Virus record (IMG/VR): IMGVR_UViG_3300022591_000041
Span: 1 to 31,979 of that record
Source: a virus
Reading direction: 5' to 3' (one strand)
Length of the DNA stretch: 31,979 nucleotides
The translations under genes were made by a program, and so were the position numbers. Of the stretch, positions 1 through 31,979 are shown piece by piece; the first letter of the stretch is position 1, and each line of letters starts with the position of its first letter. The notes under the pieces are model-generated. The model searched no databases, was not told the DNA's origin, and saw nothing but the letters and a program-made list of their open reading frames with translations.

Positions 1-482
1 CGCTTGGTTGGGGAAATCGAGTCATCCAAGCATTCAATGACTTCAATGCAGACATCGTTGTTGCTGAAAAGAATCAAGGCGGCGACATGGTTGAATCGAC
101 AATCCGAACAATCTCGCCGTCAGTCCCATACAAAGCAATCAGCGCATCCCGAGGCAAGTATCTTCGCGCTCAGCCAATTGCGGCCGCCTATGAGCAAGGC
201 AGAATCTTCCATGTCGGCCAATTCGACTTGCTTGAAGACCAAATGACTAACTGGTTGCCAGACTCTGGTTATTCGCCAGACAGACTTGATGCTCTGGTTC
301 ATGGCTTGAGTGAAGTCGGATTCACTTGGGGCGGCGCGACTGACAGATTCTTTGCGCATCTCATGGATGACTGCATCTACTGCGGGATACCGAACGCGAA
401 GGATGCTATCGTATGTCTGAGTTGTGGCAAGACATTGAACGCGCCGAGTGGTGTTAATCTTGGCCCGTTATCATTCAACTAG
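1..482 (+). CDS. Terminase large subunit, C-terminal part (5' truncated by window)
   Basis: The frame is open from the window edge, reading in from base 3, and 159 residues are visible. The protein is the motor and nuclease that packages phage DNA into the prohead. Support is the motif GWGNRVIQAF near the edge followed by AEKNQGGDMV, a combination common in terminase nuclease (RNase H-like) domains, and a late DRLDALVHGL segment that fits the last catalytic aspartate. The position directly before portal agrees. Odd: the protein ends in a zinc-ribbon-like C-x2-C-x10-C-x2-C tail (CIYCG...CLSCG). The start and ATPase domain lie outside the window. The portal gene starts 7 bases after the stop. 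The family is inferred from motifs and order; I am fairly sure. Confidence 0.87.
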   Translation, partial: LGWGNRVIQAFNDFNADIVVAEKNQGGDMVESTIRTISPSVPYKAISASRGKYLRAQPIAAAYEQGRIFHVGQFDLLEDQMTNWLPDSGYSPDRLDALVHGLSEVGFTWGGATDRFFAHLMDDCIYCGIPNAKDAIVCLSCGKTLNAPSGVNLGPLSFN

Positions 483-489
483 GAGTCAC

Positions 490-3228
490 ATGGGTATCTT
501 CAATCGCCGAGACAAGAACGCTGAGATGACAAAGGCAATTGAATCAGCACTTGAGAAGGCTGGGTTGATGGGAACGCCAATGCAAGGCGCTCAAGGCTAC
601 GTCAATACGACCGTCAATCAACCAGCAATGCAAGAGGCTCTGTTAATGACGCCCGGCTCAATTCAAGCGCCGCTCCCGCGTTCATCAGACATCTTCGGCT
701 CGCAACTTGGGCCAGCCGCGCCATTCTTGCCAACGCCACTTGACCCAGTCCTCGATGAAACTGGCCGCGCTCTGCCTCGCCGTTACGAATACCTGCCAGC
801 AACAAACCTTGACTTAACACTCAACACGCAATCATGGACTTTACTTCGCAAGATGTCTGAGCAATGCGACATTATTAATCGATGCATCATGATTCGCATT
901 AATCAAATCATCTCACAGGATTGGTCATTCACAATTAGCGATGATGCAGTTCGCGACATCATGGCATCAGAGAATGTTTCATCATCGAAGGCGGCCAAGA
1001 TTGGTCGTGAGCGTTTTGCCGACACCATCAACCGACTGCAAATGTTTTGGGATAATCCATATCCGCAAGGTGACAGAGGATTCGCTGAATGGATGACTGA
1101 GTTGCTCTGGCAACACTTCCCATTCGATGGCGTTGCAATCTACCCTCGCTATTCGCTAGGCGGTGACATTCTTGGTTTTGAAATTATTGACTCACCGACA
1201 ATCAAAGTGTTGCTCGACAATCGAGGCGACCAACCTCGGCCGCCATCGCCCGCGTTCCAGCAGATTCTTTGGGGATTCCCTCGCGGTGAGTATCAAGCAT
1301 CGCAACTCAATGATGGTGAGTTCTATTCAGGCGAAGGACTGACTGGCGAGTTCAAGACTGACCAACTTGCTTACTTCGTTCGCAATCGACGCACTTGGAG
1401 TCCTTACGGATACTCAACCGTTGAAGCCGCATTGCCCGCCGCAACTCTCTACTTAGAGCGTCAGCGTTGGATGAAGAGCGAATACATCGACGGCACGATG
1501 CCTCAGACATTTATGGAGACTGATGGCGATGAGATGGACCCACAGCGCTTAATGGCAATGGAGCGAATCCTCAATGACCAACTCGCCGGACAAGCGGCTC
1601 AGCGCCACCGAATCAAGATGTTGCCAAAGGGTATGCGGCCAACATTCGCGCCAAATCTCGATGAGCGATACAAAGAGACTTACGATGAGTTTCTTATCAA
1701 GCGCATTGGCTCAGTCTTTGGAGTCGCGCCTTCAGCACTTGGCGTCGTCCCTCGCTCTGGTTTAGGCGGCCGAGGACAGCAGGAAGGTGAGCAAGACCAA
1801 TCAGAGATTGAAGCGACACGCCCGCTTGAGCAATGGCTTACAGACATTATCAACTCACTATCGCGCCGATTCTTAGGCGTTGGGCGTGAGGTGACAATCA
1901 TCTTCTCTGGCGGCGAGAGCAAGGACAATTCAAGTCGCATTGCAAAAGCAAATCAGGATGCTCTGTTCTCAGGACAGAAAGTATTCAATGACGTTCGCGG
2001 CGAACTTGGCCTGCCACTCTTTGATATTCCTGAAGCCGATGAGCCATTCGTTATGACTCCCGGTGGCGGCATAGTATTCCTTCGCGGGCAATTAGCCGCG
2101 CAAGAGGCCGAAGCAATCAAACAATCCGAAGGAGTAACTAATGCCCTCAGTATGGTCGAGTCCGAAACACAGCAAGGCGCGCAAGGCGCGGAAGGCGAAA
2201 CGACCGAAAGTTCACCACGCGTCAGTTCGCAAGATATCGGTAAGAGCGAAGCGGCGCAAACTGAACTAAGGGCATTCAATCGATTCGTCAAGCGTCGCAT
2301 GTCTGATGAGACTTGGCGCGACTTTGAGTTTGAAGTCATTGCAAAGTCTGTCGCTGATGAATTGAATCATGCCGCCAAACTTGCCGTCTTTACTCAATCG
2401 CGCAATGGCCTCGCAAAGAAGTTTGAATCAATCCTCAGTAAGGAGATAACAGATATCCCTTTACCGAAGGGTCGGTTAGCCGACCTACCTTCAGAGGAAC
2501 TCCGCCAACGTATTGAGCGACACTACGAGCCTTTGATTCTTGAAGCATTGAAGAATCTCGTCACCAACATTGATGAGATTGCTGACTTGGCGCGCAATAA
2601 TAAATCGCCCGTCAGTCGCTCTGGCCGCGCATTGGCTCGTTCAGTCATTCGAATCAATTCAAAGGAACTTGCTCGCCTATTGCAGAGTCTGTATCGTGAC
2701 TCATATCTCGCAGGCTCTCACATCGCGCTTAATCAATTGCCTTCTGGCGCATCGCTTGGCGCAGGATTAGCCGAACTTGTTGCAGGAATCAATTGGGGGA
2801 CTTGGAAGCCCGGTGGCTCAAATCAAGCGGCCCAACTTCAAAATGGCGGCCTGAAACAAATGCTCGACAGCGCCAATATCACTCTCAAGGGCTTGACAAA
2901 TACAACCATCAATCAAATTGGGGACATCTTGGGCCAGCATCTTGCCAATGGCGGGACTCCAAAGGAGATGGCAAATGCAATTCAGTCCTATGTCAATGAC
3001 TCTTGGCGCGCGACTCTGATTGCTGAAACTGAAGCAGGCCGAGCAATGATTCAAGCAACAGTCGATACTTACATGACCAATGGCTACCAGCAATTCGAAT
3101 GGGTGGCATATGACGACGCCTGTGAAGAATGCGCCGCAATGCAAGATGCAAATCCGCATGATGTAACTGATGCGACCCCGCCACAACACCCGGGCTGTAG
3201 GTGTTATATTAACCCCGTACTCAATTAG
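490..3228 (+). CDS. Portal protein fused to a MuF-like C-terminal domain
   Basis: This 912-residue protein should form the portal ring through which DNA enters the head. The ATG at 490 is chosen over an upstream in-frame start at 448 because AGGAG lies at a proper distance and 448 is inside the terminase gene. The first ~560 residues look like a phage portal (for example MKSEYIDGTMPQTFM and a PLEQWLTDIINSLSRRFL helix). The last ~150 residues end in AETEAGRAMIQ, a CEECAAMQ segment and HPGCRC, the signature of Mu gpF-type head morphogenesis domains. Portal and MuF are often separate genes; here they form one chain. The long helical linker (residues ~570-750) is of unknown role. Next gene follows after 7 bases. 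Confidence 0.88.
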   Translation: MGIFNRRDKNAEMTKAIESALEKAGLMGTPMQGAQGYVNTTVNQPAMQEALLMTPGSIQAPLPRSSDIFGSQLGPAAPFLPTPLDPVLDETGRALPRRYEYLPATNLDLTLNTQSWTLLRKMSEQCDIINRCIMIRINQIISQDWSFTISDDAVRDIMASENVSSSKAAKIGRERFADTINRLQMFWDNPYPQGDRGFAEWMTELLWQHFPFDGVAIYPRYSLGGDILGFEIIDSPTIKVLLDNRGDQPRPPSPAFQQILWGFPRGEYQASQLNDGEFYSGEGLTGEFKTDQLAYFVRNRRTWSPYGYSTVEAALPAATLYLERQRWMKSEYIDGTMPQTFMETDGDEMDPQRLMAMERILNDQLAGQAAQRHRIKMLPKGMRPTFAPNLDERYKETYDEFLIKRIGSVFGVAPSALGVVPRSGLGGRGQQEGEQDQSEIEATRPLEQWLTDIINSLSRRFLGVGREVTIIFSGGESKDNSSRIAKANQDALFSGQKVFNDVRGELGLPLFDIPEADEPFVMTPGGGIVFLRGQLAAQEAEAIKQSEGVTNALSMVESETQQGAQGAEGETTESSPRVSSQDIGKSEAAQTELRAFNRFVKRRMSDETWRDFEFEVIAKSVADELNHAAKLAVFTQSRNGLAKKFESILSKEITDIPLPKGRLADLPSEELRQRIERHYEPLILEALKNLVTNIDEIADLARNNKSPVSRSGRALARSVIRINSKELARLLQSLYRDSYLAGSHIALNQLPSGASLGAGLAELVAGINWGTWKPGGSNQAAQLQNGGLKQMLDSANITLKGLTNTTINQIGDILGQHLANGGTPKEMANAIQSYVNDSWRATLIAETEAGRAMIQATVDTYMTNGYQQFEWVAYDDACEECAAMQDANPHDVTDATPPQHPGCRCYINPVLN

Positions 3229-3235
3229 GAGACTC

Positions 3236-4666
3236 ATGAAACTAACTCACGTTTACGCCGGCGACATTCAGAAGTCATATGACGAGAATGGCGACCTCAT
3301 CGTTACAGGCAAGGCGACTGGCCCTGACCTCGACCTTGATTACCAAATCTGTGACCCATCTTGGTTAGCGAAGGCAATGCCTCAATGGATGCAGATTGGC
3401 AATGTTCGCGAGATGCATCAGCCAATTGCGGCGGGCATCGGCTTATCGCTTGATACTGACGGAGAGAACTTCTACCTGAAGTCTCTTTGCGTCGACCCTT
3501 CGACTCGCAAAAAATTAGAGACTGGCGTTCTCAAAGGATACTCAATTGGTATCAAGAATGCTCGCGTCGTTAAAGATGCCGCCGCGCCAAATGGTCGAAT
3601 CATCTCAGGCGATATCGTTGAGATTAGTTATGTCGACCGTCCCGCAAATCCAACCGCAATGATTGAGATTGCAAATGCAGGCGGTTCGTCAGGTTTGCAA
3701 TTGACGACTAAGAGCGACGATGAGGAACTATTCGCGCCAATCCCCGCGCCCGTTATTGAAGAGCGTCAAGATGTCGACAATGCAATTGTTGATGCATCGA
3801 CTGAAGATGTTGCACTAGATGTTGAGGCGGCTGTCGCAGAGACTCTGGCCGTTGAGCCTGAAGTCGCTGTAGAGCCTACTGAAGAGCCCCTAGCGGCCGC
3901 AGATGCGCCTGTTGAGGCTGAGGTAGCCCCAATTGCTGAAGAGGCTCCTGTCGCTGATGCAATTGAAGCGCCTAAGTCTGCATTGAGCGAAGTCGGCACT
4001 CTTGTTGCTGAATTGAATAAGGCGGCTGGCGATGGAACTTGGTTGCACGACCCTGCAACGCTCAGTTCAATTCGCGACGGCATCATTGAAGTCTTGAAGG
4101 CCGAACTTGATGAGTTCGCCAAAGGCGAGGATGAGAATTGCGACGTTGCCTGCTTGACTGACATTCTGCATGACTTCCTCTATTGGTGGAAGAATGAAGC
4201 AGACGAAGGCGAAACAGTTTCGCCATTCTCTAGCGAGAACATGAACGATGAGGACTATGACACAATGGCATTCGTGAATCTAGGAATCAACCCAGACATC
4301 ATTAAGGCGGCGACTGCAGAGGATGACTCCGCGCGCGCCGAACTTCGTGACGAACTCGTAAAGGCTCTTGGCCTTGATGAAGTGACCGCTAAGTATGAGG
4401 CAACTCAAACTGCACAGGCTGAGACTATTGAGAGTCTTCGCGCAGAACTTGAGATTGTTAAGTCAATGGCGGCGCCCGGCGGCCCCGCAATCCGCCAAAC
4501 GCAGGTGCAGGCAGTAAAGTCGGCCGAGATTGAGACACGCGAACTCATGGCCATTCGTTACCGCGCGCTTGCAAATGAAGTAGAACAACCCGACCTGAAG
4601 ACCGGATACCTCGCCAAGGCTCTTGAAGCCGAGGAAGCAGTTCGCGCTCTTCGCACAAACATCTAA
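3236..4666 (+). CDS. Capsid maturation (prohead) serine protease with acidic scaffold-like C-terminus
   Basis: The start at 3236 follows AGGAGACTC. The first ~145 residues form a herpes/HK97-type prohead protease: His61 in REMHQP, Ser103 in KGYSIG and a VDRPANP segment near residue 133 are the expected landmarks. Residues ~175-260 are extremely rich in Ala, Glu, Val and Pro with almost no basic residues, and the C-terminal part (to 476) is helical with a predicted coiled coil near the end. A protease fused to a scaffold is a known arrangement, so I infer that this one chain both scaffolds the prohead and cleaves it. It lies between portal and capsid as expected. Confidence 0.85.
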   Translation: MKLTHVYAGDIQKSYDENGDLIVTGKATGPDLDLDYQICDPSWLAKAMPQWMQIGNVREMHQPIAAGIGLSLDTDGENFYLKSLCVDPSTRKKLETGVLKGYSIGIKNARVVKDAAAPNGRIISGDIVEISYVDRPANPTAMIEIANAGGSSGLQLTTKSDDEELFAPIPAPVIEERQDVDNAIVDASTEDVALDVEAAVAETLAVEPEVAVEPTEEPLAAADAPVEAEVAPIAEEAPVADAIEAPKSALSEVGTLVAELNKAAGDGTWLHDPATLSSIRDGIIEVLKAELDEFAKGEDENCDVACLTDILHDFLYWWKNEADEGETVSPFSSENMNDEDYDTMAFVNLGINPDIIKAATAEDDSARAELRDELVKALGLDEVTAKYEATQTAQAETIESLRAELEIVKSMAAPGGPAIRQTQVQAVKSAEIETRELMAIRYRALANEVEQPDLKTGYLAKALEAEEAVRALRTNI

Positions 4667-4680
4667 TAGAAAGTAATCAC

Positions 4681-6342
4681 ATGAATTACGCCGCACCATC
4701 CTTGAACGACATGTTCGCTGATGCCGCTACTCAGGGTGAGCGCATTGACCGCTTTGAAGCGTTCAAGTCAGCAATGACTACCGCACACCAGAAGGCCGCA
4801 CAGGGCGCTCGCGCCGGCGACCGTTTTGAGCGTTATCAGGGAATTGTCAAATCAACTACCCCTACTCCTGCCGCCGCAGTTGAGGCTCTTCGTGAGTCTG
4901 TAACTAAGGGTGTATCGCCTGAACAGCAGGCTGATGCATTGAAGGCGCTTGAGTCACTTCAGGACATCTCCAAAGACTGGACCTTGAGCAACCCACTTAG
5001 TGGCGTTCCAAACTTCGGTTCGAATCTTGGTCTTGTTCCTTATGACCTTAACCCTGCACTTGCAATGCTGGTTCCTCGTTCATTCATTTTGCGCAACTCA
5101 CTGCCCCGCACCTCTGGCGTTGGTCAGGCTCACGAGTTCCGTCGCATCTTGGGTGTATCGAACTCCGGTACTGGTGGAGTAGCAAATCTCTCAACGTTCT
5201 TCAGTTCGTCAAGCACGACTGACACCTTCGGAGCCGCTACCCTTCAGCGTCCAAAGAAGATTAGTTACGCCGCCGACCGTAAGGTTGTTACTGCTGTTGA
5301 GCAGGGTGTGTCGGACGAAGTCTTGATGCAGGCGCAGTTCGCGGGTCAAGGCTACGCCGACATCCGTCAATTGTCGCACACTGCATTGCTGTGGGCGCAC
5401 ATGATTGGTGAAGAAAAGAACCTCTTGTTCGCTCGCGGTTCTGGAACTGGTTACGTTGGCGCTCTTAGCGTTGCGTCAATCGGCACCATCACTCAGGCTG
5501 TTTCATCTGGTGGTTCAATCGCCGCTGGAACTTACACCGGCTACCTGACCTTCAAGACTGGCGCTGGCGAGACTGCCCGCATCGCGTTGCCTTCCGCAAC
5601 GACTGCATCGGCAAACCTCACCATCACTTACACCGTACCGACGCCACCTGCTGGCGCGATTGGCGTAAACATCTACTTGAACGATGGCACGAATGGCTGG
5701 TTTGCCACCTCACCTTTGACTAAGACAATCGTCTTGACCTCATTGGCCGCCTCATCGGCAACTGCCCCAACCGTCGACACCTCTGCTAACGCTTTGGCAT
5801 ATGACGGACTCGTAACTGTCTTGACTGACCCTAATCAGTCCGGATACGTAAACAACCTGAACGGTGTTCTGAATCAGTCAGAGCCGGGCGGAGACTTCCA
5901 GACTGCATTCGCTAGCCTGTACGCCTCAGTCATCGGTGACCCTGACTACGTTTTGACGACTGGTGCGATTCGTCGCTCACTCGCCAAGAGCATCCAACAG
6001 CAGGGCAACCCAACCGGCTACCGTCTCAACTACGAGACTGGTTCTGACGGACTTACCATCGGTTCAGTAGTTTCTGGTATCCAGAACGAAACGACTGGCA
6101 AGTTTGTTTCTGTCGACCCACACCCTTACATGCCTGCCGGCGTCGCTTTGATTGTTTCGAAGCAATTGCCATTCCCAGACTCAGGAGTTTCTGAGACTGT
6201 TGAAGTGCGCAACGTGACAGACATGCTCGTGGTGGAATGGCCGCAGATTCAGATGGCATACGACATCAGCAGTTACCAGTATGGAACTATGATTCACCGC
6301 GCACCAGCATGGTCCGGCGCAATCACTGGTATCGTCGCCTAG
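4681..6342 (+). CDS. Major capsid protein (HK97 fold) with inserted Ig-like domain
   Basis: At 553 residues this is the likely shell subunit, placed just after protease/scaffold and before the head-tail connector genes. The N-terminal ~100 residues are helical and Ala/Gln-rich, like a delta domain that could be cleaved. The core resumes with PYDLNPALAMLVPRSFIL, typical of capsid proteins. Between residues ~258 and 370 lies a beta-rich block (AGTYTGYLTFKTGAGETA, then PPAGAIGVNIYLND), which resembles Ig/FN3-type surface domains; it would decorate the capsid. Codon use is unlike the neighbouring genes: glutamine is 22 CAG to 4 CAA, whereas CAA dominates in the portal gene, as expected for a very highly expressed gene. 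A strong hairpin follows the stop. Confidence 0.87.
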   Translation: MNYAAPSLNDMFADAATQGERIDRFEAFKSAMTTAHQKAAQGARAGDRFERYQGIVKSTTPTPAAAVEALRESVTKGVSPEQQADALKALESLQDISKDWTLSNPLSGVPNFGSNLGLVPYDLNPALAMLVPRSFILRNSLPRTSGVGQAHEFRRILGVSNSGTGGVANLSTFFSSSSTTDTFGAATLQRPKKISYAADRKVVTAVEQGVSDEVLMQAQFAGQGYADIRQLSHTALLWAHMIGEEKNLLFARGSGTGYVGALSVASIGTITQAVSSGGSIAAGTYTGYLTFKTGAGETARIALPSATTASANLTITYTVPTPPAGAIGVNIYLNDGTNGWFATSPLTKTIVLTSLAASSATAPTVDTSANALAYDGLVTVLTDPNQSGYVNNLNGVLNQSEPGGDFQTAFASLYASVIGDPDYVLTTGAIRRSLAKSIQQQGNPTGYRLNYETGSDGLTIGSVVSGIQNETTGKFVSVDPHPYMPAGVALIVSKQLPFPDSGVSETVEVRNVTDMLVVEWPQIQMAYDISSYQYGTMIHRAPAWSGAITGIVA

Positions 6343-6360
6343 TCACCCATTCGTCGGTTC

Positions 6361-6394
6361 GACTGACTCCCACTCCCTTCCTTGGGAGTCAGTC
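6361..6394 (+). terminator. Perfect 12-bp hairpin after the capsid gene
   Basis: GACTGACTCCCA at 6361-6372 pairs perfectly with TGGGAGTCAGTC at 6383-6394 around a 10-base loop. No T-run follows, so it may act as a partial terminator or as a 3' end stabiliser that raises capsid mRNA relative to downstream genes. The role is inference; the stem is directly visible. Confidence 0.75.
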
Positions 6395-6418
6395 GGCCGG
6401 CACTTGGAAGGGAGTAGT

Positions 6419-6532
6419 ATGAGTTTGTTCTCAAGCATTACAAGCGTCACAATTACCGAAGCATCAATCAAGTTGCTCAACAGAATTGCGGCGACGTTTC
6501 AATGGCAAGTATCAAAGGAAGATGATGAGTAG
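6419..6532 (+). CDS. Small hypothetical protein, 37 aa
   Basis: This short ORF begins with ATG preceded by GGAAGGGAG at an ideal distance, one of the strongest ribosome binding sites in the block. It encodes MSLFSSITSVTITEAS followed by a short amphipathic helix and an acidic KEDDE end. It starts 25 bases after the capsid hairpin, and its end overlaps the start of the next gene (ATGAGTAG). I do not recognise the product. The strong signal and translational overlap suggest it is real and may couple translation into the next gene. Confidence 0.6.
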   Translation: MSLFSSITSVTITEASIKLLNRIAATFQWQVSKEDDE

Positions 6533-6800
6533 GCTCGTAGGCCCAGATTCAGGATTGAAGCAAGTCGAGGTCGATGGCGTCAAGAAGGCTCGCGCCAAAG
6601 ATGGCACTTTCCATATTGAAGGCCACGCCGCGCGAACTTTAATGAAGACTGGCGATTGGGCAATTGTCGGGACTCGATTCAGCGCCGCCAACGGATTCAT
6701 CTGCAATGACTGCAACTTTAATTCAGTCTTCCGCGACAGATGCGGGCGTTGCGGTTGCACTAACCTTACTCCTGAATCCGAAGAAACGACTGCTGAATGA
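6525..6800 (+). CDS. Zinc-ribbon protein of the head region
   Basis: The protein has 91 residues when started at 6525, with AAGGA five bases upstream; an ATG at 6522 is too close to that site. Residues 60-76 hold C-x2-C-x9-C-x2-C (CNDC...CGRC), a zinc-ribbon pattern. The N-terminal half (MSRLVGPDSGLKQVEVDG) looks like a small beta-rich structural fold. Position just after capsid is shared by small unnamed proteins in many actinophages, so a minor head or accessory role is possible but unproven. Its stop overlaps the next start by 4 bases (ATGA). Confidence 0.75.
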   Translation: MSRLVGPDSGLKQVEVDGVKKARAKDGTFHIEGHAARTLMKTGDWAIVGTRFSAANGFICNDCNFNSVFRDRCGRCGCTNLTPESEETTAE

Positions 6801-7714
6801 CTCGCGCAACTTACGCAACAACCTACTCACAGCGAGTCCCTTATGTGACCATTGCTGAGGTAAAGGCATCGCCAACAGCATCGACTCTTGACTTGACTGA
6901 CCTGATTCCCAATGGGACTCAGACTCAACAAGATGCCGCTCTTCAAGACTTAATCATTCGCGCATCAGCGAAGGCCGACAATTATGTGTATGGCGCGCTT
7001 GGAACAATAACCGCAACTGTCGAATCTGAAAATGGCCGAACATTTATTAATCGTTCTGGCCAATTTATTATTCATCCTGCCTATTGGCCCATTCTTGAAG
7101 TTCAATCATTCTCATTCGGCTCAATGCCGGGTTCGGGAATGATGAATGTCCCATTAAGTGATGACAACTGTTTCATTGAGCGCCATCAATTCATCGTGAC
7201 GACAGGGCCTCTTAATCAATCTTCGATTGGCCCATTGACTATGTTCGGCGCGTATTCCTCAAATACGAATCAATTTATGAACTACACGTATGTCAATGGA
7301 TTCGCAAATACTTTCCTTACAGCAAATGTGGCAACGAATGCATCAGCCATTCCCGTTGGTTATTCGACTGGCATTTACCCGGGCGAGTATTTAACTCTTT
7401 GGGATGGCGCATTGACTGAAACTGTTCAAGTCGCATCAACTTATAACGGCTCAGACTTAAGCATCCCTCTCGTATCGCCAACTGCTCATTCGCATTCAAA
7501 GGGCGTGAACTTCTCCGCTATCCCGCCAACAGTCAAGCAGGCAGTCATTCACTTTGTTGTCGCGATGGTGAAGCAACGCGGGCAAGGCGGCATGGTTTTG
7601 AATGAGATTGGTGAGCCAACTGCAATCTCAGGCTCAACCGTCACCTCAATTGAAGACGACATTCAAGGTTACGACTTGCTCGATGACTTCAGGCAGGTTT
7701 GGGGTCGCGCTTAA
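6797..7714 (+). CDS. Head-tail adaptor (head completion) protein
   Basis: This 305-residue protein comes directly after the capsid-region genes. The N-terminal part (VTIAEVKASPTASTLDL...LQDLIIRASAKADNYV) fits the helical start of gp6/gp15-like connector proteins that dock on the portal, and PPTVKQAVIHFVVAMVKQRG near residue 240 is the second characteristic helix of such adaptors. The middle (~70-230) is a long beta-rich insertion, larger than in HK97 gp6 (about 100 residues), so the assignment rests on order and helix pattern. The gene overlaps both neighbours (ATGA before, TAATG after). Confidence 0.65.
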   Translation: MTRATYATTYSQRVPYVTIAEVKASPTASTLDLTDLIPNGTQTQQDAALQDLIIRASAKADNYVYGALGTITATVESENGRTFINRSGQFIIHPAYWPILEVQSFSFGSMPGSGMMNVPLSDDNCFIERHQFIVTTGPLNQSSIGPLTMFGAYSSNTNQFMNYTYVNGFANTFLTANVATNASAIPVGYSTGIYPGEYLTLWDGALTETVQVASTYNGSDLSIPLVSPTAHSHSKGVNFSAIPPTVKQAVIHFVVAMVKQRGQGGMVLNEIGEPTAISGSTVTSIEDDIQGYDLLDDFRQVWGRA

Positions 7715-8223
7715 TGTCCAGAGCCTCGATACGAAGCGCCGTTGCCTCTTATCTCTCAAGCGCAAACATAACGACGCTCAATAGCGTCAAACCATTCCCT
7801 GCAAAGTTCACGCCAGAGATGGACTTCTATGATGATGAAGACCCGGGCGTTATGACTGGCTCAATTATTTACATTTACATCGAGTCCCAGCGAGAGCGCC
7901 GACTTGAGATGGCATCTCATCAAGGCCGCAAAGAAGTCGAATACTCAGTCGTCCTTGACTGTTTCACTCGCTCACAAGAACCAAAGTCTGAGGATGCTGG
8001 CGCGTCTGCTGAGGCATTCCTTGACTCATTAGTTTCCTCTATTCGCTCAGACTTTCAGGCTGGCGCTCAAGGCGTCATCTTTCAATGGGGCGAAGGGACA
8101 ACCTCTGGCGGCCAAGATATCGATGTCGTGTCCTATTACCCTCGCATGATTCGCGGCCGCGCGGGAACAACGCAGGTGTATAGTCGAGTACGATTAACTG
8201 TCATCGAATTGATTACGGCATAG
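7714..8223 (+). CDS. Tail terminator-like neck/tail protein
   Basis: The 169-residue product starts at an ATG sharing one base with the previous stop (TAATG). It has the mixed alpha/beta layout of tail terminator proteins: an N-terminal helix (SIRSAVASYL), a beta hairpin with YIYIESQRERR, a central strand VEYSVVLDCFTRSQ, a helix (AEAFLDSLVSSIRSDF), and a final strand ending RVRLTVIELITA. Length and position between adaptor and tail tube match a protein that caps the tail tube at the neck. I do not see a diagnostic motif, so the name is inferred. Confidence 0.5.
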   Translation: MSRASIRSAVASYLSSANITTLNSVKPFPAKFTPEMDFYDDEDPGVMTGSIIYIYIESQRERRLEMASHQGRKEVEYSVVLDCFTRSQEPKSEDAGASAEAFLDSLVSSIRSDFQAGAQGVIFQWGEGTTSGGQDIDVVSYYPRMIRGRAGTTQVYSRVRLTVIELITA

Positions 8224-8230
8224 GAGCATC

Positions 8231-8464
8231 ATGGCAAAGTTCACATTCACCGGCGACGTTGAGATGGCATTCCCAACTCTTACCAATGCTGATGGCTCGA
8301 CTCTTGTCGCCAAGCCCGGCGATGTTGTCGAACTTGCAACTGACCCTCAGAGCGCGTTTCTCAGCCCAGTGGCATCATCTGCCAAGAGCGCCCCTAGCGC
8401 GGCTCCTGAGGCCCCTGAAGCGGCTCCTACAGCCTCTGATGTATCAACCCCAACGACCAACTAA
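8231..8464 (+). CDS. Small structural-region protein with Ala/Pro-rich tail, 77 aa
   Basis: AGGAG precedes the start. The first ~45 residues (MAKFTFTGDVEMAFPTLTNA, then VAKPGDVVEL) resemble small beta-barrel proteins often found near tail tube genes in actinophages. The remainder is an Ala/Pro/Ser-rich disordered tail ending in STPTTN. The last 15 coding bases plus stop are repeated at the end of the next gene (see repeats). Function unknown. Confidence 0.7.
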   Translation: MAKFTFTGDVEMAFPTLTNADGSTLVAKPGDVVELATDPQSAFLSPVASSAKSAPSAAPEAPEAAPTASDVSTPTTN

Positions 8465-8467
8465 GGA
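8450..8467 (+). repeat. 18-bp direct repeat, copy 1
   Basis: CCAACGACCAACTAAGGA covers the last codons, stop and following bases of the 77-aa gene. The identical sequence occurs at 8756-8773, so the two copies bracket the membrane-protein gene between them. Confidence 0.9.
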
Positions 8468-8473
8468 AGAATC

Positions 8474-8770
8474 ATGACAAGCAATATCGCCCGCAATATC
8501 ATCCGAACCGCAGTGCCTTCAATTGTTGGCGCAGTCGCGGCGCTCATTACCAAGATTGCCGTACACTTGACGCCGAGTGAGACTGCCATCATCTTCCCAA
8601 TTGCGACAACCGCTTACTACTCAGCGATTCGATTCCTCGAAGAGAGGTATCCTCAGTTCGGTTGGTTGCTCGGCTCATTCCCTGCCAATCACACAATCGT
8701 CATCAATAATGTTTCAGCCGCGAACACAGCGCCTGTTGCAGACGCTACAGTTCCACCAACGACCAACTAA
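8474..8770 (+). CDS. Small membrane protein (holin-like topology)
   Basis: The 98-residue product starts after AAGGAAGAATC. It has a hydrophobic helix at about residues 12-30 (AVPSIVGAVAALITKIAVHL) and a second at about 36-48 (AIIFPIATTAYYSAI), then a Pro/Ala/Thr-rich tail ending in PPTTN. Two membrane spans with short loops would suit a holin or a membrane-associated phage protein, but it sits in the tail module, away from the lysis genes. Actinophages do carry such proteins beside the tail tube gene. It lies between the two copies of an 18-bp direct repeat, so it may have been inserted or arisen by recombination. Confidence 0.7.
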   Translation: MTSNIARNIIRTAVPSIVGAVAALITKIAVHLTPSETAIIFPIATTAYYSAIRFLEERYPQFGWLLGSFPANHTIVINNVSAANTAPVADATVPPTTN

Positions 8771-8773
8771 GGA
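8756..8773 (+). repeat. 18-bp direct repeat, copy 2
   Basis: Identical to 8450-8467. It again covers the final codons and stop of a gene, here the membrane protein, immediately before the tail tube gene. Confidence 0.9.
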
Positions 8774-8779
8774 TTCCTA

Positions 8780-9802
8780 ATGGCCTTTCTATCCGTACAA
8801 AGTCAAATTGGTTTAGCCAAGGAGACAACTCGCAATACAGCAGTCAATCCGTCAGTATGGTTGCCTGTCCTCGCGCCTCAAGTAACGCCAATGCAGAAGT
8901 GGTTGCGCGATGAAGGAATGCGCGGCTCCCCCGTTTTGCTATACGACCAGATTGCCGGAACCCGTCACGATGAATATGACTTCAAGACGAATATCTTTAC
9001 AGACACCGTTGGTAATCTCTTCATGGGAATCTTTGGAACTGATACAGTGACTGGTTCTGCATCGACTGGATACACGCACGTTCTTTCATTGCTCAATAAC
9101 GCATCAATCGGCTCACAGCCCGCCTCTTACACAATTACCGACTTTGACGGCGCTAACGCCTTCCAGATTGCGGGCGCTCAGTTGATGGAATTAACTATGA
9201 CAACGATTGCTGATGGTTCGGCTGAGATTAGTGGCAAGTATGCCGGTCAGCCTTACACCGTTTTGACTTCTGGCGCATGGGGCGCATTGACTCCCGCATC
9301 CGCGAATCAAAATGCTTTCGTTGCGCCTTGGTCGGCCGCTGTCACTTTGAATGGCGTTGCCGCAACATATGTTGCTGAGACTGAAGTTAAGTTTGACCGT
9401 AAATCGACGCCAATTTGGACTCAAGGAACTCAAGGCCCAGAGCGCGTCTTTGCTGGCCCGCTTGAAGTATCTGGCCGAATCCTTTGCGTTCTTGAAACTG
9501 CCAACGACCCATTCTCAACGACAGTCGGAAGCCAAGCGCCGACTGCTCTATCTCGTTACCAAGGCGCGCTTAACCTGACTTTGACTGACGCTAATGACAA
9601 GGCGGGAACTTCGGCATCATCGCAAACCCTTTCCGTTCAATGCTCAAACGTCCAGTGGCATGATGTCAAGCGAACTCGCGGTAAGACATATGTCGAGGTT
9701 GAGGTTCAGTTCGAAGGACATTCCAATACATCAGATGCAGTGGGTGGCGGTTACTCGCCCGCTAAGGTAACATTGTTGAATAGCCAATCGGCTACTTACT
9801 AA
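8780..9802 (+). CDS. Major tail (tube) protein
   Basis: The 340-residue product has the features of siphophage tail tube proteins. The start MAFLSVQSQIGLAKETTRNT, then WLPVLAPQVTPM, is the usual opening that adapts to a given reference value. A middle region with EISGKYAGQPYT and a late VTLNGVAATYVAETEVKFDRK segment follow, and the C-terminal strand YVEVEVQFEGHSN is typical. It precedes the tail assembly chaperones and tape measure. AAGGATTCCTA provides the ribosome binding site. The gene shows less codon bias than the capsid gene although it should also be abundant. Confidence 0.85.
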   Translation: MAFLSVQSQIGLAKETTRNTAVNPSVWLPVLAPQVTPMQKWLRDEGMRGSPVLLYDQIAGTRHDEYDFKTNIFTDTVGNLFMGIFGTDTVTGSASTGYTHVLSLLNNASIGSQPASYTITDFDGANAFQIAGAQLMELTMTTIADGSAEISGKYAGQPYTVLTSGAWGALTPASANQNAFVAPWSAAVTLNGVAATYVAETEVKFDRKSTPIWTQGTQGPERVFAGPLEVSGRILCVLETANDPFSTTVGSQAPTALSRYQGALNLTLTDANDKAGTSASSQTLSVQCSNVQWHDVKRTRGKTYVEVEVQFEGHSNTSDAVGGGYSPAKVTLLNSQSATY

Positions 9803-9819
9803 TACCTGAAGGAAGGGCC

Positions 9820-10230
9820 ATGCAAACAATCGAATTACCAAACGGCCAAAGTGCCGTTCTCAAATCACGCGACATTATTACTGAGCGCATGGACAGAGAG
9901 ATTCAGAAGGCGCAGATGCGCGCCGCCGCATTGTCTTCGAAGTTGCAAGGCGCTGGATTCGACCCGTCTGATTCAACCTCGTGGTCGGCTCTAGGGACTT
10001 TGAATGATGACGAGTTCAATATTTTGAATGCTTACAATGAAGTATTAATTCTCACATTCCTTGCGTCATGGACTTTGAACAATGGCGTTTTGCCAGATGC
10101 CGAGGCTCTACGCGACTTGCCAAAGGCGACTTATGATGTTCTGTCTGATGCTTGCGTTCGTGCGTATGGCGGATTGCCTGACTTCTCGCCAGATGCGGTT
10201 ATCGACCCAAAAGCGCCTACCACCGTCTAA
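9820..10230 (+). CDS. Tail assembly chaperone, short form (gpG-like)
   Basis: This 136-residue protein starts after GAAGGAAGGGCC. It helps the tape measure protein and tail tube assemble in siphophages. Evidence is its place between tail tube and tape measure, an acidic helical composition, and a shift signal at its 3' end: the last codons read CCA AAA just before the stop, with a second open frame following. The short form is the ordinary product; the long form is made by frameshift (next entry). Confidence 0.8.
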   Translation: MQTIELPNGQSAVLKSRDIITERMDREIQKAQMRAAALSSKLQGAGFDPSDSTSWSALGTLNDDEFNILNAYNEVLILTFLASWTLNNGVLPDAEALRDLPKATYDVLSDACVRAYGGLPDFSPDAVIDPKAPTTV

Positions 10231-10412
10231 GTCTCTTACGCTCAGTCCTCAAAGAAGGCGGTGGTGAGATTGATAAAGAAACTGCCGCGCTGTATCGCGA
10301 ATGGCAATATCGTAAACTGTTTGGTGTAACGCATGAGGAATACCTCAACGAACCTGTTGATGTGATTGCATGGTTACTTGCTATTAACGGAGTCGCAAAT
10401 GCCAACGAATAA
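9820..10412 (+). CDS. Tail assembly chaperone, long form by -1 frameshift (gpGT-like)
   Basis: After the heptamer at 10206-10212 the -1 frame continues for 66 codons to the stop at 10410-10412, giving about 197 residues in total. The extension encodes ETAALYREWQYRKLFGVTH and then EPVDVIAWLLAINGV; a W-x-x-x-x-x-G-x-x...E-x-P-x-D-V-I pattern is the usual content of gpT-type extensions. It has no good start codon of its own, so it is reached by slippage. It overlaps the start of the next gene by 14 bases. Established for lambda and many other siphophages; here inferred from sequence. Confidence 0.85.
10206..10265 (+). promoter_or_regulatory. Programmed -1 ribosomal frameshift site
   Basis: The slippery heptamer C CCA AAA lies at 10206-10212 in the correct phase for X XXY YYZ slippage. 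Six bases later ACCACCG (10219-10225) can pair perfectly with CGGTGGT (10259-10265), giving a 7-bp stem around a 33-base loop, which could stall the ribosome. Spacing of 6 bases is what such signals need. The zero-frame stop lies inside the stem-loop. Confidence 0.85.
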
Positions 10413-10908
10413 TGTCAAAGTCGGATTCCATATGACGGGAGTCGATGAAGCCGTTACATCAATGCGCGCAAAGATGGCCGCCGCAAATCTTGCCGCCCGC
10501 AAAATCGTTGCAGATGGTGGTGAGATGATTGCGGAAGAGGCGCGCGCTCAATTCATTCCTCGCGTCAAAGGCGGTCGGCATAAAGTCACCGTCTATCACA
10601 AAGATGGGACAACCTCAGAGGCATGGGCGTATGGCGCGCCTGTTGATAGAGTCAATCATCGGCCGACTCAACGAACAGGGAATGTTCAACGCTCTATTCA
10701 AGTTTTTACAAGCCGAGGCCCGCGACAAGGCATGTGGATATCTGAAACTGGTCCGACTGCAAAGTATGGGCGTCGAGTCGAACTCGGAATGCATTATGGT
10801 GAAGGCGATGACACTTACCCTTACATGCAACCGGGATTCACTCGCGCAAAACCAAAGGTGCAGGCCCTCGCAACTAAAGAATGGCGACTAGCGTTAAGTT
10901 ATGGCTGA
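10399..10908 (+). CDS. HK97 gp10-like neck/tail protein
   Basis: The 169-residue product starts at the ATG at 10399, preceded by GGAG. It resembles the HK97 gp10-like family: a helical start AKMAAANLAARKIVADGG, then AEEARAQFIPRVKGG, a central RTGNVQRSIQV and a late AKYGRRVELGMHYGEGD, with TYPYMQPGFT near the end. These proteins usually sit in the connector region before the tail tube. Here the gene lies between the tail chaperone and the tape measure, an unusual place. It overlaps both neighbours. Confidence 0.8.
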   Translation: MPTNNVKVGFHMTGVDEAVTSMRAKMAAANLAARKIVADGGEMIAEEARAQFIPRVKGGRHKVTVYHKDGTTSEAWAYGAPVDRVNHRPTQRTGNVQRSIQVFTSRGPRQGMWISETGPTAKYGRRVELGMHYGEGDDTYPYMQPGFTRAKPKVQALATKEWRLALSYG

Positions 10909-12709
10909 ACTACTTCCACCAATCATTGCGACGCTCATGGCCGAAGGCGAACAGTTCTTTGGCTTATTCGAACGCGCCAACAAAACAATGGAAGGGACTG
11001 CGGCCAAGGCCGATACTCTCGGCGGCAAGTTTGCATCTTTAGGCTCAAAAGTATCGACCGTCGCTCTGACTGGATTCGCGGGCGCTCTGATTCTTGGGAC
11101 TAAGTATGCGCTTGAATACTCGGACCAACTTAAGGCTCTCCAAACGCAGGCGGGATGGACTAAAGAGCAAGTCGATAAGATGTCGCCTTCAATTCTTGAC
11201 CTATCAAACAAGATGGGCGTCGCGACAGACATCCTGATTCCCGCATTGGTATCAGCCTCGAAGGCTGGGTACACTCAAGCGCAGGCAATGAATCTTGTCG
11301 CTCAAGCGACGAACTTGGCGGCCACGACAACGACCAATGCAAAAATCTCAGCCAGCGACCTTGCAACGACAACCCAGACTCTTATCACTTTGCAGGCATT
11401 GCATATTAAAGGGACTCAAAATCTGACGACAACAAGCATTGCGCTATGGGCGGCGCAGGCTCATGGCACAATGACTATGACGGACTTTGCTGAAGCATTG
11501 AATGGCAAAGTCACCGCCGCAATGCAGGCGTTCGGCCTCGGACTTGATTCAGTTGGTTCAACGATTGCATTCTTTGCCGATGCTGGTCTCAAGGGCCAAA
11601 AGGCAGGCATGATGATTAGTCAGATGCTTGGCAAGATGGAGACTCCATCACAGACTGTTGATAAGCATTTACGCGCAATTGGATTAACTCAACAACGCGT
11701 CGCTGAAGATGTCAAAAAACCGGGCGGATTCTTATCGGTAATGCAAATGATTCACACGCGATTCATTGCGGCTGGTTACTCAGCAAAAGACTACTCAAAC
11801 TTCTTACTGCAACTGTTCGGTGGTGGTGCGCGAACGATGGCTGGTCCATTGCTCTTTGCAAACAACATGGACAAAGTTAATAAGATTATGGACCAGTCGA
11901 AGAATGCTGGTAAGAGTTATGGCGATGCGCTAGCCGCCTACCTGAATGAGCCTTCAACGAAGATGGCCAAACTCGGCGAACAGGTTAAGCATTTACTGCA
12001 AGGCATCGGGACATTTACTATTCCAATCGTTATGGATGCGACTAAGTTCCTTTCATCATTCATTGACAAACTTAAGACGAGTCCCGCATTGAAGATGGCT
12101 CTCGAAGAAAGTATTGCTGGTGTCATTGTTCTCGCGATGGCTATGAAGATTAAGAAAATATTCGGTTCAGTCAAGGACTTGTTCGGCAAAGGGACCGAAG
12201 GCGTCAAGAGCGCGCAGACGACAACCATTATTGAATTACTAAGAAGTATTGACATCAATACTGCAAAGACGGCAGGCTTAAGTCCCCTTGGCGGCGGACC
12301 AAAGACGCCGACCGTACCGCCCGGCAATGAGATACCGAAGCCGCCACCGACAGAAAATGGTGGCGGAGCAAGCGCGGCGGCAATAGCGGCAGTCGTCATT
12401 GCGGGACTTGCCTCTTTCGTCGTTCCCGCATCAATTTTGACTGCTGGTATGACGAGCCTTGATACAGCAAAAGGCCAAGCCGCATTGAAGAAGGCTTATG
12501 GTGCGCAAGGTGCGGCGCGGTTCAATGAAGCCCTTGGCGGCATTGCAAATGAGCATGGTTACGTCATTGACCAAAATGGCACTGTTGGCGGCGGCTCAGG
12601 CAGTCGCGTCGTATCCAATGAATTGATGCGCATTGAAGCCGCCATCCTGAAGGCCAATGCATTACATAAACCAGTCCCATCATTGAAAGTGATTCTCAGT
12701 GCCAGATGA
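10901..12709 (+). CDS. Tape measure protein
   Basis: At 602 residues this is the long helical protein that sets tail length and is injected with DNA. Evidence: long stretches of Ala/Lys/Leu helix with GALILGTKYALEYSDQLKAL near the start, repeated ALVSASKAGYTQAQAMNLV-type motifs of the phage tail tape measure family, an ALNGKVTAAMQAFGL segment, and hydrophobic spans at residues ~405-420 (AGVIVLAMAMKI) and ~495-520 (AAAIAAVVIAGLASFVVP). The position after the chaperones agrees. At about 1.5 angstrom per residue it predicts a short tail of roughly 90 nm. The gene starts inside the previous stop (ATGGCTGA). Confidence 0.88.
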   Translation: MAELLPPIIATLMAEGEQFFGLFERANKTMEGTAAKADTLGGKFASLGSKVSTVALTGFAGALILGTKYALEYSDQLKALQTQAGWTKEQVDKMSPSILDLSNKMGVATDILIPALVSASKAGYTQAQAMNLVAQATNLAATTTTNAKISASDLATTTQTLITLQALHIKGTQNLTTTSIALWAAQAHGTMTMTDFAEALNGKVTAAMQAFGLGLDSVGSTIAFFADAGLKGQKAGMMISQMLGKMETPSQTVDKHLRAIGLTQQRVAEDVKKPGGFLSVMQMIHTRFIAAGYSAKDYSNFLLQLFGGGARTMAGPLLFANNMDKVNKIMDQSKNAGKSYGDALAAYLNEPSTKMAKLGEQVKHLLQGIGTFTIPIVMDATKFLSSFIDKLKTSPALKMALEESIAGVIVLAMAMKIKKIFGSVKDLFGKGTEGVKSAQTTTIIELLRSIDINTAKTAGLSPLGGGPKTPTVPPGNEIPKPPPTENGGGASAAAIAAVVIAGLASFVVPASILTAGMTSLDTAKGQAALKKAYGAQGAARFNEALGGIANEHGYVIDQNGTVGGGSGSRVVSNELMRIEAAILKANALHKPVPSLKVILSAR

Positions 12710-12875
12710 CCAACAGCAAATCGAGATTGAACTTGAACTTGGTTTGATTGTAAATAAATTACTTGCCAACAAGGCATTCATGCGCGCTGTGACTGACGGC
12801 GTTCGCGCGCAATTGCTTAAAGATGCCAGAACGATGAAGACAATTTTTGGCAAATGGGGCGGGACGACTAAATGA
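12699..12875 (+). CDS. Small hypothetical tail-region protein, 58 aa (GTG start)
   Basis: The reading frame opens with GTG at 12699, overlaps the tape measure end by 11 bases and ends in ATGA overlap with the next gene. It encodes an acidic start (VPDDQQQIEIELELGLIVNK) and then a basic C-terminus (KDARTMKTIFGKWGG). There is no long leader, so translation is probably coupled. Function unknown; the tight overlaps on both sides are the main support. Confidence 0.6.
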   Translation: MPDDQQQIEIELELGLIVNKLLANKAFMRAVTDGVRAQLLKDARTMKTIFGKWGGTTK

Positions 12876-15106
12876 CGCAGATTGATTCGCTCCCCGTTCT
12901 TGCTGTCTCAATTGCATTCAATCCATCTAATCCGAATAGTCAGACTCAAACTTGGACTGATGTCACTTCATATGTTCAAGACTTCACGACTCGTTCAGGC
13001 CGCCAACACTTTCTCGACAGAATTGAATCATCTGGCCTTCAAATGACTCTTGATAATCGAACAGGGTTCTTTCTTAATGGAACGACTAACGGCACTGGTT
13101 ATGTCATCCGAACTAGGTTGCCAATCAAAATTACAGCGACTTGGTTGAGTGTTTCTTATCCTATCTATTTTGGATTAATTGAATCAGCCGAAGAGCGATT
13201 GATGGACTTTCTAAATCAAGAGATTGTTCTGACTTGCGCTGACTTGACCAAACAATTATCGCTCACAGATATGAATCTCCCATTGTTCTATCGGCAGTTC
13301 GTCAATAGCACAATCACGACTTCAACGACTTCGATAACAGTTAGTACCGGCTCAAAAACCTTCACCGTCCCGACACTGGCATCAGTCCCCGCGACTGGAA
13401 CAGCCGTCAGCATTATGGCTAAGGCGGTTCAAGGATTAGCGCCTATCATCGCGGTTGGGACCGTCTCTGCCGGAACGACTGCGACATCTCTTATCGTTAA
13501 TATTACGAACACATTTATTGCCGGCATCTCAGCCGGCCCATATACGTCTTGGGTCATCAGCATTGGTTCGGATATGGCTTACTACGGCCTCGATGCGGGT
13601 AATGTCAATGACGCTCTATTGGGCAACACTTTAACAATTAGCGGCAATGTCTTGACTAATGGTTCTGGCGCATTGCTTTATTCAAATCAAACTTGCATTG
13701 ACTTAAGTTATGGCGGCGTCCCGACTAATGTCGCATCTCTTCAATTGGCGCAGGGACTTGGCTACACAACAGTCATCGGCTCAATTGACTTCTGGATTCT
13801 TGGCCAGAATCTGAGCAATCAAAATATTCTCGCCTTCGTTGAAACAGGCGGCGGCAGTTATAACACTTTGGCTGTCTCGCCGTCAGGCGAATTAATTAAT
13901 ATCAACGGCACTTACTCGACAACGACAACCACTGGCATCAACATCATCGATGGCCAATGGCATCATGTCGGCATCTATTCAACAGGCACGAACATTTTTG
14001 TCTATTGTGACGGCATCTTTGTTCAGATACCAACTGTCGGCGGGCAGATTAGCGCGCAAGGTTTTGGATTATTTATTGGCAATAGTGTCTCAGCGGGGAC
14101 GTATCAACCGAAGCCTATTTATCCATTGTCGGGATTAGTTTCTCAATTGACAGTCGGTGCGCCTTATGTTCAGACAACTAGAAACAATATTTTGAATCGC
14201 TACAAGGCTGGCAATCTCTTAACGGAACAAATATCTTCAGGCGACCGTATTGCTGAGATTCTTATCTTGGCAGGGTTTGGAACAATTACTGCAGGCGCTT
14301 TATCGCCTACGAATTACACAGTGAATGATGCAACGTGGTCTACTGGCTTAGGGACTTGTTTCGTTCAAGGGTTTCAATCATCTGTTACTGGCTCAACCGC
14401 GCTAAGTCTCATTCAACAAGTTACTGATACTGATATTGGCGCATTCTTTCAAACGCCTGCTGGAGTGTTTGAGTTTGACACTCAAAGTTATCTTTACACC
14501 GCTACGCAAAATGCGCCCGCGACAGGGACGGCTGTTTGGACAGATGCAACCGCAACAGGAACATCGACTTACTATGATGCGATTAGTTCTCAAATCATTC
14601 GCGATGATGCAGATGTCTGGCCCGTTGTTCGAGTAACGCCGCAAAATGGCGTCGACCAAATTGCAACAACATCTTCATCAATCGCATCTTACGGATATGG
14701 AACTTTGACAAAAAGTGGCACGGTGCATGTAACTAATGATGCCGCATTGCAAACGGCGTATTATTTGGCAAGCATTTATCAGTCGCCCTTGCCGCGAGTT
14801 CAATCAGTCCAACTTCAATCTGAAACCAATAACGGATACTTAATGCCTGAGATGTTGAACCGATACGTCAATGACCAAATCCTCTTTATTCGCAATCAAA
14901 ATGGCGCATCAACAGCCGGCCAAATCAGCCTGCGAATGGGCGTTGAGAATATTCAACATGAGTTCAAGGCCGACCCGGGCTATTGGCATTCGACTTACAT
15001 GCTTGACCCATACCCTAAGTATTTTATAAATCAAGCCTCGCCGACTTACTACCTCTTGTTTGATGATGCCACATATGGCAAACTAGACACAATGATGCTT
15101 ATATAG
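12872..15106 (+). CDS. Minor tail protein with LamG/concanavalin-like domain
   Basis: The 744-residue protein follows the tape measure gene and probably forms part of the tail tip. The N-terminal part (residues ~1-130) is like distal-tail-type proteins (YVQDFTTRSGRQHFLDRI, then LQMTLDNRTGFF). Residues ~300-440 form a lectin-like jelly roll: SIDFWILGQNL, IDGQWHHVGIYSTGTNIFVY, then a YPLSGLVSQLTVG strand, which are hallmarks of LamG/ConA-like carbohydrate-binding domains. I infer binding to host cell surface glycans. The C-terminal ~250 residues include a NRYVNDQILFIRNQNG segment found in actinophage minor tail proteins. Low-complexity Thr/Ser stretches separate the domains. Confidence 0.75.
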   Translation: MTQIDSLPVLAVSIAFNPSNPNSQTQTWTDVTSYVQDFTTRSGRQHFLDRIESSGLQMTLDNRTGFFLNGTTNGTGYVIRTRLPIKITATWLSVSYPIYFGLIESAEERLMDFLNQEIVLTCADLTKQLSLTDMNLPLFYRQFVNSTITTSTTSITVSTGSKTFTVPTLASVPATGTAVSIMAKAVQGLAPIIAVGTVSAGTTATSLIVNITNTFIAGISAGPYTSWVISIGSDMAYYGLDAGNVNDALLGNTLTISGNVLTNGSGALLYSNQTCIDLSYGGVPTNVASLQLAQGLGYTTVIGSIDFWILGQNLSNQNILAFVETGGGSYNTLAVSPSGELININGTYSTTTTTGINIIDGQWHHVGIYSTGTNIFVYCDGIFVQIPTVGGQISAQGFGLFIGNSVSAGTYQPKPIYPLSGLVSQLTVGAPYVQTTRNNILNRYKAGNLLTEQISSGDRIAEILILAGFGTITAGALSPTNYTVNDATWSTGLGTCFVQGFQSSVTGSTALSLIQQVTDTDIGAFFQTPAGVFEFDTQSYLYTATQNAPATGTAVWTDATATGTSTYYDAISSQIIRDDADVWPVVRVTPQNGVDQIATTSSSIASYGYGTLTKSGTVHVTNDAALQTAYYLASIYQSPLPRVQSVQLQSETNNGYLMPEMLNRYVNDQILFIRNQNGASTAGQISLRMGVENIQHEFKADPGYWHSTYMLDPYPKYFINQASPTYYLLFDDATYGKLDTMMLI

Positions 15107-15113
15107 GAGAGCC

Positions 15114-15734
15114 ATGCCACATAATCCAACTTCAATCTCATACAACACGCCTCAACAGTTCACCTCATCTGAGATGCTGACTTCGGCCGCCTACAATGCT
15201 CTAGTTGCAGATGTTGCACTTCTGTATGCCAAGCCTTGGTTGATATCAAGCATCAACTCAGCGTTAGGTTCGACGGCGAATGGTGTTCAGTTATTCACCG
15301 CTAATACAACCAACATCTCTAACTCGCCTGCAACACTTGCAGGAACGATAACAAACTCTGCTGGAACATTTACTATTCCTGCAGGCTTATCTGGCTTGTA
15401 TCGGGTGACGATGCGCTTATCGGCAATCTCGCAGGCGACATCCGGCTCATTCAATATGCTCTGCACGACTGCAGGCGGCGCGACTGCAAACAATGCAACG
15501 GTTGCTAGCCCCAGAATCGCGTTTAACGCAAATGGTGGTTCAGACTCAATGGGCAGTTTCGTTTGGCCTTTCTCTGGCACAGGAACGACTGGCGCGTATC
15601 CGACATCAATGACTTTTGCAACTCAGAGTTCCGCGACATCAACTGGATATAACGGAAGCGCATCGCCGTCATATGGAACTGCATCGACTAACGTCCAGAT
15701 TGAATATCTAGGCACATCTAACGGCTCCATTTAA
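15114..15734 (+). CDS. Tail fibre/appendage protein
   Basis: The 206-residue protein starts after ATAGGAGAGCC. The N-terminal part (TPQQFTSSEMLTSAAYNALV) is the short attachment helix seen at the start of many phage fibre and collar proteins. The rest is beta-rich and Ser/Thr/Gly/Asn-rich, with GTFTIPAGLSGLYRVTMRLS, which looks like a C1q/TNF-like jelly roll. It is likely to be a receptor-binding or accessory fibre. Exact family not certain. Confidence 0.65.
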   Translation: MPHNPTSISYNTPQQFTSSEMLTSAAYNALVADVALLYAKPWLISSINSALGSTANGVQLFTANTTNISNSPATLAGTITNSAGTFTIPAGLSGLYRVTMRLSAISQATSGSFNMLCTTAGGATANNATVASPRIAFNANGGSDSMGSFVWPFSGTGTTGAYPTSMTFATQSSATSTGYNGSASPSYGTASTNVQIEYLGTSNGSI

Positions 15735-15817
15735 TGAATTGGGACTTCATATGGAACGTGACAATCGTCGCCATTGTCGCCGACGTTTGTGTTATTTTAT
15801 TTATATCCAACAGATAG
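15734..15817 (+). CDS. Tiny membrane protein of the lysis region, 27 aa
   Basis: The ORF starts at ATG overlapping the previous stop by one base (TAATG), encodes NWDFIWNVTIVAIVADVCV followed by ILFISNR, and ends 7 bases before the endolysin start. Residues ~6-24 are hydrophobic enough for a single transmembrane helix. Its place just before the endolysin gene suggests a tiny holin-like or lysis accessory protein, but the ORF is very short and could be fortuitous. Confidence 0.4.
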   Translation: MNWDFIWNVTIVAIVADVCVILFISNR

Positions 15818-15824
15818 GAACATC

Positions 15825-16346
15825 ATGACGACTACACCTGCACAGAACTTGGTTGCTTGGGCGCATTGGGCTGAGGCTAACAAGGCTCACTTTATTTACA
15901 CTGAAGGCGCACAGCGCATGGAAGCGATTAGTCAATGGCCGCTTAAGTTTCCTATCTCGGCTGACTGCTCAGCATTTGTCACTTTGCTCGCGAATCTTTG
16001 CGGCATTCCTGACCCAAATGGCCAACATTACAATCACTCTGGCTACACCGGCACGTTGCTCGCGAATCAAGCCAATCATCACATTCCTGCGGCTCAGGTT
16101 CAACCCGGCGATGTCGTCGTCTATGGCCCCGGGACTGGGTGGCATACTGCAATCGTCATCGAAGTTCATGGCCCAGATATCCTTACCGTCAGTCATGGCG
16201 ACTCGCATGGGCCTAGTTACTGCTGGGTCAATGCGCCAACGACAGTCCCAAGTAAGGGCATCGGTTCAGATGGCCGCAAGCCTCAGACATTCCTTCGTCT
16301 TAACCAAACGGTAGTGCGCGAGGTTAGGCCGGTTCCCGCCGCATAG
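15825..16346 (+). CDS. NlpC/P60-type endolysin (peptidoglycan endopeptidase)
   Basis: The 173-residue enzyme starts at the ATG at 15825 after AGGAACATC; upstream in-frame starts lack a binding site. It has the catalytic Cys48 in SADCSAFVTLL and His106 in GWHTAIVIEVHG, the Cys-His pattern of NlpC/P60 cysteine peptidases, followed by VSHGDSHGPSY. The GDVVVYG strand before the His is also typical. It would cut peptide stems of the host wall at lysis. No separate wall-binding domain is visible, and no signal peptide, so it would rely on a holin. Membrane-protein genes lie on both sides. Confidence 0.85.
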   Translation: MTTTPAQNLVAWAHWAEANKAHFIYTEGAQRMEAISQWPLKFPISADCSAFVTLLANLCGIPDPNGQHYNHSGYTGTLLANQANHHIPAAQVQPGDVVVYGPGTGWHTAIVIEVHGPDILTVSHGDSHGPSYCWVNAPTTVPSKGIGSDGRKPQTFLRLNQTVVREVRPVPAA

Positions 16347-16347
16347 T

Positions 16348-16674
16348 ATGTTTGCATCATTAACGGCATCAAACTTTTGGCTTGGATTCATTGCTAATGC
16401 ATTCCTAGTCGTATCGGGCATTAGCGCCTTTATCTGGGGACTCGTCAAGTTCGGCCATAAGCAGATTGTTGATTCAGTCAAAGAAACAATCGAACCGCGA
16501 CTTGAGAAAATTGAGCATCGTCAGGATGCCATTTACGCCCAGCAAGTCCCAAATGGCGGCGGTAGCGTTCGTGATGCAATTGACAGGATTGAGAAGGCAG
16601 TCAATATTCAGGCGCAAGAGTTCCAGCGTCATTTAGGCTTCCATGACGGCCAAGATGCTCGACAGGGTTTGTAG
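16348..16674 (+). CDS. Putative holin or membrane-anchored coiled-coil protein
   Basis: The 108-residue product has one strong transmembrane helix at about residues 10-32 (FWLGFIANAFLVVSGISAFI) followed by a charged helix with EPRLEKIEHRQDAIYAQQ and later DAIDRIEKAVNIQAQEFQR, both with heptad-like patterns. It starts two bases after the endolysin stop. A small single-span protein beside an endolysin is commonly a holin in actinophages. Function is inferred from this context. Confidence 0.6.
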   Translation: MFASLTASNFWLGFIANAFLVVSGISAFIWGLVKFGHKQIVDSVKETIEPRLEKIEHRQDAIYAQQVPNGGGSVRDAIDRIEKAVNIQAQEFQRHLGFHDGQDARQGL

Positions 16675-16807
16675 GCATCCTCACTGTCATCAGCCAATAC
16701 GTGAGGTTCTAGTCGACGGCAAATATGAATGGCAACATTTTGGACTTGGGCGATTCTGCCCACCAACCGTTGCGGAGCCATTCAAGCATGATGAGCGTGT
16801 AGTATGA
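16643..16807 (+). CDS. Small Cys/His-rich protein, 54 aa
   Basis: An ORF starting at ATG 16643 (or 16655) encodes a segment MLDRVCRHPHCHQPIREVLV, then KYEWQHFGLGRFCPP, and ends at 16807. Clustered Cys and His (C-x-H-x-H-C-H and a later Cys) suggest metal binding. It overlaps the putative holin gene by 32 bases (20 with the later start), and its ribosome binding site is weak. Codon content resembles its neighbours, so I think it is real but not certain. Confidence 0.45.
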   Translation: MTAKMLDRVCRHPHCHQPIREVLVDGKYEWQHFGLGRFCPPTVAEPFKHDERVV

Positions 16808-16838
16808 CTTTCAAGTTCTCAAGATAAAGGACAATCAC

Positions 16839-17363
16839 ATGGCATCTTCTTCCAACTATCTCTTCCCTCAAGAGGGACTCGATTACATCATGGGCGTTAT
16901 CCCGAAGGCGGGAACGACTCCATCGACCCTTTACCTAGGACTTTTTACGACCTCTTGGGCAACGGTTCAGGGATACGGACTGACTAACATCAACGTCACT
17001 TTGAATACCGGCACTTACTCAGTCACCGAACTTGCATCTGCAACTGGCTATACGACTCGAACTTCTTTGGCGGCCGCATCATGGGGCGCGCAATCTGCCG
17101 GAACTGTCACCATCGGCTCAAACACCGTCAATGTTCGTCAATCAACTTACCCTGCGGTGACTATCACTAACACCTCTGGTTCAACTTGGACTGGCGTTAA
17201 TGGCATCTTCGTCGCGACATCTGCAACGGTTGGGCAAGCATCAGGTTCAGGGACGACCGTTCTTTGGTATGCGCCATTCAGCGATGGCTCGACTGTAACT
17301 CTTGCAAATGGCGACTCAATCACTGTAACGCCGACTTGGCAATCTGCACCATATCCTGCGTAA
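16839..17363 (+). CDS. Virion-associated beta-rich protein
   Basis: The 174-residue protein starts after AAAGGACAATCAC. It opens with MASSSNYLFPQEGLDYIMGV and soon has TLYLGLFTTSW, a motif shared by a family of phage structural proteins with a jelly-roll-like fold. The rest is Thr/Ser/Gly/Val-rich and ends in NGDSITVTPTWQS. Located among fibre genes, it is probably part of the tail tip or an appendage. The family has no established role that I know. Confidence 0.65.
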   Translation: MASSSNYLFPQEGLDYIMGVIPKAGTTPSTLYLGLFTTSWATVQGYGLTNINVTLNTGTYSVTELASATGYTTRTSLAAASWGAQSAGTVTIGSNTVNVRQSTYPAVTITNTSGSTWTGVNGIFVATSATVGQASGSGTTVLWYAPFSDGSTVTLANGDSITVTPTWQSAPYPA

Positions 17364-17374
17364 AGTAGCCAGCA

Positions 17375-19054
17375 ATGGCTATCACGCTTAAATATACAAA
17401 CGGCGCAAGCGCGGCGGCGACGAGCCTCCCCGTCGGTACAACTAGCGCCGGAGACACGATAGTTGTTGTCGTAACAACCGCAATTGCTAACTGGTCTAAT
17501 GGCAGTTCGACTTTGCCAAATAACACGACCGTCACTTGGACTGGCCATGGCGGGACCGTCACCTCATACGCGCTTAATAGTTCTACTTCACTTGGTTATG
17601 CGGTTTGGATTATTAGTAACTGCTCTGCCGGAGTCAGTAGCATCACGCGTTCGGGGTCAGCGCCGGCAACGACAGGCGGATACGCGATAGCAGTTTTTGG
17701 TGGCGTTGCTACCTCATCTCCAATTGCATCAAACAGTCCGATTATCTCAACGACGACTAACAACTCTTCTGCATCGACGACTGTCTCTTATACTTCAGGG
17801 CAATTATTACTCGGCGCGGTTAGTGCTTACTCTTACTCAACGACTGTTGGCTCATGGAATGGGACAGCAGATACCCTTGCAACTTCTTTTGGTTCCGCGC
17901 GTATTCCTCTTATTGACTATCTAATTGCGCCATCAACACAGACGAGCGTTACCTACACGACGCCTCGCTCATCCCCGACGCAGATTCTCAATGGCGCAAT
18001 CGCATTCGTTCTTAAACCACAAACCTCAATAGCCTACTCAAAGTCATCAAACATCTCAGCAATAACTGCCTCAACTGTCCTACGGACTACGGCGCGCAAT
18101 CGAACAGCGTCTTTAACGACTATCTCAAACGCAAAAACTTTAAAGTCTGCAAGTCTCAATCGTTCATCTTTTGCGGGACAAATAGCGACATTATCAATTG
18201 CCAAATGGGTCAATAGGATTCGAATTGCAATTACAAGTCGAGTTGCATCAATCTCAATTCAAAAATCTGTTGGCCATTTACGCAATGCGTCTGCATCAAT
18301 TATTCGCTCGATTCTTAATGCGCCGAACTTTGGCCGCCTCGTCTTTGCCTCATCAATTGCGGCCGCCAAAATTGCTAAATCGTCATTGAAGATTCGATTG
18401 GCATCATTGGTTTGGATTAATGATGCGCGAGTTAGTAAAGCGAACAATAAGACTAGGAGCGCAAATGCTAGTCAAATGCGAACTATCTCAATTGCAAAAA
18501 TCTTGACAAAAAATCGGGCTGTCAAGGCGGCAAACTTTCAATCAGCATCAGTCCTCAAAATTGCGCGCATGTCCAAGTTCGTCAAAGCATCAGTGATTCA
18601 AGCAATAACTGACTTCCCGACATTCGGCAGACTCGTCATCGCGACTATGGCCTCAAGCGCGCGCGCAATCAAGCAGTCATCATTCAGACGGTCAGCAAAA
18701 TCAACTCAGGTAGTTGCTGTCAAAGTGACCCGCCGCAAACTCGTCTTTCGTAACGTTGCGACGATATCGACCTACGCTATTGGTTCGCGGAAGAGCGTGA
18801 CGTATATTCGGCGGGCAAAGGCGACGGCTATTGCAATCGTCAAGGCGGCATCAAGCGCCTTCTACGTTGGTCGCCCCGGAGTCGCAAAGGGCGCGGCAAT
18901 CATTGCCAATGTCATTGGCTCAGATTCGACCGCTACCGTATCCGGCGCAATCAAGACTGGTAATGCAGTAGGCTCAGATGTCGTGCCTGTCGTATTGGGC
19001 ATAACCGAGTTGCCTCTTGTCGTTGGCGACCATATTGTGTTAGTGAGGAATTGA
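17375..19054 (+). CDS. Tail appendage protein with a very basic repeat domain
   Basis: The 559-residue product has two clear parts. Residues 1-~215 are beta-rich (GTTSAGDTIVVVVTTAIAN, then GYAIAVFGGV and later GQLLLGAVSAYSY), like a jelly-roll appendage domain. Residues ~218-506 are highly basic: about 50 Lys/Arg against 2 acidic residues, with degenerate units of about 20-22 residues built as R-x-A-S-x-x-x-I-x-x-A-K. A longer unit repeats: FGRLVFASSIAAAKIAKSS (Phe319) and FGRLVIATMASSARAIKQS (Phe417) are 98 residues apart. The last ~50 residues are acidic/neutral again. The layout suggests a solenoid that binds an acidic surface such as teichoic acid, or nucleic acid; this is inference. A weak ribosome binding site precedes the start. 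Confidence 0.7.
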   Translation: MAITLKYTNGASAAATSLPVGTTSAGDTIVVVVTTAIANWSNGSSTLPNNTTVTWTGHGGTVTSYALNSSTSLGYAVWIISNCSAGVSSITRSGSAPATTGGYAIAVFGGVATSSPIASNSPIISTTTNNSSASTTVSYTSGQLLLGAVSAYSYSTTVGSWNGTADTLATSFGSARIPLIDYLIAPSTQTSVTYTTPRSSPTQILNGAIAFVLKPQTSIAYSKSSNISAITASTVLRTTARNRTASLTTISNAKTLKSASLNRSSFAGQIATLSIAKWVNRIRIAITSRVASISIQKSVGHLRNASASIIRSILNAPNFGRLVFASSIAAAKIAKSSLKIRLASLVWINDARVSKANNKTRSANASQMRTISIAKILTKNRAVKAANFQSASVLKIARMSKFVKASVIQAITDFPTFGRLVIATMASSARAIKQSSFRRSAKSTQVVAVKVTRRKLVFRNVATISTYAIGSRKSVTYIRRAKATAIAIVKAASSAFYVGRPGVAKGAAIIANVIGSDSTATVSGAIKTGNAVGSDVVPVVLGITELPLVVGDHIVLVRN

Positions 19055-19055
19055 G

Positions 19056-19403
19056 ATGTCACAAATTATTTATGAAGGTTCAATCATCAGGTTCTATACC
19101 AAGACGCCTTTCACCTCAATTGCTGGGACCGTCATTGACCCGGACCAAGTCACTTTTGCATATCAAGTCGCTGGCCAAAACCCTGTTTCGTTTATTTATA
19201 TCAACGGGACCGGCGACTCGACAGGGACAATCGTTCGCGATGCAGTTGGGACTTATCACGCGGATATTGACACGACTGGCCTTCATGGGCCTTGGGTCAT
19301 TACATGGCGCGCGACACCAACGGCATTGCACGCAGATTCAACTAGAACCAAGGTCGTTACAGAAAACTCCATAACAGTTGCGAATCAATCAATCAGCCTG
19401 TAG
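19056..19403 (+). CDS. Small Ig-like structural protein
   Basis: The 115-residue product starts after GAGGAATTGAG, two bases past the previous stop codon. It has the strand pattern of an Ig-like domain: YEGSIIRFYTKTPFTSIAG, then DPDQVTFAYQVAGQNPVSF, a GTIVRDAVGTYHADID strand and GLHGPWVITWRATP. Proteins with this D-P-D-x-V-T-F...Y-H-A-D-I-D pattern occur in tail modules of actinophages. Probably a virion protein or fibre accessory; no enzymatic motif. Confidence 0.65.
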   Translation: MSQIIYEGSIIRFYTKTPFTSIAGTVIDPDQVTFAYQVAGQNPVSFIYINGTGDSTGTIVRDAVGTYHADIDTTGLHGPWVITWRATPTALHADSTRTKVVTENSITVANQSISL

Positions 19404-19438
19404 AGTTATCTCTGAGAGTTGATTGAGAGGAAGTGACT

Positions 19439-19672
19439 ATGTCGGACTTGACTGAGTTCAAGACAATTATGAATAAGGCAAAAAAGGATTGTCTGGTTGC
19501 AAAGACAGTCGCCTTGCTTGATGAAGAGGATAAAGAGAGGTTTGAGGAAGCCCTTGCAACTCCGGGCATAACTCATACCGCAATCGTTCAATGGCTACGC
19601 GCGCGCGACATCAGCGTTAGCGATAACAGCGTATGGCGTCACCGACAAAAGACATGTGTTTGCAATGGCTGA
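19439..19672 (+). CDS. Small helix-turn-helix protein, 77 aa
   Basis: The ATG at 19439 is chosen because GAGAGGAAG lies five bases upstream; an in-frame GTG two codons earlier is inside that site. The N-terminal half is charged and helical, and the C-terminal half (ITHTAIVQWLRARDISVSDN, then SVWRHRQKTCVCNG) looks like a helix-turn-helix with an RHR-x-x-x-C end, a pattern found in small actinophage DNA-binding proteins. Its stop overlaps the start of the phosphoesterase gene, which suggests that the two act together. Function not established. Confidence 0.7.
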   Translation: MSDLTEFKTIMNKAKKDCLVAKTVALLDEEDKERFEEALATPGITHTAIVQWLRARDISVSDNSVWRHRQKTCVCNG

Positions 19673-20675
19673 CCTATCAGAGTTCGAAGGCATTGATGAG
19701 AAGGAAGCGTTGCGCAAAATTGCTGAGCGACTTTCAAAACAACTGAAGGAAGCCAAGGGCCGCAATAAAGAATTAGTTGAAGCGGTTCATCTTGCCGCGC
19801 GTGAGGCCGCATTGATGGTGAGTAGGCCAGAAGTCATTGCGCCAAAAGTTGATAAGCGCAAACCTAAAGGTGAAGTCGCGTTCTTGCACTTGTCTGATTG
19901 GCAGACTGGTAAGAGGACTGTTTCATATTCATCAGATATTGCGGCAACGCGAGTCGGTAAATTAATTCAGAAAGTTCTCAAGATTACTGATATTCAGCGC
20001 GCCGACCACCCGATTAGAAAGTGCGTCATTGCATTCACAGGCGATATGGTTGAGGGAGTTTCAATCTTCCCCGGCCAGCCTTTTGAAGTCGATGCGACTT
20101 TGTATGAGCAATTATTCTTCACAGCAAACTTAATGGAGTCGGTTGTTAGAACAATGGCCGCCAACTTCGAAGAGGTCGAAGTCTTCACCGAGTATGGCAA
20201 TCATGGCCGCATTGGGCGCAAGGGTGAATTGCCCGCTCAAGATAATGTCGACCTCATGGGTTATCGAATTACCGCGAACGCGACAAGCGACTTAAAGAAT
20301 GTCACTTGGAACATCTCGACTAATTGGTACAACATGGCAGTCGTCGGCAACTACTCGGCATTATTAGTTCATGGCGACGAAGTCAAGTCATTCGGCGGCG
20401 GGACTCCCGCATTCGGAATCCTTCGCAAAGTCAGTGCATGGGCGACGGGCGTCGTCCCCGGCCAATGGGCAGACTGCTACATGGGCCATTGGCATCAGCC
20501 TTTAGTCTTGCCAATCCCGCGCGGTGGGCGAGTGTTCGTATCGCCTTCGACTGAATCAGATAATGAGTATGCGCGCGAGTTTGTCGCCGCAACAGGTCGG
20601 CCGGGCCAGCGCCTCAACTTCATCGACCCAGTCGTTGGGCAAGTGACATCTGAGCATCTCATCTGGCTCGATTGA
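19665..20675 (+). CDS. Calcineurin-like metallophosphoesterase
   Basis: The 336-residue protein shows the metallophosphoesterase motif series: Asp78 in HLSDWQTG, Asp127 in TGDMVEG, Asn179-His180 in YGNHGR, His236 in LLVHGDE and His275/His277 in MGHWHQP. Gln80 replaces the usual His of the first D-x-H motif. The first ~60 residues form a charged helix, possibly a coiled coil. The family includes nucleases and phosphodiesterases; the substrate here is unknown. Start chosen at the ATG at 19665; GTG at 19656 is possible. It is the last gene of the plus-strand block and convergent to the minus-strand block. Confidence 0.85.
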   Translation: MADLSEFEGIDEKEALRKIAERLSKQLKEAKGRNKELVEAVHLAAREAALMVSRPEVIAPKVDKRKPKGEVAFLHLSDWQTGKRTVSYSSDIAATRVGKLIQKVLKITDIQRADHPIRKCVIAFTGDMVEGVSIFPGQPFEVDATLYEQLFFTANLMESVVRTMAANFEEVEVFTEYGNHGRIGRKGELPAQDNVDLMGYRITANATSDLKNVTWNISTNWYNMAVVGNYSALLVHGDEVKSFGGGTPAFGILRKVSAWATGVVPGQWADCYMGHWHQPLVLPIPRGGRVFVSPSTESDNEYAREFVAATGRPGQRLNFIDPVVGQVTSEHLIWLD

Positions 20676-20733
20676 TTCTTGGCTCAGCGCGATGTCTCTC
20701 ACTCTCCATCGCGGCTGAATCAGGGAATCCGGC

Positions 20734-20772
20734 GAGAATGCGCCCCTCAATCTCCGCGTAGGGGCGATTCTC
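20734..20772. terminator. Hairpin in the convergent intergenic region (1)
   Basis: GAGAATGCGCCCCT at 20734-20747 pairs with AGGGGCGATTCTC at 20760-20772, with a single bulged G. The stem lies between the ends of the plus- and minus-strand blocks and could stop transcription from either side. Confidence 0.7.
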
Positions 20773-20810
20773 CCGGACGTTAGAGCGCCCCTAGAGGCAT
20801 TCATGCTGAA

Positions 20811-20855
20811 CCCCCTCAAACCGGCTTAAAACGCAATCTAGGCCGTCTGAGGGGG
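20811..20855. terminator. Hairpin in the convergent intergenic region (2)
   Basis: CCCCCTCA at 20811-20818 pairs with TGAGGGGG at 20848-20855; a short inner stem CGGC (20822-20825)/GCCG (20842-20845) extends it. It lies 22 bases past the stop of the last minus-strand gene, so it is likely to end the amidoligase operon. Confidence 0.65.
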
Positions 20856-20876
20856 ATTCTGCAATATTGCTGGTAT

Positions 20877-21998
20877 CTATGCTCGCCAGATGCTCGCATC
20901 CATCTCATGCGAGATAATTCGCTCGAATTGCTCGCGCGCTTCGCGCCTCTCTTCGTTGGCCGCCTGAGATGCATCAGGAGTCATCGTGATGTCGGCTTGA
21001 CTCGCGCTCGTCACTTGAGCATTGCGGATACGCCGCGTCGCTAATCGATTCGCCTCAGTGAATCGCATAATGCGCGATAGGGGCATCAACTCAACCTTCG
21101 CCGCATCCCAATCAACAACGGCCCCTCGCTTTGCAGGCGCAACAGTCGCATAAACGAATTGGTATTGCTCGCGGCTATATGTCCGGTTTGAATCAGGCCG
21201 AGTTTCATAAATCAGACTTATCAAGACGAACGCGCCATGACGGCCATCGATATAAACCTTGATTGGTAATTCGACTGATTCTTGCGCTCGCGATATCGGC
21301 AGTCGGTAGCCCGTCTTCACCCAGTTGAACCAAACCTTGCGGTATGGCTTACGGCCTCTCAACATCTGGTAGAACGGCGGCCGCTCGCGCGATGCGCATG
21401 ACGAATCATGCTCTTCAAAGTCATGGTCCATATCGCATTGACACTCAGGCGATTCTTCCGACAATCCTGAATAGATTGAGCGTTCGCCCATGAATAAATA
21501 AGTCGTGTCGTCATCTGCGAATCGCGATTGCTCTACGATGATTGCCGCCCATTTATTCAACTGAGACTTGCCCGTGTTGCGCGCAACCTTGCATTCAGAC
21601 TCGTTCATCCATCGGCATTCTGCACACCATGATTCGCTGTTCGCCATTGCTCGGCGCGCTGAGGCATAGTTTGCAAACTCTTTATAGAATGGGAAGAGTT
21701 CAAGCATCTGACTATCGGTGCTGAATGAATCGCGATGCGTTATGCATTCAAGCATCCATGACGCATTATCAATCCCAAACAACGTCCCAGCCTCTTTCAT
21801 CCATCCCTTGAAGAATTGATTGCGCTGAGGCGCTGGTTGCCAGAGCCTAATGATTGAGCCTGTTCGCGGATTCGTTCGAATGCCGACGACGTTGCCGCCA
21901 TGACTGCGGCGCGTCTTACAAATGCGACGATGCTCATAGACATTGGTAATCGCAAAGTCCTGCGCACAGAACTCGCATACTTTCCGTTCCTGCGGCAT
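20877..21998 (-). CDS. Hypothetical protein with N-terminal zinc finger
   Basis: This 373-residue protein is not one I recognise. Residues 8-27 hold C-x2-C-x11-H-x3-C (VCEFCAQDF...HRRIC), a zinc-finger pattern. Further Cys-rich segments follow: SWCAECRWMNESEC near residue 125 and ECQCDMDHDFEEHDSSC near residue 185. The C-terminal ~70 residues are charged and helical. It is the last gene of the amidoligase operon and shares one base with the previous stop (TAATG), so it is probably translationally coupled. A nucleic-acid or protein-binding role is possible. Confidence 0.75.
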   Translation of the reverse strand: MPQERKVCEFCAQDFAITNVYEHRRICKTRRSHGGNVVGIRTNPRTGSIIRLWQPAPQRNQFFKGWMKEAGTLFGIDNASWMLECITHRDSFSTDSQMLELFPFYKEFANYASARRAMANSESWCAECRWMNESECKVARNTGKSQLNKWAAIIVEQSRFADDDTTYLFMGERSIYSGLSEESPECQCDMDHDFEEHDSSCASRERPPFYQMLRGRKPYRKVWFNWVKTGYRLPISRAQESVELPIKVYIDGRHGAFVLISLIYETRPDSNRTYSREQYQFVYATVAPAKRGAVVDWDAAKVELMPLSRIMRFTEANRLATRRIRNAQVTSASQADITMTPDASQAANEERREAREQFERIISHEMDASIWRA

Positions 21999-22336
21999 TA
22001 GAGCATCTCCTGACTCGTTGCGCGCTCAATCAACCATTCAAAGAACTCGGGCGTGAGTTTCTTCTCGGCTGACTCAAGCGATGGGAATGGTGTCTCAAGA
22101 TTGTATGCGCCATTGAATGCGAATACATCTGCGCCATCAACATCAGTCGATAGCGTGAACCACTGAATGATGACATCATCGACAATATCAATGTTGTGAG
22201 TCGCATTGACTGTGATGGTGTAATCATCTGAATCGAATCGCTTGACGACCGTCATATGTTGCAGATTGTCAGAGTCATTCGGATACACCTCTTGAAACAC
22301 TTTCCAACCATCCCACTGCTTCATAAACTGCTTCAT
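21998..22336 (-). CDS. Hypothetical acidic protein, 112 aa
   Basis: The start is directed by GAAAGTAGGGAATC, 57 bases after the predicted cleavage point of the upstream hammerhead ribozyme. The protein is acidic and aromatic-rich (MKQFMKQWDGWKVFQEVYPN at the start, EFFEWLIERATS near the end) with a beta-rich centre (SDDYTITVNATHNIDIVDDV). I recognise no family. Confidence 0.72.
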   Translation of the reverse strand: MKQFMKQWDGWKVFQEVYPNDSDNLQHMTVVKRFDSDDYTITVNATHNIDIVDDVIIQWFTLSTDVDGADVFAFNGAYNLETPFPSLESAEKKLTPEFFEWLIERATSQEML

Positions 22337-22354
22337 GATTCCCTACTTTCATTG

Positions 22355-22414
22355 CGCCTATCTCATCAGTCGGCAAGCGGCGAACCTTGCCAAGACGCCT
22401 CTCGGCGTTTCGAT
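22355..22414 (-). ncRNA. Type II hammerhead ribozyme (copy A)
   Basis: On the minus strand the spacer reads, in order: AUC, then GAAA, stem III ACGCC/GGCGU closed by a GAGA tetraloop, C17 (cleavage site GUC, at 22394), stem I UUGGCAAG/CUUGCCGA (8 bp with one G-U pair) around an 8-base loop, CUGAUGA (22363-22369), then GAU. All invariant hammerhead core bases are present in type II order. Stem II is open-ended and has only 3 bp (GAU/AUC). Loop I contains CGCC, able to pair with GGCG at 22355-22358. Predicted cut lies between 22394 and 22393. Located between the stop at 22424-22426 and the next start at 22336. Confidence 0.85.
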
Positions 22415-22423
22415 TCTTGATGC

Positions 22424-22723
22424 TTAACTCTTGAACGACATCGCCTGCGCTGATGCCCATGCAACGACAACTGCATCCTCATCATTGACGTATGGGATTG
22501 ACTCAATCTCAAGGCGGCGAACGCGCATCGTGCTGACGAGATTGCTGAGCATGTTCTCTTGCATACGCAAGACTTTCTCAGCCAAATCGACAATCTGACT
22601 TTCACTGCTTCGTAATTGAGAGCAGAGCAAACCCTGCTCTTCGATACAGGCGCTGATACCGCGATACTCGCTTACGAGAGTTCGCAATTCATCGCGCCCC
22701 ACTTCATTGATTACTTCTGGCAT
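22424..22723 (-). CDS. Hypothetical coiled-coil protein, 99 aa
   Basis: The gene lies between the two hammerhead ribozymes. Its start at 22723 follows AATGAAAGTAGGGAAGT, 56 bases after the predicted cut in copy B. The product is mostly helical: EVGRDELRTLVSEYRGISAC, then SSESQIVDLAEKVLRMQENM, which fits a coiled coil. The C-terminus has a short strand region (ESIPYVNDEDAVVVAWASAQ). No family recognised. It belongs to the amidoligase operon. Confidence 0.7.
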   Translation of the reverse strand: MPEVINEVGRDELRTLVSEYRGISACIEEQGLLCSQLRSSESQIVDLAEKVLRMQENMLSNLVSTMRVRRLEIESIPYVNDEDAVVVAWASAQAMSFKS

Positions 22724-22741
22724 ACTTCCCTACTTTCATTG

Positions 22742-22800
22742 GGCCTATCTCATCAGTTGCAGGCGGCCATTCACTGCAAGACGCCTCACGGCGTTTCGAT
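22742..22800 (-). ncRNA. Type II hammerhead ribozyme (copy B)
   Basis: The minus strand reads AUC, GAAA, stem III ACGCC/GGCGU with a GUGA tetraloop, C17 (GUC cleavage site, at 22780), stem I UUGCAG/CUGCAA (6 perfect bp) around an 11-base loop, CUGAUGA (22750-22756), GAU. Stem I differs in sequence from copy A yet still pairs, and loop I holds GGCC that can pair with GGCC at 22742-22745. Predicted cut lies between 22780 and 22779. The 5' end of the ribozyme overlaps the last base of the glutamine amidotransferase stop codon. Stem II has 3 bp. Confidence 0.87.
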
Positions 22801-23642
22801 TATCCGCGCCAGCCTTGCCAATCACCCTCGCGCTCAGAATTGAGATACTCCGCCCAGATTGCATCATCATCATCAATATCGGCAAAGAGCGAAGGCGCGC
22901 TATATGAAGGCAACGCATAGCCCGCGCCGCTAGCCGCAAACTCGCTCCAATCATTGATTGCGCCTTGCTCGACTTTGAGATACGTCCCCTCTCCGACTTC
23001 AGCGCGCCACGTCAAGGCAAGATTCGACTTTGCCGCCGCGCGATTCAACATATTCATCTGAGAGCAGAACACGAACTGCCCAGTCTTTGATTGAGCAATT
23101 GCCAGAGGCGATGACTTGACTCGCGCTAAGCGCAACGTCTCAGGCGACTCCAAATCAATCCAAGCAAGCGCCGCGCCGCCAATCAAGCGAGGCAGAGCCT
23201 CACAGATTGAATCAGCATCAGAGCCAACCGACTCGATAAGAGCGAAGGCCGCCTCTGAATCAACCTGCCCGATGCGCTTGACGCCGACTTCATTGAAGAG
23301 CGCATCATCATTTGAGATATGCCCATTATGAACGCCGATGATACGAGGCCGAATGATGGGATGATTATTCGCATCAATCGAAGGAGAGCCTTGCGTTGCA
23401 TAGCGAGTATGCAAGATGCAGATGCGAACATCAGGCGACATCAGCGACTTCAACTCTTTCACGAATCCCCATGCTGAGCCTGCGCGCTTGTAATAATACA
23501 CCTCGCCATCTGACGGGTCGACCCACGATGCGCCAGTAGCATCCTTGCCGCGCGCGACAATCTCCAACAACAACTCTGATGCCAAGACTCGCGCATCAAT
23601 CTTTGCTCCGCCTGTTAAGCAGAATCCTGCGATACCACACAT
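22800..23642 (-). CDS. Class II glutamine amidotransferase
   Basis: The 280-residue enzyme releases ammonia from glutamine. It opens with MCGIAGF, so Cys2 becomes the N-terminal nucleophile after Met removal. Other landmarks are RGKDATG (31-37), HTRYATQG (78-85), NNHP (92-95), GVHNGHISN (103-111) and VDSEAAFALI. It lacks any synthetase domain, so ammonia is presumably passed to a partner, most likely the amidoligase encoded just upstream in the same operon. The start follows AAGGAAGGAATC. The last ~40 residues are acidic (DIDDDDAIWAEYLN). Pairing of these two families in phage and bacterial gene clusters has been described, so the link is a reasoned inference. Confidence 0.88.
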   Translation of the reverse strand: MCGIAGFCLTGGAKIDARVLASELLLEIVARGKDATGASWVDPSDGEVYYYKRAGSAWGFVKELKSLMSPDVRICILHTRYATQGSPSIDANNHPIIRPRIIGVHNGHISNDDALFNEVGVKRIGQVDSEAAFALIESVGSDADSICEALPRLIGGAALAWIDLESPETLRLARVKSSPLAIAQSKTGQFVFCSQMNMLNRAAAKSNLALTWRAEVGEGTYLKVEQGAINDWSEFAASGAGYALPSYSAPSLFADIDDDDAIWAEYLNSEREGDWQGWRG

Positions 23643-23671
23643 ATTGATTCCTTCCTTACTTTCTCGATGAC

Positions 23672-24772
23672 CTAGTTCAATTCCAAAACGCGCTCTGAGA
23701 AAAAGTCAACCAACTCAGATGGTGCGCCTGACAATTCGACAATCTTGGCAAGCGTATTCTCAACCTTGCGCTGACGGTAGCCAGCGGCTGAGCCATCGAA
23801 TGCGCCAGCGCGGCCTTCAATCGTGAATCCCTCTGAATTGCGCGCAATGGTAGGCACGAACTGCAACTTGTCTTCCTTTGCCAACTTCATGCAAGCCATG
23901 AGCAACAAGCCCCACTTCTGCATCTTCTCGCGGTTGAGCGTTCCTTGGTGCTGACGGAACTCAAGCGTCGTGTGGCGATTCATTGACTGCGTGTTGATGG
24001 TGCGGTAGCGCCAGTTGTCGTTATTAGGAACGACGCGACGCTCAAGCATCGGCATCTCTTCATCCAATTGGCGCTGAGTCCAACCCGACAAGAGCGAATT
24101 GATGCGACGGCTAGGCGAAGTCAGCGCGTCAAAGAATCCCTGATTGGCGACATAGAACTTAACCATGCGAACGAGCGCGGCGGCGGGCATGTCATCAGTG
24201 CCGAGATGAATGTGAGTGCCGCATGAGAGGCGAATCTGAGCGCCTGCATCCTTGAGCGCCTTCATCGCAATCTCAACTTCATCCCAACCCTCATCGCCAT
24301 ACAAGACTGGCGAGACTGCTTCCATGCCACATGATGCATCGCGAACGACCTTCCACCAAGTCGTGCGACGGTGCGTGTATCCTTCATCGCGAACTTGCAA
24401 GCCTGCATTCTCAAGCGCCGCCAACATCGCGTCGGCTGAAAGATTCTCAGTCTCAAGTTCGACGCCGAATGAGCGACGAGTCCAATCATCAAGCGTCGTC
24501 AGATTCTCAACGAACGCGCTAGACGATGCGCCAGTCGCGCCATTGCGGATTGATGCCATCGATGATGCGAACGCCCATATCGCTGAGTAATCGTTGGCGG
24601 CAACTCCGAGTGAGCGCGCGCGCGACAGAGCCGCACGAGCCGACTGGCCATGCGCCCAACCGCATACGCGCGCCGCTTGGTCGTAGGTGTAACCATTCTG
24701 AATCATCCACAAGCCGTGTGCCATGCGGCGCTCTGATTGATTACTGATTCGTGTTCCGTTCAGGTAAGGCAT
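23672..24772 (-). CDS. Amidoligase (glutamine synthetase-like COOH-NH2 ligase)
   Basis: Taken from ATG 24772 (after GAAAGTGGGAATCAA) the product has 366 residues; longer in-frame starts lie in the leader and -10 region. Residues ~10-60 look like a helix-turn-helix (GYTYDQAARVCGWAHGQSAR). The catalytic part follows: FGVELETE (Glu105/Glu107), GMEAVSPVL (Glu151), CGTHIHLG (His187/His189) and TTLEFRQHQGTL (Glu271/Arg273), which are the signature motifs of the putative amidoligase family. These enzymes are predicted to form amide or peptide bonds on unusual substrates using ATP. The promoter at 24841-24870 lies just upstream. An N-terminal HTH fused to an amidoligase is unusual. Confidence 0.87.
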   Translation of the reverse strand: MPYLNGTRISNQSERRMAHGLWMIQNGYTYDQAARVCGWAHGQSARAALSRARSLGVAANDYSAIWAFASSMASIRNGATGASSSAFVENLTTLDDWTRRSFGVELETENLSADAMLAALENAGLQVRDEGYTHRRTTWWKVVRDASCGMEAVSPVLYGDEGWDEVEIAMKALKDAGAQIRLSCGTHIHLGTDDMPAAALVRMVKFYVANQGFFDALTSPSRRINSLLSGWTQRQLDEEMPMLERRVVPNNDNWRYRTINTQSMNRHTTLEFRQHQGTLNREKMQKWGLLLMACMKLAKEDKLQFVPTIARNSEGFTIEGRAGAFDGSAAGYRQRKVENTLAKIVELSGAPSELVDFFSERVLELN

Positions 24773-24800
24773 TTGATTCCCACTTTCATTCATCGGCGCT

Positions 24801-24832
24801 AGCGACTTGCTCGCGCCTTGAGCGACTTGCTC
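24801..24832. repeat. Tandem 12-bp repeat in the amidoligase leader
   Basis: AGCGACTTGCTC occurs at 24801-24812 and 24821-24832, a spacing of 20 bases. Both copies lie between the -10 box and the start codon, so they are in the transcribed leader or overlap a repressor site. Role unknown. Confidence 0.75.
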
Positions 24833-24840
24833 ATGCATCA

Positions 24841-24870
24841 ATGATAGGCACGATTCGAGACAAATTGCAA
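24841..24870 (-). promoter_or_regulatory. Minus-strand promoter of the amidoligase operon
   Basis: On the minus strand TTGCAA (24870-24865) and TATCAT (24846-24841) are separated by 18 bases. A near-identical element lies at 27985-28014, including the upstream bases GTTTCAGATTGTTGCAA and the CGTGCCTA before the -10 box, which supports a real phage promoter. Confidence 0.7.
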
Positions 24871-24959
24871 CAATCTGAAACAGCGTGGGATTAGTGGGCT
24901 TTAGAACGCATTTTTGAGAGATTCAGCAGATAACTCAAAATGCGGCCGATTCAGCGCCA

Positions 24960-24987
24960 TTGATTGAATGGCTTGATGCAAGTAGTC
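24960..24987 (+). promoter_or_regulatory. Possible plus-strand promoter for a leaderless gene
   Basis: TTGATT (24960-24965) and TAGTCT (24982-24987) are 16 bases apart, and the ATG follows at 24995. No ribosome binding site is visible before the ATG, so a leaderless transcript is plausible. A small hairpin GCCATT/AATGGC overlaps the -35 region (24956-24972). Weak evidence. Confidence 0.35.
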
Positions 24988-24994
24988 TGTCTGC

Positions 24995-25522
24995 ATGATT
25001 GAAGTCGGCGACATTATCTTTGCGCACACCAATGGCATTATCGGCAAGGCGATTCGCTTTGCAGAGTGGTGGCATCATCCAACGCGCATGGGCAGTCAAT
25101 GGAATCATGTTGCAATAGTCACTCGCATTGACGACCACCGCATCTTCATAACTCAAGCGCAACCGCATGGCGTAACAAACGATATGGCGCTTGATGAACT
25201 AATTGATGTCAATGACAAGATGCTTGTGTATCGGCCGCCTGCGCATTTGAATCATGATGCGATGCTTGAGTTCGCATTTGGCGAAGTCGGCAGTCATTAT
25301 GGCTTCCTTTCAATCGCATCAGTTGCGACTGACATCATTACGCCGACTTGGGCGCCGGCTATTCGGACTCCTGATTCATGGATATGTTCGGCGTTGGCGG
25401 CTGAGTATCTGCGCGTTGGCGGCTGGGTCCATCGCTGGCCTGATATTTACGGCGTGATGCCCGCGCAACTTGAGTTGGCGCTACATGCTGACCTTGACTT
25501 TGAGATTGTGGCTCAGTTGTAA
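24995..25522 (+). CDS. YiiX/NlpC-P60-like papain-fold hydrolase
   Basis: The 175-residue protein is a lone plus-strand gene inside the minus block. It begins VGDIIFAHTNGIIGKAI, continues QWNHVAIVTRI with His38, and later has DSWICSALAAEYL with Cys131. His before Cys in the chain is the order of permuted papain-like enzymes (YaeF/YiiX type) and fits an amidase or peptidase acting on lipid or peptide amides. No signal peptide is seen. Its last 164 bases overlap the end of the antisense Ntn hydrolase gene. Role unknown: a second wall enzyme or a host-protein modifier are options. Confidence 0.78.
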   Translation: MIEVGDIIFAHTNGIIGKAIRFAEWWHHPTRMGSQWNHVAIVTRIDDHRIFITQAQPHGVTNDMALDELIDVNDKMLVYRPPAHLNHDAMLEFAFGEVGSHYGFLSIASVATDIITPTWAPAIRTPDSWICSALAAEYLRVGGWVHRWPDIYGVMPAQLELALHADLDFEIVAQL

Positions 25523-26030
25523 GTATCTTGAATGGCGGCATGACATCGCCTCGATGCATTGCGGCCGCCTCAAGTGCTGACTTCACGATGACCGAATCAT
25601 CTGGGCGATTCGATTGGCTGAGCATTGCATGACAAGCGCCAAGAGCAATGTTTGCGCCTGTCCCTGATGCGGCGTATGCGCCGATTCGCTTTAGTGTCGC
25701 ATATCGAAGGACTGCCCAATCTGAATTGACTTCATAAATTGAGCCGCCGACGCCAATAAGAATCTGCCACGACATCTCATCGCATTCTTCGCTCTTCATT
25801 GCGGCGCGCAAGGCATCGCGGAACTCAAAGGCGGATTCAGTTCGCTTAAGAGATTGGGCAATCAATCCGACGCGCCACGAGCCTGAGAATCCTGCAATCA
25901 TGTTGCGATTGATTCGCCAGACTTTTGTATCCGCCGCAATAAATCGAGTCGGCTCTTCCTCATCTTGCATGGCTGAATCGCCGCCCATGATGACGCGCCC
26001 TTTGCTCGCAATCGCGACGATGCAAGTCAT
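25359..26030 (-). CDS. Proteasome-like Ntn hydrolase
   Basis: The 223-residue protein starts at 26030, overlapping the previous stop by 4 bases (ATGA). After Met removal it begins with Thr: TCIVAIASKGRVIMGGDSAM. The proteasome catalytic set is visible: Thr1, Asp17 in GGDSA, and a lysine at 35 (proteasome Lys33). The fold pattern RFIAADTKVWRINRNMIAGF, then GSWRVGLIAQ, matches beta-subunit/HslV-like proteins. The C-terminal ~55 residues (QSQSQGQ, then a basic and Pro-rich stretch) are low complexity and lie antisense to the YiiX-like gene, so the core probably ends near residue 170. Substrate unknown. Confidence 0.78.
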   Translation of the reverse strand: MTCIVAIASKGRVIMGGDSAMQDEEEPTRFIAADTKVWRINRNMIAGFSGSWRVGLIAQSLKRTESAFEFRDALRAAMKSEECDEMSWQILIGVGGSIYEVNSDWAVLRYATLKRIGAYAASGTGANIALGACHAMLSQSNRPDDSVIVKSALEAAAMHRGDVMPPFKILTTEPQSQSQGQHVAPTQVARASRRKYQASDGPSRQRADTQPPTPNISMNQESE

Positions 26031-26212
26031 CTGATGCGCACCACGACTTCGCAAGGGTCGCCGCCGCGCGCCCACTCCGCTTCCATCTCTTTAGTCGGGA
26101 ATCCGATGTCGTGCTGATAACACCATGACGGTGTGCAGAATCCGAGGCGAATGCCTCGCTCAAGCCACTCGCGTTGCTCTAGCCTGTCGATTGGTAATTT
26201 GCTGTCGCTCAT
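26027..26212 (-). CDS. Small conserved-type actinophage protein, 61 aa
   Basis: The start follows GAAAGGAAGAATG. The product contains REWLERGIRLGFCTPSWC, YQHDIGFPTKEMEAEW and GGDPCEVVVRI, a layout that recurs in small actinophage proteins: two Cys, a His-Asp pair, an acidic Trp-containing segment and a Gly-Asp-Pro-Cys end. It may bind metal. Function unknown. It is just downstream of the hairpin at 26235-26268 and overlaps the Ntn hydrolase start, so these two probably form a unit. Confidence 0.75.
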   Translation of the reverse strand: MSDSKLPIDRLEQREWLERGIRLGFCTPSWCYQHDIGFPTKEMEAEWARGGDPCEVVVRIR

Positions 26213-26234
26213 TCATTCTTCCTTTCACATGATG

Positions 26235-26268
26235 AATCCCGCCATCCTAAACCAGCGATGGCGGGATT
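26235..26268 (-). terminator. Perfect 12-bp hairpin between two minus-strand genes
   Basis: AATCCCGCCATC (26235-26246) pairs perfectly with GATGGCGGGATT (26257-26268) around a 10-base loop. It lies 14 bases past the stop of the gene at 26282. There is no strong T-run after it, so it may be a partial terminator or mRNA end stabiliser. Confidence 0.8.
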
Positions 26269-26281
26269 CGCAACTTCTTGA

Positions 26282-27127
26282 TTACAATTTTTGCGCCTTC
26301 TTCGGCCGCTTGCCGAATGCAAAGAATGGGTCATCATTGCTTGGCGTGATTGATGCCACGAATGAGATTCTGTCGCCTTCTGCAAGAACGTCAGTCACAT
26401 TCTTAACTTTTGATGGCTCAGTCACCCAGACTTTGAATCCTCTGTCATCGCGCACAATCATCTTGTTAGTCACGCCATACTGAGATTCGACTGACTTGAA
26501 TCCGAGAATCTCGCCAGTGATGAGAATCTCATCGCCAAATGGCGCAGGCTCAGGCGCGCCATTCTGAGCGATATAGGCGGCCTCAGCCTCAGCGCGCTCG
26601 CGCTCTTGAATCGCCAGACGATTCGCAAACTCAATTTGCTTGTCGCTCAATTCGCCATATTCGATGAGACGCGACTTCATATTGACGATGATGTGATGAG
26701 GCATTGCGAACACCTCAGTCAATCCGCGCGATGCCAGCCATGCTTCGGCGCGCTGAATCTTGAACCGACGCTCTGACTCGCGCTTGGCGGCGACTAGGCG
26801 GCGATTGAATCCTGCGGCGGCGCTCTCGCAGTAAGTCTCATAGCAAGAATGGCCGATGACAATTGCTTCCATCTTTACATCATCGACAAGAGCAACGAAC
26901 TGACGCAAGTTCGAACCGCAACAGGCGCACTTCTGCCCATCATCATCCCAACTGCCGACCCATTCATATGATTCGCGAGGCTTCGAGTGAAACCAATCGC
27001 CTTCGAGGTAACGCTCTTCGCGCGCCGCATCTTGATTCCAGCGATGCTCAAGATACGCCATGCCTGCCAATGCGAACCTCGACCAGTCGATGACGCTTGG
27101 GCGCAATTCATCAGTGCGCGTAGTCAT
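26282..27127 (-). CDS. Hypothetical Cys-rich protein with OB-like C-terminus
   Basis: The 281-residue product starts after AAAGGAATC in a TAATG overlap. Residues 67-70 (CACC) with His93, Cys95 and Cys100 (VIGHSCYETYC) suggest a metal-binding domain. A long charged helix follows (RRLVAAKRESERRFKIQRAE). The last ~90 residues hold five or more strands (DEILITGEILGFKSVESQYG, then TNKMIVRDDRGFKVWVTEP), which fits an OB-like fold. A single-strand DNA or RNA-binding role is possible, but unproven. The next gene downstream is separated by the strong hairpin. Confidence 0.72.
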   Translation of the reverse strand: MTTRTDELRPSVIDWSRFALAGMAYLEHRWNQDAAREERYLEGDWFHSKPRESYEWVGSWDDDGQKCACCGSNLRQFVALVDDVKMEAIVIGHSCYETYCESAAAGFNRRLVAAKRESERRFKIQRAEAWLASRGLTEVFAMPHHIIVNMKSRLIEYGELSDKQIEFANRLAIQERERAEAEAAYIAQNGAPEPAPFGDEILITGEILGFKSVESQYGVTNKMIVRDDRGFKVWVTEPSKVKNVTDVLAEGDRISFVASITPSNDDPFFAFGKRPKKAQKL

Positions 27128-27255
27128 TAGTTGATTCCTTTCTTCAATCGCAAACCAGCCAGCACCGCATTGATGCAGTTGGTGCAGTAGTCGCCTGCAG
27201 TCTTATTGGCGCAAGTCGATGTCTTGCACTTGTGTTGCTTGTAGCCTTTGCGCAT
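27127..27255 (-). CDS. Small Cys4 zinc-finger-like protein, 42 aa
   Basis: The start at 27255 overlaps the stop of the previous gene (TAATG). The sequence is MRKGYKQHKCKTSTCANKTA, then GDYCTNCINAVLAGLRLKKG: Cys10, Cys15, Cys24 and Cys27 form C-x4-C-x8-C-x2-C. It ends in another TAATG overlap with the next gene. Likely metal-binding; function unknown. Confidence 0.7.
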   Translation of the reverse strand: MRKGYKQHKCKTSTCANKTAGDYCTNCINAVLAGLRLKKGIN

Positions 27256-27932
27256 TAGTTTGACTCCTTCTTGTGAGCGCGAATGACACCGCGCGATGTC
27301 GTGTATTGATTCGAGTCGCATCCTGCGCACTTGCCATAACGGCCACCGACTGCATAAGAGGCGGGCGCTTTGCCTGAACCTTTGCAACGCGCGGCGATTC
27401 GCGCGGCGGCGGCGATGTCATGAGCATTAGTCCATTCAACAGGCGCGCTAGGGAAACAGACGGTGCAAAGAATCGCGCCTTGACTTGCGACTGCATCCTC
27501 TTCAGTCAATCCCGACAGCATCGGCAACCATGCGAATTGAGTCCTGCTGTCGCCCTTATTGCACGACGAGCATGAGCGCGATGAGTGAACATGGCCACCG
27601 GGGACTAAATAGAACCGCGACCAACCTTCATACTCGCGCTCGACTTCGCGCAATGCTTCGTTCGACTTGACGTGCGCATCCTTCACGTTGCGCCAATTCG
27701 CGATGCGGCCAACAACGCCATCGTAGTAAGAGGACCGTGCCTCGACTTGGCCCGCTTCAATCATCGACACCATCTCATCGATGTCGGTGACACGCTGACT
27801 GCGCGCCACCATCTTGAAGATGTCTTCCGTTGCATGCTCGTAACGGACAAGGGTCTGATACCACGCGCCATGCGCTTTAGCAATTCGAGTATCGACCTCG
27901 ACCTCTTTGCGCATCTCAACTACTGCTTCCAT
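27255..27932 (-). CDS. Hypothetical Cys-rich actinophage protein, 225 aa
   Basis: The ATG at 27932 follows GAAAGTGGGAATC, the same leader ending as the amidoligase gene. The N-terminal ~110 residues are helical. A pattern typical of actinophages follows: HVHSSRSCSSCNKGDSRTQF, WLPMLSGLTEEDAV, then GAILCTVCFPSAPVEW. Three Cys pairs (SCSSC, LCTVC, KCAGC) suggest zinc binding. It is the first gene after the promoter at 27985-28014. Role unknown. Confidence 0.75.
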   Translation of the reverse strand: MEAVVEMRKEVEVDTRIAKAHGAWYQTLVRYEHATEDIFKMVARSQRVTDIDEMVSMIEAGQVEARSSYYDGVVGRIANWRNVKDAHVKSNEALREVEREYEGWSRFYLVPGGHVHSSRSCSSCNKGDSRTQFAWLPMLSGLTEEDAVASQGAILCTVCFPSAPVEWTNAHDIAAAARIAARCKGSGKAPASYAVGGRYGKCAGCDSNQYTTSRGVIRAHKKESN

Positions 27933-27984
27933 GATTCCCACTTTCATTCATCGCGCTCGCGCTTTGCGAATCTCCGATGCATGA

Positions 27985-28014
27985 ATATTAGGCACGACTT
28001 GGGAATAATTGCAA
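27985..28014 (-). promoter_or_regulatory. Minus-strand promoter, second copy
   Basis: TTGCAA (28014-28009) and TAATAT (27990-27985) on the minus strand are 18 bases apart, and the bases around them match the element at 24841-24870. A start codon follows 53 bases downstream of the -10 box. Confidence 0.7.
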
Positions 28015-28071
28015 CAATCTGAAACACGCTGGAATCAGTGGGCTTCAGACACCGGATTCTGAGCATCTGAA

Positions 28072-29109
28072 TCATTCAGCATTTTTGAGCCTCAGCACTC
28101 TGAATCCTGCTCGAGGCTTCATGAACTGCGCCACCAACTCAGGATGCGCTTCCTTAAATGCTTTTGTATCGAATGTCTCAGAGTCTTTGGTTGCCTTGAA
28201 TGTGTAAAGAGTGTTGCCTTCATAAGTCACTGCCTCTGCATCTGCGACAATCAACTCAAGTTGCGCGCGAATCTTCTTCAGTCGCGTATCTGCCTCATCG
28301 GCGGCCGCCTTTGCCTTTACATATTCTTCAACCAACTCAACCTCGAACTCGCCGACTTCAATTTGGCGTTCAGGAATTACTTCAGGGTAGAACTCCTTGA
28401 TGGCATCGAAGTCAGATTGAAGTCCAATCGGCTCTGGCTTGATATCGTTCTCAACATCAAACCAGAACTTTGATTCTGCATCATTCAATCGGTTCAACGT
28501 CGCCTCGTCATAGTTGCGAACGCGAGTCTGAAGTCCTTGGCCGCCAATCAACGCCGCAAAGATGACAGTCCGTAATCCTGTTACAGCGCAGTAATGAGCG
28601 CCTTGCCAAAAATATGAAGTTGGAACGCCATCGTTGTCCCATTCGCGAGATGCGCGCCCGACTAGCCCATTCGTCTTGACTTCAAGAATCGCGACTGGAT
28701 TAAAGTCCTTGACATTCTTCGGGTCAATATCAGTGACCTGACCAATCGGATAATCGCCAAAGTCATCATCGCTTGACATGATGAAGAAGTCGACATTCGC
28801 AAGTTGAAATGGCCTCTCAATCGATTGCAAGATGACTGGGTATGCGACAACGGCGGCGCGCTCGCGCTCTGCGAATGCTTCCGCGACTGAACGCTCTAAA
28901 CGATTGCCCCATTCTGTCGCTTCATTGCCTTGAAACTCCGATTCAATCGCTCCTGTCTTCTCGCCCCATAATGCCAATGGCGTATTCCATTTTGATAATC
29001 CGAGGACAACTGCGGCATCTGAGCCGCCAATCCCTTCACGGCGACTCTCAAGCCATTGCTCATGGCTCAAGTCATTCGTGAATGCTTTCACTTCATATTG
29101 CTTTGTCAT
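28072..29109 (-). CDS. YqaJ-type recombinase/exonuclease
   Basis: The 345-residue protein is started at ATG 29109 behind GAGAGAGAAAC; an ATG at 29124 is possible. The PD-(D/E)xK nuclease core of the YqaJ family is visible: RREGIGGSDAAVVLGLSKW (Asp31), EWGNRLE (Glu66/Glu72), ANVDFF (Asp107) and AILEVKT (Glu143/Lys145). The last ~90 residues form a charged helical segment. Such enzymes resect double-stranded ends for phage recombination, usually with a ssDNA annealing partner, which I do not see here. It is followed by the promoter at 27985-28014. Confidence 0.85.
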   Translation of the reverse strand: MTKQYEVKAFTNDLSHEQWLESRREGIGGSDAAVVLGLSKWNTPLALWGEKTGAIESEFQGNEATEWGNRLERSVAEAFAERERAAVVAYPVILQSIERPFQLANVDFFIMSSDDDFGDYPIGQVTDIDPKNVKDFNPVAILEVKTNGLVGRASREWDNDGVPTSYFWQGAHYCAVTGLRTVIFAALIGGQGLQTRVRNYDEATLNRLNDAESKFWFDVENDIKPEPIGLQSDFDAIKEFYPEVIPERQIEVGEFEVELVEEYVKAKAAADEADTRLKKIRAQLELIVADAEAVTYEGNTLYTFKATKDSETFDTKAFKEAHPELVAQFMKPRAGFRVLRLKNAE

Positions 29110-29151
29110 GTTTCTCTCTCTCATTGCTTGCCGACTTGGCTTTACTTCTTG

Positions 29152-29502
29152 CTACCACGCATGACATTCGCCATTCCGGTCTGGTGTTGGCAAACCATCT
29201 TGAATGCGCATTGCTACGACTACTTGTTGCTCTGGTGTTGCTTGCCATGCATGAGGCGCGAACTCTTCGCCGCCATAATAAATCCAATTAATAGGCATGA
29301 TGCCAAGCCCACCTTCATAGCGTGACCCTTGATGCTTCCAATTGCCATGAGTCTCGCACCAAGCAACGCTCGCCCATTCATTCATCTTTGATGCTGAAAC
29401 AAGCGTTGTTGTCGTTGTCGGAATCGACTTGACTTCATGATGCTTCATGACAGTTGCATGATGGATATGGGGCGCGATGATGAGCGAACTAAGAACGCTC
29501 AT
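29152..29502 (-). CDS. Rpf-like lysozyme (transglycosylase-like) with N-terminal anchor
   Basis: The ATG at 29502 is preceded by TAAGGG; a TTG at 29529 is also possible. The first ~20 residues are moderately hydrophobic (MSVLSSLIIAPHIHHATV), a likely signal or anchor, followed by a Thr-rich linker. The domain WASVAWCETHGNWKHQGS holds Glu50, the catalytic acid of resuscitation-promoting factors, with GGLGIMPINWIYYGG and QATPEQQVVVAMRI. Cys49 and Cys113 may form the disulfide known in Rpf proteins. It would cleave peptidoglycan glycan strands, and such domains are typical of actinobacteria and their phages. It is located far from the main lysis genes, so it may serve at another stage. Confidence 0.8.
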   Translation of the reverse strand: MSVLSSLIIAPHIHHATVMKHHEVKSIPTTTTTLVSASKMNEWASVAWCETHGNWKHQGSRYEGGLGIMPINWIYYGGEEFAPHAWQATPEQQVVVAMRIQDGLPTPDRNGECHAW

Positions 29503-29515
29503 CACCGCGATGCCC

Positions 29516-29629
29516 TTACCGATTACCAAGTGTCAGTCCTAGAGCGATGAGGAATAGAGTGAAGACTGCAATGCCCACATATACCCTGATGTCATCATCC
29601 TTTGGTGCCAACTTATCCTTGTCATTCAT
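29516..29629 (-). CDS. Small single-span membrane protein, 37 aa
   Basis: The ORF starts after TTAAGGAGCAAAA, a very good ribosome binding site. The first 15 residues (MNDKDKLAPKDDDIR) are charged, followed by a hydrophobic helix at residues ~16-34 (VYVGIAVFTLFLIALGLTLG). It ends 13 bases before the Rpf-like gene start, which suggests a joint function, for example a holin-like or anchor partner. Confidence 0.65.
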   Translation of the reverse strand: MNDKDKLAPKDDDIRVYVGIAVFTLFLIALGLTLGNR

Positions 29630-29638
29630 TTTTGCTCC

Positions 29639-29953
29639 TTAATGTCTCAAGAACTTCTGAACGGACTCCCAATCGCGAGGCCGCCAGACATGAACTTGAA
29701 TCGTTTGATTCGCATCAGCAATCCTCTCAAGCAATGCGAGGACAACTTTCTGTTGGGGAGAGAGGCGGCCGACATCTGTCTTTAATTCAACAAACATCAA
29801 TCGCGAATCTCTCTCCCTCATCAGCACCAAATCAGGAAACCCTGCCAAGGTGGCGAATCGACTATCCGGTATTGAATAGACCAACCAATCATAGAGGCGC
29901 GCCAAGTCCAGTATCTGTTTCTTGAACGATGCTTCAACTGTTTTACGCGCCAT
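29639..29953 (-). CDS. VRR-NUC nuclease
   Basis: The 104-residue product starts at ATG 29953, inside the end of the HNH gene (ATGGCGCGTAA). It has the compact PD-(D/E)xK layout of VRR-NUC proteins: Glu7 in the first helix, GFPDLVL (Asp41), FVELKTDVG (Glu56, Lys58) and LSPQQ (Gln67). Such small nucleases act on DNA junctions or ends in phage recombination. The gene sits between the HNH nuclease and the small membrane protein gene. Confidence 0.83.
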   Translation of the reverse strand: MARKTVEASFKKQILDLARLYDWLVYSIPDSRFATLAGFPDLVLMRERDSRLMFVELKTDVGRLSPQQKVVLALLERIADANQTIQVHVWRPRDWESVQKFLRH

Positions 29954-30284
29954 ATGTTCTCGCACGAATAATCGCCGCGTCAGTCATATCTTCATCAGTC
30001 GCCCAAGAATGAACGACGAAACCATGCTCAAGAGCGAAGGCTGGATTGACAGTTATGAATGAATGACATGCCCGACAAAGTGCCAAGACGTTAGTCTCAT
30101 CAAGAATGTCGCCGCCTCGGGCGCGCGTCTTAATCTCATGGACATCAGTCGCTTGATTCTGACAGCCTGCAAGTCGCGCTTCGCACCATTCGCGCTCGCC
30201 GATAATGCGCCTGACGAACTGCCGCCTATCGCCCGCAATTGCGGCGCGTTTTTTGCTGACGGGATTGACTCGACTTCTACGCAT
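29943..30284 (-). CDS. HNH endonuclease
   Basis: The 113-residue product begins at ATG 30284, which overlaps the stop of the previous gene by 8 bases. It carries an HNH core: Cys34 and Cys41 in WCEARLAGCQNQ, then VHEIKTRARGG (His49), ETNVLALCRACHSF (Asn65, Cys70, Cys73, His74). The Cys pairs would bind zinc. Small HNH proteins often assist terminase, but this one lies in the DNA-metabolism cluster next to VRR-NUC and could act in replication or recombination. Confidence 0.83.
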   Translation of the reverse strand: MRRSRVNPVSKKRAAIAGDRRQFVRRIIGEREWCEARLAGCQNQATDVHEIKTRARGGDILDETNVLALCRACHSFITVNPAFALEHGFVVHSWATDEDMTDAAIIRARTYGA

Positions 30285-30621
30285 TGATTCTGTTAGGGAC
30301 TTTGACTCGGGGCCATCTGTCATGCTCTGAAAAGAACTCAAGCATCTGCAATCGGCATTCATTGCAGACATGAGGATTGTCTGACCAATAACAAACGATT
30401 CGCTTCATCGACCACAGTTGACATGAGTCGCAAACACCCGGCAACCATTCAGCAGTTCTAATGAAGTTGTCACTGATGCGCTCAATGATGCTGTTCGGGC
30501 CTTTGGGCCAAAGAGTCAGAGTCGGTGTGACTGATGAGATGTTCAAATTGACGGACAGGTTCAAGTCGAATAAGTCGCTCAATAAATTACTGAAGTCGTT
30601 TTGTTCTTCGATGAAGTCCAC
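30277..30621 (-). CDS. Hypothetical zinc-finger protein, 114 aa
   Basis: The only start after an in-frame stop is GTG at 30621; the binding site is poor. Residues 64-89 hold two Cys pairs (VCDSC, then VCNEC with an extra Cys77), a probable zinc site. The N-terminal half is acidic (MDFIEEQNDFSNLLSDLFDL). The gene begins 9 bases past the winged-helix gene stop and ends in an 8-base overlap with the HNH gene. Function unknown. Confidence 0.65.
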   Translation of the reverse strand: MDFIEEQNDFSNLLSDLFDLNLSVNLNISSVTPTLTLWPKGPNSIIERISDNFIRTAEWLPGVCDSCQLWSMKRIVCYWSDNPHVCNECRLQMLEFFSEHDRWPRVKVPNRINA

Positions 30622-30630
30622 ATACCGACA

Positions 30631-31122
30631 TTACCGCATCTTGTCTGTGTTGTTCTTGGCCTTTAATGCCTCGCGAATCTGCGACACGCGCGCTGGTATA
30701 TCAATCTGTTCAGTTAAATCAATCGCATGGTTCTTTATAAAAGGATTATCTAATGGTTTAGGGTAACTTGCTAACTCTCTAGAGCGTTCGCTATTTACGC
30801 TCAACGCAGTCGCAACTTGCGCTCTCTTAACTTGACCTCTCGCAGTGATATCTCTAGCCTCAGTCTCAACAGCGAACTTATAAATGGCGGGTTTGCGGTT
30901 AGTCGCGTCATACATCTTGACTAAGACACCCATCGCCTCAAGCCTTCGCATTGAACGAGAGACTGTCAGTTTGCTCAGTCCAGTCATGCGCGCGACGGTC
31001 GATTGAGCGGGCCTCGCTTGAGTCCCATCATCATGAGCAAAGTCTGCCAACGCTAATGCAACCAACTTCTCAGTCGCGGGCAAATCTAACTTCCATACGA
31101 GTTTGCTAATCCAGATGCTCAC
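30631..31122 (-). CDS. Winged-helix/HTH protein, probable replication or regulatory role
   Basis: The start is GTG at 31122 (after AGAGGCG), overlapping the previous stop. The first ~80 residues (KLDLPATEKLVALALADFAH, then STVARMTGLSKLTVSRSMRR and LEAMGVL) form a winged helix of the HTH_36/replisome-organiser type. The C-terminal part is charged and probably disordered, ending in a helix rich in Lys/Arg. In phages such proteins load the host replication machinery or act as regulators; the position beside nucleases favours replication. Not certain. Confidence 0.7.
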   Translation of the reverse strand: MSIWISKLVWKLDLPATEKLVALALADFAHDDGTQARPAQSTVARMTGLSKLTVSRSMRRLEAMGVLVKMYDATNRKPAIYKFAVETEARDITARGQVKRAQVATALSVNSERSRELASYPKPLDNPFIKNHAIDLTEQIDIPARVSQIREALKAKNNTDKMR

Positions 31123-31823
31123 TTAGTTCGCCTCTTGATTAACTCATCGCGCTCTCCCTGCAATGCAGAGAAAGTTGCGACGCCTTGCTTGCGTTTGAGA
31201 TGCGGAATGTTATTGACAACGATGCCAACTTTATTGTTCGACATTGTTGCGGCCAATAAATCATCTTCCTCTTGGTCGGTGTAGCCCGCATCAATCAATG
31301 ATTCGATAGTCGGGAAGACATCAGCATGACGGTCATGATTCTTATCAACCAACTTGTCTTGCTTGCCACCCATTGAATAGATAATGACGAAGTTGTTCGG
31401 CAGGCTCTTCGACTTAACCATGCCAACCTCTTTGGTGTAAGCGTAAAAAAATACATCCGGCGTCGCCTCTGCGATTCGTATCCAAGCATCAAGGTAAGGC
31501 TCAATGAAGAAGTCGCCTGAATCATGAATGCGAACTTTCTTGCCGTCGCGATATCGCTTTGCCTTCAACTCTTCAATCATCGAGGCTTCCCAGCCATTAA
31601 TATCATCGAGAATCATCTTCAACTTCGCGACATGCGCCGCCTTCACATTGCTGAATCGATAAGTCCCGACTCGCGCATAACAAAGGTTCGCGCATATGCC
31701 GGCATTAGGACAAGTCAAGATATTGCCATGCCCTTCGACGCGCGCATTCAATGCAGGCAACGACCAAGTAAAGATGCCCGACTTCGCGAGTTCGCGGTTG
31801 CCATTAGTCAGCAGATACTTCAC
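31119..31823 (-). CDS. GP88-like protein
   Basis: The 234-residue product is like the GP88 family named after mycobacteriophage L5 gene product 88: TCPNAGICANLCYARVGTYR, RIHDSGDFFIEPYLDAW and DVFFYAYTKEVGMVKS. The conserved Cys cluster C-x5-C-x3-C-Y-A and the R-I-H-D-S-G-D-F motif are the family marks. Its biochemical role is unknown. The GTG at 31823 overlaps the upstream stop (GTGA) behind AGGTGG; a TTG at 31838 would add five residues. It is widespread in actinophages, which supports the host inference. Confidence 0.78.
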   Translation of the reverse strand: MKYLLTNGNRELAKSGIFTWSLPALNARVEGHGNILTCPNAGICANLCYARVGTYRFSNVKAAHVAKLKMILDDINGWEASMIEELKAKRYRDGKKVRIHDSGDFFIEPYLDAWIRIAEATPDVFFYAYTKEVGMVKSKSLPNNFVIIYSMGGKQDKLVDKNHDRHADVFPTIESLIDAGYTDQEEDDLLAATMSNNKVGIVVNNIPHLKRKQGVATFSALQGERDELIKRRTK

Positions 31824-31979
31824 TTGCCACCTAGCCAATTGATATCTCTCAATGGCTCAACGATGTCTAGATAGTCCAGCACCTTGATTACGTCGCAGGG
31901 CCACTCCACGTAATACTCGCCACAACCGCACCTATCGCAGTGTGGCGATTCTTCCCCTGTCTTATTCCACCATTCGTTG
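31820..31979 (-). CDS. Hypothetical Cys-rich protein (start outside window)
   Basis: The frame is open from the window edge to the TGA at 31820-31822; 52 residues are visible. The segment SPHCDRCGCGEYYVEWPC suggests a zinc ribbon, followed by an acidic helix (VIKVLDYLDIVEPLRDI). It overlaps the GP88-like start by four bases. No family recognised. Confidence 0.6.
   Translation of the reverse strand, partial: NEWWNKTGEESPHCDRCGCGEYYVEWPCDVIKVLDYLDIVEPLRDINWLGGK

What the first reader, a model, noticed from the sequence alone, without database searches (positions are those of the whole stretch)
1..31979. GATC appears to be completely absent from the window
A line-by-line reading by eye, including line junctions, found no GATC, whereas about 125 would be expected by chance in 32 kb. 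Because the site is a palindrome this covers both strands. GATT, GATG and GATA are all very common, so this is not caused by base composition. Known: phages lose sites of host restriction enzymes. Inference: the usual hosts carry GATC-targeting restriction or GATC is otherwise harmful.
Basis: seen in the sequence. Interest (0 to 1): 0.72.

Follow-up and report, generated by a model that had tools for sequence, protein, structure and literature searches.

The report
Phage genome purged of restriction sites
This stretch of a phage genome contains no GATC at all, nor any of at least four other short palindromes that bacterial restriction enzymes cut, and its relatives each lack their own set, so these phages seem to dodge their hosts' DNA-cutting defences by erasing the target words from their genomes.

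Summary
GATC occurs 0 times in 31,979 bases, against 105-197 expected under several null models, including one that keeps every protein and the codon usage. It is the most depleted tetramer, but it is not alone. AGCT, GCWGC, CCWGG and RAATTY are also wholly absent, and GTAC, GGYRCC, CCRYGG and GRGCYC are strongly depleted. The signal is specific to palindromes: 4 of 48 short palindromes are missing against 0 of 360 matched non-palindromes. The window is part of a tailed phage of a family whose relatives carry WhiB genes or sit as prophages in Actinomycetota. Relatives purge different sets of palindromes. Close pairs differ by tens of sites in the same genes (GATC 87 vs 0, AGCT 42 vs 0), mostly through synonymous changes. 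The GATC-free state changed at least five times on the capsid tree. Phages with unrelated structural genes lack the same four sites. The best explanation is loss of sites under cleavage by several host Type II restriction-modification systems. This is a known strategy, here unusually complete and combinatorial. The actual host and its enzymes were not identified, but a complete DpnII-type GATC cassette exists in Actinomycetota.

The parts
1..31979 (.). Whole window: phage record with no GATC, AGCT, GCWGC, CCWGG or RAATTY on either strand; AGRYCT also 0
87..482 (+). C-terminal end of the large terminase (weak Terminase_6C hit, just over cut-off); suggests the record is cut inside the terminase gene, so the genome is incomplete
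493..3228 (+). Portal protein fused to a MuF-like minor head domain
4681..6342 (+). Major capsid protein (553 aa), used to find the relatives and build the tree
10901..12709 (+). Tail tape-measure protein
28072..29109 (-). YqaJ/RecE-like recombination exonuclease
29639..29953 (-). VRR-NUC nuclease; homologues in both GATC-free and GATC-rich relatives
29943..30323 (-). HNH endonuclease; homologues in both GATC-free and GATC-rich relatives
31119..31838 (-). GP88-family protein shared with otherwise unrelated phages that lack the same four sites
13..17 (+). One of only three GAAAT in the window (others at 1180 and 28806, all on the + strand; no ATTTC on the + strand): possible purged non-palindromic target

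Best explanation
[quoted passage not shown] Any genome with such a site could be cut on entry, so variants with point mutations in the sites, mostly synonymous, were favoured until none was left. No methyltransferase was found among the window proteins searched, so the phage appears to rely on absence of sites rather than on modification. When a lineage moves to hosts with another restriction repertoire, old words drift back and new ones are purged, which gives each relative its own set. Shown: absence, codon-independent and palindrome-specific depletion, lineage-specific sets, differences between relatives that are mostly synonymous, Actinomycetota affiliation of the family. Inferred: the cognate enzymes in the actual host, and the direction of the changes.
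For: Zero counts against a null that keeps proteins and codon usage: GATC 0/108, AGCT 0/84, GCWGC 0/76, CCWGG 0/44, RAATTY 0/37.5. Palindromes absent 4/48 against 0/360 matched non-palindromes; lambda none, T7 one. Lineage-specific sets in about 60 relatives. The GATC-free state needs at least 5 gains or losses on well-supported branches of the capsid tree. Pairs in aligned DNA: GATC 87 vs 0 (L047/L067, 72% identity), AGCT 42 vs 0 and CGCG 1 vs 32 (L062/L064, 80%), AGCT 15 vs 0 and GCWGC 7 vs 0 (L042/L041, 91%). The differences are mostly synonymous: 49/86, 32/41, 29/32, 11/14. L106, L107 and L109, which share GP88 but none of the window structural proteins tested, lack GATC, AGCT, GCWGC and CCWGG. 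WhiB in many relatives and prophages in Acrocarpospora, Sphaerisporangium and Amycolatopsis. DpnII-type GATC endonuclease in 6 of 396 Actinomycetota genomes, one with REase, D12 methyltransferase and a second methyltransferase, whose chromosome sample has GATC 158/477; EcoRII-type in 3 of 396. A survey reports that phages avoid almost only orthodox Type II sites (PMC6286503).
Against: The host was not identified, so no cognate enzyme could be linked to this phage. A lake survey found no methylated motif in its freshwater Actinobacteria bins, most at low coverage (PMC6329791). GAAAT (3 against 63-104 expected) and GGAGG (1 against about 43) are also depleted although not palindromic, which orthodox Type II systems with palindromic sites do not explain. 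The record is incomplete and the missing part could encode a methyltransferase.
Confidence: 0.85

Rival explanations
1. GATC is avoided because of Dam-directed mismatch repair (MutH cutting or repair at GATC), as proposed for phiX174, not because of restriction.
For: phiX174 has no GATC and adding GATC sites lowers its mutation rate (PMC5014478); T7 has 6 against 149 expected.
Against: It cannot explain the simultaneous loss of AGCT, GCWGC, CCWGG and RAATTY, nor relatives that keep GATC and lose CGCG or TGCA. Actinobacteria commonly lack MutS/MutL and use NucS (abstracts of PMC12892979 and PMC12649562).
Confidence: 0.03
2. The phage encodes its own site-specific nuclease that degrades host DNA, and it lacks the sites to protect itself.
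For: The window encodes HNH and VRR-NUC nucleases.
Against: Homologues of both occur in relatives rich in GATC (L137: 166/61) as well as in GATC-free ones (L134: 0/61); five or more independent specificities would need as many nucleases.
Confidence: 0.03
3. Compositional or codon bias, inherited from the host or from mutation, removes these words without restriction.
For: Some other k-mers such as GTGC, GAAA and AAAT are also low.
Against: Codon-preserving shuffles still give 84-110 expected for GATC and AGCT; no matched non-palindrome is absent; actinobacterial chromosome samples of 38-61% GC have GATC near expectation in most cases.
Confidence: 0.02
4. Compatible with the main reading: restriction acts through mixed types, orthodox Type II systems for the palindromes plus a Type III, IIS or BREX-like system for GAAAT and perhaps GGAGG.
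For: GAAAT 2/69 and GGAGG 1/43 in coding sequence, both strands depleted; the three GAAAT left all lie in one orientation, as Type III escape would allow. GAAAT depletion is not general in the family.
Against: Three sites are too few to judge orientation; Type III avoidance is rare and Type I and IIG avoidance unseen in a survey (PMC6286503); GGAGG could be partly Shine-Dalgarno avoidance.
Confidence: 0.35

Closest known systems
Elimination of orthodox Type II restriction sites in non-temperate dsDNA phages (Rusinov et al. 2018, PMC6286503)
   Same: Complete loss of short palindromic sites; GATC among the words consistently avoided when hosts encode the enzymes; the survey reports complete or almost complete elimination in about a tenth of viral genomes.
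   Different: Here at least five specificities are gone at once, the set differs between close relatives, and the host enzymes are unknown.
GATC and CCWGG scarcity in phage T7
   Same: T7 has GATC 6/149 and CCWGG 2/69.
   Different: T7 nearly loses two words; this phage loses five completely.
GATC-free phiX174 (PMC5014478)
   Same: No GATC where about 20 are expected.
   Different: Small ssDNA phage of a Dam/MutHLS host; a mismatch-repair cause was proposed there.
DpnII-type GATC restriction-modification cassette in Actinomycetota (G089, L165:9646-13484)
   Same: Has the specificity needed to select against GATC; genome sample 51.8% GC, near the window's 50.4%.
   Different: Not shown to be the host; no phage-host link found.

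Membership tests
Type II restriction-site avoidance by a phage | Short palindromic sites strongly under-represented or absent beyond composition and codon effects | tested here: met
Type II restriction-site avoidance by a phage | Effect specific to palindromes, not to matched non-palindromes | tested here: met
   4/48 against 0/360; exceptions GAAAT and GGAGG are strongly depleted, not absent
Type II restriction-site avoidance by a phage | Host encodes a restriction enzyme for the avoided word | not testable with these tools
   Host not identified; DpnII-type and EcoRII-type enzymes exist in sampled Actinomycetota
Type II restriction-site avoidance by a phage | Virus is a non-temperate dsDNA phage | tested here: inconclusive
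   Tailed-phage genes; no integrase among the proteins searched, but not all ORFs were searched and the record is incomplete
Type II restriction-site avoidance by a phage | No other anti-restriction strategy such as its own methyltransferase | tested here: inconclusive
   None among window proteins searched and none of PF01555, PF00145, PF05869 in L001's record; genome incomplete
Dam/MutHLS-related GATC avoidance | Depletion confined to GATC | tested here: not met
   AGCT, GCWGC, CCWGG, RAATTY also absent

The most novel reading that the evidence does not exclude
These actinophages track a shared pool of restriction specificities across host populations by rapidly erasing and regaining whole sets of palindromes. 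The set then acts as a readable record of the host's restriction repertoire, with unrelated phages converging on the same set, and may include a purged non-palindromic word (GAAAT) that reflects an undescribed kind of system.
Probability: 0.4. Interest if true: 0.65.

Novelty: new member of a known kind. Interest (0 to 1): 0.48.

Why it matters
Avoidance of restriction sites is textbook, but a family in which single lineages lack up to eleven short palindromes, in combinations that switch between close relatives, is a natural record of how fast restriction shapes phage genomes. The absent words could predict which restriction systems uncultured hosts carry and so help to pair phages with hosts.

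Tried and rejected
Codon or composition bias as the cause: rejected by codon-preserving shuffles. Phage-encoded methyltransferase as the switch between GATC-free and GATC-rich relatives: phage Dam family PF05869 in none of 50 records; N6/N4 and C5 methyltransferases in 7 and 4 records, none of them GATC-free, but their specificity is unknown and records are partial. PF02086 (D12) was not searched in the relatives. Phage-own nuclease: homologues not associated with the GATC state. Gapped Type I-like motifs: only GACN6GTC (0/11, coding sequence) stands out among symmetric ones, weak after many tests. Host by homology: one scan of genome contigs and a search of 396 Actinomycetota genomes gave only three actinobacterial prophages at 44% identity. 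IMG sample numbers are not named in the paper library, so the habitat is not established. One search timed out and one search stopped on an error part-way; both were rerun.

Full report
Observation. An exact count gives no GATC in 31,979 bases. The maximal-order Markov expectation is 158 (z = -17.0, the lowest of all tetramers) and the first-order expectation 197. A stricter control permutes synonymous codons over 36 genes (28.8 kb), so that every protein and the overall codon usage are kept. It gives 105 expected, with a minimum of 83 in 300 shuffles. The finding is therefore real and not a by-product of composition. L001, a nearly identical record, has none either, and the far end of its contig has 0 against 18 expected.

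GATC is one word of several. A greedy scan of palindromic IUPAC patterns against the codon-shuffle null picks GATC 0/108, AGCT 0/84, GCWGC 0/76, CCWGG 0/44 and RAATTY 0/37.5. Next come GTAC 12/62, GGYRCC 3/30, AGRYCT 0/22, CCRYGG 1/21, GRGCYC 1/22 and GACN6GTC 0/11. The non-palindromic neighbours GCWGG and CCWGC are present: SCWGS occurs 121 times while GCWGC and CCWGG are zero. Of 48 short palindromes with at least 10 expected, four are missing; of 360 matched non-palindromes none is. All five words are known recognition sequences of Type II enzymes: DpnII/Sau3AI, AluI, TseI/ApeKI, EcoRII and ApoI (general knowledge).

What the window is. It is an IMG/VR virus record that begins at the end of a terminase gene (weak Terminase_6C hit). 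It continues with a portal-MuF fusion, protease, capsid, tail genes with a tape measure, an endolysin-like protein, and a mostly leftward block with an amidoligase, a glutamine amidotransferase, a RecE-like exonuclease, HNH and VRR-NUC nucleases, a replication initiator and GP88. No methyltransferase or known defence protein was found among the proteins searched. The genome is incomplete. Capsid relatives occur as prophages in Acrocarpospora, Sphaerisporangium and Amycolatopsis, and WhiB, a protein typical of Actinomycetota, is encoded by many relatives though not by this record. The family therefore infects Actinomycetota; the host of this phage is inferred from that.

Relatives. Among about 60 environmental relatives long enough to judge, most lack several palindromes, but different ones. 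L049-L051, L055, L056, L058-L064, L067 and L086 have no GATC. L012, L013 and L016 lack CGCG, CASTG, CGWCG and CCSGG almost or entirely. L068 and L070 lack TGCA, TATA, ATAT, CGCG, TCGA, GCNGC and GANTC. The three prophages and the relatives L002 and L033 lack none of these words. On a capsid tree the GATC-free state requires at least five gains or losses over well-supported branches. L058, far from the window on the tree, lacks all five of the window's words.

Close pairs are the most telling. In homologous DNA, L047 has 87 GATC where L067 has none. L062 has 42 AGCT where L064 has none, and L064 has 32 CGCG where L062 has one. L042 has 15 AGCT and 7 GCWGC where L041, 91% identical, has none. 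Where the word differs the protein is mostly unchanged: 49 of 86, 32 of 41, 29 of 32 and 11 of 14 cases are synonymous only. GATC is commonly matched by GATT, CATC or AATC. Direction of change cannot be polarised from pairs alone.

Convergence. Phages reached through the GP88 gene, which show no match to the eight structural window proteins tested, lack the same four words: L106, L107 and L109 have 0 GATC, AGCT, GCWGC and CCWGG, with 63, 54, 26 and 19 expected in L106. Others of this group lack up to nine palindromes. Shared host restriction repertoires explain this better than descent.

Mechanism. The best reading is repeated selection by orthodox Type II restriction. A survey of phage genomes found that avoidance concerns almost only such systems, that it is strongest in non-temperate phages, and that complete or near-complete elimination is seen in about a tenth of viral genomes (PMC6286503). 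The actual host enzymes are not shown. As a plausibility check, 6 of 396 sampled Actinomycetota genomes carry a DpnII-family endonuclease. One of them, G089 (2.2 Mb, 51.8% GC in the sample), has a full cassette of endonuclease, D12 methyltransferase and a second methyltransferase, and GATC is reduced threefold in its chromosome sample (158/477). EcoRII-type endonucleases occur in 3 of 396. Other sampled actinobacterial chromosomes have GATC near expectation in most cases.

Rivals. Mismatch-repair avoidance, proposed for phiX174 (PMC5014478), does not account for the other words and fits badly with Actinobacteria, which commonly use NucS instead of MutS/MutL (abstracts of PMC12892979 and PMC12649562). 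A phage-encoded nuclease is not supported, because the HNH and VRR-NUC homologues occur in GATC-rich relatives too. Composition is excluded by the codon control. One loose end is the near-absence of the non-palindromic words GAAAT (3 in the window, all in one orientation) and GGAGG (1), which may point to another kind of system.

Verdict. The finding is real and, in kind, explained by a known strategy. The number of words erased together, the fast switching between relatives and the convergence of unrelated phages make it a strong example and a possible tool to read the restriction repertoire of uncultured hosts.

Noticed in passing
window 13, 1180, 28806 (GAAAT) and 17425 (CCTCC): Two non-palindromic words are almost absent: GAAAT/ATTTC 3 (63-104 expected), GGAGG/CCTCC 1 (25-43 expected). 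GAAAT is not generally depleted in relatives.
   Followed up: partly
L070 and L133 (record G043, 37.7 kb): This relative lacks about eleven short palindromes and also almost all GAGC (1/124) and CGAG (5/130), non-palindromic tetramers, and it encodes a C5-methyltransferase.
   Followed up: partly
L041 vs L042 (records G018, G019): Phages 91% identical over 19.5 kb differ in AGCT and GCWGC (0 vs 15 and 0 vs 7); one encodes an N6/N4 methyltransferase, the other a piece of a C5-methyltransferase. A natural pair for testing a recent switch.
   Followed up: partly
L045 and L137 (records G022, G024): GATC is strongly over-represented (229/83 in L045, 166/61 in L137) in relatives that lack other palindromes, more than mere relaxation would give.
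   Followed up: no
window 22800-24841: Glutamine amidotransferase and amidoligase genes side by side, suggesting peptide or cell-wall amide chemistry by the phage.
   Followed up: no
window, coding sequence: GCGC (336/200) and GANTC (228/128) are over-represented against the codon-shuffle null.
   Followed up: no

Follow-up and report, generated by a model that had tools for sequence, protein, structure and literature searches.

This locus raises two questions, namely which tertiary contact is made by hammerhead ribozymes that possess no loop II and what such ribozymes may do in the gaps between phage genes. The window, i.e. the whole stretch of DNA that was analyzed, is a viral record of 31,979 bases that carries phage portal and tape-measure genes. 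Its minus strand, to which all coordinates given below refer, contains two complete type II hammerhead ribozymes, both of which sit in gaps between neighboring phage genes.

Structure and classification of the two ribozymes

Copy A (22355-22414, delimited from the sequence and our own model R1) and copy B (22742-22800, delimited from Rfam RF02276 and the sequence) each begin with the 5' strand of stem II and end with the pseudoknot tail. From 5' to 3', a stem II strand is followed by GAAA, a closed stem III, GUC, a closed stem I, CUGAUGA and the other stem II strand, an order that assigns both copies to type II. Stem II is formed by AUC (copy A: 22412-22414, copy B: 22798-22800) and GAU (22360-22362 and 22747-22749, respectively). 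The stem III hairpins (22395-22408 and 22781-22794) are capped by the GNRA loops GAGA in copy A and GUGA in copy B, and stem I together with loop I occupies positions 22370-22393 in copy A (8 bp) and 22757-22779 in copy B (6 bp). The CUGAUGA core is located at 22363-22369 and 22750-22756. On the basis of the hammerhead consensus, self-cleavage after GUC is predicted between 22394 and 22393 in copy A and between 22780 and 22779 in copy B.

Rfam lists nothing in the window at its gathering threshold. Once the threshold is relaxed, copy B is recognized as Hammerhead_II (RF02276) with 34.2 bits (E 3.3e-5) and copy A still yields no match, so that neither copy reaches the RF02276 gathering score of 37 bits. 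Both are nevertheless filed here as type II hammerheads because all structural features are present and the gathering score is a score threshold, not a biological feature. The type II core (CUGANGA, GAAA, the A15.1-U16.1 pair and a UH cleavage triplet), loop-closed stems I and III, an open stem II and the pseudoknot pairing of loop I with the bases after stem II that is characteristic of RF02276 occur in both copies. Our own model built from 26 sequences recovered copies A and B in the window, the next match having an E value of 0.7, and revealed no third hammerhead copy there. Copy A attains 59.8 bits under own model R1; own-model scores are circular for both copies because both are part of the training set.

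The two ribozymes are thus new members of RF02276 that lie under its cut-off. With the type II hammerheads of RF02276 and Perreault et al. (2011) they share stems I and III that are closed by loops, a 2-3 bp stem II that is open, the CUGAUGA...GAAA core, the GUC cleavage site, a pseudoknot in which loop I forms 4 bp or more with the bases that immediately follow stem II, and clustering around individual phage genes. Apart from the score, they deviate in having GAU/AUC as stem II instead of the commoner GAC/GUC, and nothing essential differs. It is very probable that copies A and B are type II hammerheads of the RF02276 kind in which loop I is paired with the four bases 3' of stem II.

Pairing between loop I and the bases after stem II

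In copy A, loop I reads GUUCGCCG (22385-22378) and includes CGCC (22382-22379), which is complementary to GGCG (22358-22355), separated by one A from the 3-bp stem II. Loop I of copy B reads UGAAUGGCCGC (22773-22763) and includes GGCC (22768-22765), the partner of which is GGCC (22745-22742) after the likewise 3-bp stem II. Each pseudoknot consists of exactly 4 Watson-Crick base pairs and is not extendable. One pair of the helix differs in a compensatory manner, being C-G in copy A and G-C in copy B. An earlier note on this DNA had given these letters, together with the positions of the bases after stem II, and had pointed out that a C-to-G change in loop I is offset by a G-to-C change at the same pair position of the partner; both statements are correct when the minus strand is read. 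When loop and tail are shuffled, a run of 4 or more pairs arises in 25% (copy A) and 17% (copy B) of the cases, and the window alone is therefore weak proof of the pairing.

Relatives were collected with a pattern for the type II core in which loop I and the tail are free and the tail-side strand of stem II is constrained at its first two bases only. Parsing of the scan of IMG/VR (at least 119 stretches) and reference genomes (9 stretches) gave at least 208 hammerheads, at least 150 of them non-redundant and nearly all from viral contigs. Among the 150 non-redundant matches listed, 83% can form four or more Watson-Crick pairs when loop I is matched with the eight bases that follow stem II, as compared with 16% when tails are swapped between ribozymes (at most 25% in 200 trials) and 17% for shuffled loops. 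In a single fixed register, with the loop segment 8 nt ahead of CUGAUGA and the tail at offset 4, all four pairs are formed in 88 of 146 cases, while swaps lead to an expectation of 5. This is the register of copy B; copy A belongs to the adjacent one, whose loop segment lies 9 nt ahead of the core (20 of 144, 3 expected). A second pattern, less strict in stem III, added 132 further non-redundant cases among the matches listed, 81% of which contain the pseudoknot (control: 18%). Both samples represent matches listed and not a census. Taken over both, about 280 non-redundant hammerheads, nearly all of them from viral contigs, now document the contact. The commonest pseudoknot length in the relatives is 5 bp, placing the 4 bp of the window copies at the short end.

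An alignment of 26 sequences, picked only by stem and loop length plus both window copies, has 98.1% of its pseudoknot cells paired. Changes on both sides occur at all four pseudoknot pairs, with 36 cells in total, although the pair of columns 37 and 58 is a nearly invariant C-G and adds little. When the whole structure is slid by 1-3 columns, overall pairing drops from 98.9% to 26-40%. The earlier note had proposed the pseudoknot as a tertiary contact and had named loss of the pairing in homologues as the finding that would speak against it. In the homologues the pairing is kept, with many compensatory changes, which supports the proposal.

The idea is right but not new. The pseudoknot was described for type II hammerheads in 2011, so that its finding in the window is a correct rediscovery (Perreault et al., 2011; PMC3088659). 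The same work demonstrated rescue by compensatory mutants in cleavage kinetics for a metagenome-derived hammerhead, and found that the contact keeps stems I and II parallel and thereby allows high cleavage rates at low magnesium. Shortening of the pseudoknot from 6 to 4 bp in a published construct cost about 20-fold in rate (PMC3088659). The earlier note suggested that the pseudoknot could stabilize the short stem II; its role goes beyond mere stabilization of stem II (PMC3088659). Parallel docking of stems I and II is also the purpose of the contact in hammerheads with a non-Watson-Crick interaction between loops I and II (PMC3088659), but the window copies lack a loop II and employ a Watson-Crick helix with the 3' tail. 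A helix joining stems I and II is likewise present in non-circularly permuted hammerheads of type SGC (PMC10085705), from which the window copies differ in core order, theirs being the ordinary type II (GSC) order.

Folding energies and alternative readings of the pairing

For neither intact RNA is the minimum-energy nested fold the hammerhead fold. Copy A reaches -22.2 kcal/mol in the minimum-energy fold and -18.4 kcal/mol as a hammerhead, a gap of 3.8 kcal/mol; for copy B the values are -20.7 and -12.2 kcal/mol, a gap of 8.5 kcal/mol. The 4-bp pseudoknot helix is worth -5.0 kcal/mol in copy A and -5.9 kcal/mol in copy B, which closes the gap for copy A but not for copy B. Given the energy that remains uncovered, misfolding of copy B is a real possibility unless co-transcriptional folding favors the ribozyme. 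Minimum-energy folding was not used as evidence for structure, since the pseudoknot lies outside what it can represent and the z-scores it gave are close to zero.

These energies could be taken to indicate that both ribozymes are decayed, inactive leftovers of an ancestral insertion, and the score of copy B under the Rfam threshold and the missing match for copy A point in the same direction. Yet both copies have retained every core base, all three stems and the compensated pair of the pseudoknot even though stem I and loop I have diverged, and we consider decay highly improbable. Slightly less probable still is that the complementarity of loop I and tail has arisen by chance in a G+C-rich stretch and that the ribozymes work without the pairing. 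Such a reading can draw on the 17-25% of shuffled window copies that reach a run of this length, but it is at odds with the recurrence of the same register and with covariation across two separate samples of relatives, which contradict chance complementarity for the family. A genuine loop I/tail pseudoknot in both copies is thus the reading we adhere to.

Placement between stop codon and ribosome-binding site

Copy B follows a gene for a class II glutamine amidotransferase (22800-23642), the stop codon of which (TAA, 22802-22800) shares its last A with the first base of stem II. Between the two ribozymes lies a gene for a protein of 99 aa (22424-22723) and downstream of copy A one for a protein of 112 aa (21998-22336), both without family match. 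The TAA upstream of copy A is located 9 nt before the start of the ribozyme. After both copies the same leader, CAAUGAAAGUAGGGA (22340-22354 and 22727-22741), precedes the start codon and contains a Shine-Dalgarno-like AGGGA (22344-22340 and 22731-22727). The genes downstream of the two copies look unrelated despite the common leader. Together, common leader and unrelated genes suggest that ribozyme and ribosome-binding site were duplicated together as a single unit.

A corresponding arrangement is found in the relatives, for which gene calls were made by simple open-frame rules and not taken from annotation. Among the matches listed in the first sample, a start codon with a Shine-Dalgarno-like sequence is present within 100 nt past the pseudoknot tail in 161 of 192 unique cases (84%), at a median distance of 20 nt. 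The same applies to 22% of random positions of the same contigs and to 11 of 192 cases on the opposite strand. On the upstream side, 81% of 176 cases have an open frame of 70 codons or more that terminates fewer than 20 nt ahead of the ribozyme core strand (random: 9%). The random control ignores that any non-coding element tends to lie between genes. The second sample agrees (downstream start in 111 of 125 cases, upstream frame in 104 of 129). When both samples are pooled, 193 of the 248 non-redundant cases with enough flank have both neighbors, and the distance from stop to start has a median of 83 nt (quartiles 79 and 92). The ribozyme thus fills the gap between genes on the same strand, the next ribosome-binding site starting a few nucleotides after the pseudoknot. 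In 122 of the 248 non-redundant cases the stop codon either shares bases with the stem II strand or directly adjoins it, and 74 of these 122 share one exact spacing between stop and stem II, with TAG as the stop codon in 68. It is this fixed spacing at the stop codon that exceeds mere intergenic location. Perreault et al. (2011) noted that several hammerheads flank single genes in prophages, suggested transcript processing and called hammerhead function in phages unclear (PMC3088659). Our literature search on the placement was limited to open papers, and an earlier description may exist elsewhere.

Possible role at gene junctions

The pseudoknot would stand in for the missing loop II contact and dock stems I and II side by side, which may allow fast self-cleavage at physiological magnesium, as demonstrated for other type II hammerheads. 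Such cleavage would fall after GUC, where stem III meets stem I, and would sever a polycistronic phage transcript at both gene junctions. The upstream mRNA product would then end in the stem III hairpin; UUCG or GNRA loops cap this stem in 141 of 282 relatives. The downstream mRNA would carry a 5'-OH at its start, followed by stem I and the pseudoknot, still formed, beside the ribosome-binding site. As a tentative proposal to which we attach limited confidence, type II hammerheads of phages may be position-locked junction elements with the stop codon in stem II and the tail before the ribosome-binding site, such that upstream termination may control cleavage while the downstream mRNA keeps a protective 5'-OH pseudoknot. 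From the nearly constant place of the ribozyme between stop codon and ribosome-binding site, testable statements on mRNA processing and translation can be derived.

An addition to this explanation rather than an alternative would be gating by translation. A terminating ribosome would occupy the 5' strands of both stem II and stem III and thereby prevent folding, and cleavage would report translation of the upstream gene. The in-frame stop codons at stem II, including that of copy B, and their preferred spacing are consistent with such gating. However, tight packing in compact phage genomes predicts the same arrangement, and in copy A the stop codon lies upstream of stem II, so that we regard gating as conceivable but doubtful.

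Gene neighborhood

An exact search of viral contigs with the window's own 3' half gave no match, nor did blastn of the neighborhood against isolate phages, and no relatives of a 373-aa protein were found. The type II hammerhead pattern was absent from 80 loci with relatives of the neighboring glutamine amidotransferase gene, indicating that the ribozymes do not travel with this gene (at 40-48% identity). One other viral contig stretch, locus L103, contains an unusually dense cluster of at least nine distinct type II hammerheads. In the window, the class II glutamine amidotransferase gene adjoins an amidoligase (Amidoligase_2) gene (22800-24841, minus strand), and a C92 papain-like peptidase is encoded near this pair (24995-25522). 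Amidotransferase, amidoligase and C92 peptidase possibly constitute a peptide-modifying or cell-wall-modifying set.

Follow-up and report, generated by a model that had tools for sequence, protein, structure and literature searches.

Two pseudoknotted type II hammerhead ribozymes, referred to as A and B, lie between the genes of a minus-strand operon in the DNA of an uncultured phage (IMG/VR record IMGVR_UViG_3300022591_000041, whose whole stretch of 31,979 nucleotides is called the window), and they probably cut the operon transcript co-transcriptionally into three mRNAs, where cleavage, end chemistry and stability are predicted. That the sequence of ribozyme A is a type II hammerhead and not a chance match is confirmed by an Rfam E-value of 4.4e-7, an independent covariance model and a reversed-sequence control. 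The window ribozymes belong to a known kind of element, since pseudoknotted type II hammerheads (loop I paired to the tail), and clusters of hammerheads that flank prophage genes, were described by Perreault et al. in 2011, who proposed that transcripts are thereby cut to gene length (PMC3088659). Going further than that description are arrays of 10–13 copies in other phages and an upstream stop codon that begins exactly 5 nt before GAAA (position -5) in 96 of 243 ribozymes.

Ribozyme A (22740–22803, minus strand) reads ...GGAUAAUC GAAA CGCC GUGA GGCG UC UUGCAG UGAAUGGCCGC CUGCAA CUGAUGA GAU A GGCC CAAUGAAAGUAGGGAAGU AUG, with GAAA at 22797–22794 and CUGAUGA at 22756–22750. Stem III is formed by A22794–C22790 and G22785–U22781 and is capped by GUGA, stem I by UUGCAG (22779–22774) and CUGCAA (22762–22757), and stem II comprises only 3 bp (22800–22798 with 22749–22747). 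The GGCC of loop I (22765–22768) pairs with the GGCC of the tail (22742–22745) in a 4-bp pseudoknot that is backed by covariation in the family. Cleavage is predicted at the H17 position of the core, between C22780 and U22779, from where it is 56 nt to the next start codon, the ATG at 22723. The UAA stop (22802–22800) of the upstream amidotransferase gene overlaps the 5' strand of stem II (22800–22798), with A22800 being common to both. The core elements with their coordinates, the cut 3' of C22780, the 56-nt distance, and the overlap with the stop codon had been put forward in an earlier, sequence-only reading and are borne out, as is the placement of a type II hammerhead between two genes, which are co-directional. 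Right for ribozyme A, that reading was, however, incomplete, in that both the loop I–tail pseudoknot and a second hammerhead at 22417–22353 had been missed.

This second hammerhead, ribozyme B (22353–22417, minus strand), was first met by the core pattern as a complete motif at 22411–22363. Its stems III, I and II have 5, 8 and 3 bp, the CGCC of loop I (22379–22382) pairs with the GGCG of the tail (22355–22358), and cleavage is predicted, again from the H17 position, between C22394 and U22393. In both copies the hammerhead core of CUGANGA, GAAA and a UH site after stem III is intact, stems I and III are closed by loops with stem II open, as is the layout of type II, and loop I and tail are joined by 4 Watson-Crick pairs each; furthermore, both have the same orientation and flank genes of one operon, as do clustered hammerheads. 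Stem I differs between the copies by compensatory changes (UUGCAG/CUGCAA in A vs. UUGGCAAG/CUUGCCGA in B), and so does the pseudoknot (GGCC/GGCC vs. CGCC/GGCG), with stem III differing solely in its loop (GUGA, GAGA). Both copies precede GAAAGUAGGGAA followed by AUG, so that the duplicated unit seems to be the ribozyme together with the ribosome-binding site; the leaders of the genes after A (22724–22741) and B (22337–22354) have GAAAGTAGGGAA in common. Upstream of B, the stop codon is found 15 nt before GAAA, i.e., without the overlap with stem II seen in copy A. No third copy is present in the window, according to a search including types I and III, three circular permutations and, for type II, also a single mismatch in CUGANGA; the cassette of the window was not found in other viral records.

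At its gathering score, Rfam reports nothing in the window. In its E-value mode, ribozyme A is matched best by Hammerhead_II, with 34.2 bits (E 4.4e-7 over the record), which is below the curated cut-off of 37 bits for RF02276, a database convention rather than a defining feature of the ribozyme, and B is unreported even at E 10. By the covariance half of the refutation proposed along with the sequence-only reading, taken literally, ribozyme A thus falls short of the Rfam threshold; the question is settled by a purpose-built model, R1, derived from an alignment of 40 phage relatives with none from the window, which finds A at E 2e-16, B at E 2.2e-13 and no other match in the window. In addition, a structural scanner yielded 321 matches in real sequence vs. 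0 in reversed sequence. The Rfam cut-off is, thus, shown to miss probable members of the hammerhead family.

A scan of IMG/VR with the core pattern led to 86 stretches, most of them with a hammerhead and the same loop I–tail pseudoknot, and after two further scans the clean set comprised 273 distinct ribozymes from 178 loci, of which 46 hold at least two. In the alignment of 40 relatives, with the structure including the pseudoknot, 96.9% of the pair cells are paired, and 217 double changes are seen vs. 56 in shuffles, a count reached in none of 500 shuffles; 17 of the 21 pairs show double changes, and sliding the partners by one column lowers pairing to 32–37%. The pairing of stems I and III is in part by construction, because the scan required at least 5 bp in each of them (and at least 2 bp in stem II). 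The pseudoknot was optional in the scan and is nevertheless 94% paired in the alignment; across the set, at least four Watson-Crick pairs are possible in 245 of 273 relatives vs. 64 of 273 with shuffled tails. This pairing is the tertiary contact of the pseudoknotted type II family. The stem III hairpin is usually short and GC-rich, with GNRA loops in 58 and UNCG loops in 80 of the 273 ribozymes; both window copies have GNRA loops. In one record (L200, G024), copies occur whose stem III (CGCC UUCG GGCG) is identical and whose sequences of stem I and the pseudoknot are quite different. A further candidate property, selection for mutually exclusive pseudoknots within arrays, is not claimed, with cross-pairing (at least four Watson-Crick pairs) at 24% within genomes being just slightly lower than the 31% between them, a comparison that is biased by the finding pattern.

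Thermodynamic folding gives a z-score of -0.2 and a minimum-energy fold that is not a hammerhead, which is weak evidence given that the programs cannot model the pseudoknot. If the pseudoknot is left out of the calculation, the hammerhead fold exceeds the minimum by 4.8 kcal/mol for A and 3.5 kcal/mol for B. Such a gap is normal for the family, in which the hammerhead is the minimum-energy fold in just 7 of 273 relatives, although both window copies exceed the family median of 2.7 kcal/mol.

The window copies share with RF02276 Hammerhead_II (PMC3088659) the core, the element order GAAA–stem III hairpin–site–stem I hairpin–CUGAUGA, the short open stem II, the pseudoknot immediately 3' of stem II and the phage setting, but differ in being below the Rfam cut-off or missed by it and in having a stem III of just 5 bp and a pseudoknot of 4 bp. 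As in the prophage clusters of Clostridium scindens, Azorhizobium caulinodans and Agrobacterium tumefaciens, ribozymes of the same orientation flank single genes; however, the arrays assayed there were small, such as the triple in A. tumefaciens, compared with 6 to 13 copies in the relatives described here (PMC3088659). The HHphage hammerhead of the haloviruses HF1 and HF2 is likewise part of a polycistronic phage transcript and directly precedes a gene in it, and a transcript 5' end was mapped near the cleavage site; HHphage is, however, a single copy with a core variant, residing before a helicase gene of an archaeal virus (PMC3088659).

In the proposed course of events, each hammerhead would fold while RNA polymerase passes and would cut the minus-strand operon RNA between the genes, after C22780 and after C22394. 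The upstream product would be the mRNA of the amidoligase gene (23672–24841, minus strand; PF12224, E 2.3e-25) and the class II glutamine amidotransferase gene (22800–23642, minus strand; PF13522, E 1.6e-15; phrog_14519). Since A and B bracket a 99-aa gene (22424–22723, minus strand), a 386-nt monocistronic RNA carrying this gene only would be released, and the third product would be the mRNA of a 112-aa gene (21998–22336, minus strand) and whatever follows. The sequence-only reading had let a single cut separate the enzyme pair from the downstream genes; with paired ribozymes, the 99-aa gene would instead be excised alone. The 99-aa protein has no match in Pfam or PHROG, and by the method used no IMG/VR relatives were found for it, the 112-aa protein or the amidoligase; being orphans, the 99-aa and 112-aa reading frames are putative genes only. 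Each upstream piece would keep its stop codon and, just beyond it, terminate with the stem III hairpin and a 2',3'-cyclic phosphate, and each downstream piece would start with a 5'-OH and the stem I hairpin and have its ribosome-binding site intact. An RNA with a 5'-OH is resistant to decay initiated at a 5'-monophosphate, and 3' exonucleases are slowed by a hairpin at the 3' end. The predicted ends would, thus, be poor substrates for decay that depends on an unpaired 3' end or on a 5'-monophosphate, and the ribozymes would thereby stand in for terminators and separate promoters; near them, promoter- and terminator-like matches show no excess over chance in the window.

Cleavage in such arrays is supported by published work on others, of which arrays of up to three were seen to cut in vitro and, in E. 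coli, one of three did so; four of the 18 hammerheads assayed were inactive, and in one ribozyme cleavage became about 20-fold slower upon shortening of the pseudoknot from 6 to 4 bp (PMC3088659). The pseudoknots of the window, at 4 bp, are at the short end of the range, which may mean slow cleavage. The purpose of phage hammerheads has been called open since 2011, and a 2017 review lists the roles of prokaryotic hammerheads as an open question (PMC6155905). The layout found in relatives, where a stop codon in stem II is followed by the ribozyme, the ribosome-binding site and the start codon, and which recurs from gene to gene in some phages, is in keeping with the making of single-gene mRNAs.

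Applied to 48 whole viral records, model R1 finds 13 copies in a 77-kb record, 10 within 3.4 kb of a 66-kb record and six each in three more; in the phages with 10–13 copies, many of these occupy successive gene gaps. In the best arrays there is approximately one ORF of matching length per ribozyme interval, e.g., intervals of 161, 180, 214 and 840 nt for ORFs of 49, 56, 69 and 276 aa. In the 77-kb record (L199, G021:C1:56000-73000), all 13 hammerheads are of the pseudoknotted type II and eight of the 13 upstream stops are exactly at -5; the 10 hammerheads of L198 (G005:C1:41000-48500) lie within 3.4 kb, with one small ORF in most intervals. On contig NZ_BMHQ01000020.1 of Marinithermofilum abyssi (L328, 7058–7900), seven hammerheads follow each other approximately 120–145 nt apart; such spacing appears to leave too little room for ordinary genes, and the array may differ in kind. 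A further viral record (L139/G034) has two hammerheads, which differ from those of the window in sequence and position.

The upstream stop was located for those 243 ribozymes whose preceding ORF, called mechanically, is 60 aa or longer. Besides the 96 cases at -5, in which the last base of the stop lies inside stem II, 32 of the 243 have it at -6; a caveat to these statistics is that the 3' side of stem II was to some extent preset by the search patterns. With one ribozyme per upstream protein cluster, 38% of 215 are still at -5, and common descent, therefore, does not explain the pattern. The stops at -5 are UAG in 74 and UAA in 22 cases. Where the stop lies elsewhere, A is kept at -4 in 78% and a purine at -3 in 93%, but U at -5 in only 33%; hence, the ribozyme itself appears to demand the A and the purine, with the U completing the stop codon. 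On the downstream side, the start codon follows the core at a median of 27 nt, and 195 of 211 cases have a Shine-Dalgarno-like site. Taken together, the stop and start positions in relatives indicate that the ribozyme fills the gap between the stop codon and the ribosome-binding site. In the window, the stop of ribozyme A conforms to the -5 pattern and that of ribozyme B does not. Neither the stop-codon overlap nor arrays of 10–13 copies were found reported in the literature searched, which was covered in part, with most subscription journals outside; in the main text of PMC3088659, the overlap has 0 occurrences.

The sequence-only reading had proposed that ribosomes finishing the amidotransferase could control folding. 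It is conceivable, if doubtful, that cleavage is gated by translation: a terminating ribosome would cover GAAA and stem III, the cut would occur only if the upstream gene is unread or has just been read, and the ribozyme would act as a sensor of translation. The frequency of stops at -5 and -6, its persistence after protein clustering, and a U that marks the stop and not the structure favour such gating, yet genome compaction combined with the purines needed by stem II would yield an equal overlap, between which sequence alone cannot separate, and copy B has its stop 15 nt upstream. With the same reserve, we suggest that the hammerhead could, in many phages, make up one composite element together with the preceding stop, in which UAR serves as the stop with A and R in or beside stem II, termination gates cleavage, and arrays of up to 13 would produce separately ended and separately timed single-gene mRNAs. 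In any case, this layout offers a concrete way to ask whether translation termination controls the cut.

Other explanations bear less weight than intergenic processing of the operon RNA. That the two ribozymes are decayed, inactive copies carried along by a duplicated cassette of ribozyme and ribosome-binding site would agree with the common leader GAAAGTAGGGAA and with Rfam scores under the cut-off, but it is improbable in view of the invariant core bases, which are all kept, and of stem I and the pseudoknot, which changed in compensating pairs, where neutral decay would break pairs. Still less likely is excision in the manner of retrozymes, where the 386-nt RNA would be ligated into a circle by RtcB or the reverse reaction of the ribozyme. 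Two ribozymes of the same type and orientation do bracket one segment, and the expected ends, a 5'-OH and a 2',3'-cyclic phosphate, would be suited to RtcB. Retrozymes also have paired hammerheads bracketing a short RNA, but these are of types I or III, belong to eukaryotic retroelements and give rise to circular RNA, of which there is no sign in the window (PMC7761336); moreover, array spacing tracks gene length with no fixed unit, no RNA ligase or RtcB is found among the window proteins searched, and the circular or spliced products sought in 2011 were not detected (PMC3088659). Protein-coding conservation, finally, has next to no probability: ORFs of 69 and 61 aa do run through copies A (22745–22954) and B (22275–22460), but their frames differ from those of the larger genes that they overlap, the differences between the copies track RNA pairing and not codons, and the covariation in relatives disfavours this reading.

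As to the genes around the ribozymes, the idea that the hammerhead is tied to the amidotransferase gene was rejected, since a structural scan of 80 loci that surround relatives of this gene found 0 hammerheads; the ribozyme is, hence, not linked to it. An amidoligase and a class II glutamine amidotransferase occur as a pair in this phage (22800–24841, minus strand), which we take to be possibly involved in surface or nucleotide modification. The head protein and portal of the window have distant matches only, in phages of Arthrobacter, Brevundimonas and Alicyclobacillus, among others. A weak match to a proteasome subunit (Ntn-hydrolase), just under the Pfam cut-off (E 1.7e-4), is located at 25359–26075 on the minus strand.

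Follow-up and report, generated by a model that had tools for sequence, protein, structure and literature searches.

Phage genes for an amidoligase and a glutamine amidotransferase are already in print, in papers from 2012 on of which parts were available to us, and the idea of such a pair is not new. According to the accessible text of PMC10580990, the two families occur together in over 30 viral genomes, and the OM43 phages MEP401 and MEP402 are described there with both (PF12224 and PF13522). Both enzymes are also listed for UFV-P2 in the portion of PMC3890496 at hand and named for phage tf in that of PMC3517423. LUZ24, UFV-P2, tf and phage U17 carry what the excerpts available call a 'peptidoglycan modification module', in which an amidoligase gene is followed by an amidotransferase gene in the early region, together with genes for a COOH-NH2 ligase, an ATP-grasp protein and a cyclotransferase. 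Phage amidoligases have been called wall-modifying for over a decade; no substrate is given in the literature searched, as far as its text was accessible. Iyer 2009 is cited for phage amidoligase modules or the wall hypothesis in the available parts of PMC10580990 and PMC11318856, and the wall hypothesis in PMC11945000, judged likewise from part of its text, rests on another reference.

Two cellular systems resemble such a pair. In Staphylococcus aureus, as described in the extracts consulted, MurT and GatD carry out a two-protein amidation of a carboxylate in peptidoglycan, although the ligase belongs to an unrelated family and GatD to the class I amidotransferases. In ergothioneine synthesis, the ligase EgtA works with EgtC, a stand-alone enzyme of the class II amidotransferase fold, but EgtC removes a glutamyl group (PMC10805701, seen in part).

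The window analysed here is the whole of IMGVR_UViG_3300022591_000041, a linear viral record of 31,979 bases that is possibly a fragment. In its left part the genes run rightwards and include portal, tail-tube and tape-measure genes; in its right part, which encodes a GP88 protein and a RecE-like exonuclease, most genes run leftwards. The amidoligase gene (23672-24772, minus strand, ATG start, 366 aa) is followed by the amidotransferase gene (22800-23642, minus strand, ATG start, 280 aa), whose ATG is preceded by a purine-rich stretch resembling a ribosome-binding site. The longest open frame of the amidoligase begins with a TTG at 24841 and encodes 389 aa. Downstream of the pair, on the same strand, lie open frames of 99 aa (22424-22723; no Pfam or PHROG match), 112 aa (21998-22336; no PHROG match, and in Pfam one match below threshold, E=0.081) and 373 aa (20877-21998; no Pfam or PHROG match). 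The spacings along the run, from the amidoligase onwards, are 29, 76 and 87 nt, followed by a 1-nt overlap. An earlier note on this DNA had described the two enzyme genes as adjacent on one transcript with the three others. All five open frames are present, and the adjacency of the pair (29 nt, same strand) was borne out. For the single transcript the spacing fits, but promoter-like matches in the window (6, against 4.7 in shuffled sequences) and terminator-like matches (5, against 4.8) stayed at the shuffle level; what suggests co-transcription is thus the gene spacing. The run probably begins in the gap at about 24772-24995, because the upstream C92 papain-like gene (24995-25522) lies on the opposite strand.

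As a member of the known pair type, the locus is new and rather divergent. Named phages with both genes include the Arthrobacter phages Salgado, Ottawa and Kovu, LUZ24 (gp18-gp19) and Aeromonas phage LAh_9. The Salgado, Kovu and Ottawa pairs are like that of the window in order, strand and adjacency, with identities of 31-33% for the amidoligase and 36-38% for the amidotransferase, and two Salgado-type rows among our viral contigs (L030 and L061) have N-termini of the window's kind. They differ in that an annotated gamma-glutamyl cyclotransferase gene lies directly upstream of the pair in Salgado and Kovu and that Ottawa has a frame matching a cyclotransferase profile. The LUZ24-like module shares the gene order with the window but is larger, and its amidotransferases are longer than 280 aa (486 aa in UFV-P2, from the part of PMC3890496 available, and 510 aa in LUZ24, calculated from the gene coordinates); the LUZ24 amidoligase is 19% identical to that of the window in our alignment. 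Using small home-made profiles, we found no cyclotransferase, ATP-grasp or COOH-NH2 ligase gene in the window, the record being linear and perhaps incomplete. MEP401 and MEP402 belong to another phage lineage with another host, and are likened to the window by family content.

The assignment of the 280 aa protein to the class II (Ntn) glutamine amidotransferases, with its catalytic motif kept, was upheld by profile, conserved positions and predicted fold. It matched Pfam GATase_6 (PF13522) with E=1.6e-15 and 57.7 bits, the cut-off being 27, and the PHROG glutamine amidotransferase family phrog_14519 (4.3e-48). In an alignment of 38 phage sequences (37 of the 38 picked loci plus the window, L074 being left out), Cys2, Arg80, Thr83, Asn106-Gly107 and Asp128 were invariant, and the residues aligned with those of GlmS in a profile search of the PDB. 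We take the cysteine after the methionine to be the N-terminal residue of the enzyme, and the Arg, Asn-Gly and Asp to be glutamine-binding. The predicted model (pLDDT 88.6; residues 245-280 mostly disordered by prediction) superposed on Escherichia coli GlmS (2j6h_A) with a VIA Z of 28.7 and 2.1 Å over 218 residues, followed by PurF (Z 28.3), asparagine synthetase B (22.9) and EgtC (22.7); glutamate synthase was also in the fold list, below GlmS and PurF. When the PDB was searched with a profile built from four sequences, all matches at E up to 1e-5 were GlmS chains, and in NCBIfam GlmS (1e-17) and PurF ranked first, with EgtC (4.3e-5) and asparagine synthetase lower. By profile and by predicted fold, ammonia donors are closer to the protein than is EgtC, a gamma-glutamyl hydrolase. 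It was not taken for any of these enzymes itself: the scores for GlmS, PurF and asparagine synthetase were 63.9, 28.4 and 18.5 bits against cut-offs of 418.05, 350 and 267.1, with no second domain, and that for EgtC was 23 bits against the equivalog cut-off of 218.65 for TIGR03442. The protein stands alone, and since it has no synthase domain it would need a partner. Stand-alone amidotransferases 36-39% identical to the phage enzyme were also seen in five cellular loci (L215-L219, from Thermoleophilia and another actinomycete MAG). No amidoligase was found anywhere in the DNA examined for these loci, which counts against the two-subunit reading given below, and the neighbours of two of the five (L216 and L217) revealed no consistent partner. 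Gene 99 of Arthrobacter phage Laroye is called a GTPase domain protein in the accessible text of PMC5513430 and a glutamine amidotransferase in the deposited records.

The 366 aa protein likewise proved to be an Amidoligase_2 enzyme with its motifs intact, and no profile search moved it to another family. It matched PF12224 with E=1.9e-25 and 90.6 bits, the cut-off being 22, and the PHROG amidoligase enzyme family (3.1e-33). Across 61 sequences E105-x-E107, E151, H187-x-H189, N260 and E271-x-R273 were invariant; the E-x-E, E, H and E-x-R residues are presumably metal and phosphate ligands, as in glutamine synthetase. The model (pLDDT 83.5) has, from about residue 98 to residue 366, a fold like that of glutamine synthetase and GCS2. 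It resembled 1tt4_A most closely (VIA Z 14.1, 3.8 Å, 230 residues), then YbdK (1r8g_A, Z 13.8), glutamine synthetases (about 13) and Dop (12.5); Foldseek agreed at E of about 1e-5, with TM-scores of only about 0.3-0.4. The positions E105/E107, E151, H187/H189 and E271/R273 coincide with or adjoin predicted strands (101-109, 149-153, 185-191 and 269-272), a placement read from the strands and not from superposed side chains. A profile of the amidoligase gave no match among PDB sequences up to E=1, and a scan of viral contigs with the single sequence gave no relative. With an alignment of seven amidoligases as the query, 234 relatives were obtained, of which the best 80 were kept. The window enzyme sits on a long branch of the 61-row tree (1.7 changes per column), another point against the two-subunit reading.

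The relatives of each enzyme were fetched separately from the viral contigs, some contigs falling in both sets. The amidotransferase search gave 204 relatives. Among the best 80 of these, 74 loci had an amidoligase as the adjoining upstream gene, in the same orientation and no more than 615 nt away; the other six had only 54-535 nt of sequence upstream. After removal of near-copies from these best 80, 25 of 27 loci were paired and two had no room. Within the best 80 of 204, the amidotransferase thus strictly depends on an amidoligase wherever there is room. The dependence is one-way. Among the best 80 of the 234 amidoligases, 37 had an amidotransferase directly downstream; in one locus (L057) the amidotransferase gene was divergent, four loci lacked room, and 38 were unpaired despite having it. 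In the amidoligase tree, 26 of the 27 paired rows, the window included, lay on one side of a branch with support 100/98, and on the other side were 34 unpaired rows and L041, whose amidotransferase match is weak (5e-10). This split means that one amidoligase clade keeps the amidotransferase and the other does without it. The earlier note had named absence of the pair from related phages as grounds for refutation; the pair recurs there, and the pairing is real and old. This dependence, the split in the tree and the helix-turn-helix-like (HTH-like) module described below come from the present analysis; less expected were the strictness of the one-way dependence, that module, and a small third gene that recurs in other loci. 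Dependence on a single amidoligase clade makes this a small two-protein system open to purification and assay.

Two further samples bear on how widely the pair occurs. In 47 RecE-anchored loci there were 10 amidoligases and eight amidotransferases, all eight directly after an amidoligase; this control is biased, two of its three seeds coming from amidoligase loci, and supplies no background rate. In six partial records of relatives, selected through their portal or RecE, no amidotransferase was found; this, too, weighs against the two-subunit reading, and the pair is therefore not established as a core feature of this phage group. On the same six records the amidoligase profile gave three matches of 12.8-14 bits, covering at most 44 model positions near its start, which we read as chance or HTH matches.

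We propose, with a probability of roughly 55%, that the pair is a two-subunit, glutamine-dependent amide synthase. The amidotransferase, its Met1 removed, would hydrolyse glutamine by means of its N-terminal cysteine and release ammonia; the amidoligase, with its glutamine synthetase/GCS2 fold, would use ATP to turn a carboxylate into an acyl phosphate and would couple this to the ammonia, so that the acceptor carboxylate would become a carboxamide. The idea in the earlier note of a ligase served by an ammonia donor is in this respect supported. This reading is favoured because the amidotransferase has no synthase domain, was not found without a ligase in viral loci with room, and has ammonia donors as its nearest solved relatives. 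Both folds, the conserved catalytic positions, the fixed gene order and the dependence of the amidotransferase were shown by computation; we infer that the two proteins form a complex, that ammonia passes from one to the other, and which way the reaction runs. The acceptor most often quoted is a carboxylate of the peptidoglycan stem peptide, with superinfection exclusion or the tuning of lysis as the outcome; this is a published guess, and we regard it as a possible but tentative candidate.

The main rival, which we consider unlikely, is that the amidoligase glutamylates an amine and that the resulting gamma-glutamyl amide is afterwards cleaved by the class II enzyme, as with EgtA and EgtC. 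GCS2-type ligases, which the amidoligase model resembles, take an amino acid and not ammonia as the amine, and this counts against an amide synthase. In a survey of the neighbours in 38 pair loci, the window and 37 others, all divergent from one another, with families named from one member each, cyclotransferase-like genes lay near the pair in 12 loci; a cyclotransferase beside many pairs, and directly before those of Salgado and Kovu, would fit the same glutamyl chemistry. EgtC shares its fold with the amidotransferase, and it removes the glutamyl group that EgtA has added, according to the part of PMC10805701 available. However, GlmS and PurF are nearer to the phage amidotransferase than EgtC by both profile and fold, and the small home-made profiles found no cyclotransferase-like frame in the window.

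A different function might be read from the amidoligase N-terminus, where about 45 helical residues, which the earlier note does not mention, resemble a helix-turn-helix (approximately residues 11-58, 24599-24742 on the minus strand; helices 12-25, 30-37 and 42-54 of the model). The first profile of this module was circular for its own training rows, and the figures given here come from a held-out profile. The 61 rows were divided into 13 for training, all from one subclade, 31 that were tested and 17 that were left out because their N-termini were shorter than 20 residues. Of the 13 paired rows outside the training set, the profile matched 12, all with E no higher than 4.7e-4; it matched no unpaired amidoligase (18 rows) at E up to 0.01, a threshold that three of 620 shuffled sequences also passed. 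In the unpaired amidoligases the N-terminus is often of another kind or missing. The window was the weakest match (E=4.7e-4, 11.9 bits), and its match to HTH_23 (E=0.044) was below the cut-off. Several related N-termini matched Pfam HTH families weakly (best 2.4e-5), none reaching the cut-off. An HTH-like module thus appears common to the paired amidoligases and absent from the unpaired ones, the version in the window being weak. We found no description of a phage amidoligase fused to a helix-turn-helix in the parts of the literature searched, and one may already be in print.

This module offers a concrete alternative to the wall hypothesis. It could bring the amidoligase to nucleic acid, where the pair would amidate DNA, a DNA-bound protein or phage regulators, or the protein could repress its own operon. 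The contrast between paired and unpaired rows and the weak HTH matches of the relatives agree with this; against it stand the lack of any HTH match at the Pfam cut-off, the 11.9 bits of the window and the shuffled sequences that passed. The scans of window proteins identified none as a base-modifying partner, and an HTH can also serve protein contacts. We judge such a role improbable. That the two enzymes are unlinked accessory genes of separate pathways which merely share a transcript is least probable, for although 45 of the 75 loci L092-L166 have at least 150 nt between the two open frames, room for small open frames, and the second amidoligase clade does without this partner enzyme, every amidotransferase-anchored locus with room (best 80 of 204) has an amidoligase, across a deep tree. 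In many of the loci L098-L165 the two genes are about 200-600 nt apart, with recurring small open frames between them, one of which resembles a single-pass membrane peptide.

In the 38 divergent loci, a small gene directly after the amidotransferase was found in eight by BLAST clustering and in 12 by profile. Its product is conserved and mostly about 85-125 aa long (examples are L028:5005-5364(+), L013:9327-9668(+) and L003:11820-12080(+)); of three members scanned, two had no Pfam or PHROG name and one matched an unnamed PHROG only. A bolder version of the nucleic-acid proposal joins these observations: the paired amidoligases would form a distinct, HTH-carrying, glutamine-dependent clade acting on nucleic acid or a nucleic-acid-bound protein and not on the wall, in many phages with the conserved small third protein encoded directly downstream, and the window, lacking the third gene, would represent a reduced form. 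We hold this to be improbable as well. The window's own downstream genes were compared with the small third gene of other loci and showed no resemblance.

The suggestion that all five genes of the run form one pathway was not supported, the three downstream genes being without relatives in the 165 other loci, a scan that excluded the window and its copy L001, and in the 47 RecE-anchored loci. The 99 and 112 aa genes matched two loci each and the 373 aa gene one, solely the window and its copy. A search of 50,697 phage records with the 373 aa protein gave no match; by eye, this protein begins with a Cys/His-containing stretch resembling a small zinc finger. The C92 papain-like gene (24995-25522, plus strand) was rejected as a member of the module, with no relative in the same 165 and 47 loci. 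It overlaps an HslV/proteasome-like gene on the opposite strand (25359-26075, minus) by 164 nt, and HslV-like genes were seen near RecE in six of the 47 RecE-anchored loci. Defence evasion, which the earlier note raised as a possible purpose of the operon, is a conjecture, and none of nine proteins of the region matched the defence models of PADLOC 2.0.0 at E up to 0.1.

Other families near the pair in the 38 divergent loci were ParB-like (11 loci), WhiB-like (11) and GP88 (six), and the WhiB neighbours point to actinobacterial hosts for many of the phages that carry the pair. The GP88 protein of the window (31119-31838, minus strand; PF17338, 5.5e-49) matched 143 records, 123 of them from mycobacteriophages, with a Streptomyces phage as the best, and the best match of the portal protein was from an Arthrobacter phage; these matches make an actinobacterial host plausible for the window phage. 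The same GP88 protein is 75% identical over 227 residues to a protein of L038/L150, whose contig also has the pair. One further contig, L250 (IMGVR_UViG_3300023311_000032), is 99.8% identical to positions 22-13225 of the window, so it represents the same phage or a sister phage assembled twice.
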